From Hypholoma sublateritium FD-334 SS-4 (Eukaryota > Basidiomycota > Agaricomycetes > Agaricales > Strophariaceae), in contig KN817552.1 of assembly GCA_000827495.1 (NCBI GenBank), positions 278,265 through 342,264 of the forward strand: DNA of 64,000 nt, in the 5' to 3' direction. A program made the position numbers and the translations under genes. Of the stretch, positions 1 through 64,000 are shown piece after piece; position 1 is the first letter of the stretch, and the number at the start of each line of letters is the position of its first letter. Under the pieces are notes generated by a model. The model was not told the DNA's origin and did no database searches. It saw only the letters and a list, made by a program, of their open reading frames with translations.

Positions 1-347
1 CTATTGGCATCTCGCAGTCATAAGGAATTAGCATTTGGATCTTGGATCCCCATCCAGGGGGTGCCTCCGTCTCTCCTCCATGTCCAGCAAAGAAAATCAG
101 AATTGGATCCCCGTTTTTGATATTGTTATTCGATCTGAAGAAGTTCAAAGACCGTAGAATTCTGTCCCTGGTAGCCTCCTCGTTCCGTAGCCTGAAGATT
201 TGGGAGGAAGGAACCAGTAGATCGTTCATTAAATAGGATTCGACGTCCTCTGCGTCGGCGATGCAGCCTTTCAGTGGAGTATAGTGAGTGTTGAGATATT
301 TGTTGATTGCGATGGTCAAGGCAAAAAGCTTGAAAGGCGCTTTCTGC
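1..347 (-). CDS. Caspase-domain protein (peptidase C14), partial
   Basis: The minus strand from a splice acceptor at 348-350 reads without a stop to the window edge. The product starts with an ALTIAINKY-type beta strand, then a CIADAEDVESYL helix, a segment with LRNEEATRDRIL, and the FFAGHGGE block that carries the catalytic His of caspase/metacaspase folds, followed by a PPGWG-IQMLIPYD stretch. This order matches basidiomycete caspase-domain proteins, which often have a PPGWG segment after the GHG motif. The catalytic Cys strand lies beyond the edge. An upstream exon exists, but no convincing start codon was found: the nearest candidate exon soon runs into a stop. Cysteine peptidase activity is inferred from the family only. 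Confidence 0.8.
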
Positions 348-1780
348 CTGAAATGGGAGCCGAAGAAATATTATGAGACGGTGGAATTATGCGAAAGCAG
401 TAGGGTACCCTACCTTCTTGTCGGGGTATAAGTAGGAAGCCTAGTCGACGAGATTAAGGTCAGTCAAGCTCGATTACTTCTCGCATAAGAGAATCGTAAT
501 CGAGGACATGCCTGGAGCTTTGCATGGAGCCATGATTTGAGCTTGAATGCCTGAAAAACGCGCCAATATACTGTGAGTCAGTACTTGTTTAAGTCTCTAG
601 GATGCCGACGGGGCTCGGAATCCCCGAAGCTTGTACGCAGTACCTTTCATAACCATAGTATCCCTGCGGAGTGGCCATTCCTGCTACCAGTATCAGCAGC
701 AACGGAAAGTCAGTCGGAAGAGGCGATAAGGTACCAGCTGAGAAACGGGATGACAGCCTCTTGATATCTTCTCCGGCTGTTTGGTTCTACTGAAATGCAT
801 GGCAGCTTCCCACAGATCTTTTTTTAGAAATTCAGAAAACTACACCGTATATCCACCAAGTTGCCATTAATTGAATCTTTGGCGTCTAATCAGGGATTCC
901 GATTATATTGGCCCACTCACTCGCGGAGAAAACATGTCTAAACAAGCCTTATAGATTGTCGGTATTTTCAGGGCTCAGCTATGTATTCTGCACACAATGA
1001 TTGGCCTATTTATTGAAAACGCTTGGCCTGTGCTGGAATTGACCTGTCAGGAACTACGCGGCGAAATAAATAGGAGATAAATATGTACCCGGGGAGTCCC
1101 TAATAGATGCCTGTTTTGATTCGATTGCTTCTAGACTAGATTCCTGGAAGAAGATACGGAACCATACGGTCACTTAAGCTTGGACGTCTACATTTGTGAA
1201 AACAACGCAAAATTACCGTAGATGCAGCGATTTGGGCTCTATTCGTCCATGATGGTGGCACAATCACGTCGAGGCCTTCCACAAACGTTTCCCCGCGGAG
1301 TGGCATTCCTGCCGTAAATGCACAAGTGGTGACAAATCGGGAAGAGGCGATAAGGCAGTTGGGAAAACGAGAGTGCAGGCCAATTCGAGCTCGCTGGCTC
1401 TAAATAGAGTCCTTAAGTAGCCGGTGTATTCCTCTTTAGCGGTCTATATAGAGCCTCATAAGTTCGGACCGAGATAGTACGTGTTGCAGGAGACAGATCT
1501 GGCATCATACACCATGAACTATCAGGTGCGGGGGCAGGAGACACCCACCATTGTGGTTTAATACAGCGACGGGGAGGCTGAACCCAGCATGGGTCCAAAC
1601 ACAGTCTCCAGGTCTGCAGAGAATTCAGAGTAAGCGCGATTCCCAAGAGCTAAGAACACAGTCGACGCGGCGGGGCGAGCGAGCAACACCTAAAAACATG
1701 AGGAGAGTATGCAGCGTACTGAGATACATTGGAACCATCAGGCACAAATGGGCACAAGTAGATTGAGCAGGATGAGATGT
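348..1780. repeat. Intergenic DNA with dispersed duplicated segments
   Basis: No gene was recognised. The stretch around 660-765 (gcggagtgg-cattcctgc, then ggaagaggcgataagg) is echoed at about 1290-1380. The stretch around 866-895 (gaatctttggcgtctaatcaggg) is echoed at 2636-2665. These are old imperfect duplications, probably remnants of a repeat family. Confidence 0.45.
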
Positions 1781-1809
1781 ATTCATCGTAAAAGGGCGAG
1801 CAGCAGATC

Positions 1810-2330
1810 AAGAGCGTGAGCAGGTGGGTTTTCATCAAGGCGACCTGCAGTGGGCGAGCGGGGATCGACGGCCTGGAGATGTCTTGGCCGACGGCATCGA
1901 TGGTCGGGAAGCACGAAAAAAAGGGTCAGGTGCATGAGTAGGAGGATTTTCATCGACGCAAACTGCAGTGAGCGAGCGTGGGCCGCAAGCGGACTGGAAA
2001 GTGGACCAACGAAGTCAACACAATTGGCTGGCAGTAAGCGCGGGAAATGGGTCAGGAGCCTGCGCAAGCGGATTTTCATCGACGCGTGTTGCAGGAAGCA
2101 AGTGGACTGGCTGATTTAACGCGAGCGGCGGGCGGGAAGCGGGCGAGAGGGCAGAGCGAGCGGACTGGCGAGGTCGACGCAAGCGGCGGGGAGGAAGCGC
2201 GCGAGAACACCTGGGCGGGGCGCGGGTGTGGGGCGAGTGGACTGGCGAGGACAACACAAGCAGTGGGCGGAAACGGGCCAGGGGCTTGAGGTCGGATTTT
2301 CGTCGACGCGAACTGCAGAAGGCGAATGAT
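1810..2330. repeat. Degenerate tandem repeat, GC-rich
   Basis: A unit containing ggattttcatcgacgc and ctgcag recurs at about 1827, 1943, 2070 and 2292, interspersed with copies of gcgagcggactggcgagg and gacgcaagcggc. Spacing is roughly 115-125 bp or about twice that. Short open frames exist on both strands here but look like by-products of the repeat. Confidence 0.6.
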
Positions 2331-2994
2331 CTAGCGACGGCGCAGGCAGCGCAGTGCGATGGGCGGCAATTTTCTGGGCCGTCAGTGGTGTAACCAGTGG
2401 TGCTGAGATTTTTGGTTGAGTGCAGACTGTAGCTATCCCAGAAATATTAGTAAAGCTAGAATGCAGCCTTCATACCTGCAAAACCATCTGGTGCTTCGGT
2501 GACGGCTGCAGAAGTGTGAGAGAGAACTGAGAAGGTTGCCGATCACTCACGCCCGCGTCACGCCATCACATAGACCGCTCACGCTTGTACCACGCGTTCT
2601 GCCAGGGCCTACATAGCCACTCAATCAGCATTGATTGGATCTTTAGCGTCTAGTCAGGGCCAAGTCAGGGCTTCCAATTTAAATCGACTATGGCCTGGTG
2701 ACTTTGGATGGAAGTGTCACTTCTATGTACATAGTTCTTATCGATTAGCAGTATTTTTACACTTCATGTTCTTCACACGGACGAGAGGAATTACCCCAAT
2801 CAATGTGCATGGTGGACCTTGTGCCCTTGCTGGTAAGCCTCAGGGGCAACGATAGGATAAATAAGCGCATGAACTGTTTTCAATCGACAAAGGGCCGCTG
2901 TTCCTTCATGCCCCCTTGAAATCCAATCCAGACGCAACAGAAGGCCAATACTTGGCTAATACGATGACGTATGTGCTGTGGTGCCAGTCTAGAT

Positions 2995-3453
2995 TCATTT
3001 GCTCATAGCTCTAAACCTCGCCCACCTAGTTCGACGCGTAGCCTCCAGGAGGAGATAGCGTGCAATGAAGGGAGATTGGAGGAGTTGAAACGCGTAGTTG
3101 AAGACCTCAAGAGGCAACAGGCTATATCCGACAAAGAAAAGCAAGCTCTGATCAATAAATGCAAGGAACTCAGACAGACGGTCGACAGGATCAACTCGAG
3201 GGTCCAGGGAGTGCCGCAATCTCATACTAGCTATCCAACCGGAGGGGGTAATTCGATTCCAAGCTTCAACAACGTCATGGGCTCTTCCTATGTACCAGTC
3301 TCGATCTTTCACGAGAACAGAAATCAGAGTCGCCCGCCCCCATTCCCGGTCGCACAACCTTACCTTGCACCCGGGCCCTACAACGCAGTCCCTCATTCGA
3401 TGTCTGCTAATCCGTACGAAGGACATTACCAAGGCGGGGGCAGAGGGTATTGA
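2995..3453 (+). CDS. Small coiled-coil protein with Pro/Gly-rich tail, hypothetical
   Basis: The reading frame encodes a heptad-like helix of about 60 residues rich in Glu, Lys and Leu (from SLQEEIACNEGRLEELK through VDRIN). A low-complexity tail follows, with PPPFP, a second Pro-rich stretch and a terminal GGGRGY. No catalytic motif is visible. The start is uncertain: an in-frame ATG lies at 2971, but the coiled coil begins near 3040 and an upstream exon could be missed. It may be the 3' exon of a larger gene or an isolated remnant. The opposite strand is also open here, but its product looks like a mirror of the same codons. No neighbour suggests a role. Confidence 0.35.
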   Translation, partial: SFAHSSKPRPPSSTRSLQEEIACNEGRLEELKRVVEDLKRQQAISDKEKQALINKCKELRQTVDRINSRVQGVPQSHTSYPTGGGNSIPSFNNVMGSSYVPVSIFHENRNQSRPPPFPVAQPYLAPGPYNAVPHSMSANPYEGHYQGGGRGY

Positions 3454-3462
3454 CTCATCCAT

Positions 3463-4652
3463 CGCGCGGGACGTCTAATTTAGTTCTGATCTTGGACTTG
3501 TATTTCGTGGAAAATTGGCTTAACAATACACTTACTCTCCCAAAGTGATCATAAACTTTTTACAGAATCGTAAATGAGATACATAGTCTATAAATAACAC
3601 AAATAAAAGGTTAGGATTGGACCGATAAGCGTCGAGAACCTGCCCGTTTGGGACATGCTGTCAATGGCGCCCACAACAATGTTCGTAGCCCAGATGACAG
3701 AAGGTGGGCAACAATAACAATAGAAAAAAAAGAATGCGAAGGAAGATGCGTCAGGAATGCTTTAAATATGATTCCCGTGTCGAAATTAGAAGGAGTGTGA
3801 GTCCAAGTCTGGTCAAGGCTTAAAAATCAATGTTTACTACTACTAGTATGTACTTAATTATTCTATTCATGTAATACTTGAAATATATTAGGTATGGGGC
3901 CGTGTGAGTTTCTCCTCTGGATCCAGGATTCTATGTAAGTAGACTCGGAGGCACATCTCATAAACTGTGGCAGGGTAAGCATGCCGTATTCAACAAGTGG
4001 AGCGGAGCAACTTGTGACTATCTAAGTCTTACATTACAATCGCAGTCGTCGTGGAATTATTCCGACAAATATTCATATCCTCCTGGATCATCGGAAAAGC
4101 TGTGTGATTTGCTACGGAAAGTCTGATCTGCACCGCTTTGAGGGGCTGGATAGATATCCGAGTTGCCTACGTACTTACCGTGGACTCAGCCTGTCCTCTG
4201 ATAAGTGTTTATCAATTGCGAAGCTATATCTTCCGATATGAAGGTATAGAGAAGAAATATCACGTCTGGCTCTCATGTATATCTCGTTCAATCTCACTGG
4301 ACCTTGGGAAGGACGACTTGCCTCCCTGGAAGTACATACTAATATCTGGTATTTTCCAATATCGCTTTTTCCCCAAGTTTTCCCTCCATAAAAGAGTAAG
4401 CATCTCATCTAGATACGCCAAGGCTAAAATGCGACTCCGCTTGTCCAGATCTGTCGAAACTCCGAGTTCAAAATGATCATCGCATAAGCAACGATCGACA
4501 GCGTGATAATTGTTGCGATTCTTAAGTCCAAGTTCGTCAGTACACCGCAGTCACCTACTTTGACCACCCGTATCTCAGCCTACTTACTCTATATATAATT
4601 CCTCGATTCTGAGTGCTGAGCGCTGAGGAATCGATCTAAAACATCATCCACG
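3463..4652. other. AT-rich intergenic stretch, nothing recognised
   Basis: Mostly AT-rich DNA with short open frames. A frame at 4138-4476 has no recognisable domain. Promoter elements for the DUF6533-type gene that starts at 4653 presumably lie in the last few hundred bases. Confidence 0.4.
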
Positions 4653-6652
4653 ATGTCGTGGCTGAACACACTGGGTTCTTCGTCGGACTTGCCGTCAGTG
4701 GCAGACCAGATTGTTGATTTCAAAAGCGTTAGGAATGGAAATTACTCCAGTGGTAAGATTCAAGTCTTATGCCACTTGAAGTTTCAGTTCGAAGATTATC
4801 ATATCGCTGAACCTTAAATATTAAATAGTTGTCACTTTGACCATCCTCGTATATAATGCGATATTGGTCTTCCCACAAGAGGTCAGCTTTCATTTCTTTC
4901 TCGTCGACTGGGTTATTGTAAATGACTTCGTATTTCTCAGGTCGAGCATATTTGGAGGTAAGATACGAGACAACATCACTAGCCCAGACGTACTAATAAA
5001 GGCAATCCCACAGATCAAAATGGTCTCTGCCCAAAGTTCTGTACATCTTTCTGAGATATTGTGGTATCATCCATACCGCGTAGGCCCATCCCTCTACTAT
5101 TACCATCGTACTACTCTGATCATTCCATATGACAGAATATTGCTTCGCTGTGAGTCCGCAAGATCACCTAGTCCACTCTTTATTTGATATCTGTATACAG
5201 TTAGCACGAGTATAAACGTACCACGGCAGGTGGGAGAATTCACGTATTCTATTTCCTTTACCTTATCTCAAGACTGTTGTCCTAGACGTCAGTAAAAATT
5301 CCTTCTGGTGTAAACGGTGCCTGATGCTGTGCATCATATAATAGATGCCAAGTCTACTACTGGCTTGTCGCGCTGTGAGTCGATGTCCTGAACGCCAAAA
5401 CGGGTATGGCATTATTAATATAATAATGTATCCTGTAGAGAAGGACCAGTCATATTTGCGATGGCAGTCAATGTGCTCTTGACAATGCGTATAAACGCCC
5501 TATATGGGAGAAGCTCGAAAGGTATGCTTAAAATCAGGCCGTTCGTCTTTAGACGCCGATGCAACAGACGCTCATCTTATTACTTAGTGATGACCATTTT
5601 AACTTTTTTGGTCCTATGTACGTTTCTTTCATTTGGAAGCTGAAAGATAATTAATTTCGTTCTCAACGATAGGTCAATTTGGTGTGAGAGGCGATCACAC
5701 TCTTTTAATTCACGAGCGCTTAATTGATAGAATCTTTTTGACAGTTCTCGACCTATGTTCATAGTACAACGACCATACAAACTGTGGAAGGGGTCCCACC
5801 CTTCATGAACGTAGCAATACCTGGATGTATTACAGTAGTTGCTCCCGAGAAGGGACTTCTCCTAGCGTCTTGGTATGTGTCAAATCGGAAAGAAAGTCGC
5901 GGAACATTGTCAGCTTACTGGTATTACCAAAACTTTTAGGCTCGTGGCTTTCGCCGTTACAGGTATGTAGTTCGAAGCACCAAAAATACACCCTGACGTG
6001 CTGGTACAGGGACATTTTTTTGCATGACAATGTACAAGCTTTGTACAGGCATGTGGCTGAGGGAGGCTAAGGGCAAAGGGAACTTCATAATCCTAATAGT
6101 ACGAAATCGTCATTACACACCTCTTCTGGCCGCATTCTTCGGAGATGGGGTGGTATACTATTTTCTGTAAGTGCGACCTATTGGAACTTCGATGTGTGCG
6201 ATCTCACGAGTGCCATTTCTTTTCAGTATTACTGGTAAGCATCATTACCTCCCTTCCTCAGAACGATATCGGATACAACCCCTTACAAACAGCCCTGCTC
6301 CTAACGTCCACCTTAATGGAGCAGCTCGCTCTTCCAGTACTAGGATCGGTGCCTATTCCGTAAGTTTTGATTACGAAGATCTCCGACCTACGTATGTTAA
6401 TATCTTCTAACCAGCTGGCTTGTCGGAGTGTACTCTTTTGCAGTACGTGGTGAACCGGTGATCATGTCGTGCGATTTGGTGATAGCTGATCTTAGGGAGC
6501 AAACCTGGTTCTCGGTCTTCGGAAAGCGGCCGCCCAGAATACCGTCAGTGGAGCCGCAAACTGGGAGACGACCCTGTCGGCGATGTACTTCGCACCAGAC
6601 ATGGCACATAATAGCGAGGTCTTTTGAATATTATTCGCTGGCGGCAGGGTAA
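4653..6652 (+). CDS. DUF6533-type multi-pass membrane protein
   Basis: An intron-rich gene of roughly ten exons. The first exon (MSWLNTLGSSSDLP...) splices to an exon reading LTILVYNAILVFPQE, then VEHIW, then SKWSLPKVLYIFLRYCG: the N-terminal helix, FP(D/Q)E-VE-IW and KWSLPKVLY block of DUF6533. Later exons encode MRINALYGRSSK near 5490, IPGCITVVAPEKGLLLASW near 5830, RNRHYTPLLAAFFGDGVVYY near 6110, and a C-terminal LREQTWFSVFGKR near 6500. All are landmarks of these seven-helix fungal proteins. Exon borders in the middle are approximate. Function is unknown for the family; a plasma or internal membrane location is inferred. It faces tail to tail with the amidohydrolase gene. Confidence 0.72.
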
Positions 6653-6952
6653 TGCGACCTTCGACAAGGTTCATGGTGTAGACCTATTCCTACAATTCAA
6701 GATTCTTATAAGAGTTCAGTTGGATAACAAATACATACGTGTCTGTTTCCCCCATCCTCTCTATAGTGGATTCATTCCGCGAAGGTCTAATCTGATTGGG
6801 GTTTACTATTGGGTTTGGATAATACCGTCGGTATACATGCTGGATCAAGGCAAGCTACATTTTGCACTCCGGACAACACCAGTGAATCTAAAAAAATTGT
6901 ATAGGTCACTTATATTATACAATCGCGTGGCATTGAATCAGCAAAAACCAAT

Positions 6953-8483
6953 TTAGAGTCGATACAGCTTTTCAGAGTTAAAATATAGGGCATCTTGGAC
7001 GATCTTCACAGCTGCGCCTTCGTCGAGTTCTTCTCGTATCACTATATCAGCCAGAACCTGGGCAGCGCTGATTCAGGGTGGGCGAGATCAATGTTACTCG
7101 TAGAATGCTTACGTCAAAGAGGGCCAGACGCGCCTGGTATATCCCGAGATAGTATGACTCGGGCCACCAGTGACCGTCACCTGAAAAATTGCACATCACG
7201 TCAAGGGAAAGAGAATAGTGGTATAAAATCTTACTTGACCATAGAATCTTGTTTGTTGGAGTTAGCTCCAGCATCTGTCGAATAACGTCGCGCTGGCCCG
7301 AGCTTGAGACAAAGGGAAATACCTATTTGATGAAGAAAAATTAAACAAATAAATGGAGTGAGCACTTGTCGTAATTCGCACCTCCCCAAAATCTAAATAG
7401 ACATTCTTATACACCGCCGCAAGATAACCGGCATCACGCGTGTATGGGTATGATGCATGTAGGATAACGAAATTCGTCCCTGGATAGCGTTCGATGAGCG
7501 GTTGCATGTGCGCGGGTGAAGAGTGTGTAAGGCGGATGTCGGTATCGCCGAGGCCGGTGTGAAATTGCACTATGGAAAAGAAAGTAAGCGGACGTGATCC
7601 TACTTGAGCCCAAACCAGGAAGCAGATAGATATACTCGCCTGGTATTCCTTTCTCACCGGCCACGGTCAACGCGATCCGGACGACCTCATCATTGAGAAC
7701 CTTGTGTGCGAGTCTGATACGACCATCGTTTGAATGATAGGACTTCCATAGCTCTTCAATTGCATCTTCCTTCTCCTTCTCCGCCGAAGAAAGGGAGACG
7801 TCGAGCCCGGTGCGGTAGCAAACGATGGATTTGAAGCCAACGACATCTGAAGAATCTGCGAGGTTTGAGAGCTTTTTTTTAAACAGCACTTCGAACTTCG
7901 ACAGCAAATCAAAGTCATCATCTGCGGATGATGCGAATATGGAACGCAGGGTTTCTTCGGCTTCCACTTCGACTCTGACTATTCTTTTGCTTCGTCCGGG
8001 CGCCGTGAATTTGTCGTGCCACTTGTAACCTTCAGCCTTACTTGCCATACCTCCAGGGACTCCTCCTAAGCCGTCATCGATAAGGATCGTGTGGATACCT
8101 GCTGCGTTGAATGATAGCTTGCACAGCGCATCGTAATCCAACTTCATGCGGAATTGCTTTATCCTCTCCCACTTCGCGTTCTCGTCCATGGAGGTGGTAC
8201 TTGGCATCGTTCCGCTTGAGTCTAACTTGAACAAATGAGAGAGCTGGTTAACTGCACGTCGGGCGGCAATAGTGTAGATGGAGTCTGCTTGTGCCTCGCC
8301 CTCTGCCTCGGATATAACTCCCTCGAATGGAAGCACATCGCGTGCGCTAGCACGCAGGAGTGGATGTGCGTGATTGTCGATCGCAGGCTGCGTGAAAGCA
8401 GCTTGATATAGGACGGGGAGGCGTCTGGCAAGCGGGGACAGGAAGAGCGATGGTTGTGGGAGAGGGAGAGTTAGCTCGGACAT
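6953..8483 (-). CDS. Amidohydrolase-type protein, FluG N-terminal-like
   Basis: The long first exon begins MSELTLPLP and carries IDNHAHPLLRASA, the metal-binding His-x-His region of the amidohydrolase TIM barrel. Further exons encode VQFHTGLGDTDIRL, then YPGTNFVILHASYPYTRD, VFPFVSSSGQRDVIRQMLEL, a DGHWWPESYYLG segment, and a last exon ending in FNSEKLYRL before a TAA at 6953-6955. The order (NHAH, HTG.GD, L.HASYP, SSDGH.WPE) matches the N-terminal half of FluG and stand-alone fungal homologues. No glutamine-synthetase domain follows, so this is a stand-alone version. About five exons; the ATG at 8483 is the first in frame. Substrate unknown. It shares a roughly 300-bp divergent promoter region with the BolA-like gene. 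Confidence 0.82.
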
Positions 8484-8783
8484 TGCAGGCTATTCTTAGT
8501 CCGCGTGGCAGCGTGCGTGACATTTAAGGGTAACCAACTGAATCTTATCAGATATCCATCTCTCTTCTTGCTTCCATCATCCTGCGTAAGTTTAATGCAC
8601 TTTATTTCCCGTTTGTTTGCCTATGCTAACATCCAAGAAGTACGTGAAAGGACTGGAAAGTACTCGCCGACGTACATCTTTTCGAAGAAAGGCCTGGAAG
8701 AAGTTCTGCCACTGCAAACATTCTCGCGCCAGCCTGAACCAGGACCGAATCCCTTTGTCTTCGGCCAACACTAGTCCCAAGTC

Positions 8784-9286
8784 ATGCCGATCGACACTAT
8801 CGCTCTCGAAAAGGCCATAAAGCGCGCCATTCCCGTCACACATCTCGAGATTGAAGACCAGTCCAGTGGCTGCGGTGACAACTACGCCATCGTACTCGTT
8901 AGCGAGGTGCGTTTGCTTTATTCGGACATCCTCGGACGCATTATAAGCCGAGAAATCATGTATGGCTTTTCCAGGCCTTCCAAGGGAAGACAACGCTTGC
9001 TCGTCATCGCATGGGTGAGTATTCTTTTCCACATCTTCACTGCCCCTGGACGTACAGAATCTCTGATTAAAACCTTCTCAAGTGAACGAGTTACTCAAGG
9101 ACCAGATCGCTCAAATGCACGCATTCTCACAGGTTAGCATGATTTCGGATCCCATTGAAACCGTTCTCCTCATGCCTTGCTCCTGTGACCGAATATGTTG
9201 TCACTAAACATATTTTTGTTCTTCTTGCTCAGAAAACCTACACTCCTGCTCAGTACGACGAACTTCAAGCGAAGGCCTCTTCTTAA
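8784..9286 (+). CDS. BolA-like protein (BolA2/Fra2 type)
   Basis: Four exons can be placed exactly: 8784-8906, 8975-9014, 9083-9132 and 9233-9286. All introns have GT-AG ends, and they give an 88-residue protein, the usual BolA2 length. Hallmarks are HLEIEDQSSGCGDNYAIV with the conserved Cys, FQGKTTLARHRMVNELL with the invariant His region, and a C-terminal MHAFSQKTYTPAQYDEL. BolA2/Fra2 proteins work with monothiol glutaredoxins in cytosolic iron sensing and Fe-S cluster trafficking; that role is inferred here from family membership. The protein is compact and lacks a mitochondrial presequence, favouring the cytosolic type over BolA1/3. It is transcribed away from the amidohydrolase gene. Confidence 0.92.
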
Positions 9287-9843
9287 AGCTGGTGGTCTGC
9301 ATTTATAGCTCGCAGTTTTTAACCTTTCCTGGTAATATGCCTACGCCATAGAAATATTGTGCATGAGTAGAAATTATAACCAATATCGCTGTTTGGGTCA
9401 AGATACTTGGAAAGCAGGTCAAAGAGCTGCCAGTACTTGTCCTGCAGCCTGCTGCCGGAAACATTTCCACTCGAGCAGCTGATTTAAATAATCAAGATTT
9501 AATCATCTTCTACCCTTGCATTTTATATCCCCAGGACCACACTTTATTGGCTTTAAAGTGTTTGCAAAGTTTTTGAGTGGCTCAGCCAAGACGGTCAACA
9601 GACAAAAAGGGTTTCACGAAATTCCTTGGGAAATTGTCCAGAAATGCCCGCCAGATTATTATTGCTACACAACACGTGAAGTGCACGGGTTTCAACGAGC
9701 GCTTAATTTAAACCCCGAGTACTAGTCGGACCACTCTTTCCTAGACTCGCTAGCCAGTCCTCTCAAAGTCCTCTACGGGGTCCATCTCCAGCCTGTTTCA
9801 GTTTTCCTTCTATCGATATATTTGTACAAGGAAGAGGACAGTG
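9287..9843. other. Intergenic, nothing recognised
   Basis: Short open frames only. It contains the 3' end of the BolA-like gene and the presumed promoter of the next gene; no repeat or RNA gene was seen. Confidence 0.4.
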
Positions 9844-10998
9844 ATGTCAAACCCACAATATGGAGACGGCTCCAATGGTAACAATGGGTGCGTATTGCAT
9901 CTGTCGACTCGGACCTTTAGAAGTCACTCATAACTTGATACTCCAAATTGCTGTTCAGGGGGAGGGAGTGGCATGCACCGCCCGCCTACACTGCTCAAGC
10001 TCAGCGCATTACTTTGCTTCACGGTACTGTGGGCTATGGGACCATGGAACCTTCGTCAAAGTGCCGCGCGCCTCCGTCTCCTGGTGAACGAATCGGAGTG
10101 ATCGTGATATACATCTTGGTTGGTATTCTGATAGGCTACATGTTGCAAACCCCGCTCGATTCCATTTACCGAGAAAGCCAACGATCTCAATGGGCTATCG
10201 ACAAGCAAAATCATACCGATGAGCAGCAGAAGTGGCAGAAGTGGGTCTCGGACAGGGACGCAGAGCAGCGCAGATGGGACGAAGAACTAGCACAAAAGCG
10301 AGGCCAGATCGAATGGCAAGGGCTTCAACGTCAGAAATGCGTACGTTACGGGACGAGCGAATATACGGCAACACTCTCGCATGTTCCGTTAGGATTGAAC
10401 CCCGTGGATGAATGCAGAAGTAAGTCGCTTCGAATCAATGGTCGCGACCTCCTCCCCACTCGTTGCGAAGATCAGGTATGTGTTTCCTGTTCCCGAATCC
10501 ATGAAAAACTGAATACCTTTAGGGATACTGCGGCAAGATAACCGCCCACTGGGAGGTAGACTTCAACGAACCCCAATGTGCGCCCTTCTTTTCGGAAGTA
10601 CTGGATAAGGTGCGTGATCGTTCATGAATCCCGTATCCTGCACTCATGCCAGAATGTGTCTTCTCCGCCCCAGGGCTGCAACGGTGCCTATCGTGTAAGT
10701 TTCTTTCGTGGAGCAGTAATGTGGTATTCTTACACCCACTCATATAACCTTTGCCAGCGATATGACGCCAGGTTGGAGAATATACAGGAGTGGGAGACTT
10801 GGCGTGAAGTCTGCTCTACTATGACCACCGCTTATGGCTCTGTTCAGCTTGGACCAGGTGCTTCATGCTCTGAATGCAACGTTCGTCTCTTCCCGATAAC
10901 TCTGACCGCATGCATGTTCTAATGAATATTCAAACATCCAGTGGGGAAGATGCGGACGCTGGGCCACATGGATGATCCAAGACTATCGTTGCAGCTGA
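9844..10998 (+). CDS. Single-pass membrane protein with Cys-rich lumenal domain
   Basis: Exon 1 is 9844-9887 (MSNPQYGDGSNGNN), joined through a 71-nt intron to a long exon. That exon encodes a Pro-rich cytosolic segment, a transmembrane helix (IGVIVIYILVGILIGYML), and a charged coiled-coil stretch rich in Gln, Trp and Glu. Downstream exons give a Cys-rich domain with conserved-looking pairs: CVRYGTSEYTATL, DECRSK, CED, GYCGKITAHWEVDFNEPQC, GCNGAYR, a stretch with WREVCSTM, and a final WGRCGRWATWMIQDYRCS before TGA at 10996-10998. The layout resembles a family of agaricomycete hypothetical membrane proteins I recall but cannot name. Its role is unknown; the Cys pattern suggests a disulphide-bonded extracytoplasmic domain. 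Confidence 0.75.
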
Positions 10999-11147
10999 TC
11001 GAAGACGAATGCCAGCACTTGGTGTTCGCCTTTTATTATCAATTTTGCTATCCATACCACAGATTCCTGTAGCTCGATCTTGCTGTGATTATAAGGGATG
11101 TATATCATCATGAGCGTATAAATAATCGTGCCTATCTACTTCTTCTT

Positions 11148-12356
11148 TCAATTGGAGATAGTAACGACAGAAATTGTAGTTCCGGATAGTTCTTCCCTAA
11201 AGCGCCGATTACTCTCGCCTTCAGTCTGTTTTGATTTGACGAACTGCACGTCTGATACGACTGGATTCACTTCAACATGCCATTCTTGATCTCCCTCGGC
11301 CCGGTATTGGGATGTCCTTATGACGATGAGGTTGAACGTGCTGCAGAGGACCGGTAAATTCTGCGCGTTCGGATCAGATCCAAAGGTCAGAATATCGCGG
11401 GTGTAACCTTGCAGATATGAACGTACAATCCATCCTAACACTAGAATTGCCGCCGAGCTATTTGGCGTCCACCACACGATAAAATGAGGGATTGTTACGA
11501 TGAGGTATACCATGCCCGAGTCGAACAGTACTCGGGCGATGAAGTCGAGATCGCGCGTCGAGGATCGAACATTCCTTTGAATCTTAACGGCCTTCCAAAT
11601 GCGATAGACTATTCTAGCTATGCACACATTATTTCTACTTGATTTATGGTAGTTTTTCGAGGCAGTTTGGGCGACGAACCTGTGGTGTAAATGTTGACAA
11701 CAATGGTAGACGCCCAAAACGGAGTCAACACAGTCCCTGGCCCGATCGTGATATTTACGGGAACCCATACGCCTGCAATATCTGCGCTCTTGACAACTTG
11801 CCAATAAATTTGCAATATTGTGCATACAAGCCCTCCGACCCAGAAGACAGATGGGAATAGAATTGAACGCAGAGATTTAGCGCAGATGAGCCAGCAACGG
11901 TAGATCTGTGGGCTGATATCAGAAACAGGAACTTGCGGCTTGAGTTTCAATTTTTCAAAGCTTACTAGAAATCCGTCTGTTATAAGGACAGATGTATTGG
12001 TTACTGTACACTGATAGCGTATATCATGTATTTGTTTCAGTAAAAGTGTGATTCATTCATACCATTACTGTTGCAGACCAAGGTAGTTTAGAGCTATTAG
12101 GAACGAACCGGGAGACAGCGTATTCCGCCCACTCCACGGTCGTTACGGCGGCCAAGGTAATATGGATTGACGAAAGAGCGAACAGCATAAGAGCGATCGT
12201 CAACGAAGTCCTGTCGATGGGCTTACGGAGTTTCCACCCCTGATCGCTGAAACTTAGCCAGCGGAGGCAATAGACAAGAGTACATAGGTACGCTCCTGTC
12301 GCCAATGCCGCTAGAAATAATGCCCCGATCCGTTCTTGATAGGTGTATCCTGCCAT
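11148..12356 (-). CDS. Seven-helix-type membrane protein, agaricomycete family
   Basis: Three exons. The first ends at 12063 and joins across a 52-nt intron (12011-12062) to TVTNTSVLITDGFLVSF. The second ends near 11684 and joins to ARIVYRIWKAVK. Hydrophobic helices are visible at RIGALFLAALATGAYLCTLVY, SLTIALMLFALSSIHITLAAV, ILFPSVFWVGGLVCTILQIYW, GTVLTPFWASTIVVNIYT, and in later exons MVYLIVTIPHFIVWW and AAILVLGWIV. The (A/T)xxIVYRIW segment after the fifth helix is common in this expanded family. An alternative start four codons upstream (12368) is possible. Function unknown. The gene is convergent with the preceding Cys-rich membrane protein. Confidence 0.75.
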
Positions 12357-12368
12357 TTTTGACTGCAA

Positions 12369-15221
12369 AGGGACGAGATGGGGGGATTCTTAATTTGTTC
12401 ATTGAGGTCTTCTTATATCCGCACTACTAGTAGAGTCTGATATAGATAGATGTTTCTATTTTTCCGAGTAAGAGTATCAGGCTGTGATGTTCGCTCTGTA
12501 TATCCACTTTTAGTCCTGTTGCCTCCTGTCGCCGATGCTTTCACGTCAGTGATAACTGATTAGAGCGCTTCTATGCGGCAAATTATTATCGGAGCGAGCC
12601 TGCGCGTCATCAAGTTCACTCAGAAAGCAGCTTTTGTCACCGTCCCATCAGTCGACGTTACTGCCCACACGCTAGCGAGCCGCGACACCCACCATACAGT
12701 CATTATAGTATGAGTCTGATATGTATTTGTCCTTTCTGCCTAAATTTCCGTGCCCTTTAAGCCCTCTCAACGTTTTCAACCTTCCTGCTTCAGTCCGAGG
12801 AATAATGAAACAAGGATTCTTCAGTTGATACGGAACCCTTAGGCGGTGTGCTGATCGACGGGATTGGCTACATAGATAGTCAACTCACAAGGCCGTGTAA
12901 AAGGCCAATCAATCGAAATTGTAAACACTCACCATGGCTGCTACGCTCTCCCCAAAGACAGAGAGGAAAATGCATAGAGCAAGAGCAATGCAAAAGTTCA
13001 TTATGGACAAGCCGAGATTTCAATTCGCACGTATGTTGTCTTGCAGCAGGGGCTTTTCCTGCTCCGAAGAGGAGGAGATACTGTTTGTTATATACGTGAA
13101 CGATGTGACTGTTCATCAGATCATGGTTATCTCTAATTTTATTTTTGAGTATGGAGATACCGTAGATGATCATTGACTTTGACAGTGTTGAGAATTGTTC
13201 TCCCCCACTTCGCCACTGGACCATGTGCGTAAAGTTGACTGATAACAAAGGAATAGCTTCGCGCCCGTGTTTCAGGGAAACATTTTAACTATAAGTGATT
13301 GTGATATGAATAAATACGTAGTAAATAGTATTGGATGGGCGGGCAGGCGGCGCGCGGTGGCGTGCACGTGCGATTCTGGCACTGGGACGGGGGTGGGCAG
13401 CCGGGGAGCAGAGCGCGGGCGGCGGCGGGCGTGTGCCTACGAGACGGCGGGAGATGTGCGTTCATGTGGGAGCGGGAATGGGCCCAAGGAGCCGACGAGC
13501 GCTGGTTTGCGGCGGAATGACGGGATGGCGTGTATGGGTGTTTTCTCGACGGCGTGGGAGGGCGGATCCCACGAAGCGACGGAGAGACGGGAGCCAGCGT
13601 CAGGACCCGGGTCCAGCGCTGCGACGGAGCGCGGCACCGCCGGTCCTACTGAACGAGGACATACACGGGCGCGCCGCGCAGATCCGGTCCACGGACAACG
13701 GCGCAGCAGAGACGCGCGGCGCGCGCCAGGCGCGAGTGGGCGCACGTGGCGTGGATGCGCTGGTGGCCGGGCGCACTCACTGGACGCCGCTCGTGATGAC
13801 GGAGTGTTAGATTCTAGACGTCTATGCATGAGGCTGCCTTGAGCGCTTGATCGCTGAAGCTGAAGCGCTGATATTTAGCAAACACTGACAGTACGTGGAA
13901 AAGTATCCTATACAGATAAAGCCGTAGGGCCGGCTAACGTCGGCATAGCCCGCTACCTTTCCTTATTTCCTCGCTTTTGAGGATTGCTCGAGGAAGATCA
14001 ACTTATGGTTGCCTGAAGTCAAGACCACAATCTGCCCTGTACATATATTATGTGTTTANTTCAATTNTATTTAGCGTACAAAACACCAAATCAAGTACTA
14101 CTTCCTTTAAGTAAACTGGCGCAGCCCGGGCGTACGTTAGTACGCCCGGGATGCGCACCGTTTTGGGCCTTGGCGAAGTACCTACATTACAGTAGAAGAA
14201 AATAACANTAAGTATGACCAGAATGAAAATCACACAAAGATTGAGAGGAATAGGCATCAGTGTAATAGAACTTAGAAGATTGCTGCACAGGTCTAGGCTG
14301 AATAGCGGCCTATCGGTGCATATATTCACTGGCCATCGCATGCTTATTCTAGTTTTTTATTTGGCATCGACCTACCTCATAATTAGTGCTCTACTAAGTA
14401 GTTGTCTGCTTCCCTCAGGAAGGANTTAACTGAATGCCTACACAACACCGGAGGGGCAATGAAAAATCCGATGCGTGACTGCGAGAAAAACACACCATAA
14501 AAGGAAGAATTCAAAACGCCCGCCAATTTTGAAAAGGGTCCACTCGATAAGACCCACTACCTAAGGTAGCGGGGAAAATGAGAACGAGATAAAATTGCCA
14601 TACACTGGGTCAATTCGTCAATGCGGCGGCGCCTGGAGTGGTCGAGATCAAGTATTTGGGTGGCGTTGATAAATTGGGACGCATGGGACATTTATTTATA
14701 AATGGGTGTAAGCTAGCAGGAGTTTTATGTAAATCAGACGCAGGTATGTTCGAAAGCATAATTTATCGAGCGCTGCGCAGCCTGCGCTACGGCGTGTTGT
14801 CTGAAGGCTGCTTTGCCTTGGGTTTACCTCGCAGCGAAGCTCCAGAAGACATAACATTGTGAATCATGATGTACACGTGTACGAATTAAGGTGGGACCAA
14901 TATGTGATGCTCGGGGTATTTTTACATGGATTCTACCAGTAAATGGCGCGAAAAGAAGTTCAATACACGAGTCTTCGGTAGTGCTGAATAAATACTCGAG
15001 GATAGAACCTGAGATCGTGTGAGATATCCAGCTTACGACTTGGACCGGCAGTTGAAGGATGTCATTGAGTTTACGCCGTGATCGCACTCCGCCCAACCGA
15101 AATTACACAACTTCTTGCAAATTATCAGTACAGCACCTGACTGAAAAGCGCTCCATATAAAGCCTGAAAGATTTGTTACAACGGGCAGCCCCACACCTGC
15201 ATTGAAATCGACAAACACATC
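12369..15221. other. Intergenic region with GC-rich block and ambiguous bases, no gene recognised
   Basis: No spliced gene could be assembled. Frames at 12848-13250 have no recognisable domain. From about 13330 to 13830 the composition becomes strikingly GC-rich and long open frames appear on both strands at once, which is expected from composition alone. Four N bases occur at 14060, 14067, 14208 and 14425. The promoter of the questin-oxidase-like gene must lie in the last few hundred bases. Confidence 0.4.
14125..14150. repeat. Perfect GC-rich hairpin
   Basis: CCCGGGCGTAC and its exact complement flank a GTTA loop. After one mismatched pair the pairing continues with GCGCA/TGCGC on the outside, giving a 17-nt arm. 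It lies next to ambiguous bases, so it may be part of a repeat that assembled poorly. Confidence 0.7.
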
Positions 15222-16954
15222 ATGCCTTCACACATTGCGAGCGATCTCTTTCCTGTTCCCAGTCAGCATCAAGTCCCCAACAAAGAAGTGATTTTAGCAA
15301 GACCAAGACCAGGAGTTTCTGTGTCCTCCACGACAACCTTGCGAGAGGCTCTCACGGATGATCATAAGCGCTGGCATGTGTACTTCAACGACAAGGGATT
15401 CCACAAGTAAGCAAATACTTAGCTGCTTTCGCTCTATTTTCATACCGTACTCTTTCAGCCACACGGCGCATGCTGTTCTGACTTTATGGGCTCTCGGAGC
15501 GGAGTCTTCCATCGTGAAAGCTTCCTACGACGACCATGCAACATACCAGCGCGCCGCGTGTGAATCTCCCGCACCCATCACGAGGGCAACATGGAAGGGT
15601 CATCTCGGCGATGAAATGTACGTCGCTTTCGAGTTACAATTAGATAGCCTGAAAATGCTCACAATTGGTCTTCCCAAAATACAGATATTATACTGCATAT
15701 CTGCGATTCTTTGAGGGTGAAGTGAAAACGAAGTCGGTCTCCGCTATCCTTGAGGAATACATATATTCACCTCACGCGAATTTTGTCGGAGAGCCGGGTC
15801 GGGAACCGCACATGGCTACCAGATTCCTAGAAGGGCTGCTTCACCCCATAATTCACACCGGTCTTGGGATAGAATTCGGATTGCCTGGAGTATTCGCTGA
15901 AGGTAATAGTTCATAGTCGTTTGGGGGGGGACGAAAATGCTTACTCTTGGGCGTGTGCGGTTTTCGAATCCATGATTAGGCCTCGCGCAGACTGCAGTTC
16001 ACCGAAGTGACATTAGCAAGATGGCGCCGCCTCGATGGTTCGAGACTCACGGTACTGCCGACTTGGCCTCGCAATTTACGAAGGCCGTTGGGCTCGCAGA
16101 CAAAGGACCCACTCGCGACGTGCATGCATTCAGCATTCTCGCGCGCGTCCTCAATGACCCGAAATTTCGTGGCATCAAGCAACCGCAGGTGCCTGTGCCG
16201 ATCTATTATCGGGACTTTGTTGAGGCTCACGGAGACGCCATCGCAAAATATGTTGACGAATGGACGCTCGACGGCGATCTCGATAAGAAGGTCCACGAGT
16301 TATTGTGGGTCAACGCTTTGCTCTACGGCGTGGGCGGCGCTACAAACAAGCACGATTTCAAGCCAGATTTTGTACTGTAAGTCTGTGATTAAGAGCACAG
16401 GTCGCGGGACTCACCTGAGACGTGTCTTTGAATACAGCATGCACCTCGTTACTTCATCTCTGTTCATTTCCGAGGTGTTCGTCGAGGTGTCGCGCCCCTC
16501 GCAGGTGGTGCTCTTGCGCAGCTACTTCGCCTCCAGCTTGGCGTGGTTCATAATGCGCGGGAACCCGCCCCTCGACATCGCCGCGTTCTTCGGCGACCCG
16601 CAGACCGCCCACCCGCATGCGCCTGGGCCACAGCCCAGCCCCAATGACGATGCTAAGCCGTCTGCCGCCGCGGCGGAGGCGGTGACCCCCAACGGCTGGA
16701 ACGCCATCCTCCAGTCGACGCTGGTGCACCCCGACGACCACCAGGCGAAGATCCAGCGGGCACTCAGCGAGTTTGCGATTCATTTCGGGCTCACCCCGGC
16801 TGGGACGTTCGCGGACACGGAGCTTGAGGGCGCGGAGTTCATCGACGGGTCGTTGTTCATTAGGACGGCGGGCCTGACGCTCGGCAAGATGGGGTGGGTC
16901 AGAGAGGGAGAGGCCGCGAAAGCATGGGATATGAGCGGATTCTACGTCGCATAA
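15222..16954 (+). CDS. Questin oxidase-like protein (DUF4243 type)
   Basis: Five exons can be joined in frame. Exon 1 (MPSHIASDLFPVPSQ...) ends in KGFHN. Exon 2 reads HTAHAVLTLWALGA, then SYDDHATYQRAACE and ITRATWKGHLGDE. Exon 3 has YYTAYLRFFEGEVK, LEEYIYSPHANF, FLEGLLHPIIHTGLGIEFG and GVFAEG. Exon 4 has GLAQTAVHRSDISK and PIYYRDFVEAHGD. The last exon starts MHLVTSSLFISEVFVEV and ends MSGFYVA. The HNH-x-AH.L..L.ALGA start and the HP.IH.GYG-like segment are typical of questin oxidases (GedK/AgnL-like), Baeyer-Villiger-type ring-opening enzymes of anthraquinone metabolism. No polyketide synthase lies in the window, so the substrate is unknown. The final exon is more GC-rich than the rest. Confidence 0.85.
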
Positions 16955-19900
16955 GTGGGCACCAAGACTGGACCATACGTGTGTAACTTCGGGTCCTTTG
17001 TAAATCGACTTGAATCCTTCGACAATGCACAGTTGAATTTATATCGCTACTCAACACGCAGAAGCGACCCATGACGGGAAATGTGTGATCCTTTGCGGTA
17101 TGAGATATACGATCCCTGTAATGACTCGTCAAATTTTCAGAATTCGAAAAAAGATCGAGCGCACCTTTGACTCGGACAACACATTGGCGGGATCGGGCGA
17201 GTTCCTTAGGCGGACATGGACAATGTCAGTTCATCCCGTAGCTGGTAATAGGAGAGCAAGAAAGTGCAGAGAAATTGCGCATCGGTCGTCGACGAACCGC
17301 GCCCTGGCAAATTTGCCTTTTTTCTGTACATCGCGAGAGCCTCCCATAGATGGCTAGGTGCACGCGCAGCAAGGGGAAGCAAACAGGCATAGCGGGGAGC
17401 ACGCATAGGCTGCGCGCATGTATCAACCAGCGGGAAGGCGGGAGGTACCTCGCCTGGACGCTTGTGGGCAAGGGATACCAATCTTATCGCCGCGTCCGCC
17501 CTCAATCTTGAATAGCCAGAAAGCCACACGTCGCGAACTGAGCACCCTGAAGTGCTCAGTCTAGGAAAGGGGTGGAAAATGAGAGGCATCCCTCGCTCAT
17601 CTGACGTCAACAACAAACATAGTGCGCAGACAACCGAGGATCAGGAAGTGAAATAGAGGCAGAATTCGGAAAGCAGCTGAAACGAAGTAGAAAATGAATG
17701 TCAGTATTCAAACAGGAAAGAGATGAAGGATGAAATTGCTGCACAGTGCAGACATAGAAAATAAGATGAGGGAAGACCCGACGCACCAAGCGAGTACTGG
17801 CGAGACGTGTTTGGAGGGAAAGTTCCAAAGGCGAAAACACGGCGCCGGTTGGAATCGTATGCACTCCGGTACGCGCTGCGGCGCTACCTCCGTAGGAACG
17901 GGGACAGCCAGCGATGCTGTGCGAGGAGAGACGACACTTCAGCGCCGTAGCCCGGCGAGGCGACCATGTCAACTTTTTTAAAAATGGGGAACGCACTCCC
18001 CAGACAGTTCGGGCGGAGATGCGAGTAGCTGACAACAAGGAAAAAAGACGACGTGTGTGGAGAGAAGAGTAAATTCTCGTCGCGCTGGACAGGCAAATGA
18101 AGGATACAGGAACGGGACACGGCAAGAAAGAGGAGCGTCTGAGCCCACCAGCGGCAAGCGGCATGCAACTGTGGCGCAGGTACAGCGGCGCGTTACAACA
18201 CACACCACGTGTTGGGAAGTGGCGGGGAGGGTATATGCCCACATATGCTCGCCCCTAAGCGCAACTTCGATCTGTGCCAGCCTATGCACACAACCAAAAA
18301 AATAGGAATCGTCACGAACACAAGTACAAAAAGAGATTGAGACAACGCACGTATATGTCCCACTCTGAAGTTCCTCAGTCCTGCTCGTGAGTGTAGCGCG
18401 GCAGCCATATCTCCAGTACAAGCAAACGGCCGCCCTTGGACCACGGACAACCGAGCACCAACCGAGCACAGCGTTGCGGTGGCAAGAATGTGGGAGCTAC
18501 GTCGGCGGTAAAACACACGTAGAATGCATGTCCAAAGGTGCTGATGAAATCCTGAGAGTGGTATCAATCGGACCCAGTGCAAGGAGGAGGGGCAGAAGGA
18601 TGTCGCTGAAGAGCTGGAGTCTGGTCGCGGTGATGACAACCGCAGTGTTCGGCAAGCGCTCGAAATTCCCACGTACGTTGCAGTTCGTGGGAATTTACGA
18701 GTGGCGTCGTGCACGAGTCAAGCCAAAGTCAAGCACTATGTAGTCAAGCACAAGTCGTGCGCGGCTCGCGCATTCAAGTGCAGCGCGCGAGGATTGTTAA
18801 GATAAACAATATACGTTAAGTACTAGTGCGCCATGGTCATAACATCCAGCACCCTCCAGTGAACTTGACTTTCTGCCTGAACTACGCATTGCATCAAGTA
18901 TCTACTACAGCTACTACTTATCTAGTATTCAAGTTCAATGGTAACTTGATGTTATTTCTGCTCGCTTCCAGAGAGGCCGAGAATACTGCTAAAATTGTGC
19001 CACTGCTGTCAGGGCAGACTGATGTTGGCTGCTATTTCTCGGGAATTGATTTTTCTAAATTAGAAAGCACAGTGTTCCGAATCGATGAAGAGCGGAAGTG
19101 CGATGTGCTCATCAGCTGCACGGTTCATGAGAAAATACCATCTGGATGATATTTCGACAGGTCACCCAGGCTTGGTCTATATATGCTATGTAACACGGCG
19201 TGATACAGAGCGCACCTCCATGAGTCGCAGCAACTCGCCTCACGAAGTACGGCGCTCGGGAGCGCACAGGCTCAGCCGCTCGGGGTTGAAGCAAGCATAG
19301 GGATAACGGTTTTACAGCGGTGAGAAGGACGATGTAGGTAGATTTACGGACGGATATGGGGTGTCTTGAGGAGGGCAGCATCTGGGCTTCTGCAGCGGTG
19401 CCACCGGCGGCAGATTCTGCAAGGCAAAGAGAGTATGGGAGAAAGGAGATGTACACAAACTGAATTTAGCCGACCTATAGCTCCTAACAAGGGACGAGCA
19501 ACGACGGACGGCATGGAAATGTGTTAATTGCGAAGACTGGAGCGCTATACGGAAGGAGAATATCCAGTGTTGAGTAAAACGTGGCCAGGGTGGGGCTCGC
19601 TGCTTACTTTGGGGCTTTGAACATGGATTACACTAGCCACGACTGTCGGTTGACTGATTCGTCGATGCGGAAGACGAGCCCGCAGTTGCATACTCCGGAG
19701 GCAAGCCAAGCGCCTGAGCCGCTTCCATAGTACTTGCCCCCTTGGCTTTCGTAGCAAGGCATCGTTTTATGGTGACAGATAACAGAGCCTCACGATTCAG
19801 AGAGAGTGCAGTCTTGGGATGATGGCTGGGAGTGTCGGAGTAAATCAGATATCAGCACCGCGGGATGTACAGGAGAGAATGATGAGGATGGATACAGGAA

Positions 19901-20576
19901 AATGCTGTAAATTATGCCTTAACGTGAGCGCTGTCTGCTTTTGGAGGCATGGAGATGCTTACTGTGGCATTTTGGTGGAATTCTCAACACAATCAACACT
20001 CAGCGCCCGCTCAGCGCTCAGCGCCGAAGAGTCCATCACGCTGGTGATCGACGCAGTGGTCTCCAGGGACCAGTAGAAACCGACGGAGGCCACTTGGCCC
20101 AAAATAACTCCATCTTGGACGTCGAGCGAGACATGGACGAAATTATTGAATACGATAAGAGCGGAGACGGGCGTCGGGGATCTATTCCGACTCCAAGTCA
20201 GAAGCTGATATGCATTGGGACGTGACCTGGACCGCAATGCGCAGCTGCCAAGCAGCTGTAGCCTGTGGCGTGCACATTGCAACTTCAAGCGCAGCCCGAG
20301 ATCAAGCTTCTGGGCTCAAGCTCAAGCCCTATTAATAAATACTTTCAATCTACTAATTTGTTGCTTATTCGCCTTGTATTGGGCGCTGTTATAGATAGAT
20401 GTAACATCCATTTTCTGACTCCCTGCTCATGCGGCCGCGTGATAATCAGAATGTTGAAAGTTGATCATCTTCGATTCATCGAAGAATGGCATTAGGCCCC
20501 TCCTGGGCTCTTCGGAAATAAAGCGTCAGTATAATACTAGCAGAAACGGCGCAGCTTATCTCAATTGCGTTTTCAA
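16955..20576. other. Long stretch without recognisable genes
   Basis: About 3.6 kb. Open frames on the minus strand at 17607-18242 and 17978-18714 translate to Ser/Arg/Cys-rich sequence without domain-like features and overlap one another in different frames. No intron-exon pattern, tRNA-like fold or terminal repeat was recognised. A short GC-rich duplicated motif (cagcgcccgctcagcgctcagcgcc) lies near 20000-20025. Confidence 0.4.
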
Positions 20577-21576
20577 ATGGACACGTATGTCTCGCTGCCA
20601 CAAGATGAGGCTGAGAGTCTTCACGCCCTCAATATACCAGGACCCGAGCAGCAAGGTATTCGTGAAGTACATTACAATATTACTCATCTGAACCTACCAT
20701 AAATGTTACAGATGCAAAGCTTACACGACGACGCTCCGCGCTTCTGCTCTGGCTGACAGGGCTTATATTTTTTTGCACCGTACTTGATATCTTGACCATT
20801 GCATATCTCGGGAACACCCTCAGTATATACAAGTCTTTGGATACCAATCCCATAGACGAGCTCCCATTTCTCAGTTCATATTCTCACCTCGATGACATAT
20901 ACAAGGAGAAAAAGATAAAGGCTACCCCACGAGGCCCCGTCATGCAGCTGCCTTACTCTTTGACCCAGGTTGATTCCTCCGCACCAGATCATACTCAGGA
21001 GCCATATCCCGACCAATTGAAATCAAAAACATCAGGCATGATCCCGTACAATGAAAGGCGTACCATCGTCACCAGTAAGGTATGTACAGGCAGAGAATTC
21101 TCAGTACAAATTAATTACTTTTTTTTTTGCAGATATCAACCATTGCTGAATTCTTCGCAGCGGACTATGGCATGGAAAATTGCAGCATCACCCTCACTAT
21201 ACCTTCAATATCCGATGAATCTTTGAATATCCACGAAGACGCCATTTTTGATATCTGGGCCCTCAAATCGGACCGTACAATTGACATCAGGCGCCTGAAC
21301 TGGAACTCAAAGCCACAACGTGGAACACATCTTGGAACATTCTCTGCGCGCGGTCGCTCCACGCAACGGACTCCTACATACACATGTCTATCGGGAACTT
21401 ACCAGCACATCGAAATGTCCTGTAGACAGGGTCCTTGTCACATGCATATCCTAGCCTCCGGACAGAAAGATTTCTCTGGTACGTTGCACTATACTTCCAA
21501 TTCAGAGTCTAAGAGCCCGAAAAGCGAGCTGATAATGAACAAAGGATTATATATGACACAGTATCAAACAATCTAA
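20577..21576 (+). CDS. Type II single-pass membrane protein, hypothetical
   Basis: The first exon (MDTYVSLPQDEAESLHALN...) ends at GPEQQ and splices through a 50-60 nt intron to LTRRRSALLLWLTGLIFFC, a positively charged stop-transfer signal followed by one transmembrane helix. The next exon ends ERRTIVTSK. It joins ISTIAEFFAADYGMENCSIT, a beta-rich stretch with IFDIWALKSDRTIDIRRL, and the Cys-containing CLSGTYQHIEMSCRQGPC. A last intron of 66 nt, which happens to be open, most likely separates KDFSG from a short LYMTQYQTI end. The layout resembles a family of agaricomycete hypothetical membrane proteins. Function unknown. Confidence 0.72.
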
Positions 21577-22212
21577 AGAATCACCATAATCAAGAGAATA
21601 TTCTGTAGATTTTAGCAGTAGTGGTACACTGGCATACTGTGAAATGACACCGTCATCGCCGACTTTCTGTTTTTGCGAATCACAATCAAAATCATTGAAG
21701 TGATGAGGTACCAACAACATTAATATTTCTATGTTACGGTGGTGTGCTATTTTGTGCCGATCCATCTGTTCAAGTTATGCAGCTCTTAGCAGTCTTCGAC
21801 TCAAAAGCTGATAATGATACTGAATGATGTCCTGGATAAGATACTATCCCAATGAAGACGGTGGGTGCATGTGCGAATAATGTTAATATAGTAGAAAGTG
21901 TACTAGTCTCGGGTTTCACGGGATCGGTTGACGGTTGTAAAAGAAAATATGATAAAGCGCTACTTTAGAATCAAATCGGATGATTAGAAAGACTATGTAC
22001 ATCATGTGTGAGATTGCGATCGAAGCACTGTTATGGCTGTTTAATATTTAAAAAATTAGAGATGCATCTGGAGCAATTGATACGATTCAGAATACCAGTA
22101 CTATGATACTATCAAGTTTATGAGACATAAACTGAGCGGCCTTGCACCAAACTTTCCAAATTTCCCTCTAGTACACATTTGTAAAGGCATCCCCAACGCC
22201 TTCATCACCATA
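21577..22212. other. Intergenic, nothing recognised
   Basis: AT-rich DNA between the membrane-protein gene and the UstYa-like gene. It should hold the UstYa-like promoter. Confidence 0.4.
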
Positions 22213-22644
22213 ATGCCCCCAAATATACTTGTTCTGGCGCTTTCACTACTCTTTTCAATCTCTGTATTACACTCTATCGACGTACAGAGAAATGTCCGCC
22301 AAAAGCTTTCTCAAGTCCCGTATGCATACCACATTGGCGTACAAGGTATACCGCCCCTAATACCTGTCTTCCACTATACTGACCAATCATTTAGGAGTAG
22401 AGCCCATGGCTCTACCAGCCACGACAGGCCATGTCCTGCTGCGAACCATTGATATAACTACACGGTACAATAGCACCACGCCCGAGGCCATTGACGAATG
22501 GATGGCCATTTTTCCTCCAGGCGCTGGCAGCTATCGTCTTCAAACACTCAATTCAAGTGAACCCAACCGTGCAGTGTTCGTCGCGATGTATCACGAGATG
22601 CACTGCATCCAGACATTTGCAAATGCACTTGTCAGAAACCATAA
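22213..22644 (+). pseudogene. UstYa/DUF3328-like oxidase, 5' part interrupted by the giant element
   Basis: Exon 1 (22213-22345) starts MPPNILVLALSLLFSISV, a signal anchor, and reads to HIGVQ. A 49-nt intron leads to exon 2 (22395 onward) with VEPMALPATTGHVLL, then DEWMAIFPPGAGSY and the first HxxHC motif (MYHEMHC). UstYa-family oxidases carry two HxxHC motifs and act in ribosomally made peptide metabolite pathways; substrate here unknown. An alternative upstream ATG at 22120 adds a less family-like leader. At 22645 the reading frame runs into the terminal repeat of the element and meets a stop near 22666. The rest of the gene is at 62394-62607. No precursor-peptide gene is visible nearby. 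Confidence 0.85.
22642..22644. repeat. Target-site duplication, left copy (TAA)
   Basis: TAA directly abuts the CACACCGGCGG start of the element. The same TAA follows the other end at 62391. Deleting the element plus one TAA would leave the UstYa-like reading frame continuous, which supports these exact borders. Confidence 0.85.
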
Positions 22645-23404
22645 CACACCGGCGGCTCTTGAGTAAAAATGAGGTTTTTACATGTAATTTTTAGGATCAT
22701 ATATATTTGAACTGCCGACCGACATAAAAAGGAATAAAATATTTCAAATAGAAATGAAACTCATTAAGACATTTTTATAACTATTACAAATTAAACATAA
22801 AATGCGCTTTCTATATCAAATGTAAATATATTTTCTAAGGCGTTCGGCAGTTGATATATAAAAGACGAGAGAAATGAACTTTACATATCAAATAAAAATC
22901 TCCCTGTAAAAGGTCTTTCTAATTATAATCAAAAAGGGCCCGTAAATTTTATTTATATTTCAATTGTAAATCAAGCTAAAAATTTCCCTTATATTATCCC
23001 AAATATTTCTTATAGAAATATAATTTACATTGTGTCGCCCACTNGTCGCCCACTTGTCGCCCGCAACTCNCCCGGCCGAACGCCCGCCGACCGCCCGCTC
23101 ACGGTTCCCGCACCGCCCACCCACGGCACGTGATAATATAGGTAAGCACATGTGCTCGGCAGTGCGCTAGTGGGCGCTTCCTCGGCTGCGTGCAGGTGGG
23201 CGCCCTGCACCCGGCGGTCCGGGGTGTCTGCGCAAGCCGAGTGGCACGATCTTCGTGCTCGCGCTCTCGATTGGTGAGTTCTTCATTTGTGAATCTCAAT
23301 CAACTACGGGAGCTGATGCCTCGTCCATCAACTTTACAGGAAGTGTATACTATCTAATACATAGGCTCCGGATGCGTGGACGACATCGTTAATCGGCATA
23401 TTCT
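22645..23404 (+). repeat. Left terminal inverted repeat (760 bp)
   Basis: Positions here and in the right repeat sum to 85035 at every point compared, with no insertion or deletion. The match stops after GGCATATTCT at 23404. The outer 400 bases are AT-rich; the inner part is GC-rich with three near-copies of an 11-bp unit (gtcgcccactt) around 23034-23069. AACTGCCGA occurs twice in opposite orientation, near 22710 and 22850. N bases at 23044 and 23070 are mirrored in the other repeat. Short open frames here are probably not genes. Confidence 0.92.
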
Positions 23405-23867
23405 CGCGAACCTTCGAAGTTCATCCTCCCGACCAATTCCTCCATCCGATTCCTCCACTCGTAACCGGCACATTCGGGCGCATCACATCGCCACCGCCGT
23501 TGGGCTGCGCACACGTTGTCTACAATTCCGAGATGTCTACAAGGTATGTACTTGTCCCAGCGGGTGTCAAGCTCGCCAAAAAGGTCACACAAGGTACGTA
23601 CCATCGTGTCCTCATGTCGAATTCCCTTGACGACTTCGGGAGAACAAGCAGCTCTCGCGAGATCAAGCCACCAGCGCAGCGCCTATCTCGGGCCACGACG
23701 TCAATCCACCACAAGACGCCATCGCGGAGCCATCAGCGCCGGCGCACACCCATGACACAGCGCTGACTCCACCCTCAGCCCCGCTAGCTCGATAAACCGC
23801 CTACGACACTCCCCTAGCACAACAAGCCCGCAGAGGCGCACACCTGTAGGTTGGAGAAGGGCACAAA

Positions 23868-24248
23868 TAGCACGAGCAGCATGTAGCGCACGGTTGAGAC
23901 GTCCCCGCTGCTGCAGCATCGCATCGCGCATGGCGGAGATCAGCGCAGCGATCCTCGCACGCGACTTCGAGGCCTTCGCGCGTATACGATGGCGGACTCG
24001 AACCAGTTCCACGACTTCGCGCTGGACACGGAGCCGCCGATCTTCTACATAAACGACGTCTCGCGCATGATCGTCGTGCTCGTCGTCGAGGCCAAGATCC
24101 CAAAGGGTTTCAATGAGGCGGTGGCGAAGCTCTTCGAGGTCGGTGTGGTCAAGGGTTGATCCACACCCGTGTGGGTGAAGTACCCAGGAAGCTCAACAAC
24201 GAGGAGGGCCTGATTGCGGCCACCAATCTGCCGAAGACGTTAGCGTGA
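23868..24248 (+). pseudogene. MVD1: Mevalonate diphosphate decarboxylase (ERG19/MVD1) 3' fragment
   Basis: Pieces of the C-terminal half of the enzyme appear in order across shifting frames: RTVETSPLLQHRI, MAEISAAILARDFEAFARI, MADSNQFH followed by LDTEPPIFYINDVSR, PKGFNEAVAKLFEVGVVKG, and LIHTRVGEVPRKL to a TGA at 24246-24248. The codon expected to be Gln just before RTVETSP is TAG. A one-base deletion separates the ARI and MADSN blocks. The segment that should hold the YT.DAGPN active-site Asp is missing. The enzyme makes isopentenyl diphosphate for sterols; this copy cannot. It is GC-rich relative to its surroundings, as expected for a transplanted piece of a highly expressed gene. The functional gene should be elsewhere in the genome. 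Confidence 0.82.
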
Positions 24249-25980
24249 AGCTGTTCAAACTGAATCAATCTCGCTGAAGGGCTGTATATGCCGTTCCCGC
24301 CCTCATCCCACTCCCACTGCTTTCCAATGCGCATTCCGCTCTCTTCCTCGTCTTCAAGCAGCCATAATTTCACCACTTTGTCGCCAGTTTTTCGCGGAAA
24401 ATGAGCCCGTAAATGCATACGCCGAATTCACGCGCCCAAACTCTTTGGTCCTTTTAGACAGTCGATATGGGATGTTGCACCGTATATTGTCGCGCGCCGT
24501 CCGCACCCTTGAAGTGGACTACAGCCAAATAATGATACATTATATCTGTGTTCGCAGCATTAACCCGTCACTCGTCTACACCTGACCACCCGCCACATTG
24601 TAGAGGCGATTTCCCATGGCTACAGGAAACATTAGATCAAGATCTCAGATAGTCAATAAAAGAGCCCATGTACGTACCAGAAACAATATATAACAGTTGT
24701 GTGCGTTCCATCTTGGCTCCGCGATGGATATTCGTACACAAACAGTCTCGGGTGTTCAGAATGCACAACTTGTGCCGTTGTTGTGCAGTCATCTTCACAA
24801 ATGTGCAGAGAAATGGAGTGAGAGTTGCTGGCGTTGTACATACGAATCGTCCAGTGGTCTCTTGGATGGTCGTCTGTCGAATGGAGGTCTGCACTGTGGA
24901 AGAGTGGTCGTACGATGGATCCCTATGTTTAGACACTGAAGCTATACATAAACACTGCCTTGTACTGGCCAAATCTTTCATTGGGCTCCTCCAGCTCCTC
25001 TCGCAGGAGATCTTGATTATCATGGATGGCCAACACAATCATGGGACGCACACGCTGTCGGACGCGAAGGTGGCCAATACATTCTGCGGAGATGTGTCGA
25101 CAGAAATGATTAGATTTATAGTAGAGTTTCAGAGAGTCGTATAAGACGTTGAATGTCTCATACATTAGGGATAAGCTGAGCGTAGAGATGAGGGTAGACG
25201 TGAGCTAATGTCAAAAGCACATGGTCGACTCGCTCGCCGTCATCATCACTGGTGGGCATCCACTTGTGAACGTGCTCCGCCGCCACCGCCTTCCGGCGCT
25301 CGTGGCGCGCATCCTCATACTTCTTATACGCCATAATGGAGGATACAACGCGCGTTGGCTTTCCCCAGAAAAAATACGGCTTTTCGAGATCCACCAAAAT
25401 GATTATATCACCGGGACACATAGCTGAACCAGATGTTGTCGCAGCATCCCCACCCAGACGTGTGTAATCTCACCCAGAATTGGAGCTTTAAATCCAATAA
25501 GTAGTCCGCCCGCTCCCACTCGCGTGCGGACAAACACGAAGGTGTGGAAAAAGTGTGAGAAGGCCAAGGTGGATAATCTGCTCATCGCTACAAATCGTCC
25601 CCGCGCAATCGAGGACACATCTTCATTCTGCAGTTTGGGCAGTCTCAGCAAGGGCGGGGGTCCAAAAAAGTCCCGGCGAATCAACCCATCGACATCCCTG
25701 GACATAATTGCAGATGACCTCCGGAACAATAGTCCGTGGAGTGACTTGGATAGCAGAACGCTTGGGTAGTAATCATGTCGGCGATCTGGAAAGTCATCAC
25801 GCAACGCATGATGGGCGACGTGAGCTGCAGAAGTTACCGTTCGATAGCATGCAGGATCAGATGTCATTTTCCTCCAGAGGACGTCGAGATATCGTTTTCC
25901 ATGCGGGGATGTTATGATTTGCAGGCAGTCTTGGATGCTTAACGTACTAACAAAGGCAACAGCAAAGAAAAAAACTCGGC
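24249..25980. other. Cargo DNA with unrecognised reading frames
   Basis: Minus-strand frames at 24637-25038, 25158-25421 and 25403-26000 look partly protein-like. The last contains RLPKLQNEDVSSIARGRF and several hydrophobic stretches. I do not recognise a family, and stops separate them. They lie directly downstream (leftwards) of a hairpin module and may be a decayed captured gene. Confidence 0.3.
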
Positions 25981-25989
25981 CGGAGAGGG

Positions 25990-26245
25990 ATGGCACTCGG
26001 GTTAAACTTGATGCATCCCGACGGTATCCTCGCAGTAGTAAATACAGGCGAGAAAAGAATGTAGGAGAGATCCCGAGGTTGATCTCGCTGTAGTAAATAC
26101 ATGCGAAACTCTGCCTAGTAGATTCTCGCCGTAGTGTATACAGGCGAAGATTGATGTCAACCCGGCTATATATCAAATGTAATACAATTCTAGTTGTGAG
26201 AAAGTTGTGAGAAAGCGTATATCTATTCGGGTTGAGCAAGACTTA
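25990..26245 (-). repeat. Hairpin-array module, copy A
   Basis: On the minus strand three imperfect hairpins occur in tandem about 50 bp apart (26124-26150, 26082-26106, 26028-26052). Each has a TCGCC/GGCGA-type stem around a TGTATTTACTAC-like loop. The flanking sequence (gatcaacctc-gg-atctctcct) matches copies C and E closely. Confidence 0.8.
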
Positions 26246-27285
26246 CATTCGGCTCGCGATCAGAATGACGGCTGAGTGGGAGCAAATCAACAAGTCACCC
26301 TGTTTCCTGGTCAGGCTGGTAGAGGCAGACCGACGGGGCGCAAGATGATCGATGAGGGCGAGTGCATATGATCATGTTCTCATCGCCGCCAGCGTATACG
26401 TGGTTGGAAAAATATTGGCTACATTTGGAGTCAGTCTAGTTGTACATAATAGAATAGACCACATACACGTTGTTCAAGAGTGTTCGAGGGCATAGATGAG
26501 CTGTCGATGAGCCGTCGATGAGCTGTCGCTGAGTGGGCGACGCCTCAGCGTGCTCTTCGAAATTCAAAGGATAGGAGCAGCGAGGCAGGTGGGGCGGCGC
26601 GGATGGCTGGTCTGGCGGCAGGGCGGAGTTCGTCGCCGCGGTCGGGAGTAGTGTTCATCGGCGAGCAGCCCGCAGACTTCCGCAATGAACCAATGTCGAG
26701 CACGGGCAGTATGCATCCACCAGTATTCATCGACCGCTATCTCGAGCAACGTGGAAGGGTCCGGGTACGGGGCGAACCTGGCGAAGAGTTTCTCTCGTTT
26801 GAATGGCCGAGAGGAGGGCTGAGCTGGCCTATATGCGCGATCATGATGACGACGGAAGGAGGACGCCGTGACGGGAACGAGGAGACCTTGCGGGAGTGTC
26901 ATGATGCCGAGTATTGCTGCCGAATTTTGGGCGGCCCGTGATGGCACAATCAACGCGCCTTGAATGCCAACCGCAATTCACCTACTCCCAAACCACCCAT
27001 TGCCCACCTGGTCCCTTCCTCGCCCCGTAAAGATGAAAGCCGAGAGAGATTCAAACTAAGACTGTAAGTATCAACTATATTCATAAACATGTCTCTGCTA
27101 AAATGACATTCAGCAATGGTGTACGACGAAAACAGGACTTGCACGATGCATGTTCACATCTCGGACTGGTAGTACCCAAAAGCGCGAACCTAGAAAGACT
27201 GAGGGAAGAACCGATCAACTACTGGTATGGGATAATTTTTTTTTTGATGATTCGACGATAATAACGCGGTACTTTTGTATCACAG
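26246..27285. other. Cargo DNA with a possible SAP-like exon
   Basis: Long open frames on both strands at 26564-26953 are not recognisable. Around 27000-27230 two candidate exons read PTPKPPIAHLVPSSPRKDES and, after an intron, RKQDLHDACSHLGLVVPKSA plus NLERLREEPINYW. The latter resembles a SAP-like DNA-binding helix pair. It precedes the nuclease fragment at 27286 and could be spliced to it, forming a chimera. Confidence 0.3.
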
Positions 27286-28139
27286 GTTTGATACTCTGGT
27301 ATTTGGCGGGATGACTATTCTCCGAAGGTGAATACATCTCTCTTATTTTCGATCCACCCTCCTTTATGATGTACATATTTTAGCATACCATACAGCGGAA
27401 AGCATTTTGAGGATGAATTTGAAATTGTATCGACAACAGATTTAGCTGGTGTGGGTCAGCTCGAAATGTCCCAAGCAAAATGGATTCTGTTCGCATTACT
27501 CACAGGCGGAGATTACGACGAAGGTGGTGTCCCAGGCTGCGGAATGGAGACAGCATACGGTCTCGCGAGATGTGGATTTGGCAATGATCTTGTTCACGCG
27601 ATACGCACAATCCAAAGTCAGCCAGTCCTCCAGAAATTCCTTTCCAATTGGCGCGAATCCATCAAACGAGAACTTTCTCAAGGTTTTTTGCCGCATCGCC
27701 AACCAGCCGTAGCAAATCGCATCTCAGATCAATTTCCGGATCTGCGTGTCCTACAATTTTACCTTAACCCCCTCACTTCGAATCCGGACACCGTTCAGAA
27801 AGACTGGCTAATCAAGCAGCCTTTACTTCACAATCTCGCTGAATTCTGTTCGGAGAGATTCGAGTGGAGTGACGAGCAGATCTTGAAAAAGAAGTTCAAG
27901 AATGGGATCTGGGAAGGTGCACTTCTTCAAATGTTGTTCTCGGTGAGTATACAATTAGTTTCAGAGTATGTAACTTAAACATCGTCTGATTTTTACGGAT
28001 CACAGGCGTCGTTGATGTGCCAGTCCTCGGTCTGCGCACACGTGGATAGTCGACTCGCACGCATTGACGAGCGAGAGCGCGAGGTGCTATCAACGAGTGG
28101 GCCCGGGGCTGAAGCCGAGGCGACGGGGAACAATGGGGT
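27286..28139 (+). pseudogene. XPG/GEN1-like structure-specific nuclease, internal fragment
   Basis: An exon reading FDTLVFGGMTILR (the end of the XPG-I domain, normally DxDxxxFG) splices to IPYSGKHFEDEFEIV and to LEMSQAKWILFALLTGGDYD. The last leads to GGVPGCGMETAYGLARCGFG, the helix-hairpin-helix DNA-binding segment of RAD2-family nucleases. The C-terminal part FCSERFEWSDEQILKKKFKN is typical of agaricomycete GEN1/Yen1-like proteins. After LLQMLFS an intron leads to ASLMCQSSVCAHVDSRLA and the frame then degrades. The N-terminal XPG-N domain and most metal-binding acids of XPG-N/XPG-I are absent upstream, so it is not a working nuclease. Some exon joins remain clean, so it was captured as genomic DNA with introns. 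Confidence 0.78.
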
Positions 28140-28649
28140 AGTGCTTTGTGTGTGCATCTGTGGGCTAACGTAGAGATGAATGAGTTTTCTATTTTTCAAC
28201 GCACGCTGATGTACCTGACTTACCGCGGAACAGCTGGTCAGCGTGCAGAGGTTTCCGCATTCGTGGGCACGGCGTGGAGAGCAGAGGCGTGTGCATCGGA
28301 CACCCAGAAGGCTTGTGAGGTACGGCACGTTTGCACATCTCCCAAAGAGTCAGCTATCCAGCGCGCGCACATCTATGGACTCTGCTTACAGCATGACAGG
28401 TGTAACTGCGCGCAAATCCAGCCGTACACCGTCGGGGTACGTGCTCAGGAAGGGGGGGGCATACTACCGCGGTATAATTCGCGCAACCGTGTCCTCTGCA
28501 CACCGTATCCATCCCCGCTCCCAAGCGAACGGTGTCCGCGATGGCAAGCGAGCAACGGTTGTTGATCAGTCAGAGTGTCGTCAGTACACACGCGCCGGCC
28601 GTATCGGTGTGGGCCCTCGATCTTCTCTCGCCTGGTGCGTGATTAGCGC
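28140..28649. other. Cargo DNA between two gene fragments
   Basis: Both strands have open frames of 100-170 codons without recognisable domains. The plus strand could include decayed tail exons of the nuclease fragment. Confidence 0.3.
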
Positions 28650-29275
28650 GGTGATCTTTGCTGCATGCCATGCCCGAGTCCGTGTCGGCCTTCATGGGCG
28701 TCAAAGCAGCGGGGGAAGGGAAGAGGTTGGCAATGGGTGGCCTGCGATTTTTCTCTCGCATCCTTGAGGTGTGTTTGCTATATATCATTCGTGCAAGTCC
28801 TTGTTACTAATTTACTCATTCTTTAGAATGACTTTCCCAATGATAACCCCAATTTGCTTGCTCAAGCATTATCATTAGCCAAAGTTTTACAGGTCACTGC
28901 TGCAGACCAACATGAAACCTGGTATACGGCAAATGCCACCATCCTTAAAAACTTGTTCGCAAAGGGCTATTGGCGGACGATCATTCTTTGAACGAAACTC
29001 TTCAACCAGTCTTTGATCAACTTATCGCCCTCTACTCTCTGCCAAAGGAAGAGGAAGAACAACATGCAGAATTATCCGATTTCCACAGTTATGTATACTC
29101 ATCGATTGGAGAGGGTCTGCGCAATTCAAGTTCACTACCTGGCATTCTTGGCGTGCTGAAGTCTGTTGTCCGTGTTGCGCCTGAGCGCATTGAGCCTTTC
29201 AGCCAGCCTCTCATGAAATTACTGAGAAAACTCACCAAGGAACATATACATTCATCCCCGACGACCCCTGGACAT
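28650..29275 (+). pseudogene. TRA1-like (SAGA/NuA4 PIKK-family) helical-repeat fragment
   Basis: An exon reading AAMPESVSAFMGVKAAGEGK and ending FFSRILE at 28768 splices over a 58-nt intron to NDFPNDNPNLLAQALSLAKV, with VTAADQHETWYTANATI downstream and then FAKGYWR. After a frameshift near 28968 the protein continues DDHSLNETLQPVFDQLIALY, LSDFHSYVYSSIGEGLRN, VAPERIEPFSQPLMKLL and LTKEHIHSSPTTPG. The content and order fit the HEAT-repeat region of basidiomycete Tra1, a very large co-activator scaffold. This is recall-based and should be tested by search. Only a few percent of a Tra1 gene is present and the frame is broken, so it is a captured fragment. Confidence 0.6.
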
Positions 29276-29900
29276 GAAACCAAGAGCACGAAACTTCGGG
29301 GTACTCCGATTGGGGAGGTCTCCACTAGGAAACGTACGACCGCACGGCGGCGACGCGCATTGTGAAGGGGAAAGTAATAAAAAAAAGCGAGCAGATACAG
29401 TGATCCCTACGGGCACAGGTGCGTGGCCGCGCGAGGTCGGTGTGGATCGAGTTGTGTGGAAAATGGGAACGGCCTCGGCGCGGCGGCGCTTATGGCCGCG
29501 GGGAGGGCATCCGGGGCCCGGGCTCTGTCGTGTTGACGTGCTGTGGGCCCGCTGGCTCAAGAGCCCATACGGTGGCGTAGCGTGCGTGCGCATGGAGGAC
29601 GGCGACGCGATGGAGGTTGACACGGAGCTGTCCGATGAGGATTCGGAGAGCGCGTAGATGGAATGGCTCCCTAATAGGACTCGGAACGGGGTGCGCACGC
29701 GCGAGCTCGTATTAATTCTTATCCGTTGTTATTTCAATGTTTACTGGGTAGAGGCAAGGGAAGCGGCGGGTAACTCAACTTCAATGACAATCAAAACCAC
29801 AAGCAAATTTGAGTAATCCTCCAACATATAGATGCACAAAGGTATGTGTAAGTAATTACTATACAAAGCGGGCAGCCTGGACAAGAACGGTCAACAAAGA
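29276..29900. other. Cargo DNA, unrecognised GC-rich frame
   Basis: A plus-strand frame (29274-29657) ends in an acidic stretch (DGDAMEVDTELSDEDSESA). Such tails occur in nuclear proteins and could belong to the degraded GEN1-like tail. The opposite strand is also open, so coding status is unclear. Confidence 0.3.
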
Positions 29901-29934
29901 AAGTCAGCATCTAACTGTTCCGCGATGCAGGCGT

Positions 29935-30140
29935 TCTCAGTGCTGTGTCCCCTCATTCATTGTCGTCATAGATGGATTGGATGAGTACGCGAGGAAAAAC
30001 TTCCAGATACAAATAATAGATCTCATTGACAATTCCATTGTTGTTATCCACTCTGCGGACAGACCATCATCGGCTGGTATTCGCTATTTGGGCGACGGTG
30101 TTTTGATCCTTTTGCGGAGAAGTTGGATACCTGCGTAGAT
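29935..30140 (+). pseudogene. NACHT NTPase fragment (NLR-like)
   Basis: The frame contains FIVVIDGLDEYARKNFQIQI followed by IDLIDNSIVV. This is a Walker B hhhhDGLDE motif and the helix after it, as in fungal NACHT proteins. No Walker A motif or repeat domain is recognisable around it. It is short and isolated, so it is treated as a remnant. Confidence 0.5.
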
Positions 30141-30600
30141 AGACCTGTACAAGCCTTTCTTATTGTGCCGAGAAAAGTAGCGGATGGTTGAAAAGCTCAC
30201 AAATCAAGGAAATTATTCTCTGGCATGCACCAAGCTACTTGAGGCTGAAGTTTGAGCGAAGTGTTCCCAATTTGCAGCATCAAACATTCCTTATATGAGT
30301 ATCAGTCGGTATGGCAGTCATATCCATAAGATGGCCACTGAGTACTAAATTTTCATACCTTGCTCTACTATTCCTGGCCACATGTGCATATGTATGTTCT
30401 CATCGTCGATGAACATGCCGTTTTGAAGGTGCTCCAGCGGCCTATCCTGCTTAGCCCATGCGTAGTAATTGCCACTCACATAGGCTGTCGACGCAAGCAT
30501 CCCACATTGCGAAACTGAAGGAGGCTGAGACTGGAATCTGATACTAGGGTGTGGGCTTGTACTACCAGCGTATAGAGTGGTCGTCGACTGTGATTCATGA
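30141..30600. other. Cargo DNA, nothing recognised
   Basis: Stops in all frames; no repeat noted. Confidence 0.35.
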
Positions 30601-30606
30601 TGGTGC

Positions 30607-31336
30607 TCAGTGTGTCTCTAGGGAAAGTAAGTAGGTATCAGTATCAGATCTAATGCAAGTGATGGGTACAATAAGCTGAGATACCTGTTCAACCCACACT
30701 GGGGTTGAGATTTCGTCTGTACTGAGTGGTCTGGGATCAGGGATTCGGGTGTTTGAGCTGTGGATGATAGTATGATCTTGATTGTTCGCGGAAACGTTCG
30801 GCTCTTGGTTTGACTCCAGCAGAGGCATATTCAACTCTGGTACAGTGCCGACTGATTGGATCGAAGTCATAGTAGACCGCTGAAAGCTTCAGGTACAATA
30901 AGTATAAGAAACTGAGTACATAGTCTGACACAAGAGGTGGAGCCACAAACTTTAAAACAGATATGAGGCTCTGTATTTCGGACAATTTTTTTTCAATTAT
31001 TGCTTGAGTGTTCGCGACGTCAGTAATGCAGTCTTCAATATTGTTTAGGCTCCTGTCATATATATAAATATCGGAGATGATAGTGCTATAACTTGAGCTC
31101 ACCTAACAATATCAGTTGATTGCTTGGAGGATGTCGGCTTTTCGAATATACACTCCAGTCCCACTTTCTTGCAGCGTCGGCAAGGAGGGCTTTCAGAATC
31201 ATCACAGCGTATTTTCTGCTTCCGACACTCCCTCTGTGATTTCATTTCATTTTAAAAAAGTGGCTGAAATGCAAGAAAATATGGTAACCCACACAAGAAC
31301 CTTACGCAGAAATCAAGCAGAGAATGAGTACTGACT
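30607..31336 (-). CDS. Zn2Cys6 transcription factor, possibly incomplete
   Basis: On the minus strand an exon ending in DFC is followed by a phase-0 intron and an exon reading RECRKQKIRC, then seven residues, then CRRCKKVGLEC. Together they give C-x2-C-x6-C-x7-C-x2-C-x6-C, the fungal binuclear zinc cluster. A linker with TSSKQSTDIV follows, then a coiled-coil-like dimerisation helix (TDVANTQAIIEKKLSEIQSL). Downstream exons encode Ser/Asn/Pro-rich sequence. No fungal-specific middle homology region was recognised before the sequence becomes unclear near 30600, and the true start codon was not found, so it may be a captured 5' part. These proteins bind CGG-type DNA repeats as dimers; no target is inferred. 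Confidence 0.6.
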
Positions 31337-32490
31337 AACTATGAAATGAAGAATTTTTTAGATCTAGACATACGAGGTCCTCTGGTCAAAGTCTTGTGCA
31401 CGAGTGTATCTATTCTCTTTGCCTTTAACGTTACAGTTTTCATTGTGTGATGAGTTGGTGATGAAAGCACTGTGGTGAACAAGGGGCAGTGGACGGCAAG
31501 GACGCTGAACGGGGGGGGGGGGAAGGAATGAACACTTACTTACTTGCCAGTGGGGCAACTTGTGATCTGTGCAGGGTTCAGTCGCCGTTACATACCGTAA
31601 CATACACTGTCTATCTAGTCTTCCATATTTTACAGATAATCTATTGGCAAATTAAAATATTAGAGGGACTCGTCGACTCTGTCAAGCGTCACGGTCTCAT
31701 CTTGATTTCTTCAAACCTACTTTATCCATACGTGGGTCTCAAACTCGGTTCTCATGTTGTCAAAGCATCAAATGGCCGGGTCATTTAGATCATACAGTGT
31801 CATATAATCAAGCAATAATCAAGGCACGAAGTACATGCGGCAAGCAAGCGGCAAGGCCTGCCAAAAGAGAGTGGTTCCTCCGGATCGTTTTAATCCGAAA
31901 ATCAAGATCAAAATATTGACAGACTTGGTGAAAAAAAACTAAAGAACAAATAGCATAGTATAGTCCGTCGCCGCAAGGTGTTGCACGATTTTATCCTTAT
32001 TCCATGGCTCGAAAACGCTGGACACCGTGAGCATTGAGGGGCCCGGGATATTAATGACGATTCCCCGACTGCATCCAGATTTTACGGTTTCTAGGGCGGA
32101 TTTTCAAAACCTTGGCTGTGTAAGCAAGGTCCCCACGAACGCCGGCTTCCACCTGGACAGATACGCCCCTTGTCCAGAGCTATCTCCAGCCCTCTTTGGG
32201 CTCGCAGTGTAGGTCGACCAGCCACTTCTTGCCTGCCTTACCTTCGTGCTATTCAAATGTGGATTGTCGCAATCGTGAGGAGGAATGCCGGATGACACGC
32301 CGACTCAAACAGCTAGCTACCTAAGTCTCAGATGCTATTCAGACGTTGCGACTGAAGATTTGAAGACACGCTTACAAGCGCCTTCGCCGCACGGCTTGAA
32401 GCTTCACGCGTCATACGCGTCGTAAAGAGACTCGAGCGGCGAAAACGCCAGTACTCCAGTGGTCATCGCCGCCTGTTATGAATTGATTAG
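31337..32490. other. Cargo DNA, nothing recognised
   Basis: Includes a G-run near 31512 and short open frames on both strands (for example 32027-32212) without domains. Confidence 0.35.
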
Positions 32491-32505
32491 GTGTGGCTCG
32501 ATCGT

Positions 32506-32860
32506 TCATGCGTTCAAACTGCACGAAATCACCAAGCTATAGGGATTACCTTGTCGGGTACCGAAAAAAGACACATCTCGGGCAAGCGCCACAAGCAGCA
32601 TACACCCCATGAAGAGCATAATCAATATACGGTACTCCGTGAACACGTCGTCCAAAAGACGGTCCGTCCCGCGCTTGAGTGGGATCAATGCGAGCATGTA
32701 ACAAAAAGTGCAAAACGGCAACAAGATGACAAGCGTGCGGATCCACACCGTATTCAATACAGGGGGGGTTCGACTCGCAACTGTTTTCTCGCAGAGTCTG
32801 CACCAAAACAAAGTCAGAGGGCTTCAAGTAGTGTATCCATAATGGACATACCTTTCTTGT
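32506..32860 (-). pseudogene. Membrane-protein fragment joined to hairpin module B
   Basis: The minus strand reads SRTPPVLNTVWIRTLVILLP, with CYMLALIPLKRGTDRLLDDV, EYRILIMLFMGCMLL and DVSFFGTRQ downstream. This gives two or three hydrophobic helices with a charged loop. The first part (PPVLNTVWIR) is also present upstream of the Tnp2-type transposase at 52165-52200, in the same relation to the hairpin array. It is therefore either a gene fragment carried by the repeat family or part of the repeat itself. No complete gene is visible. Confidence 0.45.
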
Positions 32861-33720
32861 TTATTTTGCGGTGGTTTGGACGCAGCTGAGTTCTTGCTGT
32901 ATAACTACACGCGCAAACCGGACGTGAAGCTAAAGAATTTCCTCGTAGTGATCGATATAAGCAAATATGAAGGCTGATCTCGCTGTAGTAAATACAAGCG
33001 AATCGCGACATACTTCAAAATGCCTAAATCTTCGTCGTAGTAGATACAGGCGAAGATTGGTGACGTTTACTCGGCTGTATGTTAGATCTGAAATAATTCG
33101 CGTTGTAAGACGGTGTAAAACCATCCAGGTTGAGCTGCAGAAGTACTGACCTCTGTTGAAACATTGAAGAGCGACTGGAAATACTCCCAGTCGTCGACTC
33201 AGACAATCCAGGGGGGCTGTGCACTGTGTGAAAACAACAAGACAATGCCAAATAAAACAATTGCTCCGGTTGTCCGTCCACTCTGAGTCCCGACTCGTCA
33301 CTCGACAGCAACTCGACAGAGTAGTGAATTTTTCGTGAATTCTACTTGGATGCTCTAAGTAAGGTTCTGCTCATCCAATGCGACATCCTTCTTTATCTGC
33401 ATCTCCGAACCTGGCTCAGGCTCTCTGGCTGGACTTCGCTGGATTGATTCAACGAGGCGGCTACGTCGGCGCGGACAATCAATATCCCTCCGAGTCAAGG
33501 CTCACTAGCACTACGCATGTACGAGTAACGAACTACACATACCTTCGCTGGATTGATCCAAGAGGCTTCCAACTCGGTTTGGACAAGTTGCTACCCTCCA
33601 GCCTCGCCTCTAAAATGATGTTGCATTCCATGTTTTGACCTACCAAAAATGCCCGCCTTCGTTGGATTGATATTACGAGGCTGGTCACTTGGCACGGAAG
33701 GGATACCTCTCTCCTCTGCA
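32861..33720 (-). repeat. Hairpin-array module, copy B
   Basis: This is the reverse complement of the 51000-52150 region. It carries hairpins at 33031-33056 and 32978-33002 and a decayed one near 32940. It also has the gagcatccaagtagaattc and gactcagagtggacggacaa segments, and three copies of cgctggattgat with ACGAGGC-like ends near 33440, 33550 and 33665. Together with copy D it defines a module of at least 1.2 kb. Confidence 0.8.
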
Positions 33721-34154
33721 GGGATGACTCGGGGAGACAGGTTTCTTGAAATCTTACGAGGGAATCTCACTGAATGATTATGCACCAGGAACGAGAGCTT
33801 CCTCAAACTCCGCTCTCAGAACGTCATCTCTATCGGCGAAAGTAAAATACGTGATTCACCTGTCGAAAAGTTATGCACCATAGCACATCCGGCCGCCCCG
33901 TCTGTTCAAGCCACACAAATTTTAGGAACACTCGGACACAATTTTGCGCGAGTATATATTTTGCACGAGTATATACCTCGCAGGCATTCGCTATGGTGAG
34001 GGTATTCTCCCAGTTCTTCGCTGGATGCAAATAGGGTTCGCAACGCAGCAACTACGAGTAACTCGACATAAAGCGACTAAATTTTGGGTACCTACGAAGT
34101 CATACGGGTACAGCTCTATTCTTACGGTGTATCAAACCCCCAAACCCCTCAATC
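33721..34154. other. Cargo DNA, nothing recognised
   Basis: Contains a short direct repeat (gcgagtatatattttgcacgagtatata) near 33950-33975. No gene seen. Confidence 0.35.
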
Positions 34155-34846
34155 TTATATTGGGAGCATCTTGAGGACATCCGGCAGGCCATATATTTTG
34201 GCGGGCTCAACGGCGCGTGGAATTAGGGTACGGCACCTTCCACAGGGAAAGTGCGACTCGTACTTTACAGCCATACGACGCTGATGCTTGAGCTGTGCCG
34301 ACAAGCACTTCTGGCAGAATGCGTGGCCGCACTCGAGTCTACGTAGGGCAGTCAGTTCGACATCAACCATGGAGGTTCGGGAAATCGTACATAACGGGGG
34401 ACTGCATGACACCCTGGCAGATGCCACACATGCCAAATTCCCTGAGGGCGTCGATTATCTACGATGCAGTGCTTAAATTCAAATGATTTGACGGCAGTAG
34501 GGATGCACTCACAGCAGCTTTCTCTTTTGTGACTTGAGCCAGTGCGATCTTCACTTTTATATACTCTTCCCTCAATGATGCAGTGTCCATGATTTCCCTC
34601 ACCTCTTCCAACCCAACAGTTGCGAGCGCGGGACTCTGGTTATAAAGAATATATTTCATGAGCGACGTTTACGCAAAGAAAAAGGTATCCCAGACTTACG
34701 GCCATCCCAACGGTTATCAAAGCGGTTTCGTCGAAGTTGTTGGCTACGGACATTTGTCGACGGATAGTGTCTCCGTTTGTAACACAGGACGGCGCGGGAG
34801 GTGGAGAACCATCGGTTGAGAGGTCAATATATTCTTGCACCTCCAT
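34155..34846 (-). CDS. RING-finger protein (C3HC4-like)
   Basis: Four exons fit. The first (MEVQEYIDLSTDGSPPPAPS...) ends FDETALITVGMA. The second has GLEEVREIMDTASLREEYIK and ends EKAA. The third, IIDALREFGMCGICQGVMQS, joins through a short intron of about 46 nt to ILECGHAFCQKCLSAQLKHQ. The final part is FPCGRCRTLIPRAV and ends LKMLPI. This gives CxxC, C-x-H-x2-C-x2-C and CxxC, a single RING suited to E2 binding, so E3 ubiquitin ligase activity is likely by family. An N-terminal coiled coil precedes the RING. All introns have GT-AG ends and no stop interrupts the model, so it may be functional cargo. Confidence 0.7.
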
Positions 34847-35807
34847 GGCTGTTGTGGACGATACTGCAGAATTATCAGGCGGCGAAGGTTTAGATTTGTG
34901 GATGTCAATGTTATAAAACAAGCCCCAGAATATTCGGCCTTTCACAAGCAACGGATGGTCCTGCCAATGTGACAAAGAGACTACCTCGAGCCCTTGCCCC
35001 GACCTATGGCAGAACGTGATTATTATGAACAAAGGGCATGCCTCACTACTACTTACTACGGCAACTTCCAGGCCTCGTCGACTGCTCTTATTTAAGGCTG
35101 ATTCGTCGACGTTGCTCTCTCAAACCCCAAGTTCCCTCTTCTTTGCATATGCCTCAAATCACTGCGCCACGGACTCTGGTAAGCCGAAATCCCTCCCCAC
35201 TCCGAGAACTTATTACTCAGGGATGTGCCATAGGCCAACCAGACGGCCATAGCCGTCATCATGGACAATGTAATCGACACAGTGCACATCCATCGCGCAT
35301 GGCGGTATCAAGGACGCGCCCAGGTATGTAGGCTTACTCGCGTGTACCGCTCTTAACGCATCTGATTATATTTCAAGTACCTGGCGCTCACATACCAGCG
35401 CGCAGTCCACTTGATCGTGGTGGAATTTCTGTTCCTTTTCTTTCAGGCGCCGACGGAGTGTCATGCACTGGTTCTATTCTTCTATTTGGTCGCCGTTGAG
35501 CCTTACTTATGAGCGTCGCCGGCTGAGGGTGTAGATGTCACCGAAGATTACCTAGCACATGCACAATGTACTTCGCTTGTAATACTGCCCAAGATACTAT
35601 ATATCTCTGCTCAGCAAAGGACCGCGCATATTTGACGAACTTACTCTATATAAGTTTCGCCGCCGGAGCAGTAAATGTAGGCTTCGGACCTTCAAATCAT
35701 ACTATTCTACCGGCAATCGCCAACCTCTTGAATCTGATCAAAATCTGATCGATACTTGACCATTGCAACGCGACCTGAAGCTCAAGATCATCTTAATCAC
35801 ACATAAT
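34847..35807. other. Cargo DNA between RING and dehydratase genes
   Basis: An upstream extension of the RING frame to 35032 is open but not RING-family-like. Frames on the plus strand at 35016-35331 overlap each other and have no domain. It probably contains the promoters of the two divergent genes. Confidence 0.35.
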
Positions 35808-36925
35808 ATGCCTCGGTCGCCTTCTCTGCCTCCTAGATTGGAAAAATGTTAGTATCCCCTCCGCTTTTTTGAGTTTCCTTTCCCTTTCATTCCGTATTGA
35901 CTTGCGCTGTTAGTATATGGCCTAGGACCATTTGACCCCGCTAGAATATATCTTATTGTGTACAGTGTCATATCGACTTTAGGCTGGAGCTATGTTCTGG
36001 TCCTCATATTTGTTCATCTCCTCAACTTGGATTCTACATCCGACACTATTGCAACAAGAGCAAACACAGATCAACTCGGTCTAAGCTTCACGAGCAACAG
36101 GGTCGTGAGGGCAAGCCTACGGGCCTTCCCCCCCATTCTACCACCATTTGTATTGGAGAAAAAGGCTACGCTATCTCGACTTTTGTCAGCCTCTAAGGCC
36201 TTTAAACTTGCATTAAAAGTCTACCCGGGATTGTCGGACAATCACCATCAGTCACGCAGTCCATCGTACCTCTACATCATCTATCGGCGAACCACAACCA
36301 CTTTCCTGCGCTTTGGATTTACCATCACAATTGTTCAGAGCTTTACCATCTTTGAGGTTGCCTACCTACTCCAACAAGGGCTTGCGGAATCTATGAAAAC
36401 AACTATGTGGTATCTCATCCCGCGGTCATTCTTGCTACAAGGTATAGTTATGCAGTTTCCGGAGGTAAAATTATCGCCCAATTTTTACTCGACCTGTCGG
36501 CTGATATCAAGGATAAGCAGGTCAGATCGAATCCCATATACACCAGTATGATACTGGCCTGGTCCATCACTGACATAGCGTGTCATTTGTTTCAATCACT
36601 CACGCTGCTTGGCCTGAATACACGCATCTTGTATTTCCTATTCTATGCAGCCCATTATTTCTTCAAAACCCTTGGCAGTTTCTCGGAAACGCTCCTCATA
36701 TACTCCACTTTACCCCGTCTCCAGGACACATGGAGTTACACCGACTTCTTGCGAGGTATTCTCTGCCTCATGTGGTGGCCAGGTACGTCTTGTTATTCAT
36801 AGTGTAGTTCATTCCAAATTCAGATATTATATTATTTATCAGGCATTAACGCTACATACAACTATATTATGTCACAAAGGCATGAAGCCAGCGGAAAATT
36901 GTCATGCAAGCTCAAATCGGATTGA
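35808..36925 (+). CDS. 3-hydroxyacyl-CoA dehydratase homologue (PHS1/HACD family)
   Basis: Four exons (35808-35847, 35914-36464, 36521-36782, 36843-36925) give 311 residues with consistent phases. Family marks are ARIYLIVYSVISTLGWSYVL, then FTITIVQSFTIFEVAYLL, then RSFLLQGIVMQFPE and NPIYTSMILAWSITDI, then FKTLGSFSETLLIYSTL and a terminal WWPG plus ATYNYIMSQR. PHS1/HACD performs the third step of very-long-chain fatty acid elongation in the ER. The loop between the first helix and the TIVQ helix is about 90 residues longer than in the yeast enzyme (217 aa). The active-site Tyr of the YPxGxxSE motif appears as Lys here (FKTLGSFSE) while the Glu is kept, so catalysis is doubtful. Six hydrophobic segments remain. 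Confidence 0.82.
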
Positions 36926-37166
36926 TACAAGAGTCAATGTGTTATCAACATAGGTGTTATCATTGTGGCAGGGATCAAAATACACTATTTACATGCATCG
37001 TTGTGATTTCGATTCTGCGTGCTTGATTGAGGATTGAGTAAATTAGAGGGGTAATGTATATGGATCGTTCGAGCCCAAGAATTAAGATATTGATCGAGTT
37101 AGCAAGTCCAAAGTCCAATGAATTGATAGTGATTATTTGCAGCGAGATTAGAAAGCCTGACGTGAA
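36926..37166. other. Short spacer between convergent genes
   Basis: Contains the 3' ends of the dehydratase homologue and of the 844-residue protein gene. No other feature. Confidence 0.4.
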
Positions 37167-39701
37167 TTAAGCCCGCTGAAATGTGCCAGCAGTTGGGTAC
37201 ACAAAGGCGGCGGCCTGAGATGAATCTAAATAATCCAATGCTACTTTTTCCATTTGGTGGGCAAGTTTCAGCGCCGCCCGAGTGAATTTGAGTCGACCTC
37301 GCCACACATTCCCAGAAAGTGGTTGAGCTTTATGCTCCAAGATTGCCTGTCGCCGCTCTCGATACCATCTTTCACTTTCTCCAGTCCAGAACCCTGTTTG
37401 AAGGCCAGACGTTTCCCAAAGGTTACACCGCGGATACCATGAAGCAAGTGACATTTGATCTACCGGAACGACAGTGAGCTCATCTCCGGAATAGTGCAAT
37501 GCAGCCCACACACCTTGTGTACTAGTGCCTTGTAGATAAGTACCACACAGCAAGTCACACACTTCTTCGGTCAGGATATCGTCAACCATAACACGTCCAA
37601 TTTGATCCCTTCCTACGTAGAGCTGGCCGTCAAGTGCTTCCTCAGAAGGTCCATCATAAATAACAGAGTTGGGCAAAATGGCTCGGGCAAAACGGCTCAG
37701 GAGATTGCCTGATGCAAGAGCATGTCGAATAGCAGGATTGGCTTTGATAAAAGCGTCTCTCGTTTTTTCGTATGCAGCAAAATCAGCTAAGTCATAGATA
37801 TAACCAAGGGGCCGCGTGCCAAGAATTGGCTTGTAGGGTTGAACACAAGGCGGAGGTGGTGCCAGATCTCGGATGGCAGACAGGGATAGTGTTCGAAGTG
37901 TCCGAAAGAATATGCCATGGTCAATAAGATAATCAGCAACATCATAGGGATCAGGACCCAAGCCGCGACAAAGGCATTCCAATGCTGTTCGTGCATGGAC
38001 AGCAATAATCCAAGGAGGGTGAAGGTGCTCTTCTAATCCGAAAGGGTGAAGAAGACAGAGGGTTTCGTCTTGGAAGGGTAAAACTTCGATGCGCAGGTTG
38101 AAAGTAGCAACTTTGGCCTTGAGCGGAGCTATATTTTGGGGGCTGATATCCCAATAGATGTATGGAACTTCGTGGAATGGCCTTTTTGACTCAAGCAGGA
38201 TACTAAGAAAGTCTTGAATGGGAGCATGATTTGCTTCCGACAGGGTCTCGTGTGACTGGCCGCCGACAGCGCGGCACACACCAAGCCAGGATCCAGCGAT
38301 TGGCTTGACTTTTTCCCAACCCGAGACAACAGAGAGGTAAGGCCATTCAGACAGGGAATAGCCATATCGATAATACACCAAATCTTCGATATATAGGCGT
38401 GGAATCGCAGTCTGACTCTCAGGTATGATAGGATTGACTGATAAGACATCGGCTCTTGAAGTCGCGGACAAATTGGCACTGTCATTTGCGTCATTGAATT
38501 CTTCATCATTCCCCTTCAATGTTAATCCAGATGTAGATGATGGCAGCCTCGGAGAAGATAGCCAGGAAGGTTCCTGGTGTTCCGTTATTTGGGGCGGCGA
38601 ACACGTCAGAGTTCTCATAGCTCCGCCTCCCCTGATCACCTCTTTCGCCGGTGGCAATGGGGGGTACACCGAGTCTGCTTCGTCTTCTGAGTCAGTCATG
38701 TCATGATCATCGCCATCTTCAATATCCGAGCCAAGATCCCATTGATTGAGAATGGAGTTGTATTTCATCTGCGATGGTTTGTAGTAGCACCACCATTCTG
38801 AAGCTTCGTTTCGAGAAACCTGCACTCTTACACGATGTCCGTCCACATTTTCCCAGCGAAATACGGCAGGTCCGTTTGCGCCTGGGCACTGCTTAGCTAG
38901 ATGTTGTTGCTCTCGTTGCTGCCGTCGTTGCCTATCCTTCGAATTTTCTTTGAGCAATTTCTCTGCTCTGATCTTCTCTTGTCGCTCGAAGAAGGCTTTC
39001 ATGGTCTCGCCTCGTATCTGTCTTGAGTAAGGCGGGAGAGGAGGAAACCCGTCGTCTATTGGAGGAGGCAATCGATTTGTTTGCGCCGATGACGTCGAAA
39101 AAGACAACGGCAGGAACATTGACAGCCATGAAGTGTGATAGGAGTCATATGGAGGATCCCCCCAAGAAAACCACAGCGGTATTCCAGCCCTGATCATGTA
39201 GGGGACTATGCTGAGCCACTCACAGGTCTTCACTTCAATGATGACCCCAATCCGTCGGCGCGATGGTGTAATCTCCCCTATTCCAGAACTAATAAGCAAC
39301 TGCACCCAATGAGGATGGGAATCTACGCGGGCCATGCGAAATATTTCCTCGGTAGACGGCAACGTAAATCCATGAAGCGTGATTGTTCGACAAAGAATGA
39401 TCAAGAACGATAGATATGCGGTGTATATGACAAAACCATCTATCGAATCCTGAGCTTTGCTGAGGGCTGTTTCGGCGGATGGATGAACTGTGAAGTAACC
39501 CATTTCCGAAGGTCGTGCAGGGGTCGTAAATATGCGTTTGATATTATGGGCTTGGTCAAAAAGATATTCTTCTAGTGACAAACAAGCACCGTAAACAGAT
39601 TTTTCGAAGGATTTCCAATCCTTCGCCGTTTCTTTGGGAAGATGCCACCCATGCGTTCCTCGGATAATCATCGACTGGTTAAAGGACGCGAACCGACCCA
39701 T
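37167..39701 (-). CDS. 844-residue agaricomycete-specific protein of unknown function
   Basis: One uninterrupted frame without introns, unlike every other gene here. The start is MGRFASFNQSMIIRGTHGWH, then a hydrophobic stretch near residues 95-110 (YTAYLSFLIILCRTITLHGF). A basic region follows (KDRRQRRQQREQQHLAKQ) near residue 270, then the block GPAVFRWENVDGHRVRVQV and YNSILNQWDLGSD, an acidic linker, and a long C-terminal domain ending QAAAFVYPTAGTFQRA. I recognise the FRWE..DG.RVRV...YN...NQWDL block as common to a large family of agaricomycete proteins with many genomic copies and no known function. The lack of introns and stops suggests it is intact or young. Hairpin module C lies about 370 bp upstream in the same orientation. 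Confidence 0.75.
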   Translation of the reverse strand: MGRFASFNQSMIIRGTHGWHLPKETAKDWKSFEKSVYGACLSLEEYLFDQAHNIKRIFTTPARPSEMGYFTVHPSAETALSKAQDSIDGFVIYTAYLSFLIILCRTITLHGFTLPSTEEIFRMARVDSHPHWVQLLISSGIGEITPSRRRIGVIIEVKTCEWLSIVPYMIRAGIPLWFSWGDPPYDSYHTSWLSMFLPLSFSTSSAQTNRLPPPIDDGFPPLPPYSRQIRGETMKAFFERQEKIRAEKLLKENSKDRQRRQQREQQHLAKQCPGANGPAVFRWENVDGHRVRVQVSRNEASEWWCYYKPSQMKYNSILNQWDLGSDIEDGDDHDMTDSEDEADSVYPPLPPAKEVIRGGGAMRTLTCSPPQITEHQEPSWLSSPRLPSSTSGLTLKGNDEEFNDANDSANLSATSRADVLSVNPIIPESQTAIPRLYIEDLVYYRYGYSLSEWPYLSVVSGWEKVKPIAGSWLGVCRAVGGQSHETLSEANHAPIQDFLSILLESKRPFHEVPYIYWDISPQNIAPLKAKVATFNLRIEVLPFQDETLCLLHPFGLEEHLHPPWIIAVHARTALECLCRGLGPDPYDVADYLIDHGIFFRTLRTLSLSAIRDLAPPPPCVQPYKPILGTRPLGYIYDLADFAAYEKTRDAFIKANPAIRHALASGNLLSRFARAILPNSVIYDGPSEEALDGQLYVGRDQIGRVMVDDILTEEVCDLLCGTYLQGTSTQGVWAALHYSGDELTVVPVDQMSLASWYPRCNLWETSGLQTGFWTGESERWYRERRQAILEHKAQPLSGNVWRGRLKFTRAALKLAHQMEKVALDYLDSSQAAAFVYPTAGTFQRA

Positions 39702-39995
39702 GGCCTCGCCAAAAAAGGGAGATTGAAAGATGAAGGCAAGGTAGGGGTAATTGTTTGTACTCCATAGACGGTTCCGGAGGTCCAGAGGAGTTGGAGATGA
39801 AGGAAATATCGCGGGGCTTGGAATTGGAGACGGGGGGTTGTCCGCGTACGGAGAAGTCAGATAATACGACTTAGTTTGGAAATGGTGGCAGGAACTATAA
39901 TGAATTCCGTGAAGAGCTGAAGGTGAAAGTGATTCTGAATAACCTAGAGCAGATTGGTAAGAAGAACGAAGGTTAAAAAGGTGCAGAAATCTCTC

Positions 39996-40700
39996 TCACC
40001 ACTCATGGTTGATTTTGGTAAAACTGCAGCAAAGGATAGGGACGATTGCGAACTCGTGTTGTTCGTCAAGACAGCGCGGTAGTAAATACAAGCGTAAACT
40101 TGACTTGAGGTTGACAATATCCTCGCAGTAGTAAATACAGGCGAGAAGGAGTGCAGGAGAGATCCTGAGGTTGATCTCGCTGTAGTAAATACAAGCGAAA
40201 CTATGCCCTATAGTGAATACCGTGACAATCGAAGATTGGGGTTGACTCGGCCTTGTATCAAATCTGAGACAACTCAAGCTGTGAGAATGAGAGCAATTAT
40301 ATCCAGCGTGAGTTGGGGACTTACATTCTACTGATCAGAGTGGCTCGGACTTGGAGGAGCAAGATTGGCTTGTTCGTGTTAATGTTGATTAGTTTCGTTG
40401 TGGCTATGCAGTGTGAAAACAACAAAATGCCAAACAATCTTTCCGCTTCAAGTTGTCCGACTGCAGCCTCACTTCAACTTTGCTTGATTCTCACTTGGAT
40501 GCTCTAAGTGTAGTCTGTTTCTCCAACTTTCGAAACCCTGCTTCATCTCCTCCTTCAAATTCCGATTCAAGCCTTCTACCTGGACTTCGCTGGATTGAAT
40601 TCTGATCCAATGGGACCAAAATGGGCCGGCTAAAATCGGGGCGGATACTCAGTGCTACAGTGCGTAGAAGAATGAACGCCTTCAATGAATTGATCCTACG
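39996..40700 (-). repeat. Hairpin-array module, copy C
   Basis: Hairpins at 40175-40199, 40120-40145 and 40074-40094 repeat the TCGCx-TGTATTTACTAC-xGCGA design about 50 bp apart. The match to copy A covers at least 200 bp. Towards 40500-40700 it continues into the actt-ggatgctctaagt segment shared with copies B and D. Two decayed cgctggattga/tcctacgaggc elements lie near 40580 and 40690. The 844-residue gene lies downstream on the same strand. Confidence 0.8.
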
Positions 40701-41727
40701 AGGCTGCTAGCTCGGACGAGACACCTTCCCTCAAGACCCTCGCTTTTCAGGAACGATAAGTAATATAGGTCGCGCGATATTCGCTGTATTCGGCCGTCCT
40801 CTAGCACGTCAAGGTAGGCATCCCTAGTTCTGTTTCAGCGTCTAACAGCAAAATAGGTGTCCTGACCTCTGGACGTAGGACTAGGTACTGTTTTTATTCG
40901 GTTTTAACATTGAAAAACCCTTACGCAACATCCCCCAGACTGATCTTCACGATACAAAACAACTGCATGGCAAAATATCCGAGCTCGAGGTATACCGACA
41001 TTATATCAGCAAGACGTACCCGCTTCTTGCACTGGGTCTTTGGCAATCAATGTGTCTCAGGAGGTCTACATAATGGCCTGCCGCCCCACACGGAGGCGCA
41101 GCGGATTTGCGAGGGGAGAACGTCTCCTTCATCTATGAAGACAAGCGTTCGTGATTTCCCGGGCGAACTCAAATGCGAACCGGCGACATAATGATTACAA
41201 GTGTGGGAAAACGCTCAGAAAGGCCGTATCGACGGGCATGGTCTCCACGCGTTGGCGAAAAGCCTGACGGGGGCTGACCGTTGACGCGCAACAGGTGCTC
41301 GGCGCGCTGCGACGAGTTCGTCTCCGATGCTGCACGACGGAGGCGTGATTCTTGATGCGTTTTTCTCCCTGTGTACGTGATCTATCGACGTTGACGCACT
41401 CGGACGACACTACCGGTGGCGTCGACGGAGGGTGGAGGTGCATCGGAGGCGTATATATGGGTGGCTCTTTGTAGATGCACGAGCGGAATTGTACGCATGC
41501 GGATTGATTCTGCGGGAAGGTTACACAACTCTCACTTTCACTTAGATTTCGCCTGACTTGGTGTTCATCGGAGCATTGTAGAAACTTTTACAATATATTT
41601 AGTTGCCTCCTTATTGCAAAATCTATAATTCTTTGCCCCACCACGCCTTGCTCCCCTTTGTCGCACGCAATTCCTCAGCATTTGGAGCAAGCTGTGATTA
41701 ATCACCATGGGCAATCATAAAAAACAA
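40701..41727. other. Cargo DNA, nothing recognised
   Basis: Short frames on both strands; no domain or repeat identified. Confidence 0.35.
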
Positions 41728-43155
41728 TTAAGTTCCACAATCACATACCAAATTGTTCACGAAGTTGTAGACTTGTAACATGGCACTTAGAACCAGAAAA
41801 AATTGGAATAAGTACCACGGGCTTGTGCAATATCGTTCCTTCTGAGAAGGCTTCCACTTCCAAAGTAAGATGGAGCAAGGTTCTGTGGCCGTCGATGAAG
41901 CTGAAGCAATGGTGACTGTCCCATCGTCGTTATCGTACATCTATTTACGCGATAAGTGGTGGTAGTGTAATGTAGAGCTGGGACCCCTCAGGCTTACCGC
42001 TATCGTTTCCACTCCTCCATCCTTACAGTGCCTGAACTTCTTCAGGACATCACCTGTTTGAACATCGAAAATGTACAGCAAACCGTGGTCGCTTCCGCCA
42101 ATAACGGCGTTGCCGTTATTTGCAAATACTACGCCCTTGGGAAATGTTTTCTGTGCCTCTCGTGTCCTCAAAGTTCTTTGGAATTGCCCGGAATCAATGG
42201 TGTAAAGGTCGAATCCATTTCCTACGTTGTCCACTACGCATTGCCGGCGTTTCAAATCAACAGCCGCATTGCCGCTGGTTGGTTGGGTTAATTATCACTT
42301 CGAGTAATGCATAATGAGATGTCTCTGACTCACATTTGCGATCCAAGTTGGTATTGCATAATGCTCTTAGCATCCTTTCCACTGTACTTATACCTTCCAA
42401 AATGTCGTCATCCCAGTATACTATAGAAAAACGGAGAAAATACCCACATTATACCGTCATAAAGCCCAAATATGAAAAGATCACGGTCGATATTGTTATC
42501 AAATGCTAGAGCCTTCGGTACAATGTCCTTGTCTTCGCCGAAAGATTTGGAAAAGATAGACTCGAGCTTCCGAGCGTCAGAATTGAAATTCCACAATTGA
42601 AGACACTTGTCGCGACCGCATATCGCGATTCTAGTTGAATCGACTCTCGACACATCAACCGCTATGTATAGAATCTCGCCGCCTTTTGTTGTGCGCATTG
42701 AATGTACTACCTCAAAGCGCGACTGAAGGAAGAAAACCCATGTAAGACGTCATTGATCCCTGAATAATGACTGGAAGCTAACCTCGGTAGGACGATGCTG
42801 GAGGAACACTAGAAATCCCAGAGCATTACCGTAACAAAGTGTGTCGTAATTCTCGTTTTTGCGTGTTATCCAACAAACGCAAGACACTTGTCCTTTTTCA
42901 CTATAGGATTGCTGAGGGATTTTCAGCTCCTTTTTTGTCGTCAAGTCCCAAATCTTGACGCCATCAGCACCTCGAAAACAGGTCAGAGTCCACCTCAAAT
43001 ATTCAATCGCAGGTCAATAAAGTACCTCCGCTAGCCATCAAGCTACCGCTCGGGGAAATCGCAATACTGAAAACGGGTCCTGAGTGACCGGAAAATGTAG
43101 CGATATGGCCATGTCGATGGCGAAAAAGGTTCTGGATAAAGGATATAAAATACAT
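41728..43155 (-). CDS. WD40-repeat protein with C-terminal membrane helix
   Basis: The start MYFISFIQNLFRHRHGHIAT leads to FSGHSGPVFSIAISPSGSLM, a classical WD40 GH...I..SP.G repeat. Then come ADGVKIWDLTTKKELK, QVSCVCWITR with LCYGNALGFLVFLQHR, GGEILYIAVDVSR, RIAICGRDKCLQLWNF, VPKALAFDNNIDRDLFIFGL, VVDNVGNGFDLYTI, GGSDHGLLYIFDVQTGDVLK and VETIA. The last exon reads DDGTVTIASASSTATEPCSI, then WYLFQFFLVLSAMLQVYNF, a single transmembrane helix. The exon joins checked have GT-AG ends; one part around 42300-42420 is less clear. I recall a conserved agaricomycete family with this order. Function unknown; propellers are usually binding platforms. The gene is divergent from the GRGGY-type gene. Confidence 0.75.
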
Positions 43156-43448
43156 GTTGGGCTGTTATTGACGAAATTCGAATGCAGTGGCAACTTCAAG
43201 TGGAAGGAGGAACTTGAATGCAACGTGCGGAGTTCACCATCGTCTCTTTGTTCAGGCTCGGCAGCAATTGGTCAGGATCACATTCGGCCTTTTACTTGCA
43301 CGTTGCTTTACCGCAAAAGCTGCGGTTGTACTTGGATTGTACAGTTGGAGAAACAATCGCGCAAAAGCTTTGATTGTTCAGCTACGGGGTATATGTATGG
43401 GCACCGACGTGTAAACGCAGCATATTCTCCCCGTCTTCAAGTTAGAAA

Positions 43449-44297
43449 ATGTCTCTACCACTGATGCATTCTAAAAGACATTCACTGCAAGACATTTCTC
43501 CGTGTTATGAGCCTGGCGCTGCACTGCCTATTCTTCCCATTATACTCGCCCAAACCGAAATAGGCAAAACATTCTCGCCCGGTAAACTTCTTGCTCAAGA
43601 AGAAATTGGAAAGAGACACTGGACTTCTCCACATGAGTCGGGGCTTGCAGGTATTCGGTCCAAGGCCAGAGGCTCTGATGTTCGATTTACGCCATATACT
43701 ATGGCAGTACCGGAGCTACATGGTTCTCACAATTCTTCCACTGGAGACTCCGAGTCTTCAACCGTTGAACGCCCCCAGCACGTTGACGATGCCCTTCAAA
43801 CGCCGGGCTATCTTGCTTCGGACTCTGCCAGTCGTATGCCTCTCATTCCCAAGCCGGTGGGTGAAGCTGGCCGTCCTGGCCGAGGTGGTTATACTTTTTC
43901 CAAGCATGTTAAGCTAAAAAAGACGGACCTAGCCCGGATCAAAGTATGGCATATTCTCTTTACTTCGATAGTGATCCAGTGTTGCTCACCTTACGGTATA
44001 GGAGTTTATAAACGACATTGTGCAAAAACAACTAGATACATCCAAGTGCTTCGCATCCCAGTCGCCAAAATTAATCAATATCGTCGAGAAATTGGTGATT
44101 CCATTTTATTTCCAGATATTTCATGCTCTGATAGGTTATAGGTGGCGGAGCGCTTTCCAGTCATGCATACTTATGAGAATTTATGGCCAGTAACTGACCT
44201 TATCCGCCTTCGCCTCAAATACACGTCAAGCGAATCCCGAAAAGCACAAGACAAAGCGGACGCGAAATTGGGAAAAGTCTTGAGGAGCGACAAGTAG
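43449..44297 (+). CDS. GRGGY-containing agaricomycete protein, unknown function
   Basis: Three exons. The long first exon holds a Ser/Pro-rich disordered part ending in GRPGRGGYTFSKHVKLKKTD and stops at ARIK. An intron with GT-AG ends leads to EFINDIVQKQLDTSKCFASQ and SPKLINIVEKL. A second intron leads to VAERFPVMHTYENLWPVTDL, then IRLRLKYTSS and an Ala/Lys-rich end with a TAG at 44295-44297. The RPGRGGY, LD..KCF and FP...YE..WPV..LI...LKYTSS signatures are ones I associate with a frequent agaricomycete family of unknown function. The basic C-terminus suggests nucleic-acid or nuclear association, which is speculative. Confidence 0.68.
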
Positions 44298-44796
44298 TTT
44301 TCAAGTAGATGAATTGTTTCCTTTCGATCTTCGGAGTTTTGCCTAATGGAAAATTTCGTCTCACTTCAAATCGGTGAAATGCACTGGCATACTATAAATA
44401 TGTAAGAAGTTTAAAGGCGGATTGTCAGCGGGCTGCAAGGCAGCAAGAGGCCAACGTTTTTCGTGAAGCTGAATTTGTTTCGTAGCTCCGAGTTGCTCCA
44501 TGCCGTTGGGAGTGCTCGACGCCTCCGCATCACCAATTACGTTGAAGCTTGGCGCTCAGTGTTCAATCTGATTCTGAGTTCCGTGGTGAATTTTCAGTGC
44601 AGGACAATAGAACGGATTGAGATTATTGACTATATAAGGTACCGCAAAAGAACATATGGAATGAAACCGTGACCTCGGAGCGCAGAAGGAAGTGAACCGA
44701 GTCAAAAGATAGAGAAGTAAAACAAGGCAAAAGATGGCAACATCGAAAAATACTTGTATTATTAGAAGGGAACGAATGGTCAAAGGATGATGGCAT
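44298..44796. other. Cargo DNA, nothing recognised
   Basis: Spacer between two convergent genes with only short frames. Confidence 0.35.
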
Positions 44797-45420
44797 CTAG
44801 AAATATTTGCGATATTTGTAAACAGGACGAATGTGCGGGCGCTTGAGCGATGTTTCTTGAGATAGTCTGATGAACTGCGAGTAAGTAGGGGTTTGAGAAA
44901 TTAATGCACAAAAGAAGAACACTGACTTTTTTACAGCGAAATCCGCCAAGACACTATCCCGGCCTGTCATATGTATATACGACATTTGTTTGCCTATCTT
45001 CATCACTAATACGTCGGAACAAAACACGGGCGGAGTGTTACGACCGACGAGGCACTTGATGACTTCATTGGGGGTGAAGTAACGGTGACGTTTGAAAAAG
45101 ATCATAAACTCATATATGTTCTTGTGTTCTTCCACAATAACGCGCACGTTGTGTATGAAGGGTTGGGTCTGCGCCTCGGCACCAAGAAAGCCTTCCACTA
45201 TTGGGTAACGAACCCGCGAAGCTTCCGACGCCTGCCTTGCATGCACTTCGACTCTTCGTGCACGGGGGTTGTTTGTCCTATCTGCGCTATATAGACGGCT
45301 ACGTAGAGTAACGTCAACAGACTACATTGTGTCAGTGGATGATCGCTCAGAGCAAGATCATGTGCTTACTTTACTGGTAAAGTGGACGAAACGGCGGGAG
45401 TTGCCCATGATGTGGGATGA
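44797..45420 (-). CDS. Small conserved agaricomycete protein, unknown function
   Basis: A 5' exon containing LPPFRPLY near 45370-45410 can splice in frame to an exon reading SADRTNNPRARRVEVHARQA, then RVIVEEHKNIYEFMIFFKRH, EVIKCLVGRNTPPVFCSDVL, and MTGRDSVLADFAVKK. A last exon ends RPVYKYRKYF. The NIYEF..FFK, VFCSDVLVMK and GRDSVLADFAV blocks match a small family I have seen repeatedly in agaricomycetes without assigned function. The upstream limit is uncertain: several frames are open from 45420 to 45820. It shares a short divergent promoter with the long coiled-coil gene. Confidence 0.6.
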
Positions 45421-45625
45421 ATAAGAGGCAGGCAGAATGTGAATGTGGAGGATTGTCGTCGGCAGAAAAAGCACATCCGACCAGTGAAGCTCTGTAGATA
45501 AAGAGGCGAGAGGATGAAAGAAAAGCAGGGTCGAGGAGCGGTATATATGAAATAGCCGAGAAGCCAGTCGGTCCGGTACCACCTGGCACAGACAAAGGGC
45601 AAGGTACTCCTGCAACCACCAGGTC

Positions 45626-48600
45626 ATGTCTCTTTCGAACGAGGACTCGATGGACCAAGAAAAGGAATCTGAGCCCAGCCAATCCAGTCGCATAACAGCA
45701 AACAAATCTGGCGACGACGCCATGACGAAGGACCCCGGCGGCGAGGACGAAATGGACCAGGCCAATGACGACGGATCAATCCCTTCAGAAATTGGGACCT
45801 CCACTTTCCAACGCGCAATCATTGTTCAGACCGACGAGGACCAGGAATTTAGTACAGAGGAATCTAGTACAGACGATAGTATGAGTACGGCCACGCCGAC
45901 GCCGTCTGACTATCAGGACGCGAGATCCGAATTCAGTGATCGGGAACTCACTCCAAAACAGTCCCATTTTCAGAGTGAGGGTGTGCCAGTGCCCGAGGTT
46001 TCGTTAGGTGGAGGTTTTGCGGGCAGACAATTTAATTTCCATCTACCCGCCCCCGCCCAAGCTCTCCAAGAAAACTTTTTGATGAGGGACCAGTCAGCCA
46101 ATGAGACTGTGGGCCGAGACGAGGATGGCGAGGCTTCCGAGGACAGAGATACGGTGATGCTATGACTGATCGATGTGATATATTTCTAATGCGGTTTACA
46201 GGTCAAACGCCGAAGGTTGACGACCGGTATTGAATCAGTGAGGTTTAAATCGAGCAGTGTGATATGTTGCTGATACTTAATAGATCAAGCGAACGCGGTC
46301 CATGATGGAAAACGAGCCTGTGAGTTCCAAGTTGATTCGGTACATTGACATGTTGTTGATTTTCTTCACTAGAACACCGATGAAACCAGGTTGACCATCA
46401 CGCTTCCAGCAAAGCTATTACGAAAGACAAAGAAGAAGAAGACGAGGAAAGAGAGGGAGCAAGCGCTCATGAAGGCGAATGCTGAGTTGATAGTGTCGAT
46501 CACTAAGTATGAACAATCCATGAATGAGCTCAGGGAGGCAAACAACGACGTAGACAGAAAGGTAAGAAAAACCTCGGAGAAGCTCACATCTACGTATAAC
46601 GAGGCTGTGAAGAAGGTATTTTTCCCATGCTTCTTGTCGTGATGGTTAATATTAATGAGGCTTTAGTTGGAGGCAGAAGCAAACGAGGTGCTGCAAAATC
46701 TTCAACAGACACTGGGCTGAGAGAGAGCTACATGGGCAGAAGAACGGGGACGCCATATTGCAGCCAACGAGAAGGTACGTGCCGCCATGGTTTTGATAGC
46801 CATAACAATAATGGCATTCCTTTGGTGATCTAGCTTGCGGAAGAGGCCAAGAACACGTCCGCTAGCAATGACGCGGAGAAGGATGAGCTCCAGCGTCGTA
46901 TCACAAACATGGCGGAAAGAGAATTGCATTCAGCAGAAGCCTTCGCAGAGAAGGAGGAGGAAATAAGGCGTCTGGCGGAGTGTGTTGCGGCCGAGAAAGA
47001 GCAAGTCATAAAAACTGCCAAGGAGTTGCAGGCGGTTCGAAATGAGGTAGTTTTTGAAATTTCCTCAACTACAATTGTCATACGAGACTTGACACATGTC
47101 AGATTGAGGAATTGCGCGAAGAGGTAGAAGAAAACCTACTGGGAGAGCAAATTCACGCCGACGCGCAGGTTGCTGAAGACCTTCAAAAAGCCCATGCTCA
47201 GGCAAGTGCCGGGACCACTCCGATTCTTCGCTTGCCATGACAAGACTTGTTTAGAACAACGATCTCCGATTGCAATGGCAAGAGGTGAGACGATATTTGA
47301 CTGCATTTTGAAGAAGGATTTGAAGCGTATTTGAAGGCACAACGACTGCGAGAGGAAGCTGAAAGATCATTGGCTGTAGATCACACCAAATTCGAAGCGG
47401 AGGTATGTCGATCGCGGCCTGAATAAAGACGTACGCACCTCACACTTTTGCAGATTGCAGATTTGCGCAAGCAGACCGACGATATGCTCATGAGCGTACG
47501 TATACACAAACCTTGCCCGAATCTGATCAACTAATGAGTATTGACAGTCGCGGTCCGAGTTCAAAATATCCCTGGAGGAAAGAGACCGCAAGGTAAGTGT
47601 ATCAGTTGGGGCGAGAAATAATTTTTTCATTGTATTCTAGATCGCGACGTTATCCAAAGAAGGCGGGGAGCTTAAAGCGGAGGTGGCTAACGTGAGTTTG
47701 AAAATTTGGATACAACATGGGCCGAGTTGACAGGTAAATGTAGCTAAAATCGGTTGAATCAGTCGTCGTACGTAACTTTGGCTTGAAGTAAACAAAAGGC
47801 TCACCATTAATGTGGCAGATTGCAAATCTACGTAAGGAAATGGAAGGCGCGAAGTCCGAGGCAAGCTCTGTTTTCTTTTAGAGGGTTTCTGAACGGGAGA
47901 ATTGACGTCCTATAGATCGAGAGACTTCGCAAATTAGCCAGCGACGCCAGTGACAACGCAAAGCTGAATGAGCAGTTTCAGGTGCGCTGATTCCTCCTCA
48001 ATCAAGTCCGAATCGAACTTGATATCTAATTATTTCGTAGGCCGTAAATTTGGCAAAAGCTGCTGCCGAAGTAAGTGAAAGGCTGGCGATTGACCCCAAA
48101 CGAGGTGCTAATACATCCCATCCCAAGAATGAAAAGCTCTCTCAAAGCATTAACAAGCTTCAAGTAGATTTGGCCAATGTATGCTGCGCTTTTTTACTGC
48201 GACGTGAATTTGACTGACATGACATTACAGGCCGAACAATCGTTTCGAGACGCAGAGAGCGCCGCAGCTGAAAGGCTAAATGAAGTGCAATCAGAAGTGT
48301 GCAACTTCTTTCTGGCGAGGATAAAAAAGCTCACCGCTTCGGTAGAACAAGGAACTGCGCACAGAGGCCGACACAGTGAAGCTCGAGGCAAGTTCCCCTG
48401 TTACAGTCATAAAAACACAAAAGTTATAACCATCCGCAGGTTGCAAGATGCCTGAATTTGGCCAAAGATTCCGAAGCTCGAGCGCTACAAGCCCAGGCTA
48501 CGGTACGTAGCTTTTCCACAGATATGGACACGTGCCCAACGTTTTACTAGAGCGAGACCCTACGCAAGGAGGCGGTTGAGGTAAGCTATAAATTTGATTT

Positions 48601-50716
48601 GTGTTCAAAGGCTAATCTGATATGTCGACAGGCTAAAGCCACGCTCGACCAATTTCGAGTTGAGGTGCGCATTGTGTATCACTACACACAGGAGACAGTA
48701 GTCGAAGCTTCAAAGCAGGGTACACAGCAAGCAGGGGAAATGCCTCAAGACAATCATACCGATCCGACGTCGCCCCCGGCCGCTGCGTTAGTCACAGACG
48801 GAGGGGAGCCTGCTGATACAGGGGATCGTATGGAAGAGGAACAAGATGGGGATGAAGATGAAGCGCAGGTGGGCCGTTCGTCCATATTTTGAATTTATTT
48901 TCACTGAAGGATTCTTGGCAGACTGTGGAAGAGGTGGAGAATGAGTGGGATGCCCGGCTTCATGAAATGCAGGTAAGTTGCAAGATCTTGGATAAAGATA
49001 TAGTAACTTACGACAATCTTAGCGGCAAAAAGAAATCGATATGGCCAAGCTGCGCAGCGCGGTTGATGTTCATGGAAAGGGGAAAGGAAAAGAACGCGCA
49101 GAGGTTTGTTTAGTACTTGTTGTTCGGATTTATGTTTCATCGAGTTTTAGACTCCTTCATCGCGTTCGGGGCCGTCAGGTGTTGCTAATAATTCGCACAA
49201 GGTATGCCTAAGATTCTCCGTCCTCTTCCGTGCAGCAGTCTTTTGAGGATTTTTAGTTTCCTCCAGGAGCAAATTGGAGGAGCATCCATCGAAAGCAAGC
49301 AGGTCAACGTGCCAGCAAACGTACTACTCTGGTAAACTATTCCGCACTCACACGAGAAATGTTTGCTAATTTCCCGGTAGCATGTTGATCAAGACGGCGA
49401 TATTGCTATGGATCCAACCGAGGAAGGCAGAAATAACGAAGTGGATGAAGACGACGAAGACGAAGACGAAGACGAAGACGACGAGGAAGATGAAGAAAGC
49501 GACGATGAGGATGGAGACACCCCTCTGACTAAAGGCCAAGCAAAGCGACTGGTCGCCGACCTATTATCCAAAACCATTAGGAGACAGGGAGGCTTTTCTA
49601 GCAAGGGAAAAAAGCCGATAAAACATTCGAAGAGAAGAGTCGGAAATGTGCAAAAAGAGAAGGACGGAGAGCTTAAGTGGCAGCGATTGACTTTCTGTGT
49701 CAGTTTGATTGAATGTCTTATCGAGTTAGCGTTTGAGTGATTGACTGACATTGTAATAGAAATTGGCGGCCGCCATTTTGAGAGCTGCGTTTTCTGTGGA
49801 GGATATTGAAGACTATACGTTGCATGAGCCCCCCACGGTCGAACACATTACCCAGTACAACGAAACTGGAAAGGGCGGCCCAGATGCACGTAAACTGCAA
49901 ATTGATATGAGGGGCCAGATATCGTCGGATTGGAATGAGGAAGTGATTAGAATTCTCGCCACTTCTTGTGTCAGGCACCAGAAGACTAGCAAAGCCTATT
50001 CCGATCTTCCCAAGAGGTCACTCGACTACTACATCGATATGGTGAAGGGACAATTGGAGCGTGCAAGAAACGCGTGGAGATCGGCTCAACCGAAGTTAGG
50101 GTATGGGGGTACCGAGAGTATCATGCAAGTCGAACAGCGATTGATTAAAGCCAAAGAGGCGAAGCTAAAGCGAGGTCGCAAACACTCTAGGCGTCTAGCG
50201 GTGCGTCTTTCCCTCGATGGTTGATTCGACATATCTGACCATACACAAACCATACACAAATAAAAGAAATATTCCCGAAGGTTGGAAACTGTTCAGAGGA
50301 CTCTCAAGTTGAAGAGGATCGAAAACGCGCCAGACCTCCCTCTCTGGGAATGGATAGAGAAGCTGGTACTGACCCTCGGAGAAGATGGAATGAGTTCTGA
50401 TGAAAGCGAAATCGACGACAGAACTCTGGAAAGTCGCCTCCGCGTGAATGTGCTTCCATGGCGCCGTCAAGATATTAAACAGCATATGATTTTGCTTGAC
50501 GACCAAAGGGAAAAGGACGCCGAATTATACTCCAAGAAAGGGTCCAAGCCTATGAAACGGGAGCGAGGAGGCGGAAAGGATTCAGAACGAGCTCCTTGCG
50601 AAGGTTTGCCCAAGGCACTTTATCATCAAGAGTGGGTGAAGGAACAGACGCATCCGGAAAGCTTGGATATGTCGACAGCGAGGTTCAAGTGGCGCACATT
50701 TTCTGTGAACAAGTAG
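45626..50716 (+). CDS. Long acidic coiled-coil protein, agaricomycete family, unknown function
   Basis: More than twenty short exons give one consistent protein model. The N-terminal 180 residues are acidic and Ser-rich (MSLSNEDSMDQEKESEPSQS). Then come a basic segment (LLRKTKKKKTRKEREQALMK) and a long coiled coil from about 46390 to 49110, made of exons such as LQRRITNMAERELHSAEAFA and ADLRKQTDDMLMS. A highly acidic Asp/Glu run follows (49440-49520, DEDEDEDEDDEEDEESDDED). The conserved C-terminal domain has LAAAILRAAFSVEDIEDYTL, GLPKALYHQEWVKEQTHPES and MSTARFKWRTFSVNK at the stop. I recall the GLP.ALY...W and FKW...V pieces as the C-terminal mark of a widespread agaricomycete family. Role unknown; the charge pattern suggests a nuclear scaffold. 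It is the largest gene of the element. Confidence 0.72.
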
Positions 50717-52332
50717 GAAACGATACCTAGAGTGGGGCGGATTAGCTTAAACTCCGGGAAAGCGACGACGTCCGATTAGTTTACTGACGTGATCTTTAGC
50801 AAGTTACATTGAACCGACAAATTGTGACGCAATTTCGTATAGCTACTGTAGAAAATAATTGGATGCTATACTGTGCGATTGGGTTTTAAGTGGTAGGACA
50901 ATCTGTAATACCTGTGGTAGCTTGGTCAGAAGGAGATAGAATGCAGATTAAACGACGAACCAATCCGTGACACGTCATTGAACATTGGATTGTACTCTGC
51001 AATGGAAACGACCTTGTTGGTTGAACCTTCTCGCTGGATCAATCCTGCGAGGAGTGATGTCCGATGTCATCTCGTTCCTTCCTGGCGCAGAATTGTCTAG
51101 TCAGATTCTCTCATCACATTTGTATCTGAACCAAGATTCTAACCTTGAGGCACAGAAACTGCCAACATGACGAGCGCTTTTGAAAATTGTATCTCCCGGT
51201 CATCCCTGCAGTGAGGAGAGCCATCCTTTCCGGGACAAGTCAGCAGCCTCGTAGGATCAATCCAACGAAGGTGCGTAAGTATTCTTGGTAGGCGATGTCA
51301 CCGAATGCAGCATAACTTGAGAAGGCTCGAGGGAGCAGCTTGTCCGCGTCGAGTGAGAAGCCTCGTAGGATCAATCCAGCGAAGGTGCGTGTAGTTCGTT
51401 GCTCGTACATGCGTAGGATTGTCCGCGTCGACTGAGCCGCTTCGTTGAATCAATCCAGCGAAGTCAAGCCAGAGAGCCTGAGTCAGAGTTTGGAGATGAA
51501 GATAAAGCAGGATATCGCATTAGAGAATGACAGGTAAACAGAACCCTACTTAGAGCATCCAAGTAGAATTCACAAAAAATTCACGACTCTGGAGTTGGGA
51601 CTGAGTTGGGACTCAGAGTGGACGGACAACCGGAACGATTGTTTTGTTTGGCATCGTCTTGTTGTTTTCACACAGTACATAGCACCGTGGCACCGGCCTG
51701 ATTGTCCGAGTTGACGGATACTGGTTCTTCCTTGGTTCTTCCCTCAGCGCTCCAACTTCGCTCCCTGATCATCAGAGGTCAGTACTTCTGTAGCTCGATC
51801 TGAATAGATTTACGCCTTCTTACAACATGAAATATTTCAGATCTAGCATATAGCAGAGTGAACTCCCCAATCTTCGCCCGTATCTACTACGGCGAAGATC
51901 TAGGCATAATATCGCTCGTATTTACTACAGCGAGATCAGCCTTCATTCTCACTTGTATAGATCACTGCGAGGATATTTTCCAACTTCAGGACCGGTCTGC
52001 GCTTGTATTTACTACAGCGAGAACGAGAACTTAGCTGCATCCCAAGCATCGCAAAATAAATAAGAAAGGTATGGCTGCCCATTGTGGATACACTACTTGA
52101 AGCCATCTGACTTTCTATCGAAGAAGATTCTGCGAGAAAACAGTTTGTGCAGAGTCGAATCCCCCCTGTATTGAATACGGTGTGGATCCGGCAGCTTGTC
52201 ATACTGTTGTTTGCACTTTGGGTTATCTGCTCGCAAATCATCACTTTCATCTCGCTTTCGTCCCCACACTTTACTCTCTCTGTAAACCAACAGAACAAAC
52301 CCAGCTTACTCTTCCTCGTATACTCTCACACT
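50717..52332 (+). repeat. Hairpin-array module, copy D, upstream of the transposase
   Basis: The most complete copy. From left to right it has cgctggatcaatcc-type elements at about 51035 (inverted), 51245, 51360 and 51435. Next come the gagcatccaagtagaattc and actcagagtggacgg segments at 51550-51630. Hairpins follow near 51883-51905, 51930 and 51997-52021, then a stretch (cactacttgaagcc, then attgaatacggtgtggatcc) shared with copy B. The transposase start follows at 52333. Subterminal repeat arrays upstream of a transposase are typical transposase-binding regions. The first 250 bases after the coiled-coil gene hold nothing recognisable. Confidence 0.75.
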
Positions 52333-55300
52333 ATGCCAGCCCGATCTCAGCCACCCTTCCACTGTTTATGTAACTTCTGCGCCGCCGAGGGCGGCCTCAA
52401 CCCAGATAACACAGTTCGGGGTCGATACTTCCCAGCAACTCATCGTGTCGCCCATCTGAATTCTATTCAATCCCGGGCCATGGATCAACCAACCTCTGCC
52501 CTATCCGGACAAGCGGCTTCTGGATCAACCACGGGGGGGGACTCGATTGGTTCGGACATCCATGACGCTGCAGTCAGCTCCGACGTGGGGAGCGCAGCAG
52601 TCAGCTCGGCGATCCAGGACGACTCAATCAGCTCAGAAATGCAGGACATTATGATGAGCTCAGACATACAGGACGCTTTTGGCTCAATGACTCTTATGAC
52701 ACATCCACCGTCATCTCGTGTTGGGCGCGCTACTGCTAAAAGAGAGGCCCATCGTTTGACCGTCAAATCTCATGCAGTACTTGATCTTGTAGAAAAGCAG
52801 GCTGTCGAATATCTTCAGCGGTTGAAGGATCCTAAATTTAGCCCTGAACAGGTCCCCGCTTTGATAGTGGAGATTGGTCATATACAAAAAGCCTTCGACA
52901 GAGTCAAACGTACGGTTGATTCTGTTGTTGACCGAAAATCGGTAATTGGAAAGTCCATCCAAAACCTTCAAGTCGCTCTTGCAGCGCGTCAAGAAGAATA
53001 TGACAAACATCAGAACCTCCAACCTTTACAATTCAATTCTGGTAAGCTGAACAACATTTCCTTCATTGAACTTGCCAACCTAATGTTTACTATTTTAGAT
53101 GGTCATTTTGCACTTCCTATTGATGCATTTGATCCAATCGCTCAAATTACTATGTTAATTGTGGTTGTTTGCAGTGTTTTGGCGGGTATCAGCCGCCGGA
53201 TGGGAAATCTTGTCTTAGGACTTCTATCCCTGCTCTTGCATAAATCTTTCAGTAACCCGCCAGATGGTAAACATGATTTCAGGCAGTCGCAAATCCTTGC
53301 ACAGATTCCTACCACCGTAGAAACCATATTGAAGAAATTTAACCTGGAGGGTAAAACAACAACATATGCTGTCTGCCCACAATGCCACCATACATATGCT
53401 CCCAAATTCAACGCTGGTTCTCGTCAAGCCACATATCCTAAGGAGTGTACAAACCGTTTGCATCCTTCAGATACTTCTACTTGTGATACAAAGCTGCTCC
53501 GAACCGACCTTGACGATGATGATCAGCAACCTATACTGAAAACATATATTTACAATGAATTTCACAACTATGTAGCTGGCTTATTATCACGTAAAGATCT
53601 GGAAGATTCCATTGATTCAGCTTGCGATAAGGCAATGGACTTGATCAATAGTGGTGAAAGCCCTTCAGTCATTGAGACTATTTTTCAGGCTGACTTTGTC
53701 CGCGAGTTCAAGGGCCCAGACAAGGAAAAACTATTTGTTAATAGGCCAGAAAAAGAAGCTCGGCTGATTTTCGTGTTCAATGTTGATTTTTTCAGTGCAG
53801 AGGGTCAAACAATTCATGGTCCCACTGCTTCATGTGGTCTTATCAGTGCAGCTTGCTTGAATCTTCCAGTGGAAAAACGTTACAAAAGCGAGAATATGTA
53901 TGTTGCTGGTGTCATACCAGGCCCCAAAAGCCCTTCTGGAACTGCCCTCAATCACTATATGCGCCCTCTCATTGATGACCTTCTAGTTTCATGGGAACGA
54001 GGTGTTTTTTACTCTCGAACTGCCAATCATCCTCAAGGCCAAAGTGCTCGATCTGCCGCCTGTGTATGGGCAAATGATCTTCCTGCAGCACGTCATGTTA
54101 GCCAGTGTGCATCATCCACCTCCCATCACTACTGCAGCAGGTGCTCTTGTTATGGGGTTTCTACCTTAGGCCGCACTGATGTTACATCACCGGACTGGAC
54201 TCCAAAGGATGCAAATAAGCTCAGACGATTAGCGGAAGCTTGGCGTACAGCTCCTACAGAATATGAACGGTCTCAAATATTTACAAACAGCGGTATGCGC
54301 TGGTCAGAACTGTGGCGATTGCCATACTGGGATCCTTCTCGTATGTTGGCTGTAGATGCAATGCACTGTCTCTTAGAAGGTCTTGCCCAGTTTCATTTTC
54401 GCACTGTACTGGGTCTAACAGAGGTTGGAGTCACTGCCGCCACCACCAAAGCTGCAGCACCATACAAATTCAAATTCCCTCTACCAACCACAGAATATGT
54501 CGCCACCCATTTCTCAAAAGGCCAAGAAGATTACAAAGAGACAATTTCTGTTCACAAAGTTCTGCTCAAATCTGTTGGAAAATTTGGTGACAACATCGCG
54601 GATGACATCATTTCCCTCAATACCCTAGCAACACAGCTTGCGAAGAAAAAGAAACCGGTTCTTGCTTTTATAATGCAAAGCCTGGGTATTCATTACAACT
54701 CTGAAATGAACAAAAATGATTGTGGTAGGGCACTGTCAAGATGGGTGAGCACAATTCTAAGTCTAAATATATTGTTTAGTGTCTGACTTTGTTGATCAAA
54801 GCGTGCAAAACATCCATTACGGCTTCCGGAAAGTATGGCAGCTATTCATGGAACTCCGGCAGTGCTTCATCGTATTCGGGAGGTCATCAATGACATGGAC
54901 ACACCGTCGTGGCTGCCTTCTGTTCCGCGTAACTATGGATTTGCAGCAGCCGGAGTCCTCAAAGCAGATGAATGGCGAACATTATCCACAGTTTATTTTC
55001 CTATCGCCCTTGTCAGTATGTGGGGCGAAGGGTCAGAACATCGCTCCGAGGCACTCTCAAGGTCCGCACGTAGGGTCCTAGATCACACCATGTCGCTTGT
55101 GTGTGCAATTTCTTTGGCCTGCACACGCACAACAACTGTGGCCAGGACAGAGGCTTACCGGAGTCTGATCTTGTCGTGGCTGTCCCAACTAAAGACTGTC
55201 CATTCGGATCCCGATATCACCTACAAGAGCAATGGACATATGGCAGTCCATATCTATGACTATCTCCGACTTTTTGGTCCTGTGAGGTCATGGTGGTGCT

Positions 55301-56045
55301 TCCCATTTGAACGTCTGATCGGACAAATGCAGCGTTTCAATCATAATCATAAATTTGGTAAGCAGAACACTGTCTTTCGGAATTTCATTCTAATCATTAC
55401 TACTCAGGCGAATTGGAATCTACGATGATGCATGTTCACATCAAAAAAAGCAAGATAAAGCAATGGCTTTCCCACCCCGAATGTCCTGCTTTCATAAAGC
55501 AGTGCAAAAATATATTCGATAAAGCTCTCGGGACTGTAGAAGAAGAAAAGACGCCAGCTAAATCTGCATTCATATCGACTCCTCGGGATTTGAGGTCTCT
55601 TCTTCCTGACACCACAATTGCCCTTCTCGCAAGGCATGCCATTGGAGAACTGATGTTTTCCCGCCGCAGCACGCATGTTGGAAATAGTCTCATTTTATAC
55701 TACCCAGGTGGTCGGAAAGATTTGCCCGCCGCACCAGGTTCTATTGAATACATTATAGCCCGAAAGAATCAGCCAACCGTATTTGCAGTTCGTCAGCAGC
55801 TGCCCGCGCCACCTGGTACAATCGACCCATTCAGGCCCTATGCACACTTTCATGCGTCAGTTTGCTCGGCTACCCTTTCTCCGGATCTGATTTTGGTGCC
55901 CCTGGATTGGGTCAAATCACATTATGGGTGTTGGAAAATGAATGACAAAGTAGTTGCAGTTTTACCGCTAGTTCGAGTAAGTCAGTCTTTCTTCCTTGTG
56001 CTTGGCTCTTATTTTCTTATTCGCTTTCAATTTCAGGGGGGCTAA
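52333..56045 (+). mobile_element. Tnp2-type (CACTA-like, Plavaka-related) transposase gene
   Basis: Three or four exons. The ATG at 52333 (MPARSQPPFHCLCNFC) is preferred over the one at 52147, because the latter's first 60 residues belong to the upstream repeat. A Cys-rich N-terminus and a helical middle (VEKQAVEYLQRLKD, VSTLGRTDVTSPDWTPKDAN) lead to the core block LRRLAEAWRTAPTEYERSQI, GMRWSELWRLPYWDPSRMLA and VDAMHCLLEGLAQFHFR. An intron then leads to HPLRLPESMAAIHGTPAVLH, then LSTVYFPIALVSMWGEG, HMAVHIYDYLRLFGPVRSWW and PFERLIGQMQRFNHNHKFG. A further exon ends VVAVLPLVR, and a last tiny exon stops at 56045. The DPSRM...D.MH.LLEG motif is typical of Tnp2-type transposases. No stop interrupts the model, so it could be active. 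Confidence 0.85.
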
Positions 56046-56119
56046 CATCAACTAGATACAATATCCAGGCGTCGCTTTTATGTAGCGTAGCCTTTCAATG
56101 TAGGTAGGGACATGCTTAC

Positions 56120-57800
56120 CTGAAGCTCGGCTTGTAGGATGTAGATTGCGTCAGTTTCTTTTTGTCTTCCTGCAGGTGCGTTTCAAGTTTCTGGATGCGA
56201 TCGCGGACCGCCTGGTGCGTTGTAATCAGACACAAAAGGGTAGGTGCAATAAATTAATACAAACATACTCTGATACTTTTGCGCGAGTGCGTCTGTGTTT
56301 CGCTGTATTCCGGTCCCAAAGTTCTTGAGCGGAGCATTTTCGCAAATTCTTTATCATTTTTTGCTTTATTAAACCGCACAATCTCCTCTCGTCTAGTTCC
56401 AGCTTTTTTGTCCCTCTCTGTCTCTTTGGGATTCCAAAACACGAAGATCATCCCCATATTGCAGCAAGACGCGCCCGGATTGCTCGACGTCAACAAGGGC
56501 CCATTTTTCAAGCTGGGATAAGCCAGCCTTCATGCGTGAGCCGCCCTTGGATATCTTGGGCTCTGCCTTGCATTTTCTATTGTCAAGTTTGCCAGCTGTG
56601 ATAGAAAGTAGATAACGGTCAGCCTAATAACAAATAAAAGGTGTATTTGCCACGTACCGAACGCAATTCATTTTGTGCATGTAGGGCGAGCGAGACGCAT
56701 TCCTTCTGCAACCCATCCTCAAGGGCAGTGGCGGACTCCTGGCTTCAGCCAGATGTGGACGCCAGAGCAGGCGACTTTGCTGGATCTTTCGCTTCGTCGC
56801 CACCAGTCTTCAACATATCCGCGAAAGACGTCTTTATTCCAACGTACGACGAGAAATTGCTTGATGCGCCGCTGAACGCACTGAATCCGCCGCTCGTTGG
56901 TGGCTTGCTCGGCGTCGTCGTAGACGGCGTCACTGGCGCGAAGACAGACTTAGGTCCTCCCAAAGCGGATGTCGATCCAAAGGTCGGCGCAGCAGCGGTG
57001 GAATTTGTCGGCGTCTTTGGTGAGCTTGTAAGGGCGAATGCAGACGCTGGTGGCGGGGTTTCGTCTGGCTTTTTGAATAACGGCCACGCGCTGGGGGCAC
57101 CAAAGCTGCCGAAGGCCCCAAATCCACTGGCCGGGTTGAAGGAAGAAGACGTGGAATGCAGCCCGCTGAATGCATTGGGTGCGGACGAAGGCGTGGTCGA
57201 AAAAGCAGGGAAAGAAGGAGGCGGTGATCTTTCAGGCTCGGGTGACGATGGCGAGGAATCGTCGCGTTCAGGGCTCTCTTTGTCGTTAGAACCAATTCCG
57301 TCAACGGTTGGTGGGATGTGTTTGTGCGGTGTAGACTTATTTGTCAAAGAAAATGTCAGAATATCGCCAGTCTGAAGACCTATGGCCAGGTGTTTGCCCT
57401 TCGGCGACCATGAAACTATTACAAACGTCAGGGAATATAACGTGGATATAAATCATGCCGACCTACCAGCAATGGTTTGGGACATAAGAAAACCACTAAC
57501 TAGTTCTGCTGGATTTCGGCATCGTGTTAACGGTAAACTTTGGTAGATAGCTTCCGACATCGGAGCTTCCAAATATTTCATAGATGGACGGAGGTGCGTC
57601 CTAACGCGGTCTGCAGCTGTAATGTGAAGGACGGCTCAATGATTGATATACTACAAGAGACAAGCCAACTCCACGTACGCAGTCCCGACAAGCCATCCAG
57701 ACGTTCCGGCATAGCAGGAATGATAGTGGAAAGCGGCATGAGGTCTTTCGTCAGTCTTCGTTGGGTCGTGAAACGCGGAGAAGATTAATAGGGTGAAGCT
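56120..57800 (-). pseudogene. NUP159: Nucleoporin NUP159-like fragment
   Basis: Minus-strand exons give NPAELVSGFLMSQTIA, then VSWSPKGKHLAIGLQTGDIL, the last blades of the N-terminal propeller. A Pro/Ser-rich region with FG-type repeats follows (SGFGAFGSFGAPSAWPLF, APTFGSTSALGG, GFSAFSGASSNFSSYVG). A later piece reads FNKAKNDKEFAKMLRSRTLG, then PEYSETQTH and AVRDRIQKLETHLQEDKKKL. The order propeller, FG repeats, coiled-coil helix fits the cytoplasmic mRNA-export nucleoporin Nup159/Nup214. Upstream exons towards 57800 are decayed and the start is missing. The 3' end breaks off inside an intron whose donor is at 56114-56119, right behind the transposase stop. Only a middle fraction of the gene is present, so it is a captured fragment. 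Confidence 0.75.
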
Positions 57801-59940
57801 GCACGAAAATCTGTATGCGGCCCCCTTTAAGCATGCAGTGAACGCGAGGGCGGATAGCTGAGCATACCTCGTCCCATGTTCAGCATGTCATTCTTCCTCG
57901 AGCGTTCCGCAAATCCCACAGATGTCTTGGGAGTCCACGTTCTGCTTTCCTGGATTTGGCTTTCTTTTCTTCGCTCGTTTATTTTCTGCAAAAAGTTCGT
58001 CCATGGTAGAGTCCTTCTCAGTGAAATTAATGTGGTTCGTATCTTCATCTTGAATCGATCATCTTGCGCTCATGCTTGGAAGGGAAGGCAATATGTTGGT
58101 GGTGTATGCTGCACCTTCAGCGTGATGTGTTCCAGCTGGAATTTGATATATTCCAGTGTGTGTGTGTGTGGTGGTGGGGGGGGGGCTTCGTCGCCTACGG
58201 ATTCATGCCTGCAGCCGTGTGCAGCGCGCCCGGTCATAATGCTATGAGGTCGGCGCACATCAGCGCGCTGCGGACGGTTATATGGCGAAGTAGGAGCATC
58301 GAAGGAGAGCGCGAGGGGGTGGAAGGCGGGCTTAGGGCCGAGGGAGATGGCAGGATATCTGCAGTGTGCGAGGTAGTGTGTCGAATGGAGGAGAATACGT
58401 AAGATGGTAGGGGATACGGCAGGGACCATATAGAGGTGGCGTTTGGTGCTGCGATGGTTGCAGGGTCTTCGGCGAGAGGATGACGCGCAGTGACGACGCG
58501 CGCGCGGTGTGGTTGGGACTTTCAGCCAGCTGTCTCATGGAGGCTTGTGTTTGAGGCGTACACCCCCCGTCTTCTCGTATCTCGCTTTCCGGGGTGTCTG
58601 GAGTCTGGACTCCTGAATGGACGCTCCTTCGAACGATTCGGGCTGCGAATGAAGTCATCGACCTGTACAGCATAGACGTCAGTCGAGGCCTGGCAGAGAA
58701 ACAGCTCGTGAAGTACAGTACCCCAGGGAATGCTAGTTTGAGGGCGCTTTTCGGTGAAGCTATTCTTCGCGATTGATCTTGAACGCTGACCGCTAAATAA
58801 TGGTATGTAGCAACATACTGCAGTCCAGGAGAGAGGACGAGTGGAGAAATCGTCGTTCATCGATCAGGGGCAGTGTCGCCTCTGACGCCACCACGGCCCG
58901 GCCGTTCGGCTTGACTTACACCTACCTTACACCGTGACATCCTCTTCTTTGAATTTACTGTACTGCTATTCTTACCTCCCTGAAGAATCCGCGACTCTGT
59001 TATACGAACTTATCGCGGGGAGCTCCAAGGCTTAGCATGTTCCTTGACTCAGTCATCATGATATCTGTTCCCGCATCTCTCCATTTTCGAAGAATTGAAG
59101 GAAGTTTTGTTTCATTCTCTTCGCCATTGCTACCTTCGGTGTTGTCCAGGACTTGAATGTGGAAACGGCTATTGCCAATGTCAGTCCTCATTTTGCCTAC
59201 CCAGCCATAACTATCATATTTATCTAAATTTTACAAGATTACTTCCCGTAATCCCGTGTCCTTCGTCCCGCGAGGGCTCCCCGACGAAGAAAAAATTTGC
59301 GCCTCTCAGCTTTCCGCGTTCACACTTCGGAGCTTGTTCCCTGCAACATCATCTCAGTGGCCGTGAAGGACAGAACACCCGCGCATTGCAGGTTGCTTTC
59401 GGCCCCTGTCGACTTCTGCTTGGTAAGAGTGTTTGCGTGCACAGATCTGTTGAATGCGTCCCTATCAATGCAACTCACAGCGCTGCTCGATGAGAACTAT
59501 CCACACCCGAAGGCCCCGAAGCCTCGAATGTACCTTTTCACCGCGGTCAAGCGTGTCGGCCAGGACACGAAATTACACCATTCCTCGTTTAAAGTACAGG
59601 TGTTCACAATCGCTCAGCTGACTATAGTGCTCAAGCCATTGGAAGTGCGTCGACTGTACAACTGTCTGTATTATTCATGCTTACGAAAGATTGTTTTCAG
59701 GGGGTTTGTGTATAGTTTTTATGATGCAAGATAGGCCAAACCAAAATCGACCTCTATGGGATTACGGTCCCGGCCTCTAATTTTCAGATTGGAGATGGTA
59801 CTGCCACGCACTATGTGGTTATTGTCTGGAGCATTATAAACCTATCTACTACTTATCTACGGGGAGAGGTTAGTCGCATTTTCGAGTTGCTGTTGCATTA
59901 CTCTCTCTGATTCTTGTCATAGGCTGGCTTTGCACAGGCA
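57801..59940. other. Cargo DNA with unrecognised reading frames
   Basis: Includes a GT-rich microsatellite near 58155-58187 (tgtgtgtgtg then ggtggtgg and a G run). Frames at 58594-58776 and 59297-59734 look partly protein-like (TPEWTLLRTIRAANEVIDLY; MQLTALLDENYPHPKAPKPR), but no family was recognised and stops interrupt them. Confidence 0.3.
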
Positions 59941-59959
59941 GCGGCTGGATTCTGTTACA

Positions 59960-60150
59960 TACGTCTTCGCCTGTATTTGATACGGCGAGGGTTTACTAGG
60001 CATAAACTTGCTTGCAATTACTACAGTGAGATCAGCCAGAAGATCTCTCCAGCGCTCCTTCTCGCCCGTATTTACTACCGCGAGGATGTTGTCATCCTCA
60101 CATCAAATTTATGCTGTATTCACTACCGCACCATCTCGATGAAGTACACG
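59960..60150 (+). repeat. Hairpin-array module, copy E
   Basis: Plus-strand copy with four degenerate hairpins (near 59964, 60010, 60058 and 60110). It shares gagatcagcc, gatctctcc and the TGTATTTACTAC loops with the other copies. Reading frames of unknown identity follow downstream at 60370-60930. Confidence 0.75.
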
Positions 60151-60329
60151 AGCTTAGTGGCTAATCACCGTTCCATCCGCGCTCGCCTCATCATCTGTGG
60201 AATCTCTAGCTTCTACTGGGCGCTCATGTATCTCATACATTATCTCCGCGGAATATATTTCCTACCTCTGTGTCAGACAGGGCGCGTCTCCCATGATTTT
60301 ACTGAGTTCCTTGCGCTACGCCGACGAAC

Positions 60330-60930
60330 ATGACCTCAAATATTCTCACTTTCGAAGCCGCCATATTTGTGGTCCTTTGAACAAATTGACGAAGACCTTC
60401 GTCTTGGTGAGTTTAATGGCAGGTTAGCGACGTTGATTTGGGCATATGTTCCAGCCAGCGAGGCCAACGGCGCGGGAGAAGCCTTGGTAAGCGTTGATCA
60501 AAATTGTACAACTTTTCTTCCAACAACCTCTTTTACTGCCATAACTCGGATAATCACTCTCCAAAGAAACCAACCTCAAAATGCCCAGGTAAGTTCTAGT
60601 AAGTGTTACAAAATTTCTTTGTTCATGCTCGTTTTCCTTTGCAGGATCTGCACAGACGCACCTGCTGTTGTTGAAATTGCCGATCCCGAACATGATGGAA
60701 ACCTCCGACGACTTGTATGTCATGTTATGGGTCGCTCGAAGATACCTCTCGACGCTGGCAGGATAGGGACCGATGGAAAAAGGGAGCACCGAAAATGGGT
60801 TCGTCTACTTTCATTTCCCCGGCCCAAATCGATTAACGCCTCGCAGCTGGTCTTAAACTATAAGGTTCGCCTTACCAACGGCGAAGAACACATAGTCATG
60901 CCCAGCAGCATTGACAGCCTCCAGTAAGTT
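60330..60930 (+). pseudogene. Unrecognised gene remnant downstream of module E
   Basis: The frame FEQIDEDLRLGEFNGRLATL, then WAYVPASEANGAGEA, ends at an intron donor (AQ|gtaagt, 60589). After the acceptor at about 60645 two frames are open, one reading ADPEHDGNLRRLVCHVMGRS and SINASQLVLNYKVRL. I cannot assign a family, and it is unclear which frame is real. It may be a decayed captured gene or a lineage-specific protein. Confidence 0.35.
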
Positions 60931-61068
60931 TTCTATTCCTTCCTGTAATGCTTTGCTCTGAAGTGATCGTCCCAATTGTTCCTTCCGCACCTTTACAGGG
61001 ATTAGCTGTCTTCTCATTTGTGCACGTCTTCCAGCTCTCTGCAATACGTACCCCATTTTATGTCCTAA

Positions 61069-61329
61069 TTATTGTCGGAAATCAATCCAAAAAATAACGA
61101 TGCTTGAACACCGACCCTGACCCTGCTCGTGGCAGAACCTGCAAGTGGCGGAAAGTGTGCCTTTTTGATGACACCCAGTCGCCGTGGTCTCGCTAACTGC
61201 ATCCCATTCCCAGTGATAGGTGTGGCCGGCTCCGTGTAGCGCATATCCTGGGTGATTTTGAAGTCCTTGCGTGCGCTTCGCGAATGAGCACCACGTACAT
61301 TCAACTGGAGATAAACGCGACGTGATCAC
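61069..61329 (-). CDS. Small Cys/His-rich reading frame, hypothetical
   Basis: The frame contains CTWC, HPGYALHGAGHTYHWEWD, a CH pair and CRFCHEQGQGRC, so paired Cys and His residues could bind zinc. The HTYHWEWD block looks protein-like. A second overlapping frame on the same strand starts at 61304, so coding status is not certain. No family recognised. Confidence 0.3.
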   Translation of the reverse strand: MITSRLSPVECTWCSFAKRTQGLQNHPGYALHGAGHTYHWEWDAVSETTATGCHQKGTLSATCRFCHEQGQGRCSSIVIFWIDFRQ

Positions 61330-61630
61330 CTGCTCACCGACTCCAAATTAAACAAAACACAGTATATTATCTACATAGTATTAAACAAAATATAGTACTC
61401 TAATCTTATTACCTTGCTGAGATACCCCGCGACCACAGCGAGCATTATGCAGCGCATCCGCGCTGCGGTGTATCGCACACGGCACCGTTTCCGCTAAAAA
61501 CAACCACAGAATCACGTTCGCTAGCGTTAGTGCCATATTCGGGTGCTTATTAACACCCGGAATACGGGCCCGTAGCTAGAAACGGGGCAGTCAGCACAAT
61601 TCTGCAAAGCGTTATCGCATACCAGATATT
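61330..61630. other. Spacer before the right terminal repeat
   Basis: Contains short inverted motifs (cgcatccgcgctgcggtg; ttcgggtgcttattaacacccggaata near 61540-61565). The latter can fold with CGGGTG/CACCCG arms. No gene. Confidence 0.4.
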
Positions 61631-62390
61631 AGAATATGCCGATTAACGATGTCGTCCACGCATCCGGAGCCTATGTATTAGATAGTATACACTTCCTGTA
61701 AAGTTGATGGACGAGGCATCAGCTCCCGTAGTTGATTGAGATTCACAAATGAAGAACTCACCAATCGAGAGCGCGAGCACGAAGATCGTGCCACTCGGCT
61801 TGCGCAGACACCCCGGACCGCCGGGTGCAGGGCGCCCACCTGCACGCAGCCGAGGAAGCGCCCACTAGCGCACTGCCGAGCACATGTGCTTACCTATATT
61901 ATCACGTGCCGTGGGTGGGCGGTGCGGGAACCGTGAGCGGGCGGTCGGCGGGCGTTCGGCCGGGNGAGTTGCGGGCGACAAGTGGGCGACNAGTGGGCGA
62001 CACAATGTAAATTATATTTCTATAAGAAATATTTGGGATAATATAAGGGAAATTTTTAGCTTGATTTACAATTGAAATATAAATAAAATTTACGGGCCCT
62101 TTTTGATTATAATTAGAAAGACCTTTTACAGGGAGATTTTTATTTGATATGTAAAGTTCATTTCTCTCGTCTTTTATATATCAACTGCCGAACGCCTTAG
62201 AAAATATATTTACATTTGATATAGAAAGCGCATTTTATGTTTAATTTGTAATAGTTATAAAAATGTCTTAATGAGTTTCATTTCTATTTGAAATATTTTA
62301 TTCCTTTTTATGTCGGTCGGCAGTTCAAATATATATGATCCTAAAAATTACATGTAAAAACCTCATTTTTACTCAAGAGCCGCCGGTGTG
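61631..62390 (-). repeat. Right terminal inverted repeat (760 bp)
   Basis: Mirror of 22645-23404 without any length difference; inner edge at 61631, outer edge CCGCCGGTGTG at 62390. N bases at 61965 and 61991 match those of the left copy. Confidence 0.92.
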
Positions 62391-62393
62391 TAA
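62391..62393. repeat. Target-site duplication, right copy (TAA)
   Basis: Second copy of the 3-bp sequence found at 22642-22644. Confidence 0.85.
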
Positions 62394-62607
62394 AGAAGAA
62401 TGGCCCCACTTGCATCACTGTCTCAATTACTTACGTCAAATTATTCTATGTCGGCCAGATTTGACTCTGGAACCAGGGAAATTCAATGGTGATGTCTTTG
62501 TTGGACCTTCGATGGGATCAGTACATGTTTGCCGGGATTGGAGAATCCCCTACGCTTTCCTCGCCAAAGATATGCAAATGTGGACGAATTCGTTTCAATC
62601 TAATTAG
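62394..62607 (+). pseudogene. UstYa/DUF3328-like oxidase, 3' part
   Basis: Directly after the duplication the sequence encodes the second HxxHC motif within WPHLHHCLNYLRQIILC, then RPDLTLEPG, GSVHVCRDW and a short C-terminus with a stop at 62607. HxxHCxxYLRQ.I.C.AD.T.E and HxCRDW are the C-terminal hallmarks of the family. This piece lacks its own start and has no HxxHC partner, because the first motif sits at 22585-22610 on the other side of the element. Confidence 0.88.
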
Positions 62608-63201
62608 CTAAGTATTACAATCCTTGTTTCCAGCGATATGAATTAGTACTATCCGTGGACGTTCCGAGTACTTATGTCGTGTCCGTCGGCAAGTTGTGGG
62701 ATCGTGGGAATGCGGCGAGAAGCGCGGGAATAATGTCTTTATTGAATCTCGCGGACAGCGTGCGTGTCTTGTGCGTGTCTCGAGCTGACGATCACATGCA
62801 CACCTTAAGTGGAATTCGTCAACAGAGTCATGTGACATGCAATGAACCTTGCATATGTCTGCGTGAGAATAATCGGTACATCGGTGATCATACCCAGTCA
62901 AAATCAACTCCGATGAGGCCGGATCACAATGAGCCATGGTGATTTGCGTGCCTTGTTTTGTGCATCAATCTTGTCTTTCCGATACTCGTCGATTTGCAGG
63001 GCTATTACCGCTGACATGCTCGCTGCGTAGCGCCNCGTACGCGCGTTTAGCAGNGTTACAATGGCGACTTCCATTCACGCAAATCACTCGAATTCTAGGC
63101 AGTTCATCTGTACCCACTTTGCAATGACAATCTTGTGTGTAGCGTGTAGGCATGCCGGTGGGACGAAATATTTGCATCAACTCGACGTTTTCACGGTTTC
63201 G
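62608..63201. other. Intergenic, nothing recognised
   Basis: Short frames only; N bases at 63034 and 63054. May contain the end of the next transposon, but no inverted repeat partner is inside the window. Confidence 0.35.
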
Positions 63202-64000
63202 ATGCCTAAAGAGCCCACATTGCTGAAGACCTCCGAGAAATCTGCAATAAAGTACACTTGCTCCTGTGTCACATTCTGCAAAGGTGTACTGCGCGAAGTT
63301 TCGAAGTCGACACATCTGCGACACACGGCTAGATCTCGAGCGCAGCCGCCCACGGTTTTGTCATCTCAAAGCTTGGAGGAGGTTGACAATATCCTGGTGA
63401 GTTAACATTCTATCTATTCAGTGGGCTCTAATCATATNTCTNGTTGAAGGACCCTAATCTCAATGTAAACGGACTGGCACAACTCTCTGATCTCCCCGAC
63501 CCCAACTTCGGCCTAGACGACTCCCTCGACCCGCCTGAAGAACCTGAACCTGATCTCCCAGATCCAGGTTGCCTTGATGAGACCAGGACTGAAGTCCGTG
63601 ATGGACAGGACATGGATAACTGTGACATTGGCCTTGATCTAGATGACTTGTTTGAAAGTACTTGTCTGTCGGAGCTCCGTCTGACTAACGAGTTTATTCA
63701 ACAGCTACAGCAGGCCTCTCTTGATGGTNGGAACAGTGGTCTCGACTCAGAGGCCCTTCACCGACTGAGAAACCCGCCAACCGAAGTATTCTCGTTCGAA
63801 AACCAGCCTGATGGTTCGAATCTACGATTGGCCTTNGACATTTTTTTGGCCAGTCTCAAAGCATCCGTAGAGGTTTACAACACTACTCGAGCATCTATTC
63901 TAAGGCGCCACCCCGAGGATAAATTGCCTTCGTATGATCAGATGAAGAAAATCCTCGCGCAAATCACGGGCGTTGGGTCTATCGTTCATCCAATGTGCAA
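63202..64000 (+). mobile_element. Second Tnp2-type transposase gene, 5' part
   Basis: The first exon (MPKEPTLLKTSEKSAIKYTC...) has the CSCVTFCKGV Cys pattern and an HLRH motif, then SLEEVDNIL and an intron donor. The next exon encodes an acidic Pro/Asp-rich stretch (LPDPNFGLDDSLDPPEEPEP), then SEALHRLRNPPTEVFSFENQ, LRLALDIFLASLKASVEVYN and ASILRRHPEDKLPSYDQMKK. This is the N-terminal part of agaricomycete Tnp2-type transposases, where L.LDIFL......Y...R..I.RR.P is characteristic. The N-terminus differs from the copy at 52333, so it is another family member. The frame runs off the window. N bases (63438, 63443, 63729, 63836) fall within it, suggesting a multi-copy sequence. Confidence 0.75.

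What the first reader, a model, noticed from the sequence alone, without database searches (positions are those of the whole stretch)
22645..62390. A 39.7-kb TIR element precisely splits a gene
Mirror-image 760-bp terminal repeats, a TAA duplication and a UstYa-like gene whose halves fit at both borders define a very large DNA transposon-like element. Its size, long TIRs, 3-bp duplication and CACACCGG ends do not match the textbook giant elements I know (Polintons, Starships, Teratorn). It may be a new class of gene-carrying element in basidiomycetes.
Basis: partly seen in the sequence, partly recalled or inferred. Interest (0 to 1): 0.92.

Follow-up and report, generated by a model that had tools for sequence, protein, structure and literature searches.

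The report
Giant gene-capturing CACTA-type fungal transposon
A 40-kb jumping gene that cuts a fungal gene in two looks like an unusually large relative of the plant CACTA transposons, carrying its own gene set plus scraps of several host genes, which makes it an unusual giant element worth following up.

Summary
A 39,746-bp element (22645-62390) has 760-bp terminal inverted repeats, identical apart from two mirrored N positions per arm, and a TAA duplication. It splits a UstYa-like gene; a paralogous locus elsewhere in the genome is uninterrupted. It carries a tnp2-type (Transposase_21) DDE transposase, CAC...GTG ends and a 3-bp duplication, the features given for fungal EnSpm/CACTA (PMC12730594, passages). 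Plavaka was tested and not met. Unusual: (1) size and long TIRs; (2) a four-gene core (transposase, S protein, WD40-like, 942-aa protein) recurring in the same order at three diverged loci of this genome; (3) a 22-bp palindrome in five arrays, with all 13 genomic sites of at most 2 mismatches inside the element; (4) patchwork capture of host gene pieces (Tra1, nucleoporin-like, NACHT-type and others), four nucleoporin-like pieces being joined without shared bases. Captured Tra1 and nucleoporin-like pieces differ from the host genes disproportionately at silent sites yet are broken, suggesting capture from a diverged lineage. A second copy of the ends, the ends of relatives, and activity could not be shown.

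The parts
22642..22644 (.). left target-site duplication TAA
   Evidence: sequence
62391..62393 (.). right target-site duplication TAA
   Evidence: sequence
22645..23404 (+). left terminal inverted repeat, 760 bp, begins CACACCGGCGG; the outer 376 bp are 27% G+C with short A+T-rich repeats at spacings such as 36 and 72 bp, the inner part 58% G+C
61631..62390 (-). right terminal inverted repeat, ends CCGCCGGTGTG
22118..22638 (+). left piece of the interrupted UstYa-like gene (no Pfam match of its own)
   Evidence: 75% to C136:11298-11837
62394..62604 (+). right piece of the interrupted UstYa-like gene
   Evidence: PF11807 E 3.6e-10; 82% to C136:11840-12031
52111..56042 (+). transposase gene: ORF 52111-54783 (Transposase_21), 54796-55425 (weak DUF4218, below cut-off) and 55362-56042; conserved D559, D656, C675xxC678, M751-H752, and a PFER motif in the second ORF; a plausible GT...AG intron at 55358-55407
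45551..50716 (+). S-protein gene region (conserved exon 50264-50713), upstream of the transposase on the same strand; 45551-50263 is assigned by position only
   Evidence: 12 places in the genome, window included; 7 of 12 within 10 kb of a transposase hit
41944..42749 (-). WD40-like protein (ORF 41944-42291: weak Pfam matches, all below cut-off; 42411-42749: no match, assigned by position)
   Evidence: relatives
37170..39995 (-). 942-aa open frame of unknown function
   Evidence: no Pfam match
26030..26147 (+). palindrome array, 3 sites of TCGCNGTAGTAAATACNNGCGA
32980..33053 (+). palindrome array, 2 sites
40074..40198 (+). palindrome array, 3 sites, just upstream of the 942-aa frame
51874..52020 (-). 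palindrome array, 3 sites, just upstream of the transposase
59967..60083 (-). palindrome array, 2 sites
32689..33745 (-). copy of the region upstream of the transposase (75% to 51182-52235, inverted)
51182..52235 (+). region upstream of the transposase, partner of the 75% inverted repeat
27290..27968 (+). captured piece, 79% to C36:23361-24044 (looks like an XPG/FEN-type nuclease; name from recall, no Pfam match)
28738..29283 (+). captured piece of Tra1, 94.5% to C1:1627574-1628120, with a 1-base frameshift
29322..29863 (.). captured piece, 80% to C79:20771-21281 (gene unknown)
29904..30050 (+). captured piece of a NACHT/NPHP3_N-type gene, 85% to C79:23346-23486, inverted relative to the neighbouring C79 piece
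30372..31844 (-). Zn(2)Cys(6) transcription-factor gene pieces, four stretches 67-88% to C29; old capture or distant relative
32119..32443 (.). two adjoining stretches 80-81% to C100:118314-118702 (repeated sequence, other weaker matches)
40824..41114 (+). three stretches 73-87% to C20:248261-248821
35901..36802 (+). PTPLA (3-hydroxyacyl-CoA dehydratase-type) gene or piece; residues 54-145 of the ORF are 51% like the one other place found in the genome (C6)
56084..57489 (-). four pieces (93-96%) of one nucleoporin-like gene region on C60, joined end to end without shared bases
57493..59462 (.). stretches 70-83% to C44:282652-284967 (repeated gene family of unknown name)

Best explanation
A large cut-and-paste DNA transposon of the EnSpm/CACTA superfamily, apparently with its own intact transposase. 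The tnp2-type DDE transposase would recognise the CACACCGG ends, cut the element out, and join it to a staggered cut that leaves a 3-bp duplication (here TAA, inside a UstYa-like gene). The A+T-rich subterminal repeats, and possibly the palindrome arrays, would be docking sites for an element-encoded DNA-binding partner, as TNPA is in plant CACTA; the S protein or the 942-aa protein are the candidates. The two arrays upstream of the transposase and of the 942-aa gene suggest common control of element genes. During its history it picked up pieces of several host genes at DNA level. Shown: ends, duplication, interrupted gene with a paralogous uninterrupted locus, transposase domain and conserved residues, four-gene core repeated in the genome, captured pieces. 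Inferred: activity, recognition of the ends by this transposase, role of the arrays and of the S, WD40-like and 942-aa proteins, capture mechanism.
For: TIR, TAA and paralogous empty site. Transposase_21 E 2.5e-8, 33.8 bits against a cut-off of 28.6; D559, D656, C675xxC678 and M751-H752 invariant with P0001-P0004. In own-genome relatives the second D and CxxC stand in all printed rows, with single exceptions at the first D (L020) and at MH (L005); FER of the PFER motif stands in 20 of 20 printed rows (18 distinct loci), the full PFER in 15 of 20; one more locus, L017, has no row because its match ends before the motif. Fungal EnSpm described by CAC..GTG and 3-bp TSD (PMC12730594, passages). 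Core order 942 / WD40-like / S / transposase at C164, C158 and C61 as well as in the window. Co-location against uniform placing, window included: S within 10 kb of a transposase hit 7 of 12 (0.14 expected), WD40-like within 10 kb of S 7 of 17 (0.09), 942 family within 15 kb of a transposase hit 9 of 44 (0.74). Palindrome: 13 of 13 sites with at most 2 mismatches in the 46-Mb genome lie inside the element; mean 0.00 in 100 shuffles of the window. Captured pieces. A relative of the transposase (84% over 63% of the query) and one of the 942-aa frame (77% over 59%) both come from a record of 148,859 bases, presumably the same contig.
Against: No second copy of the ends was found, so borders rest on one insertion. 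Ends of relatives could not be defined: no matching CAC...GTG TIR with a 3-bp TSD in 8.5 kb around the second C178 copy, where 1.5 kb on either side at most was tested, and no clear TIR in 9.9 kb around C215. The transposase frame is split over ORFs and its first splice site is not pinned. The second ORF's DUF4218 match is below the curated cut-off (20.4 against 27 bits). CACTA TIRs are usually short (13 bp in soybean Tgmt, PMC2613891, passages); 760 bp is unusual. TAA would also suit PIF/Harbinger (recalled), though no such transposase was found in 50 of the 62 element ORFs of 110 aa or more. The 942 family also sits near Plavaka-type transposases (15 of 44 within 15 kb, 2.38 expected), so it is not specific to this transposase.
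Confidence: 0.85

Rival explanations
1. A smaller core CACTA element lies inside a larger unit: the 760-bp TIRs belong to another, non-autonomous or unrelated transposon that swallowed the core and the gene pieces, and are moved by a transposase from elsewhere.
For: The core (37-56 kb) is flanked on both sides by captured pieces; the transposase's own relatives have no demonstrable long TIR in the stretches seen; a 75% inverted repeat lies at 32689-33745 and 51182-52235.
Against: CAC...GTG ends and a 3-bp TSD are what this transposase type would give (PMC12730594). No other transposase was found in the 50 of 62 ORFs scanned. The palindrome arrays occur both inside the core and outside it, towards both ends, tying the parts together.
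Confidence: 0.12
2. A PIF/Harbinger-type or other 3-bp-TSD element with a CACTA nested inside.
For: TAA fits the TWA duplication of PIF/Harbinger (recalled).
Against: No Harbinger transposase in the 50 of 62 ORFs scanned; ends read CAC...GTG; the CACTA-type first frame is open over 891 aa and has an 84% relative elsewhere.
Confidence: 0.03
3. Captured pieces were copied from this very genome and then decayed, rather than coming from a diverged lineage.
For: For the Tra1 and nucleoporin-like pieces the only match listed outside the window is one locus of the genome each. The three stretches measured vary (replacement-to-silent ratio 0.18, 0.07, 0.37), and at an expected ratio of 0.4 the test is not significant (P = 0.052).
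Against: Together they show 26 silent and 18 replacement differences over 263 and 781 sites, fewer replacements than an unconstrained copy branch would give (P = 0.009 for an expected ratio of 0.5), although the copies carry a frameshift and a stop.
Confidence: 0.25
4. Assembly artefact: a false inverted join at the TIRs.
For: Assembly of 281 contigs; mirrored N positions in both TIRs; the right flank is only 1.6 kb before the contig ends.
Against: Both flanks continue one and the same paralogous locus in order and orientation, which a false join would hardly give.
Confidence: 0.03

Closest known systems
EnSpm/CACTA (CMC) transposons, fungal EnSpm of Kojima 2025 (PMC12730594, passages seen)
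   Same: Transposase_21-type DDE transposase, CAC..GTG ends, 3-bp TSD
   Different: 39.7 kb, 760-bp TIRs, four-gene core, palindrome arrays, captured host gene pieces
Large plant CACTA: soybean Tgmt 20.5 kb (PMC2613891, passages seen) and Tgm-Express with gene fragments (PMC1947982, search listing only)
   Same: Tgmt: insertion in a gene, 3-bp TSD, structured subterminal repeats, large size; Tgm-Express: gene-fragment capture
   Different: 13-bp TIRs in Tgmt; other host kingdom; S/WD40-like/942-aa partners not mentioned in the passages seen
Chondrus crispus EnSpm of 16-20 kb with 4-5 ORFs (cited in PMC6431247, passages seen)
   Same: enlarged EnSpm with several genes
   Different: half the size; gene content not compared here
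Pack-CACTA / Pack-TYPE elements of plants (PMC8903248, passages seen)
   Same: pieces of several host loci between CACTA-type ends
   Different: those are non-autonomous; this one carries a transposase
Plavaka
   Same: CMC-type relative common in this genome (144 PF18759 matches), also found near 942-family genes
   Different: the window transposase is not among the matches; ends are not TGT or CATCA
Starships (reported also in Tremella, PMC13066641, passages seen)
   Same: giant cargo-carrying fungal element
   Different: tyrosine recombinase captain; none found in the ORFs scanned

Membership tests
EnSpm/CACTA | Transposase_21 (tnp2) transposase | tested here: met
   33.8 bits, cut-off 28.6
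[quoted passage not shown]
   D559, D656, C675xxC678 invariant with P0001-P0004; FER in the second ORF in 20 of 20 printed rows; assignment as catalytic is by position and recall
EnSpm/CACTA | ends CAC...GTG | tested here: met
   CACACCGG...CCGGTGTG
EnSpm/CACTA | 3-bp target-site duplication | tested here: met
   TAA, one insertion, with paralogous empty site
EnSpm/CACTA | subterminal repeat arrays bound by a partner protein | tested here: inconclusive
   A+T-rich repeats inside the TIRs and internal palindromes; binding not testable
EnSpm/CACTA | same ends in other copies | tested here: inconclusive
   no other copy of these ends; ends of relatives not defined
Plavaka | PF18759 match | tested here: not met
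   144 genome matches (123 of 149 candidates scored), none at the window's transposase; none for its first two ORFs at E up to 10
Plavaka | TGT..ACA or CATCA..TGATG ends | tested here: not met
   ends are CACACCGG (definition PMC12730594)
Starship | tyrosine-recombinase captain near one end | tested here: not met
   no such Pfam match in 50 of 62 ORFs of 110 aa or more; an intron-split gene could be missed
Polinton/Maverick | protein-primed DNA polymerase B, retroviral-type integrase, capsid | tested here: not met
   none in the same 50 of 62 ORFs; TSD 3 bp, not 6 (6 bp recalled)
Pack-TYPE | host gene pieces between TIRs | tested here: met
Pack-TYPE | non-autonomous (no transposase) | tested here: not met
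   own transposase frame

The most novel reading that the evidence does not exclude
A lineage of giant, self-contained basidiomycete CMC transposons with a conserved four-gene core and its own regulatory palindrome, moving between diverged strains or species and carrying pieces of former hosts' genes: a cut-and-paste counterpart of Starships.
Probability: 0.3. Interest if true: 0.82.

Novelty: new variant of a known kind. Interest (0 to 1): 0.62.

Why it matters
If right, DDE cut-and-paste transposons in fungi can reach about 40 kb with several conserved accessory genes, a size usually linked to Starships or virus-derived elements. The captured pieces may record where the element has been, and the four-gene core and palindrome arrays make the roles of accessory proteins in giant transposons directly testable. 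It also suggests that the 942-aa family, without a Pfam match, travels with CMC transposases.

Tried and rejected
A structure prediction of the 942-aa frame with six sequences gave mean pLDDT 42 and was not used for fold searches. TIR searches around relatives found no convincing ends; one search did show CACACCGGC in two relatives' loci or donor loci (L007; L028/L029/L067, one place), but with other flanks and no mirror partner looked for, L007's lying within its transposase gene, so I took them as chance. A viral-contig scan (transposase) and a prokaryotic genome-contig scan (942-aa frame), both by short peptide patterns, found no relatives. A protein search with the PTPLA frame found nothing at E 0.001, so PTPLA could not be used to ask whether the cargo is shared with the 148,859-base record. 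Polinton, Starship and Plavaka were considered and set aside. Spliced-out introns as a cause of the joined C60 pieces were considered and rejected: the removed stretches lack GT...AG limits and two of the three lie inside one open frame. The two larger gaps (1500 and 2019 bp) are both multiples of three, a 1-in-9 chance, left unexplained; the third (80 bp) is not. Seven paper searches showed no fungal CACTA of this size in the titles and abstract starts listed; lists were capped (for example 20 of 130, 12 of 311) and the library is open-licence only, so this is no proof of absence.
Full report
Observation. The window is G000:C35:278265-342264, the end of a contig in a 46.1-Mb assembly of 281 contigs. 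Ns stand at mirrored places of both arms (23044/61991 and 23070/61965), so up to two differences between the arms may be hidden and the perfect identity is not a safe clock. The insertion is independently supported by a paralogue: C136:9580-12031 runs in parallel with window 20559-21575, 22118-22638 and 62390-62584 without any insert, and with a single TAA the lengths across the site agree (by eye). The right piece is UstYa (PF11807). The two pieces were not joined.

Transposase. ORF 52111-54783 hits Transposase_21 above the curated cut-off. The next ORF carries a weak DUF4218 match, below its cut-off, and a PFER motif. Aligned with four database relatives, D559, D656 and C675xxC678 are invariant. 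In own-genome relatives the second D and CxxC stand in all printed rows; the first D is replaced in L020 and the M of MH in L005; FER stands in 20 of 20 printed rows, PFER in 15 of 20 (18 distinct loci, one further locus, L017, without a row). The genome holds 29 matches to the first ORF, the window included. Plavaka (PF18759) gives 144 matches in the genome but none at this gene. Kojima 2025 (PMC12730594, passages) classes Puccinia elements with CAC..GTG ends and 3-bp duplications as EnSpm, and gives TGT..ACA or CATCA..TGATG for Plavaka. The element meets the EnSpm/CACTA features and not those of Plavaka. DeMarco et al. 2006 (PMC1636069, passages) had already placed fungal Transposase_21 sequences in the CACTA superfamily.

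A four-gene core. Three further products recur near such transposases. The S protein (exon 50264-50713) has 12 places in the genome, 7 of 12 within 10 kb of a transposase hit against 0.14 expected by uniform placing. The 942-aa family has 70 matches (48 of 109 candidates scored, so a lower bound), collapsed by hand to 44 places; 9 of 44 lie within 15 kb of a Transposase_21 hit (0.74 expected) and 15 of 44 within 15 kb of a Plavaka hit (2.38 expected), so it accompanies both kinds; 21 of 44 are within 15 kb of neither. The WD40-like frame has 17 places; 7 of 17 lie within 10 kb of S (0.09 expected). All these counts include the window. At C164, C158 and C61 the order transposase, S, WD40-like, 942 family recurs with nearly equal spacing (S to WD40-like 4.9-5.0 kb, WD40-like to 942 family 5.4-5.7 kb; in the window 8.4 and 3.5 kb), with the 942-family gene pointing away from the transposase as in the window. 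The WD40-like matches at these three loci are weak (E 1.0e-5 to 4.7e-5) and lie on the transposase's strand, whereas in the window the WD40-like gene is on the other strand. These loci are diverged (transposase 33-38% identical), so the core is old. Uniform placing ignores clustering of repeats, so the expectations are too low by an unknown factor; the repeated order is the stronger argument. A database relative of the transposase (84%) and one of the 942-aa frame (77%) both come from a record of 148,859 bases, probably one contig holding a related element.

Palindrome arrays. TCGCNGTAGTAAATACNNGCGA, an imperfect palindrome, occurs at 13 sites of at most 2 mismatches in five arrays, all inside the element; the genome has no other site of at most 2 mismatches, and its 9 further sites with 3 mismatches (one elsewhere on the same contig) are no more than the reversed control pattern gives (13 in all). 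One array lies just upstream of the transposase, one just upstream of the 942-aa frame; the other three lie near stretches without a recognised core gene. The transposase-side array is part of a 1.1-kb stretch repeated inverted at 32689-33745 (75%). In the C215 relative S and transposase hits are only about 240 bp apart, against 1.4 kb between the two ORFs here, so this spacer is extra. I read the arrays as docking sites for an element-encoded regulator; that is inference.

Captured pieces. 6.6 kb of the 39.7 kb, in 16 stretches after merging adjoining rows, matches other loci (summed): C36, C4, C1 (Tra1), C79 (two pieces, one inverted; one NACHT-type), C29 (Zn-cluster factor), C100, C20, C60 and C44. 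The case for capture is clearest for C1 and C60 (93-96%) and good for C36 and C79 (79-85%); C29, C100, C20 and C44 (67-88%, partly repeated families, partly very short stretches) and C4 (two stretches of 43 and 36 bp) may be old captures or just distant relatives. Putative introns are kept in the Tra1 piece, so capture was from DNA. The C60 part is four collinear pieces of one nucleoporin-like gene region (name by recall from its FG-rich sequence; no Pfam match), joined at three places with no shared base. In coding parts of the Tra1 and nucleoporin-like pieces I counted 26 silent and 18 replacement differences over 263 and 781 sites, a ratio near 0.22 (0.18, 0.07 and 0.37 in the three stretches). 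If the copy had been free to decay since leaving this genome's gene, about 0.5 or more would be expected (P = 0.009 at 0.5; 0.052 at 0.4). Yet the copies bear a frameshift (Tra1) and a stop (nucleoporin-like). The simplest reading is that they were captured from a diverged allele or species and broken later. High diversity within basidiomycete species (Tremella core chromosomes differ by 12-13% between haplotypes, PMC13066641, passage) means that this need not be interspecies transfer. Three stretches from two genes are a small basis.

How it probably works. Cut-and-paste by the DDE transposase at the CAC ends; subterminal repeats and perhaps the palindromes bound by S or the 942-aa protein; gene pieces gained in steps, possibly by the tandem insertion and re-mobilisation route proposed for Pack-CACTA (PMC8903248, passages). 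None of this was tested.

Limits. 

Noticed in passing
G000:C12, C211, C182, C9, C39, C62, C76, C234 and others: The 942-aa family also lies about 4-14 kb from Plavaka-type transposases at 15 of 44 places, suggesting that large multi-gene Plavaka elements may exist here too.
   Followed up: partly
window 15976-16377: Questin-oxidase-like gene (PF14027) in the left flank.
   Followed up: no
window 20559-21575 and C136:9580-10572 (L064): A gene with a weak, sub-cut-off But2 match, next to the UstYa-like gene, is duplicated together with it: the two form a paralogous block.
   Followed up: no
window 35901-36802: A second PTPLA copy, 51% like the one other place found in the genome, inside the element; possibly a whole cargo gene.
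   Followed up: partly
C55:2618-3250 and C163:2618-3250; C129:102074-103075 and C183:50743-51744: Pairs of contigs give matches with identical scores, hinting at duplicated or haplotype contigs in the assembly.
   Followed up: no
window 14059-14425 and 63035-63836: Scattered single Ns (4 and 6), perhaps conflicting reads in these stretches too.
   Followed up: no
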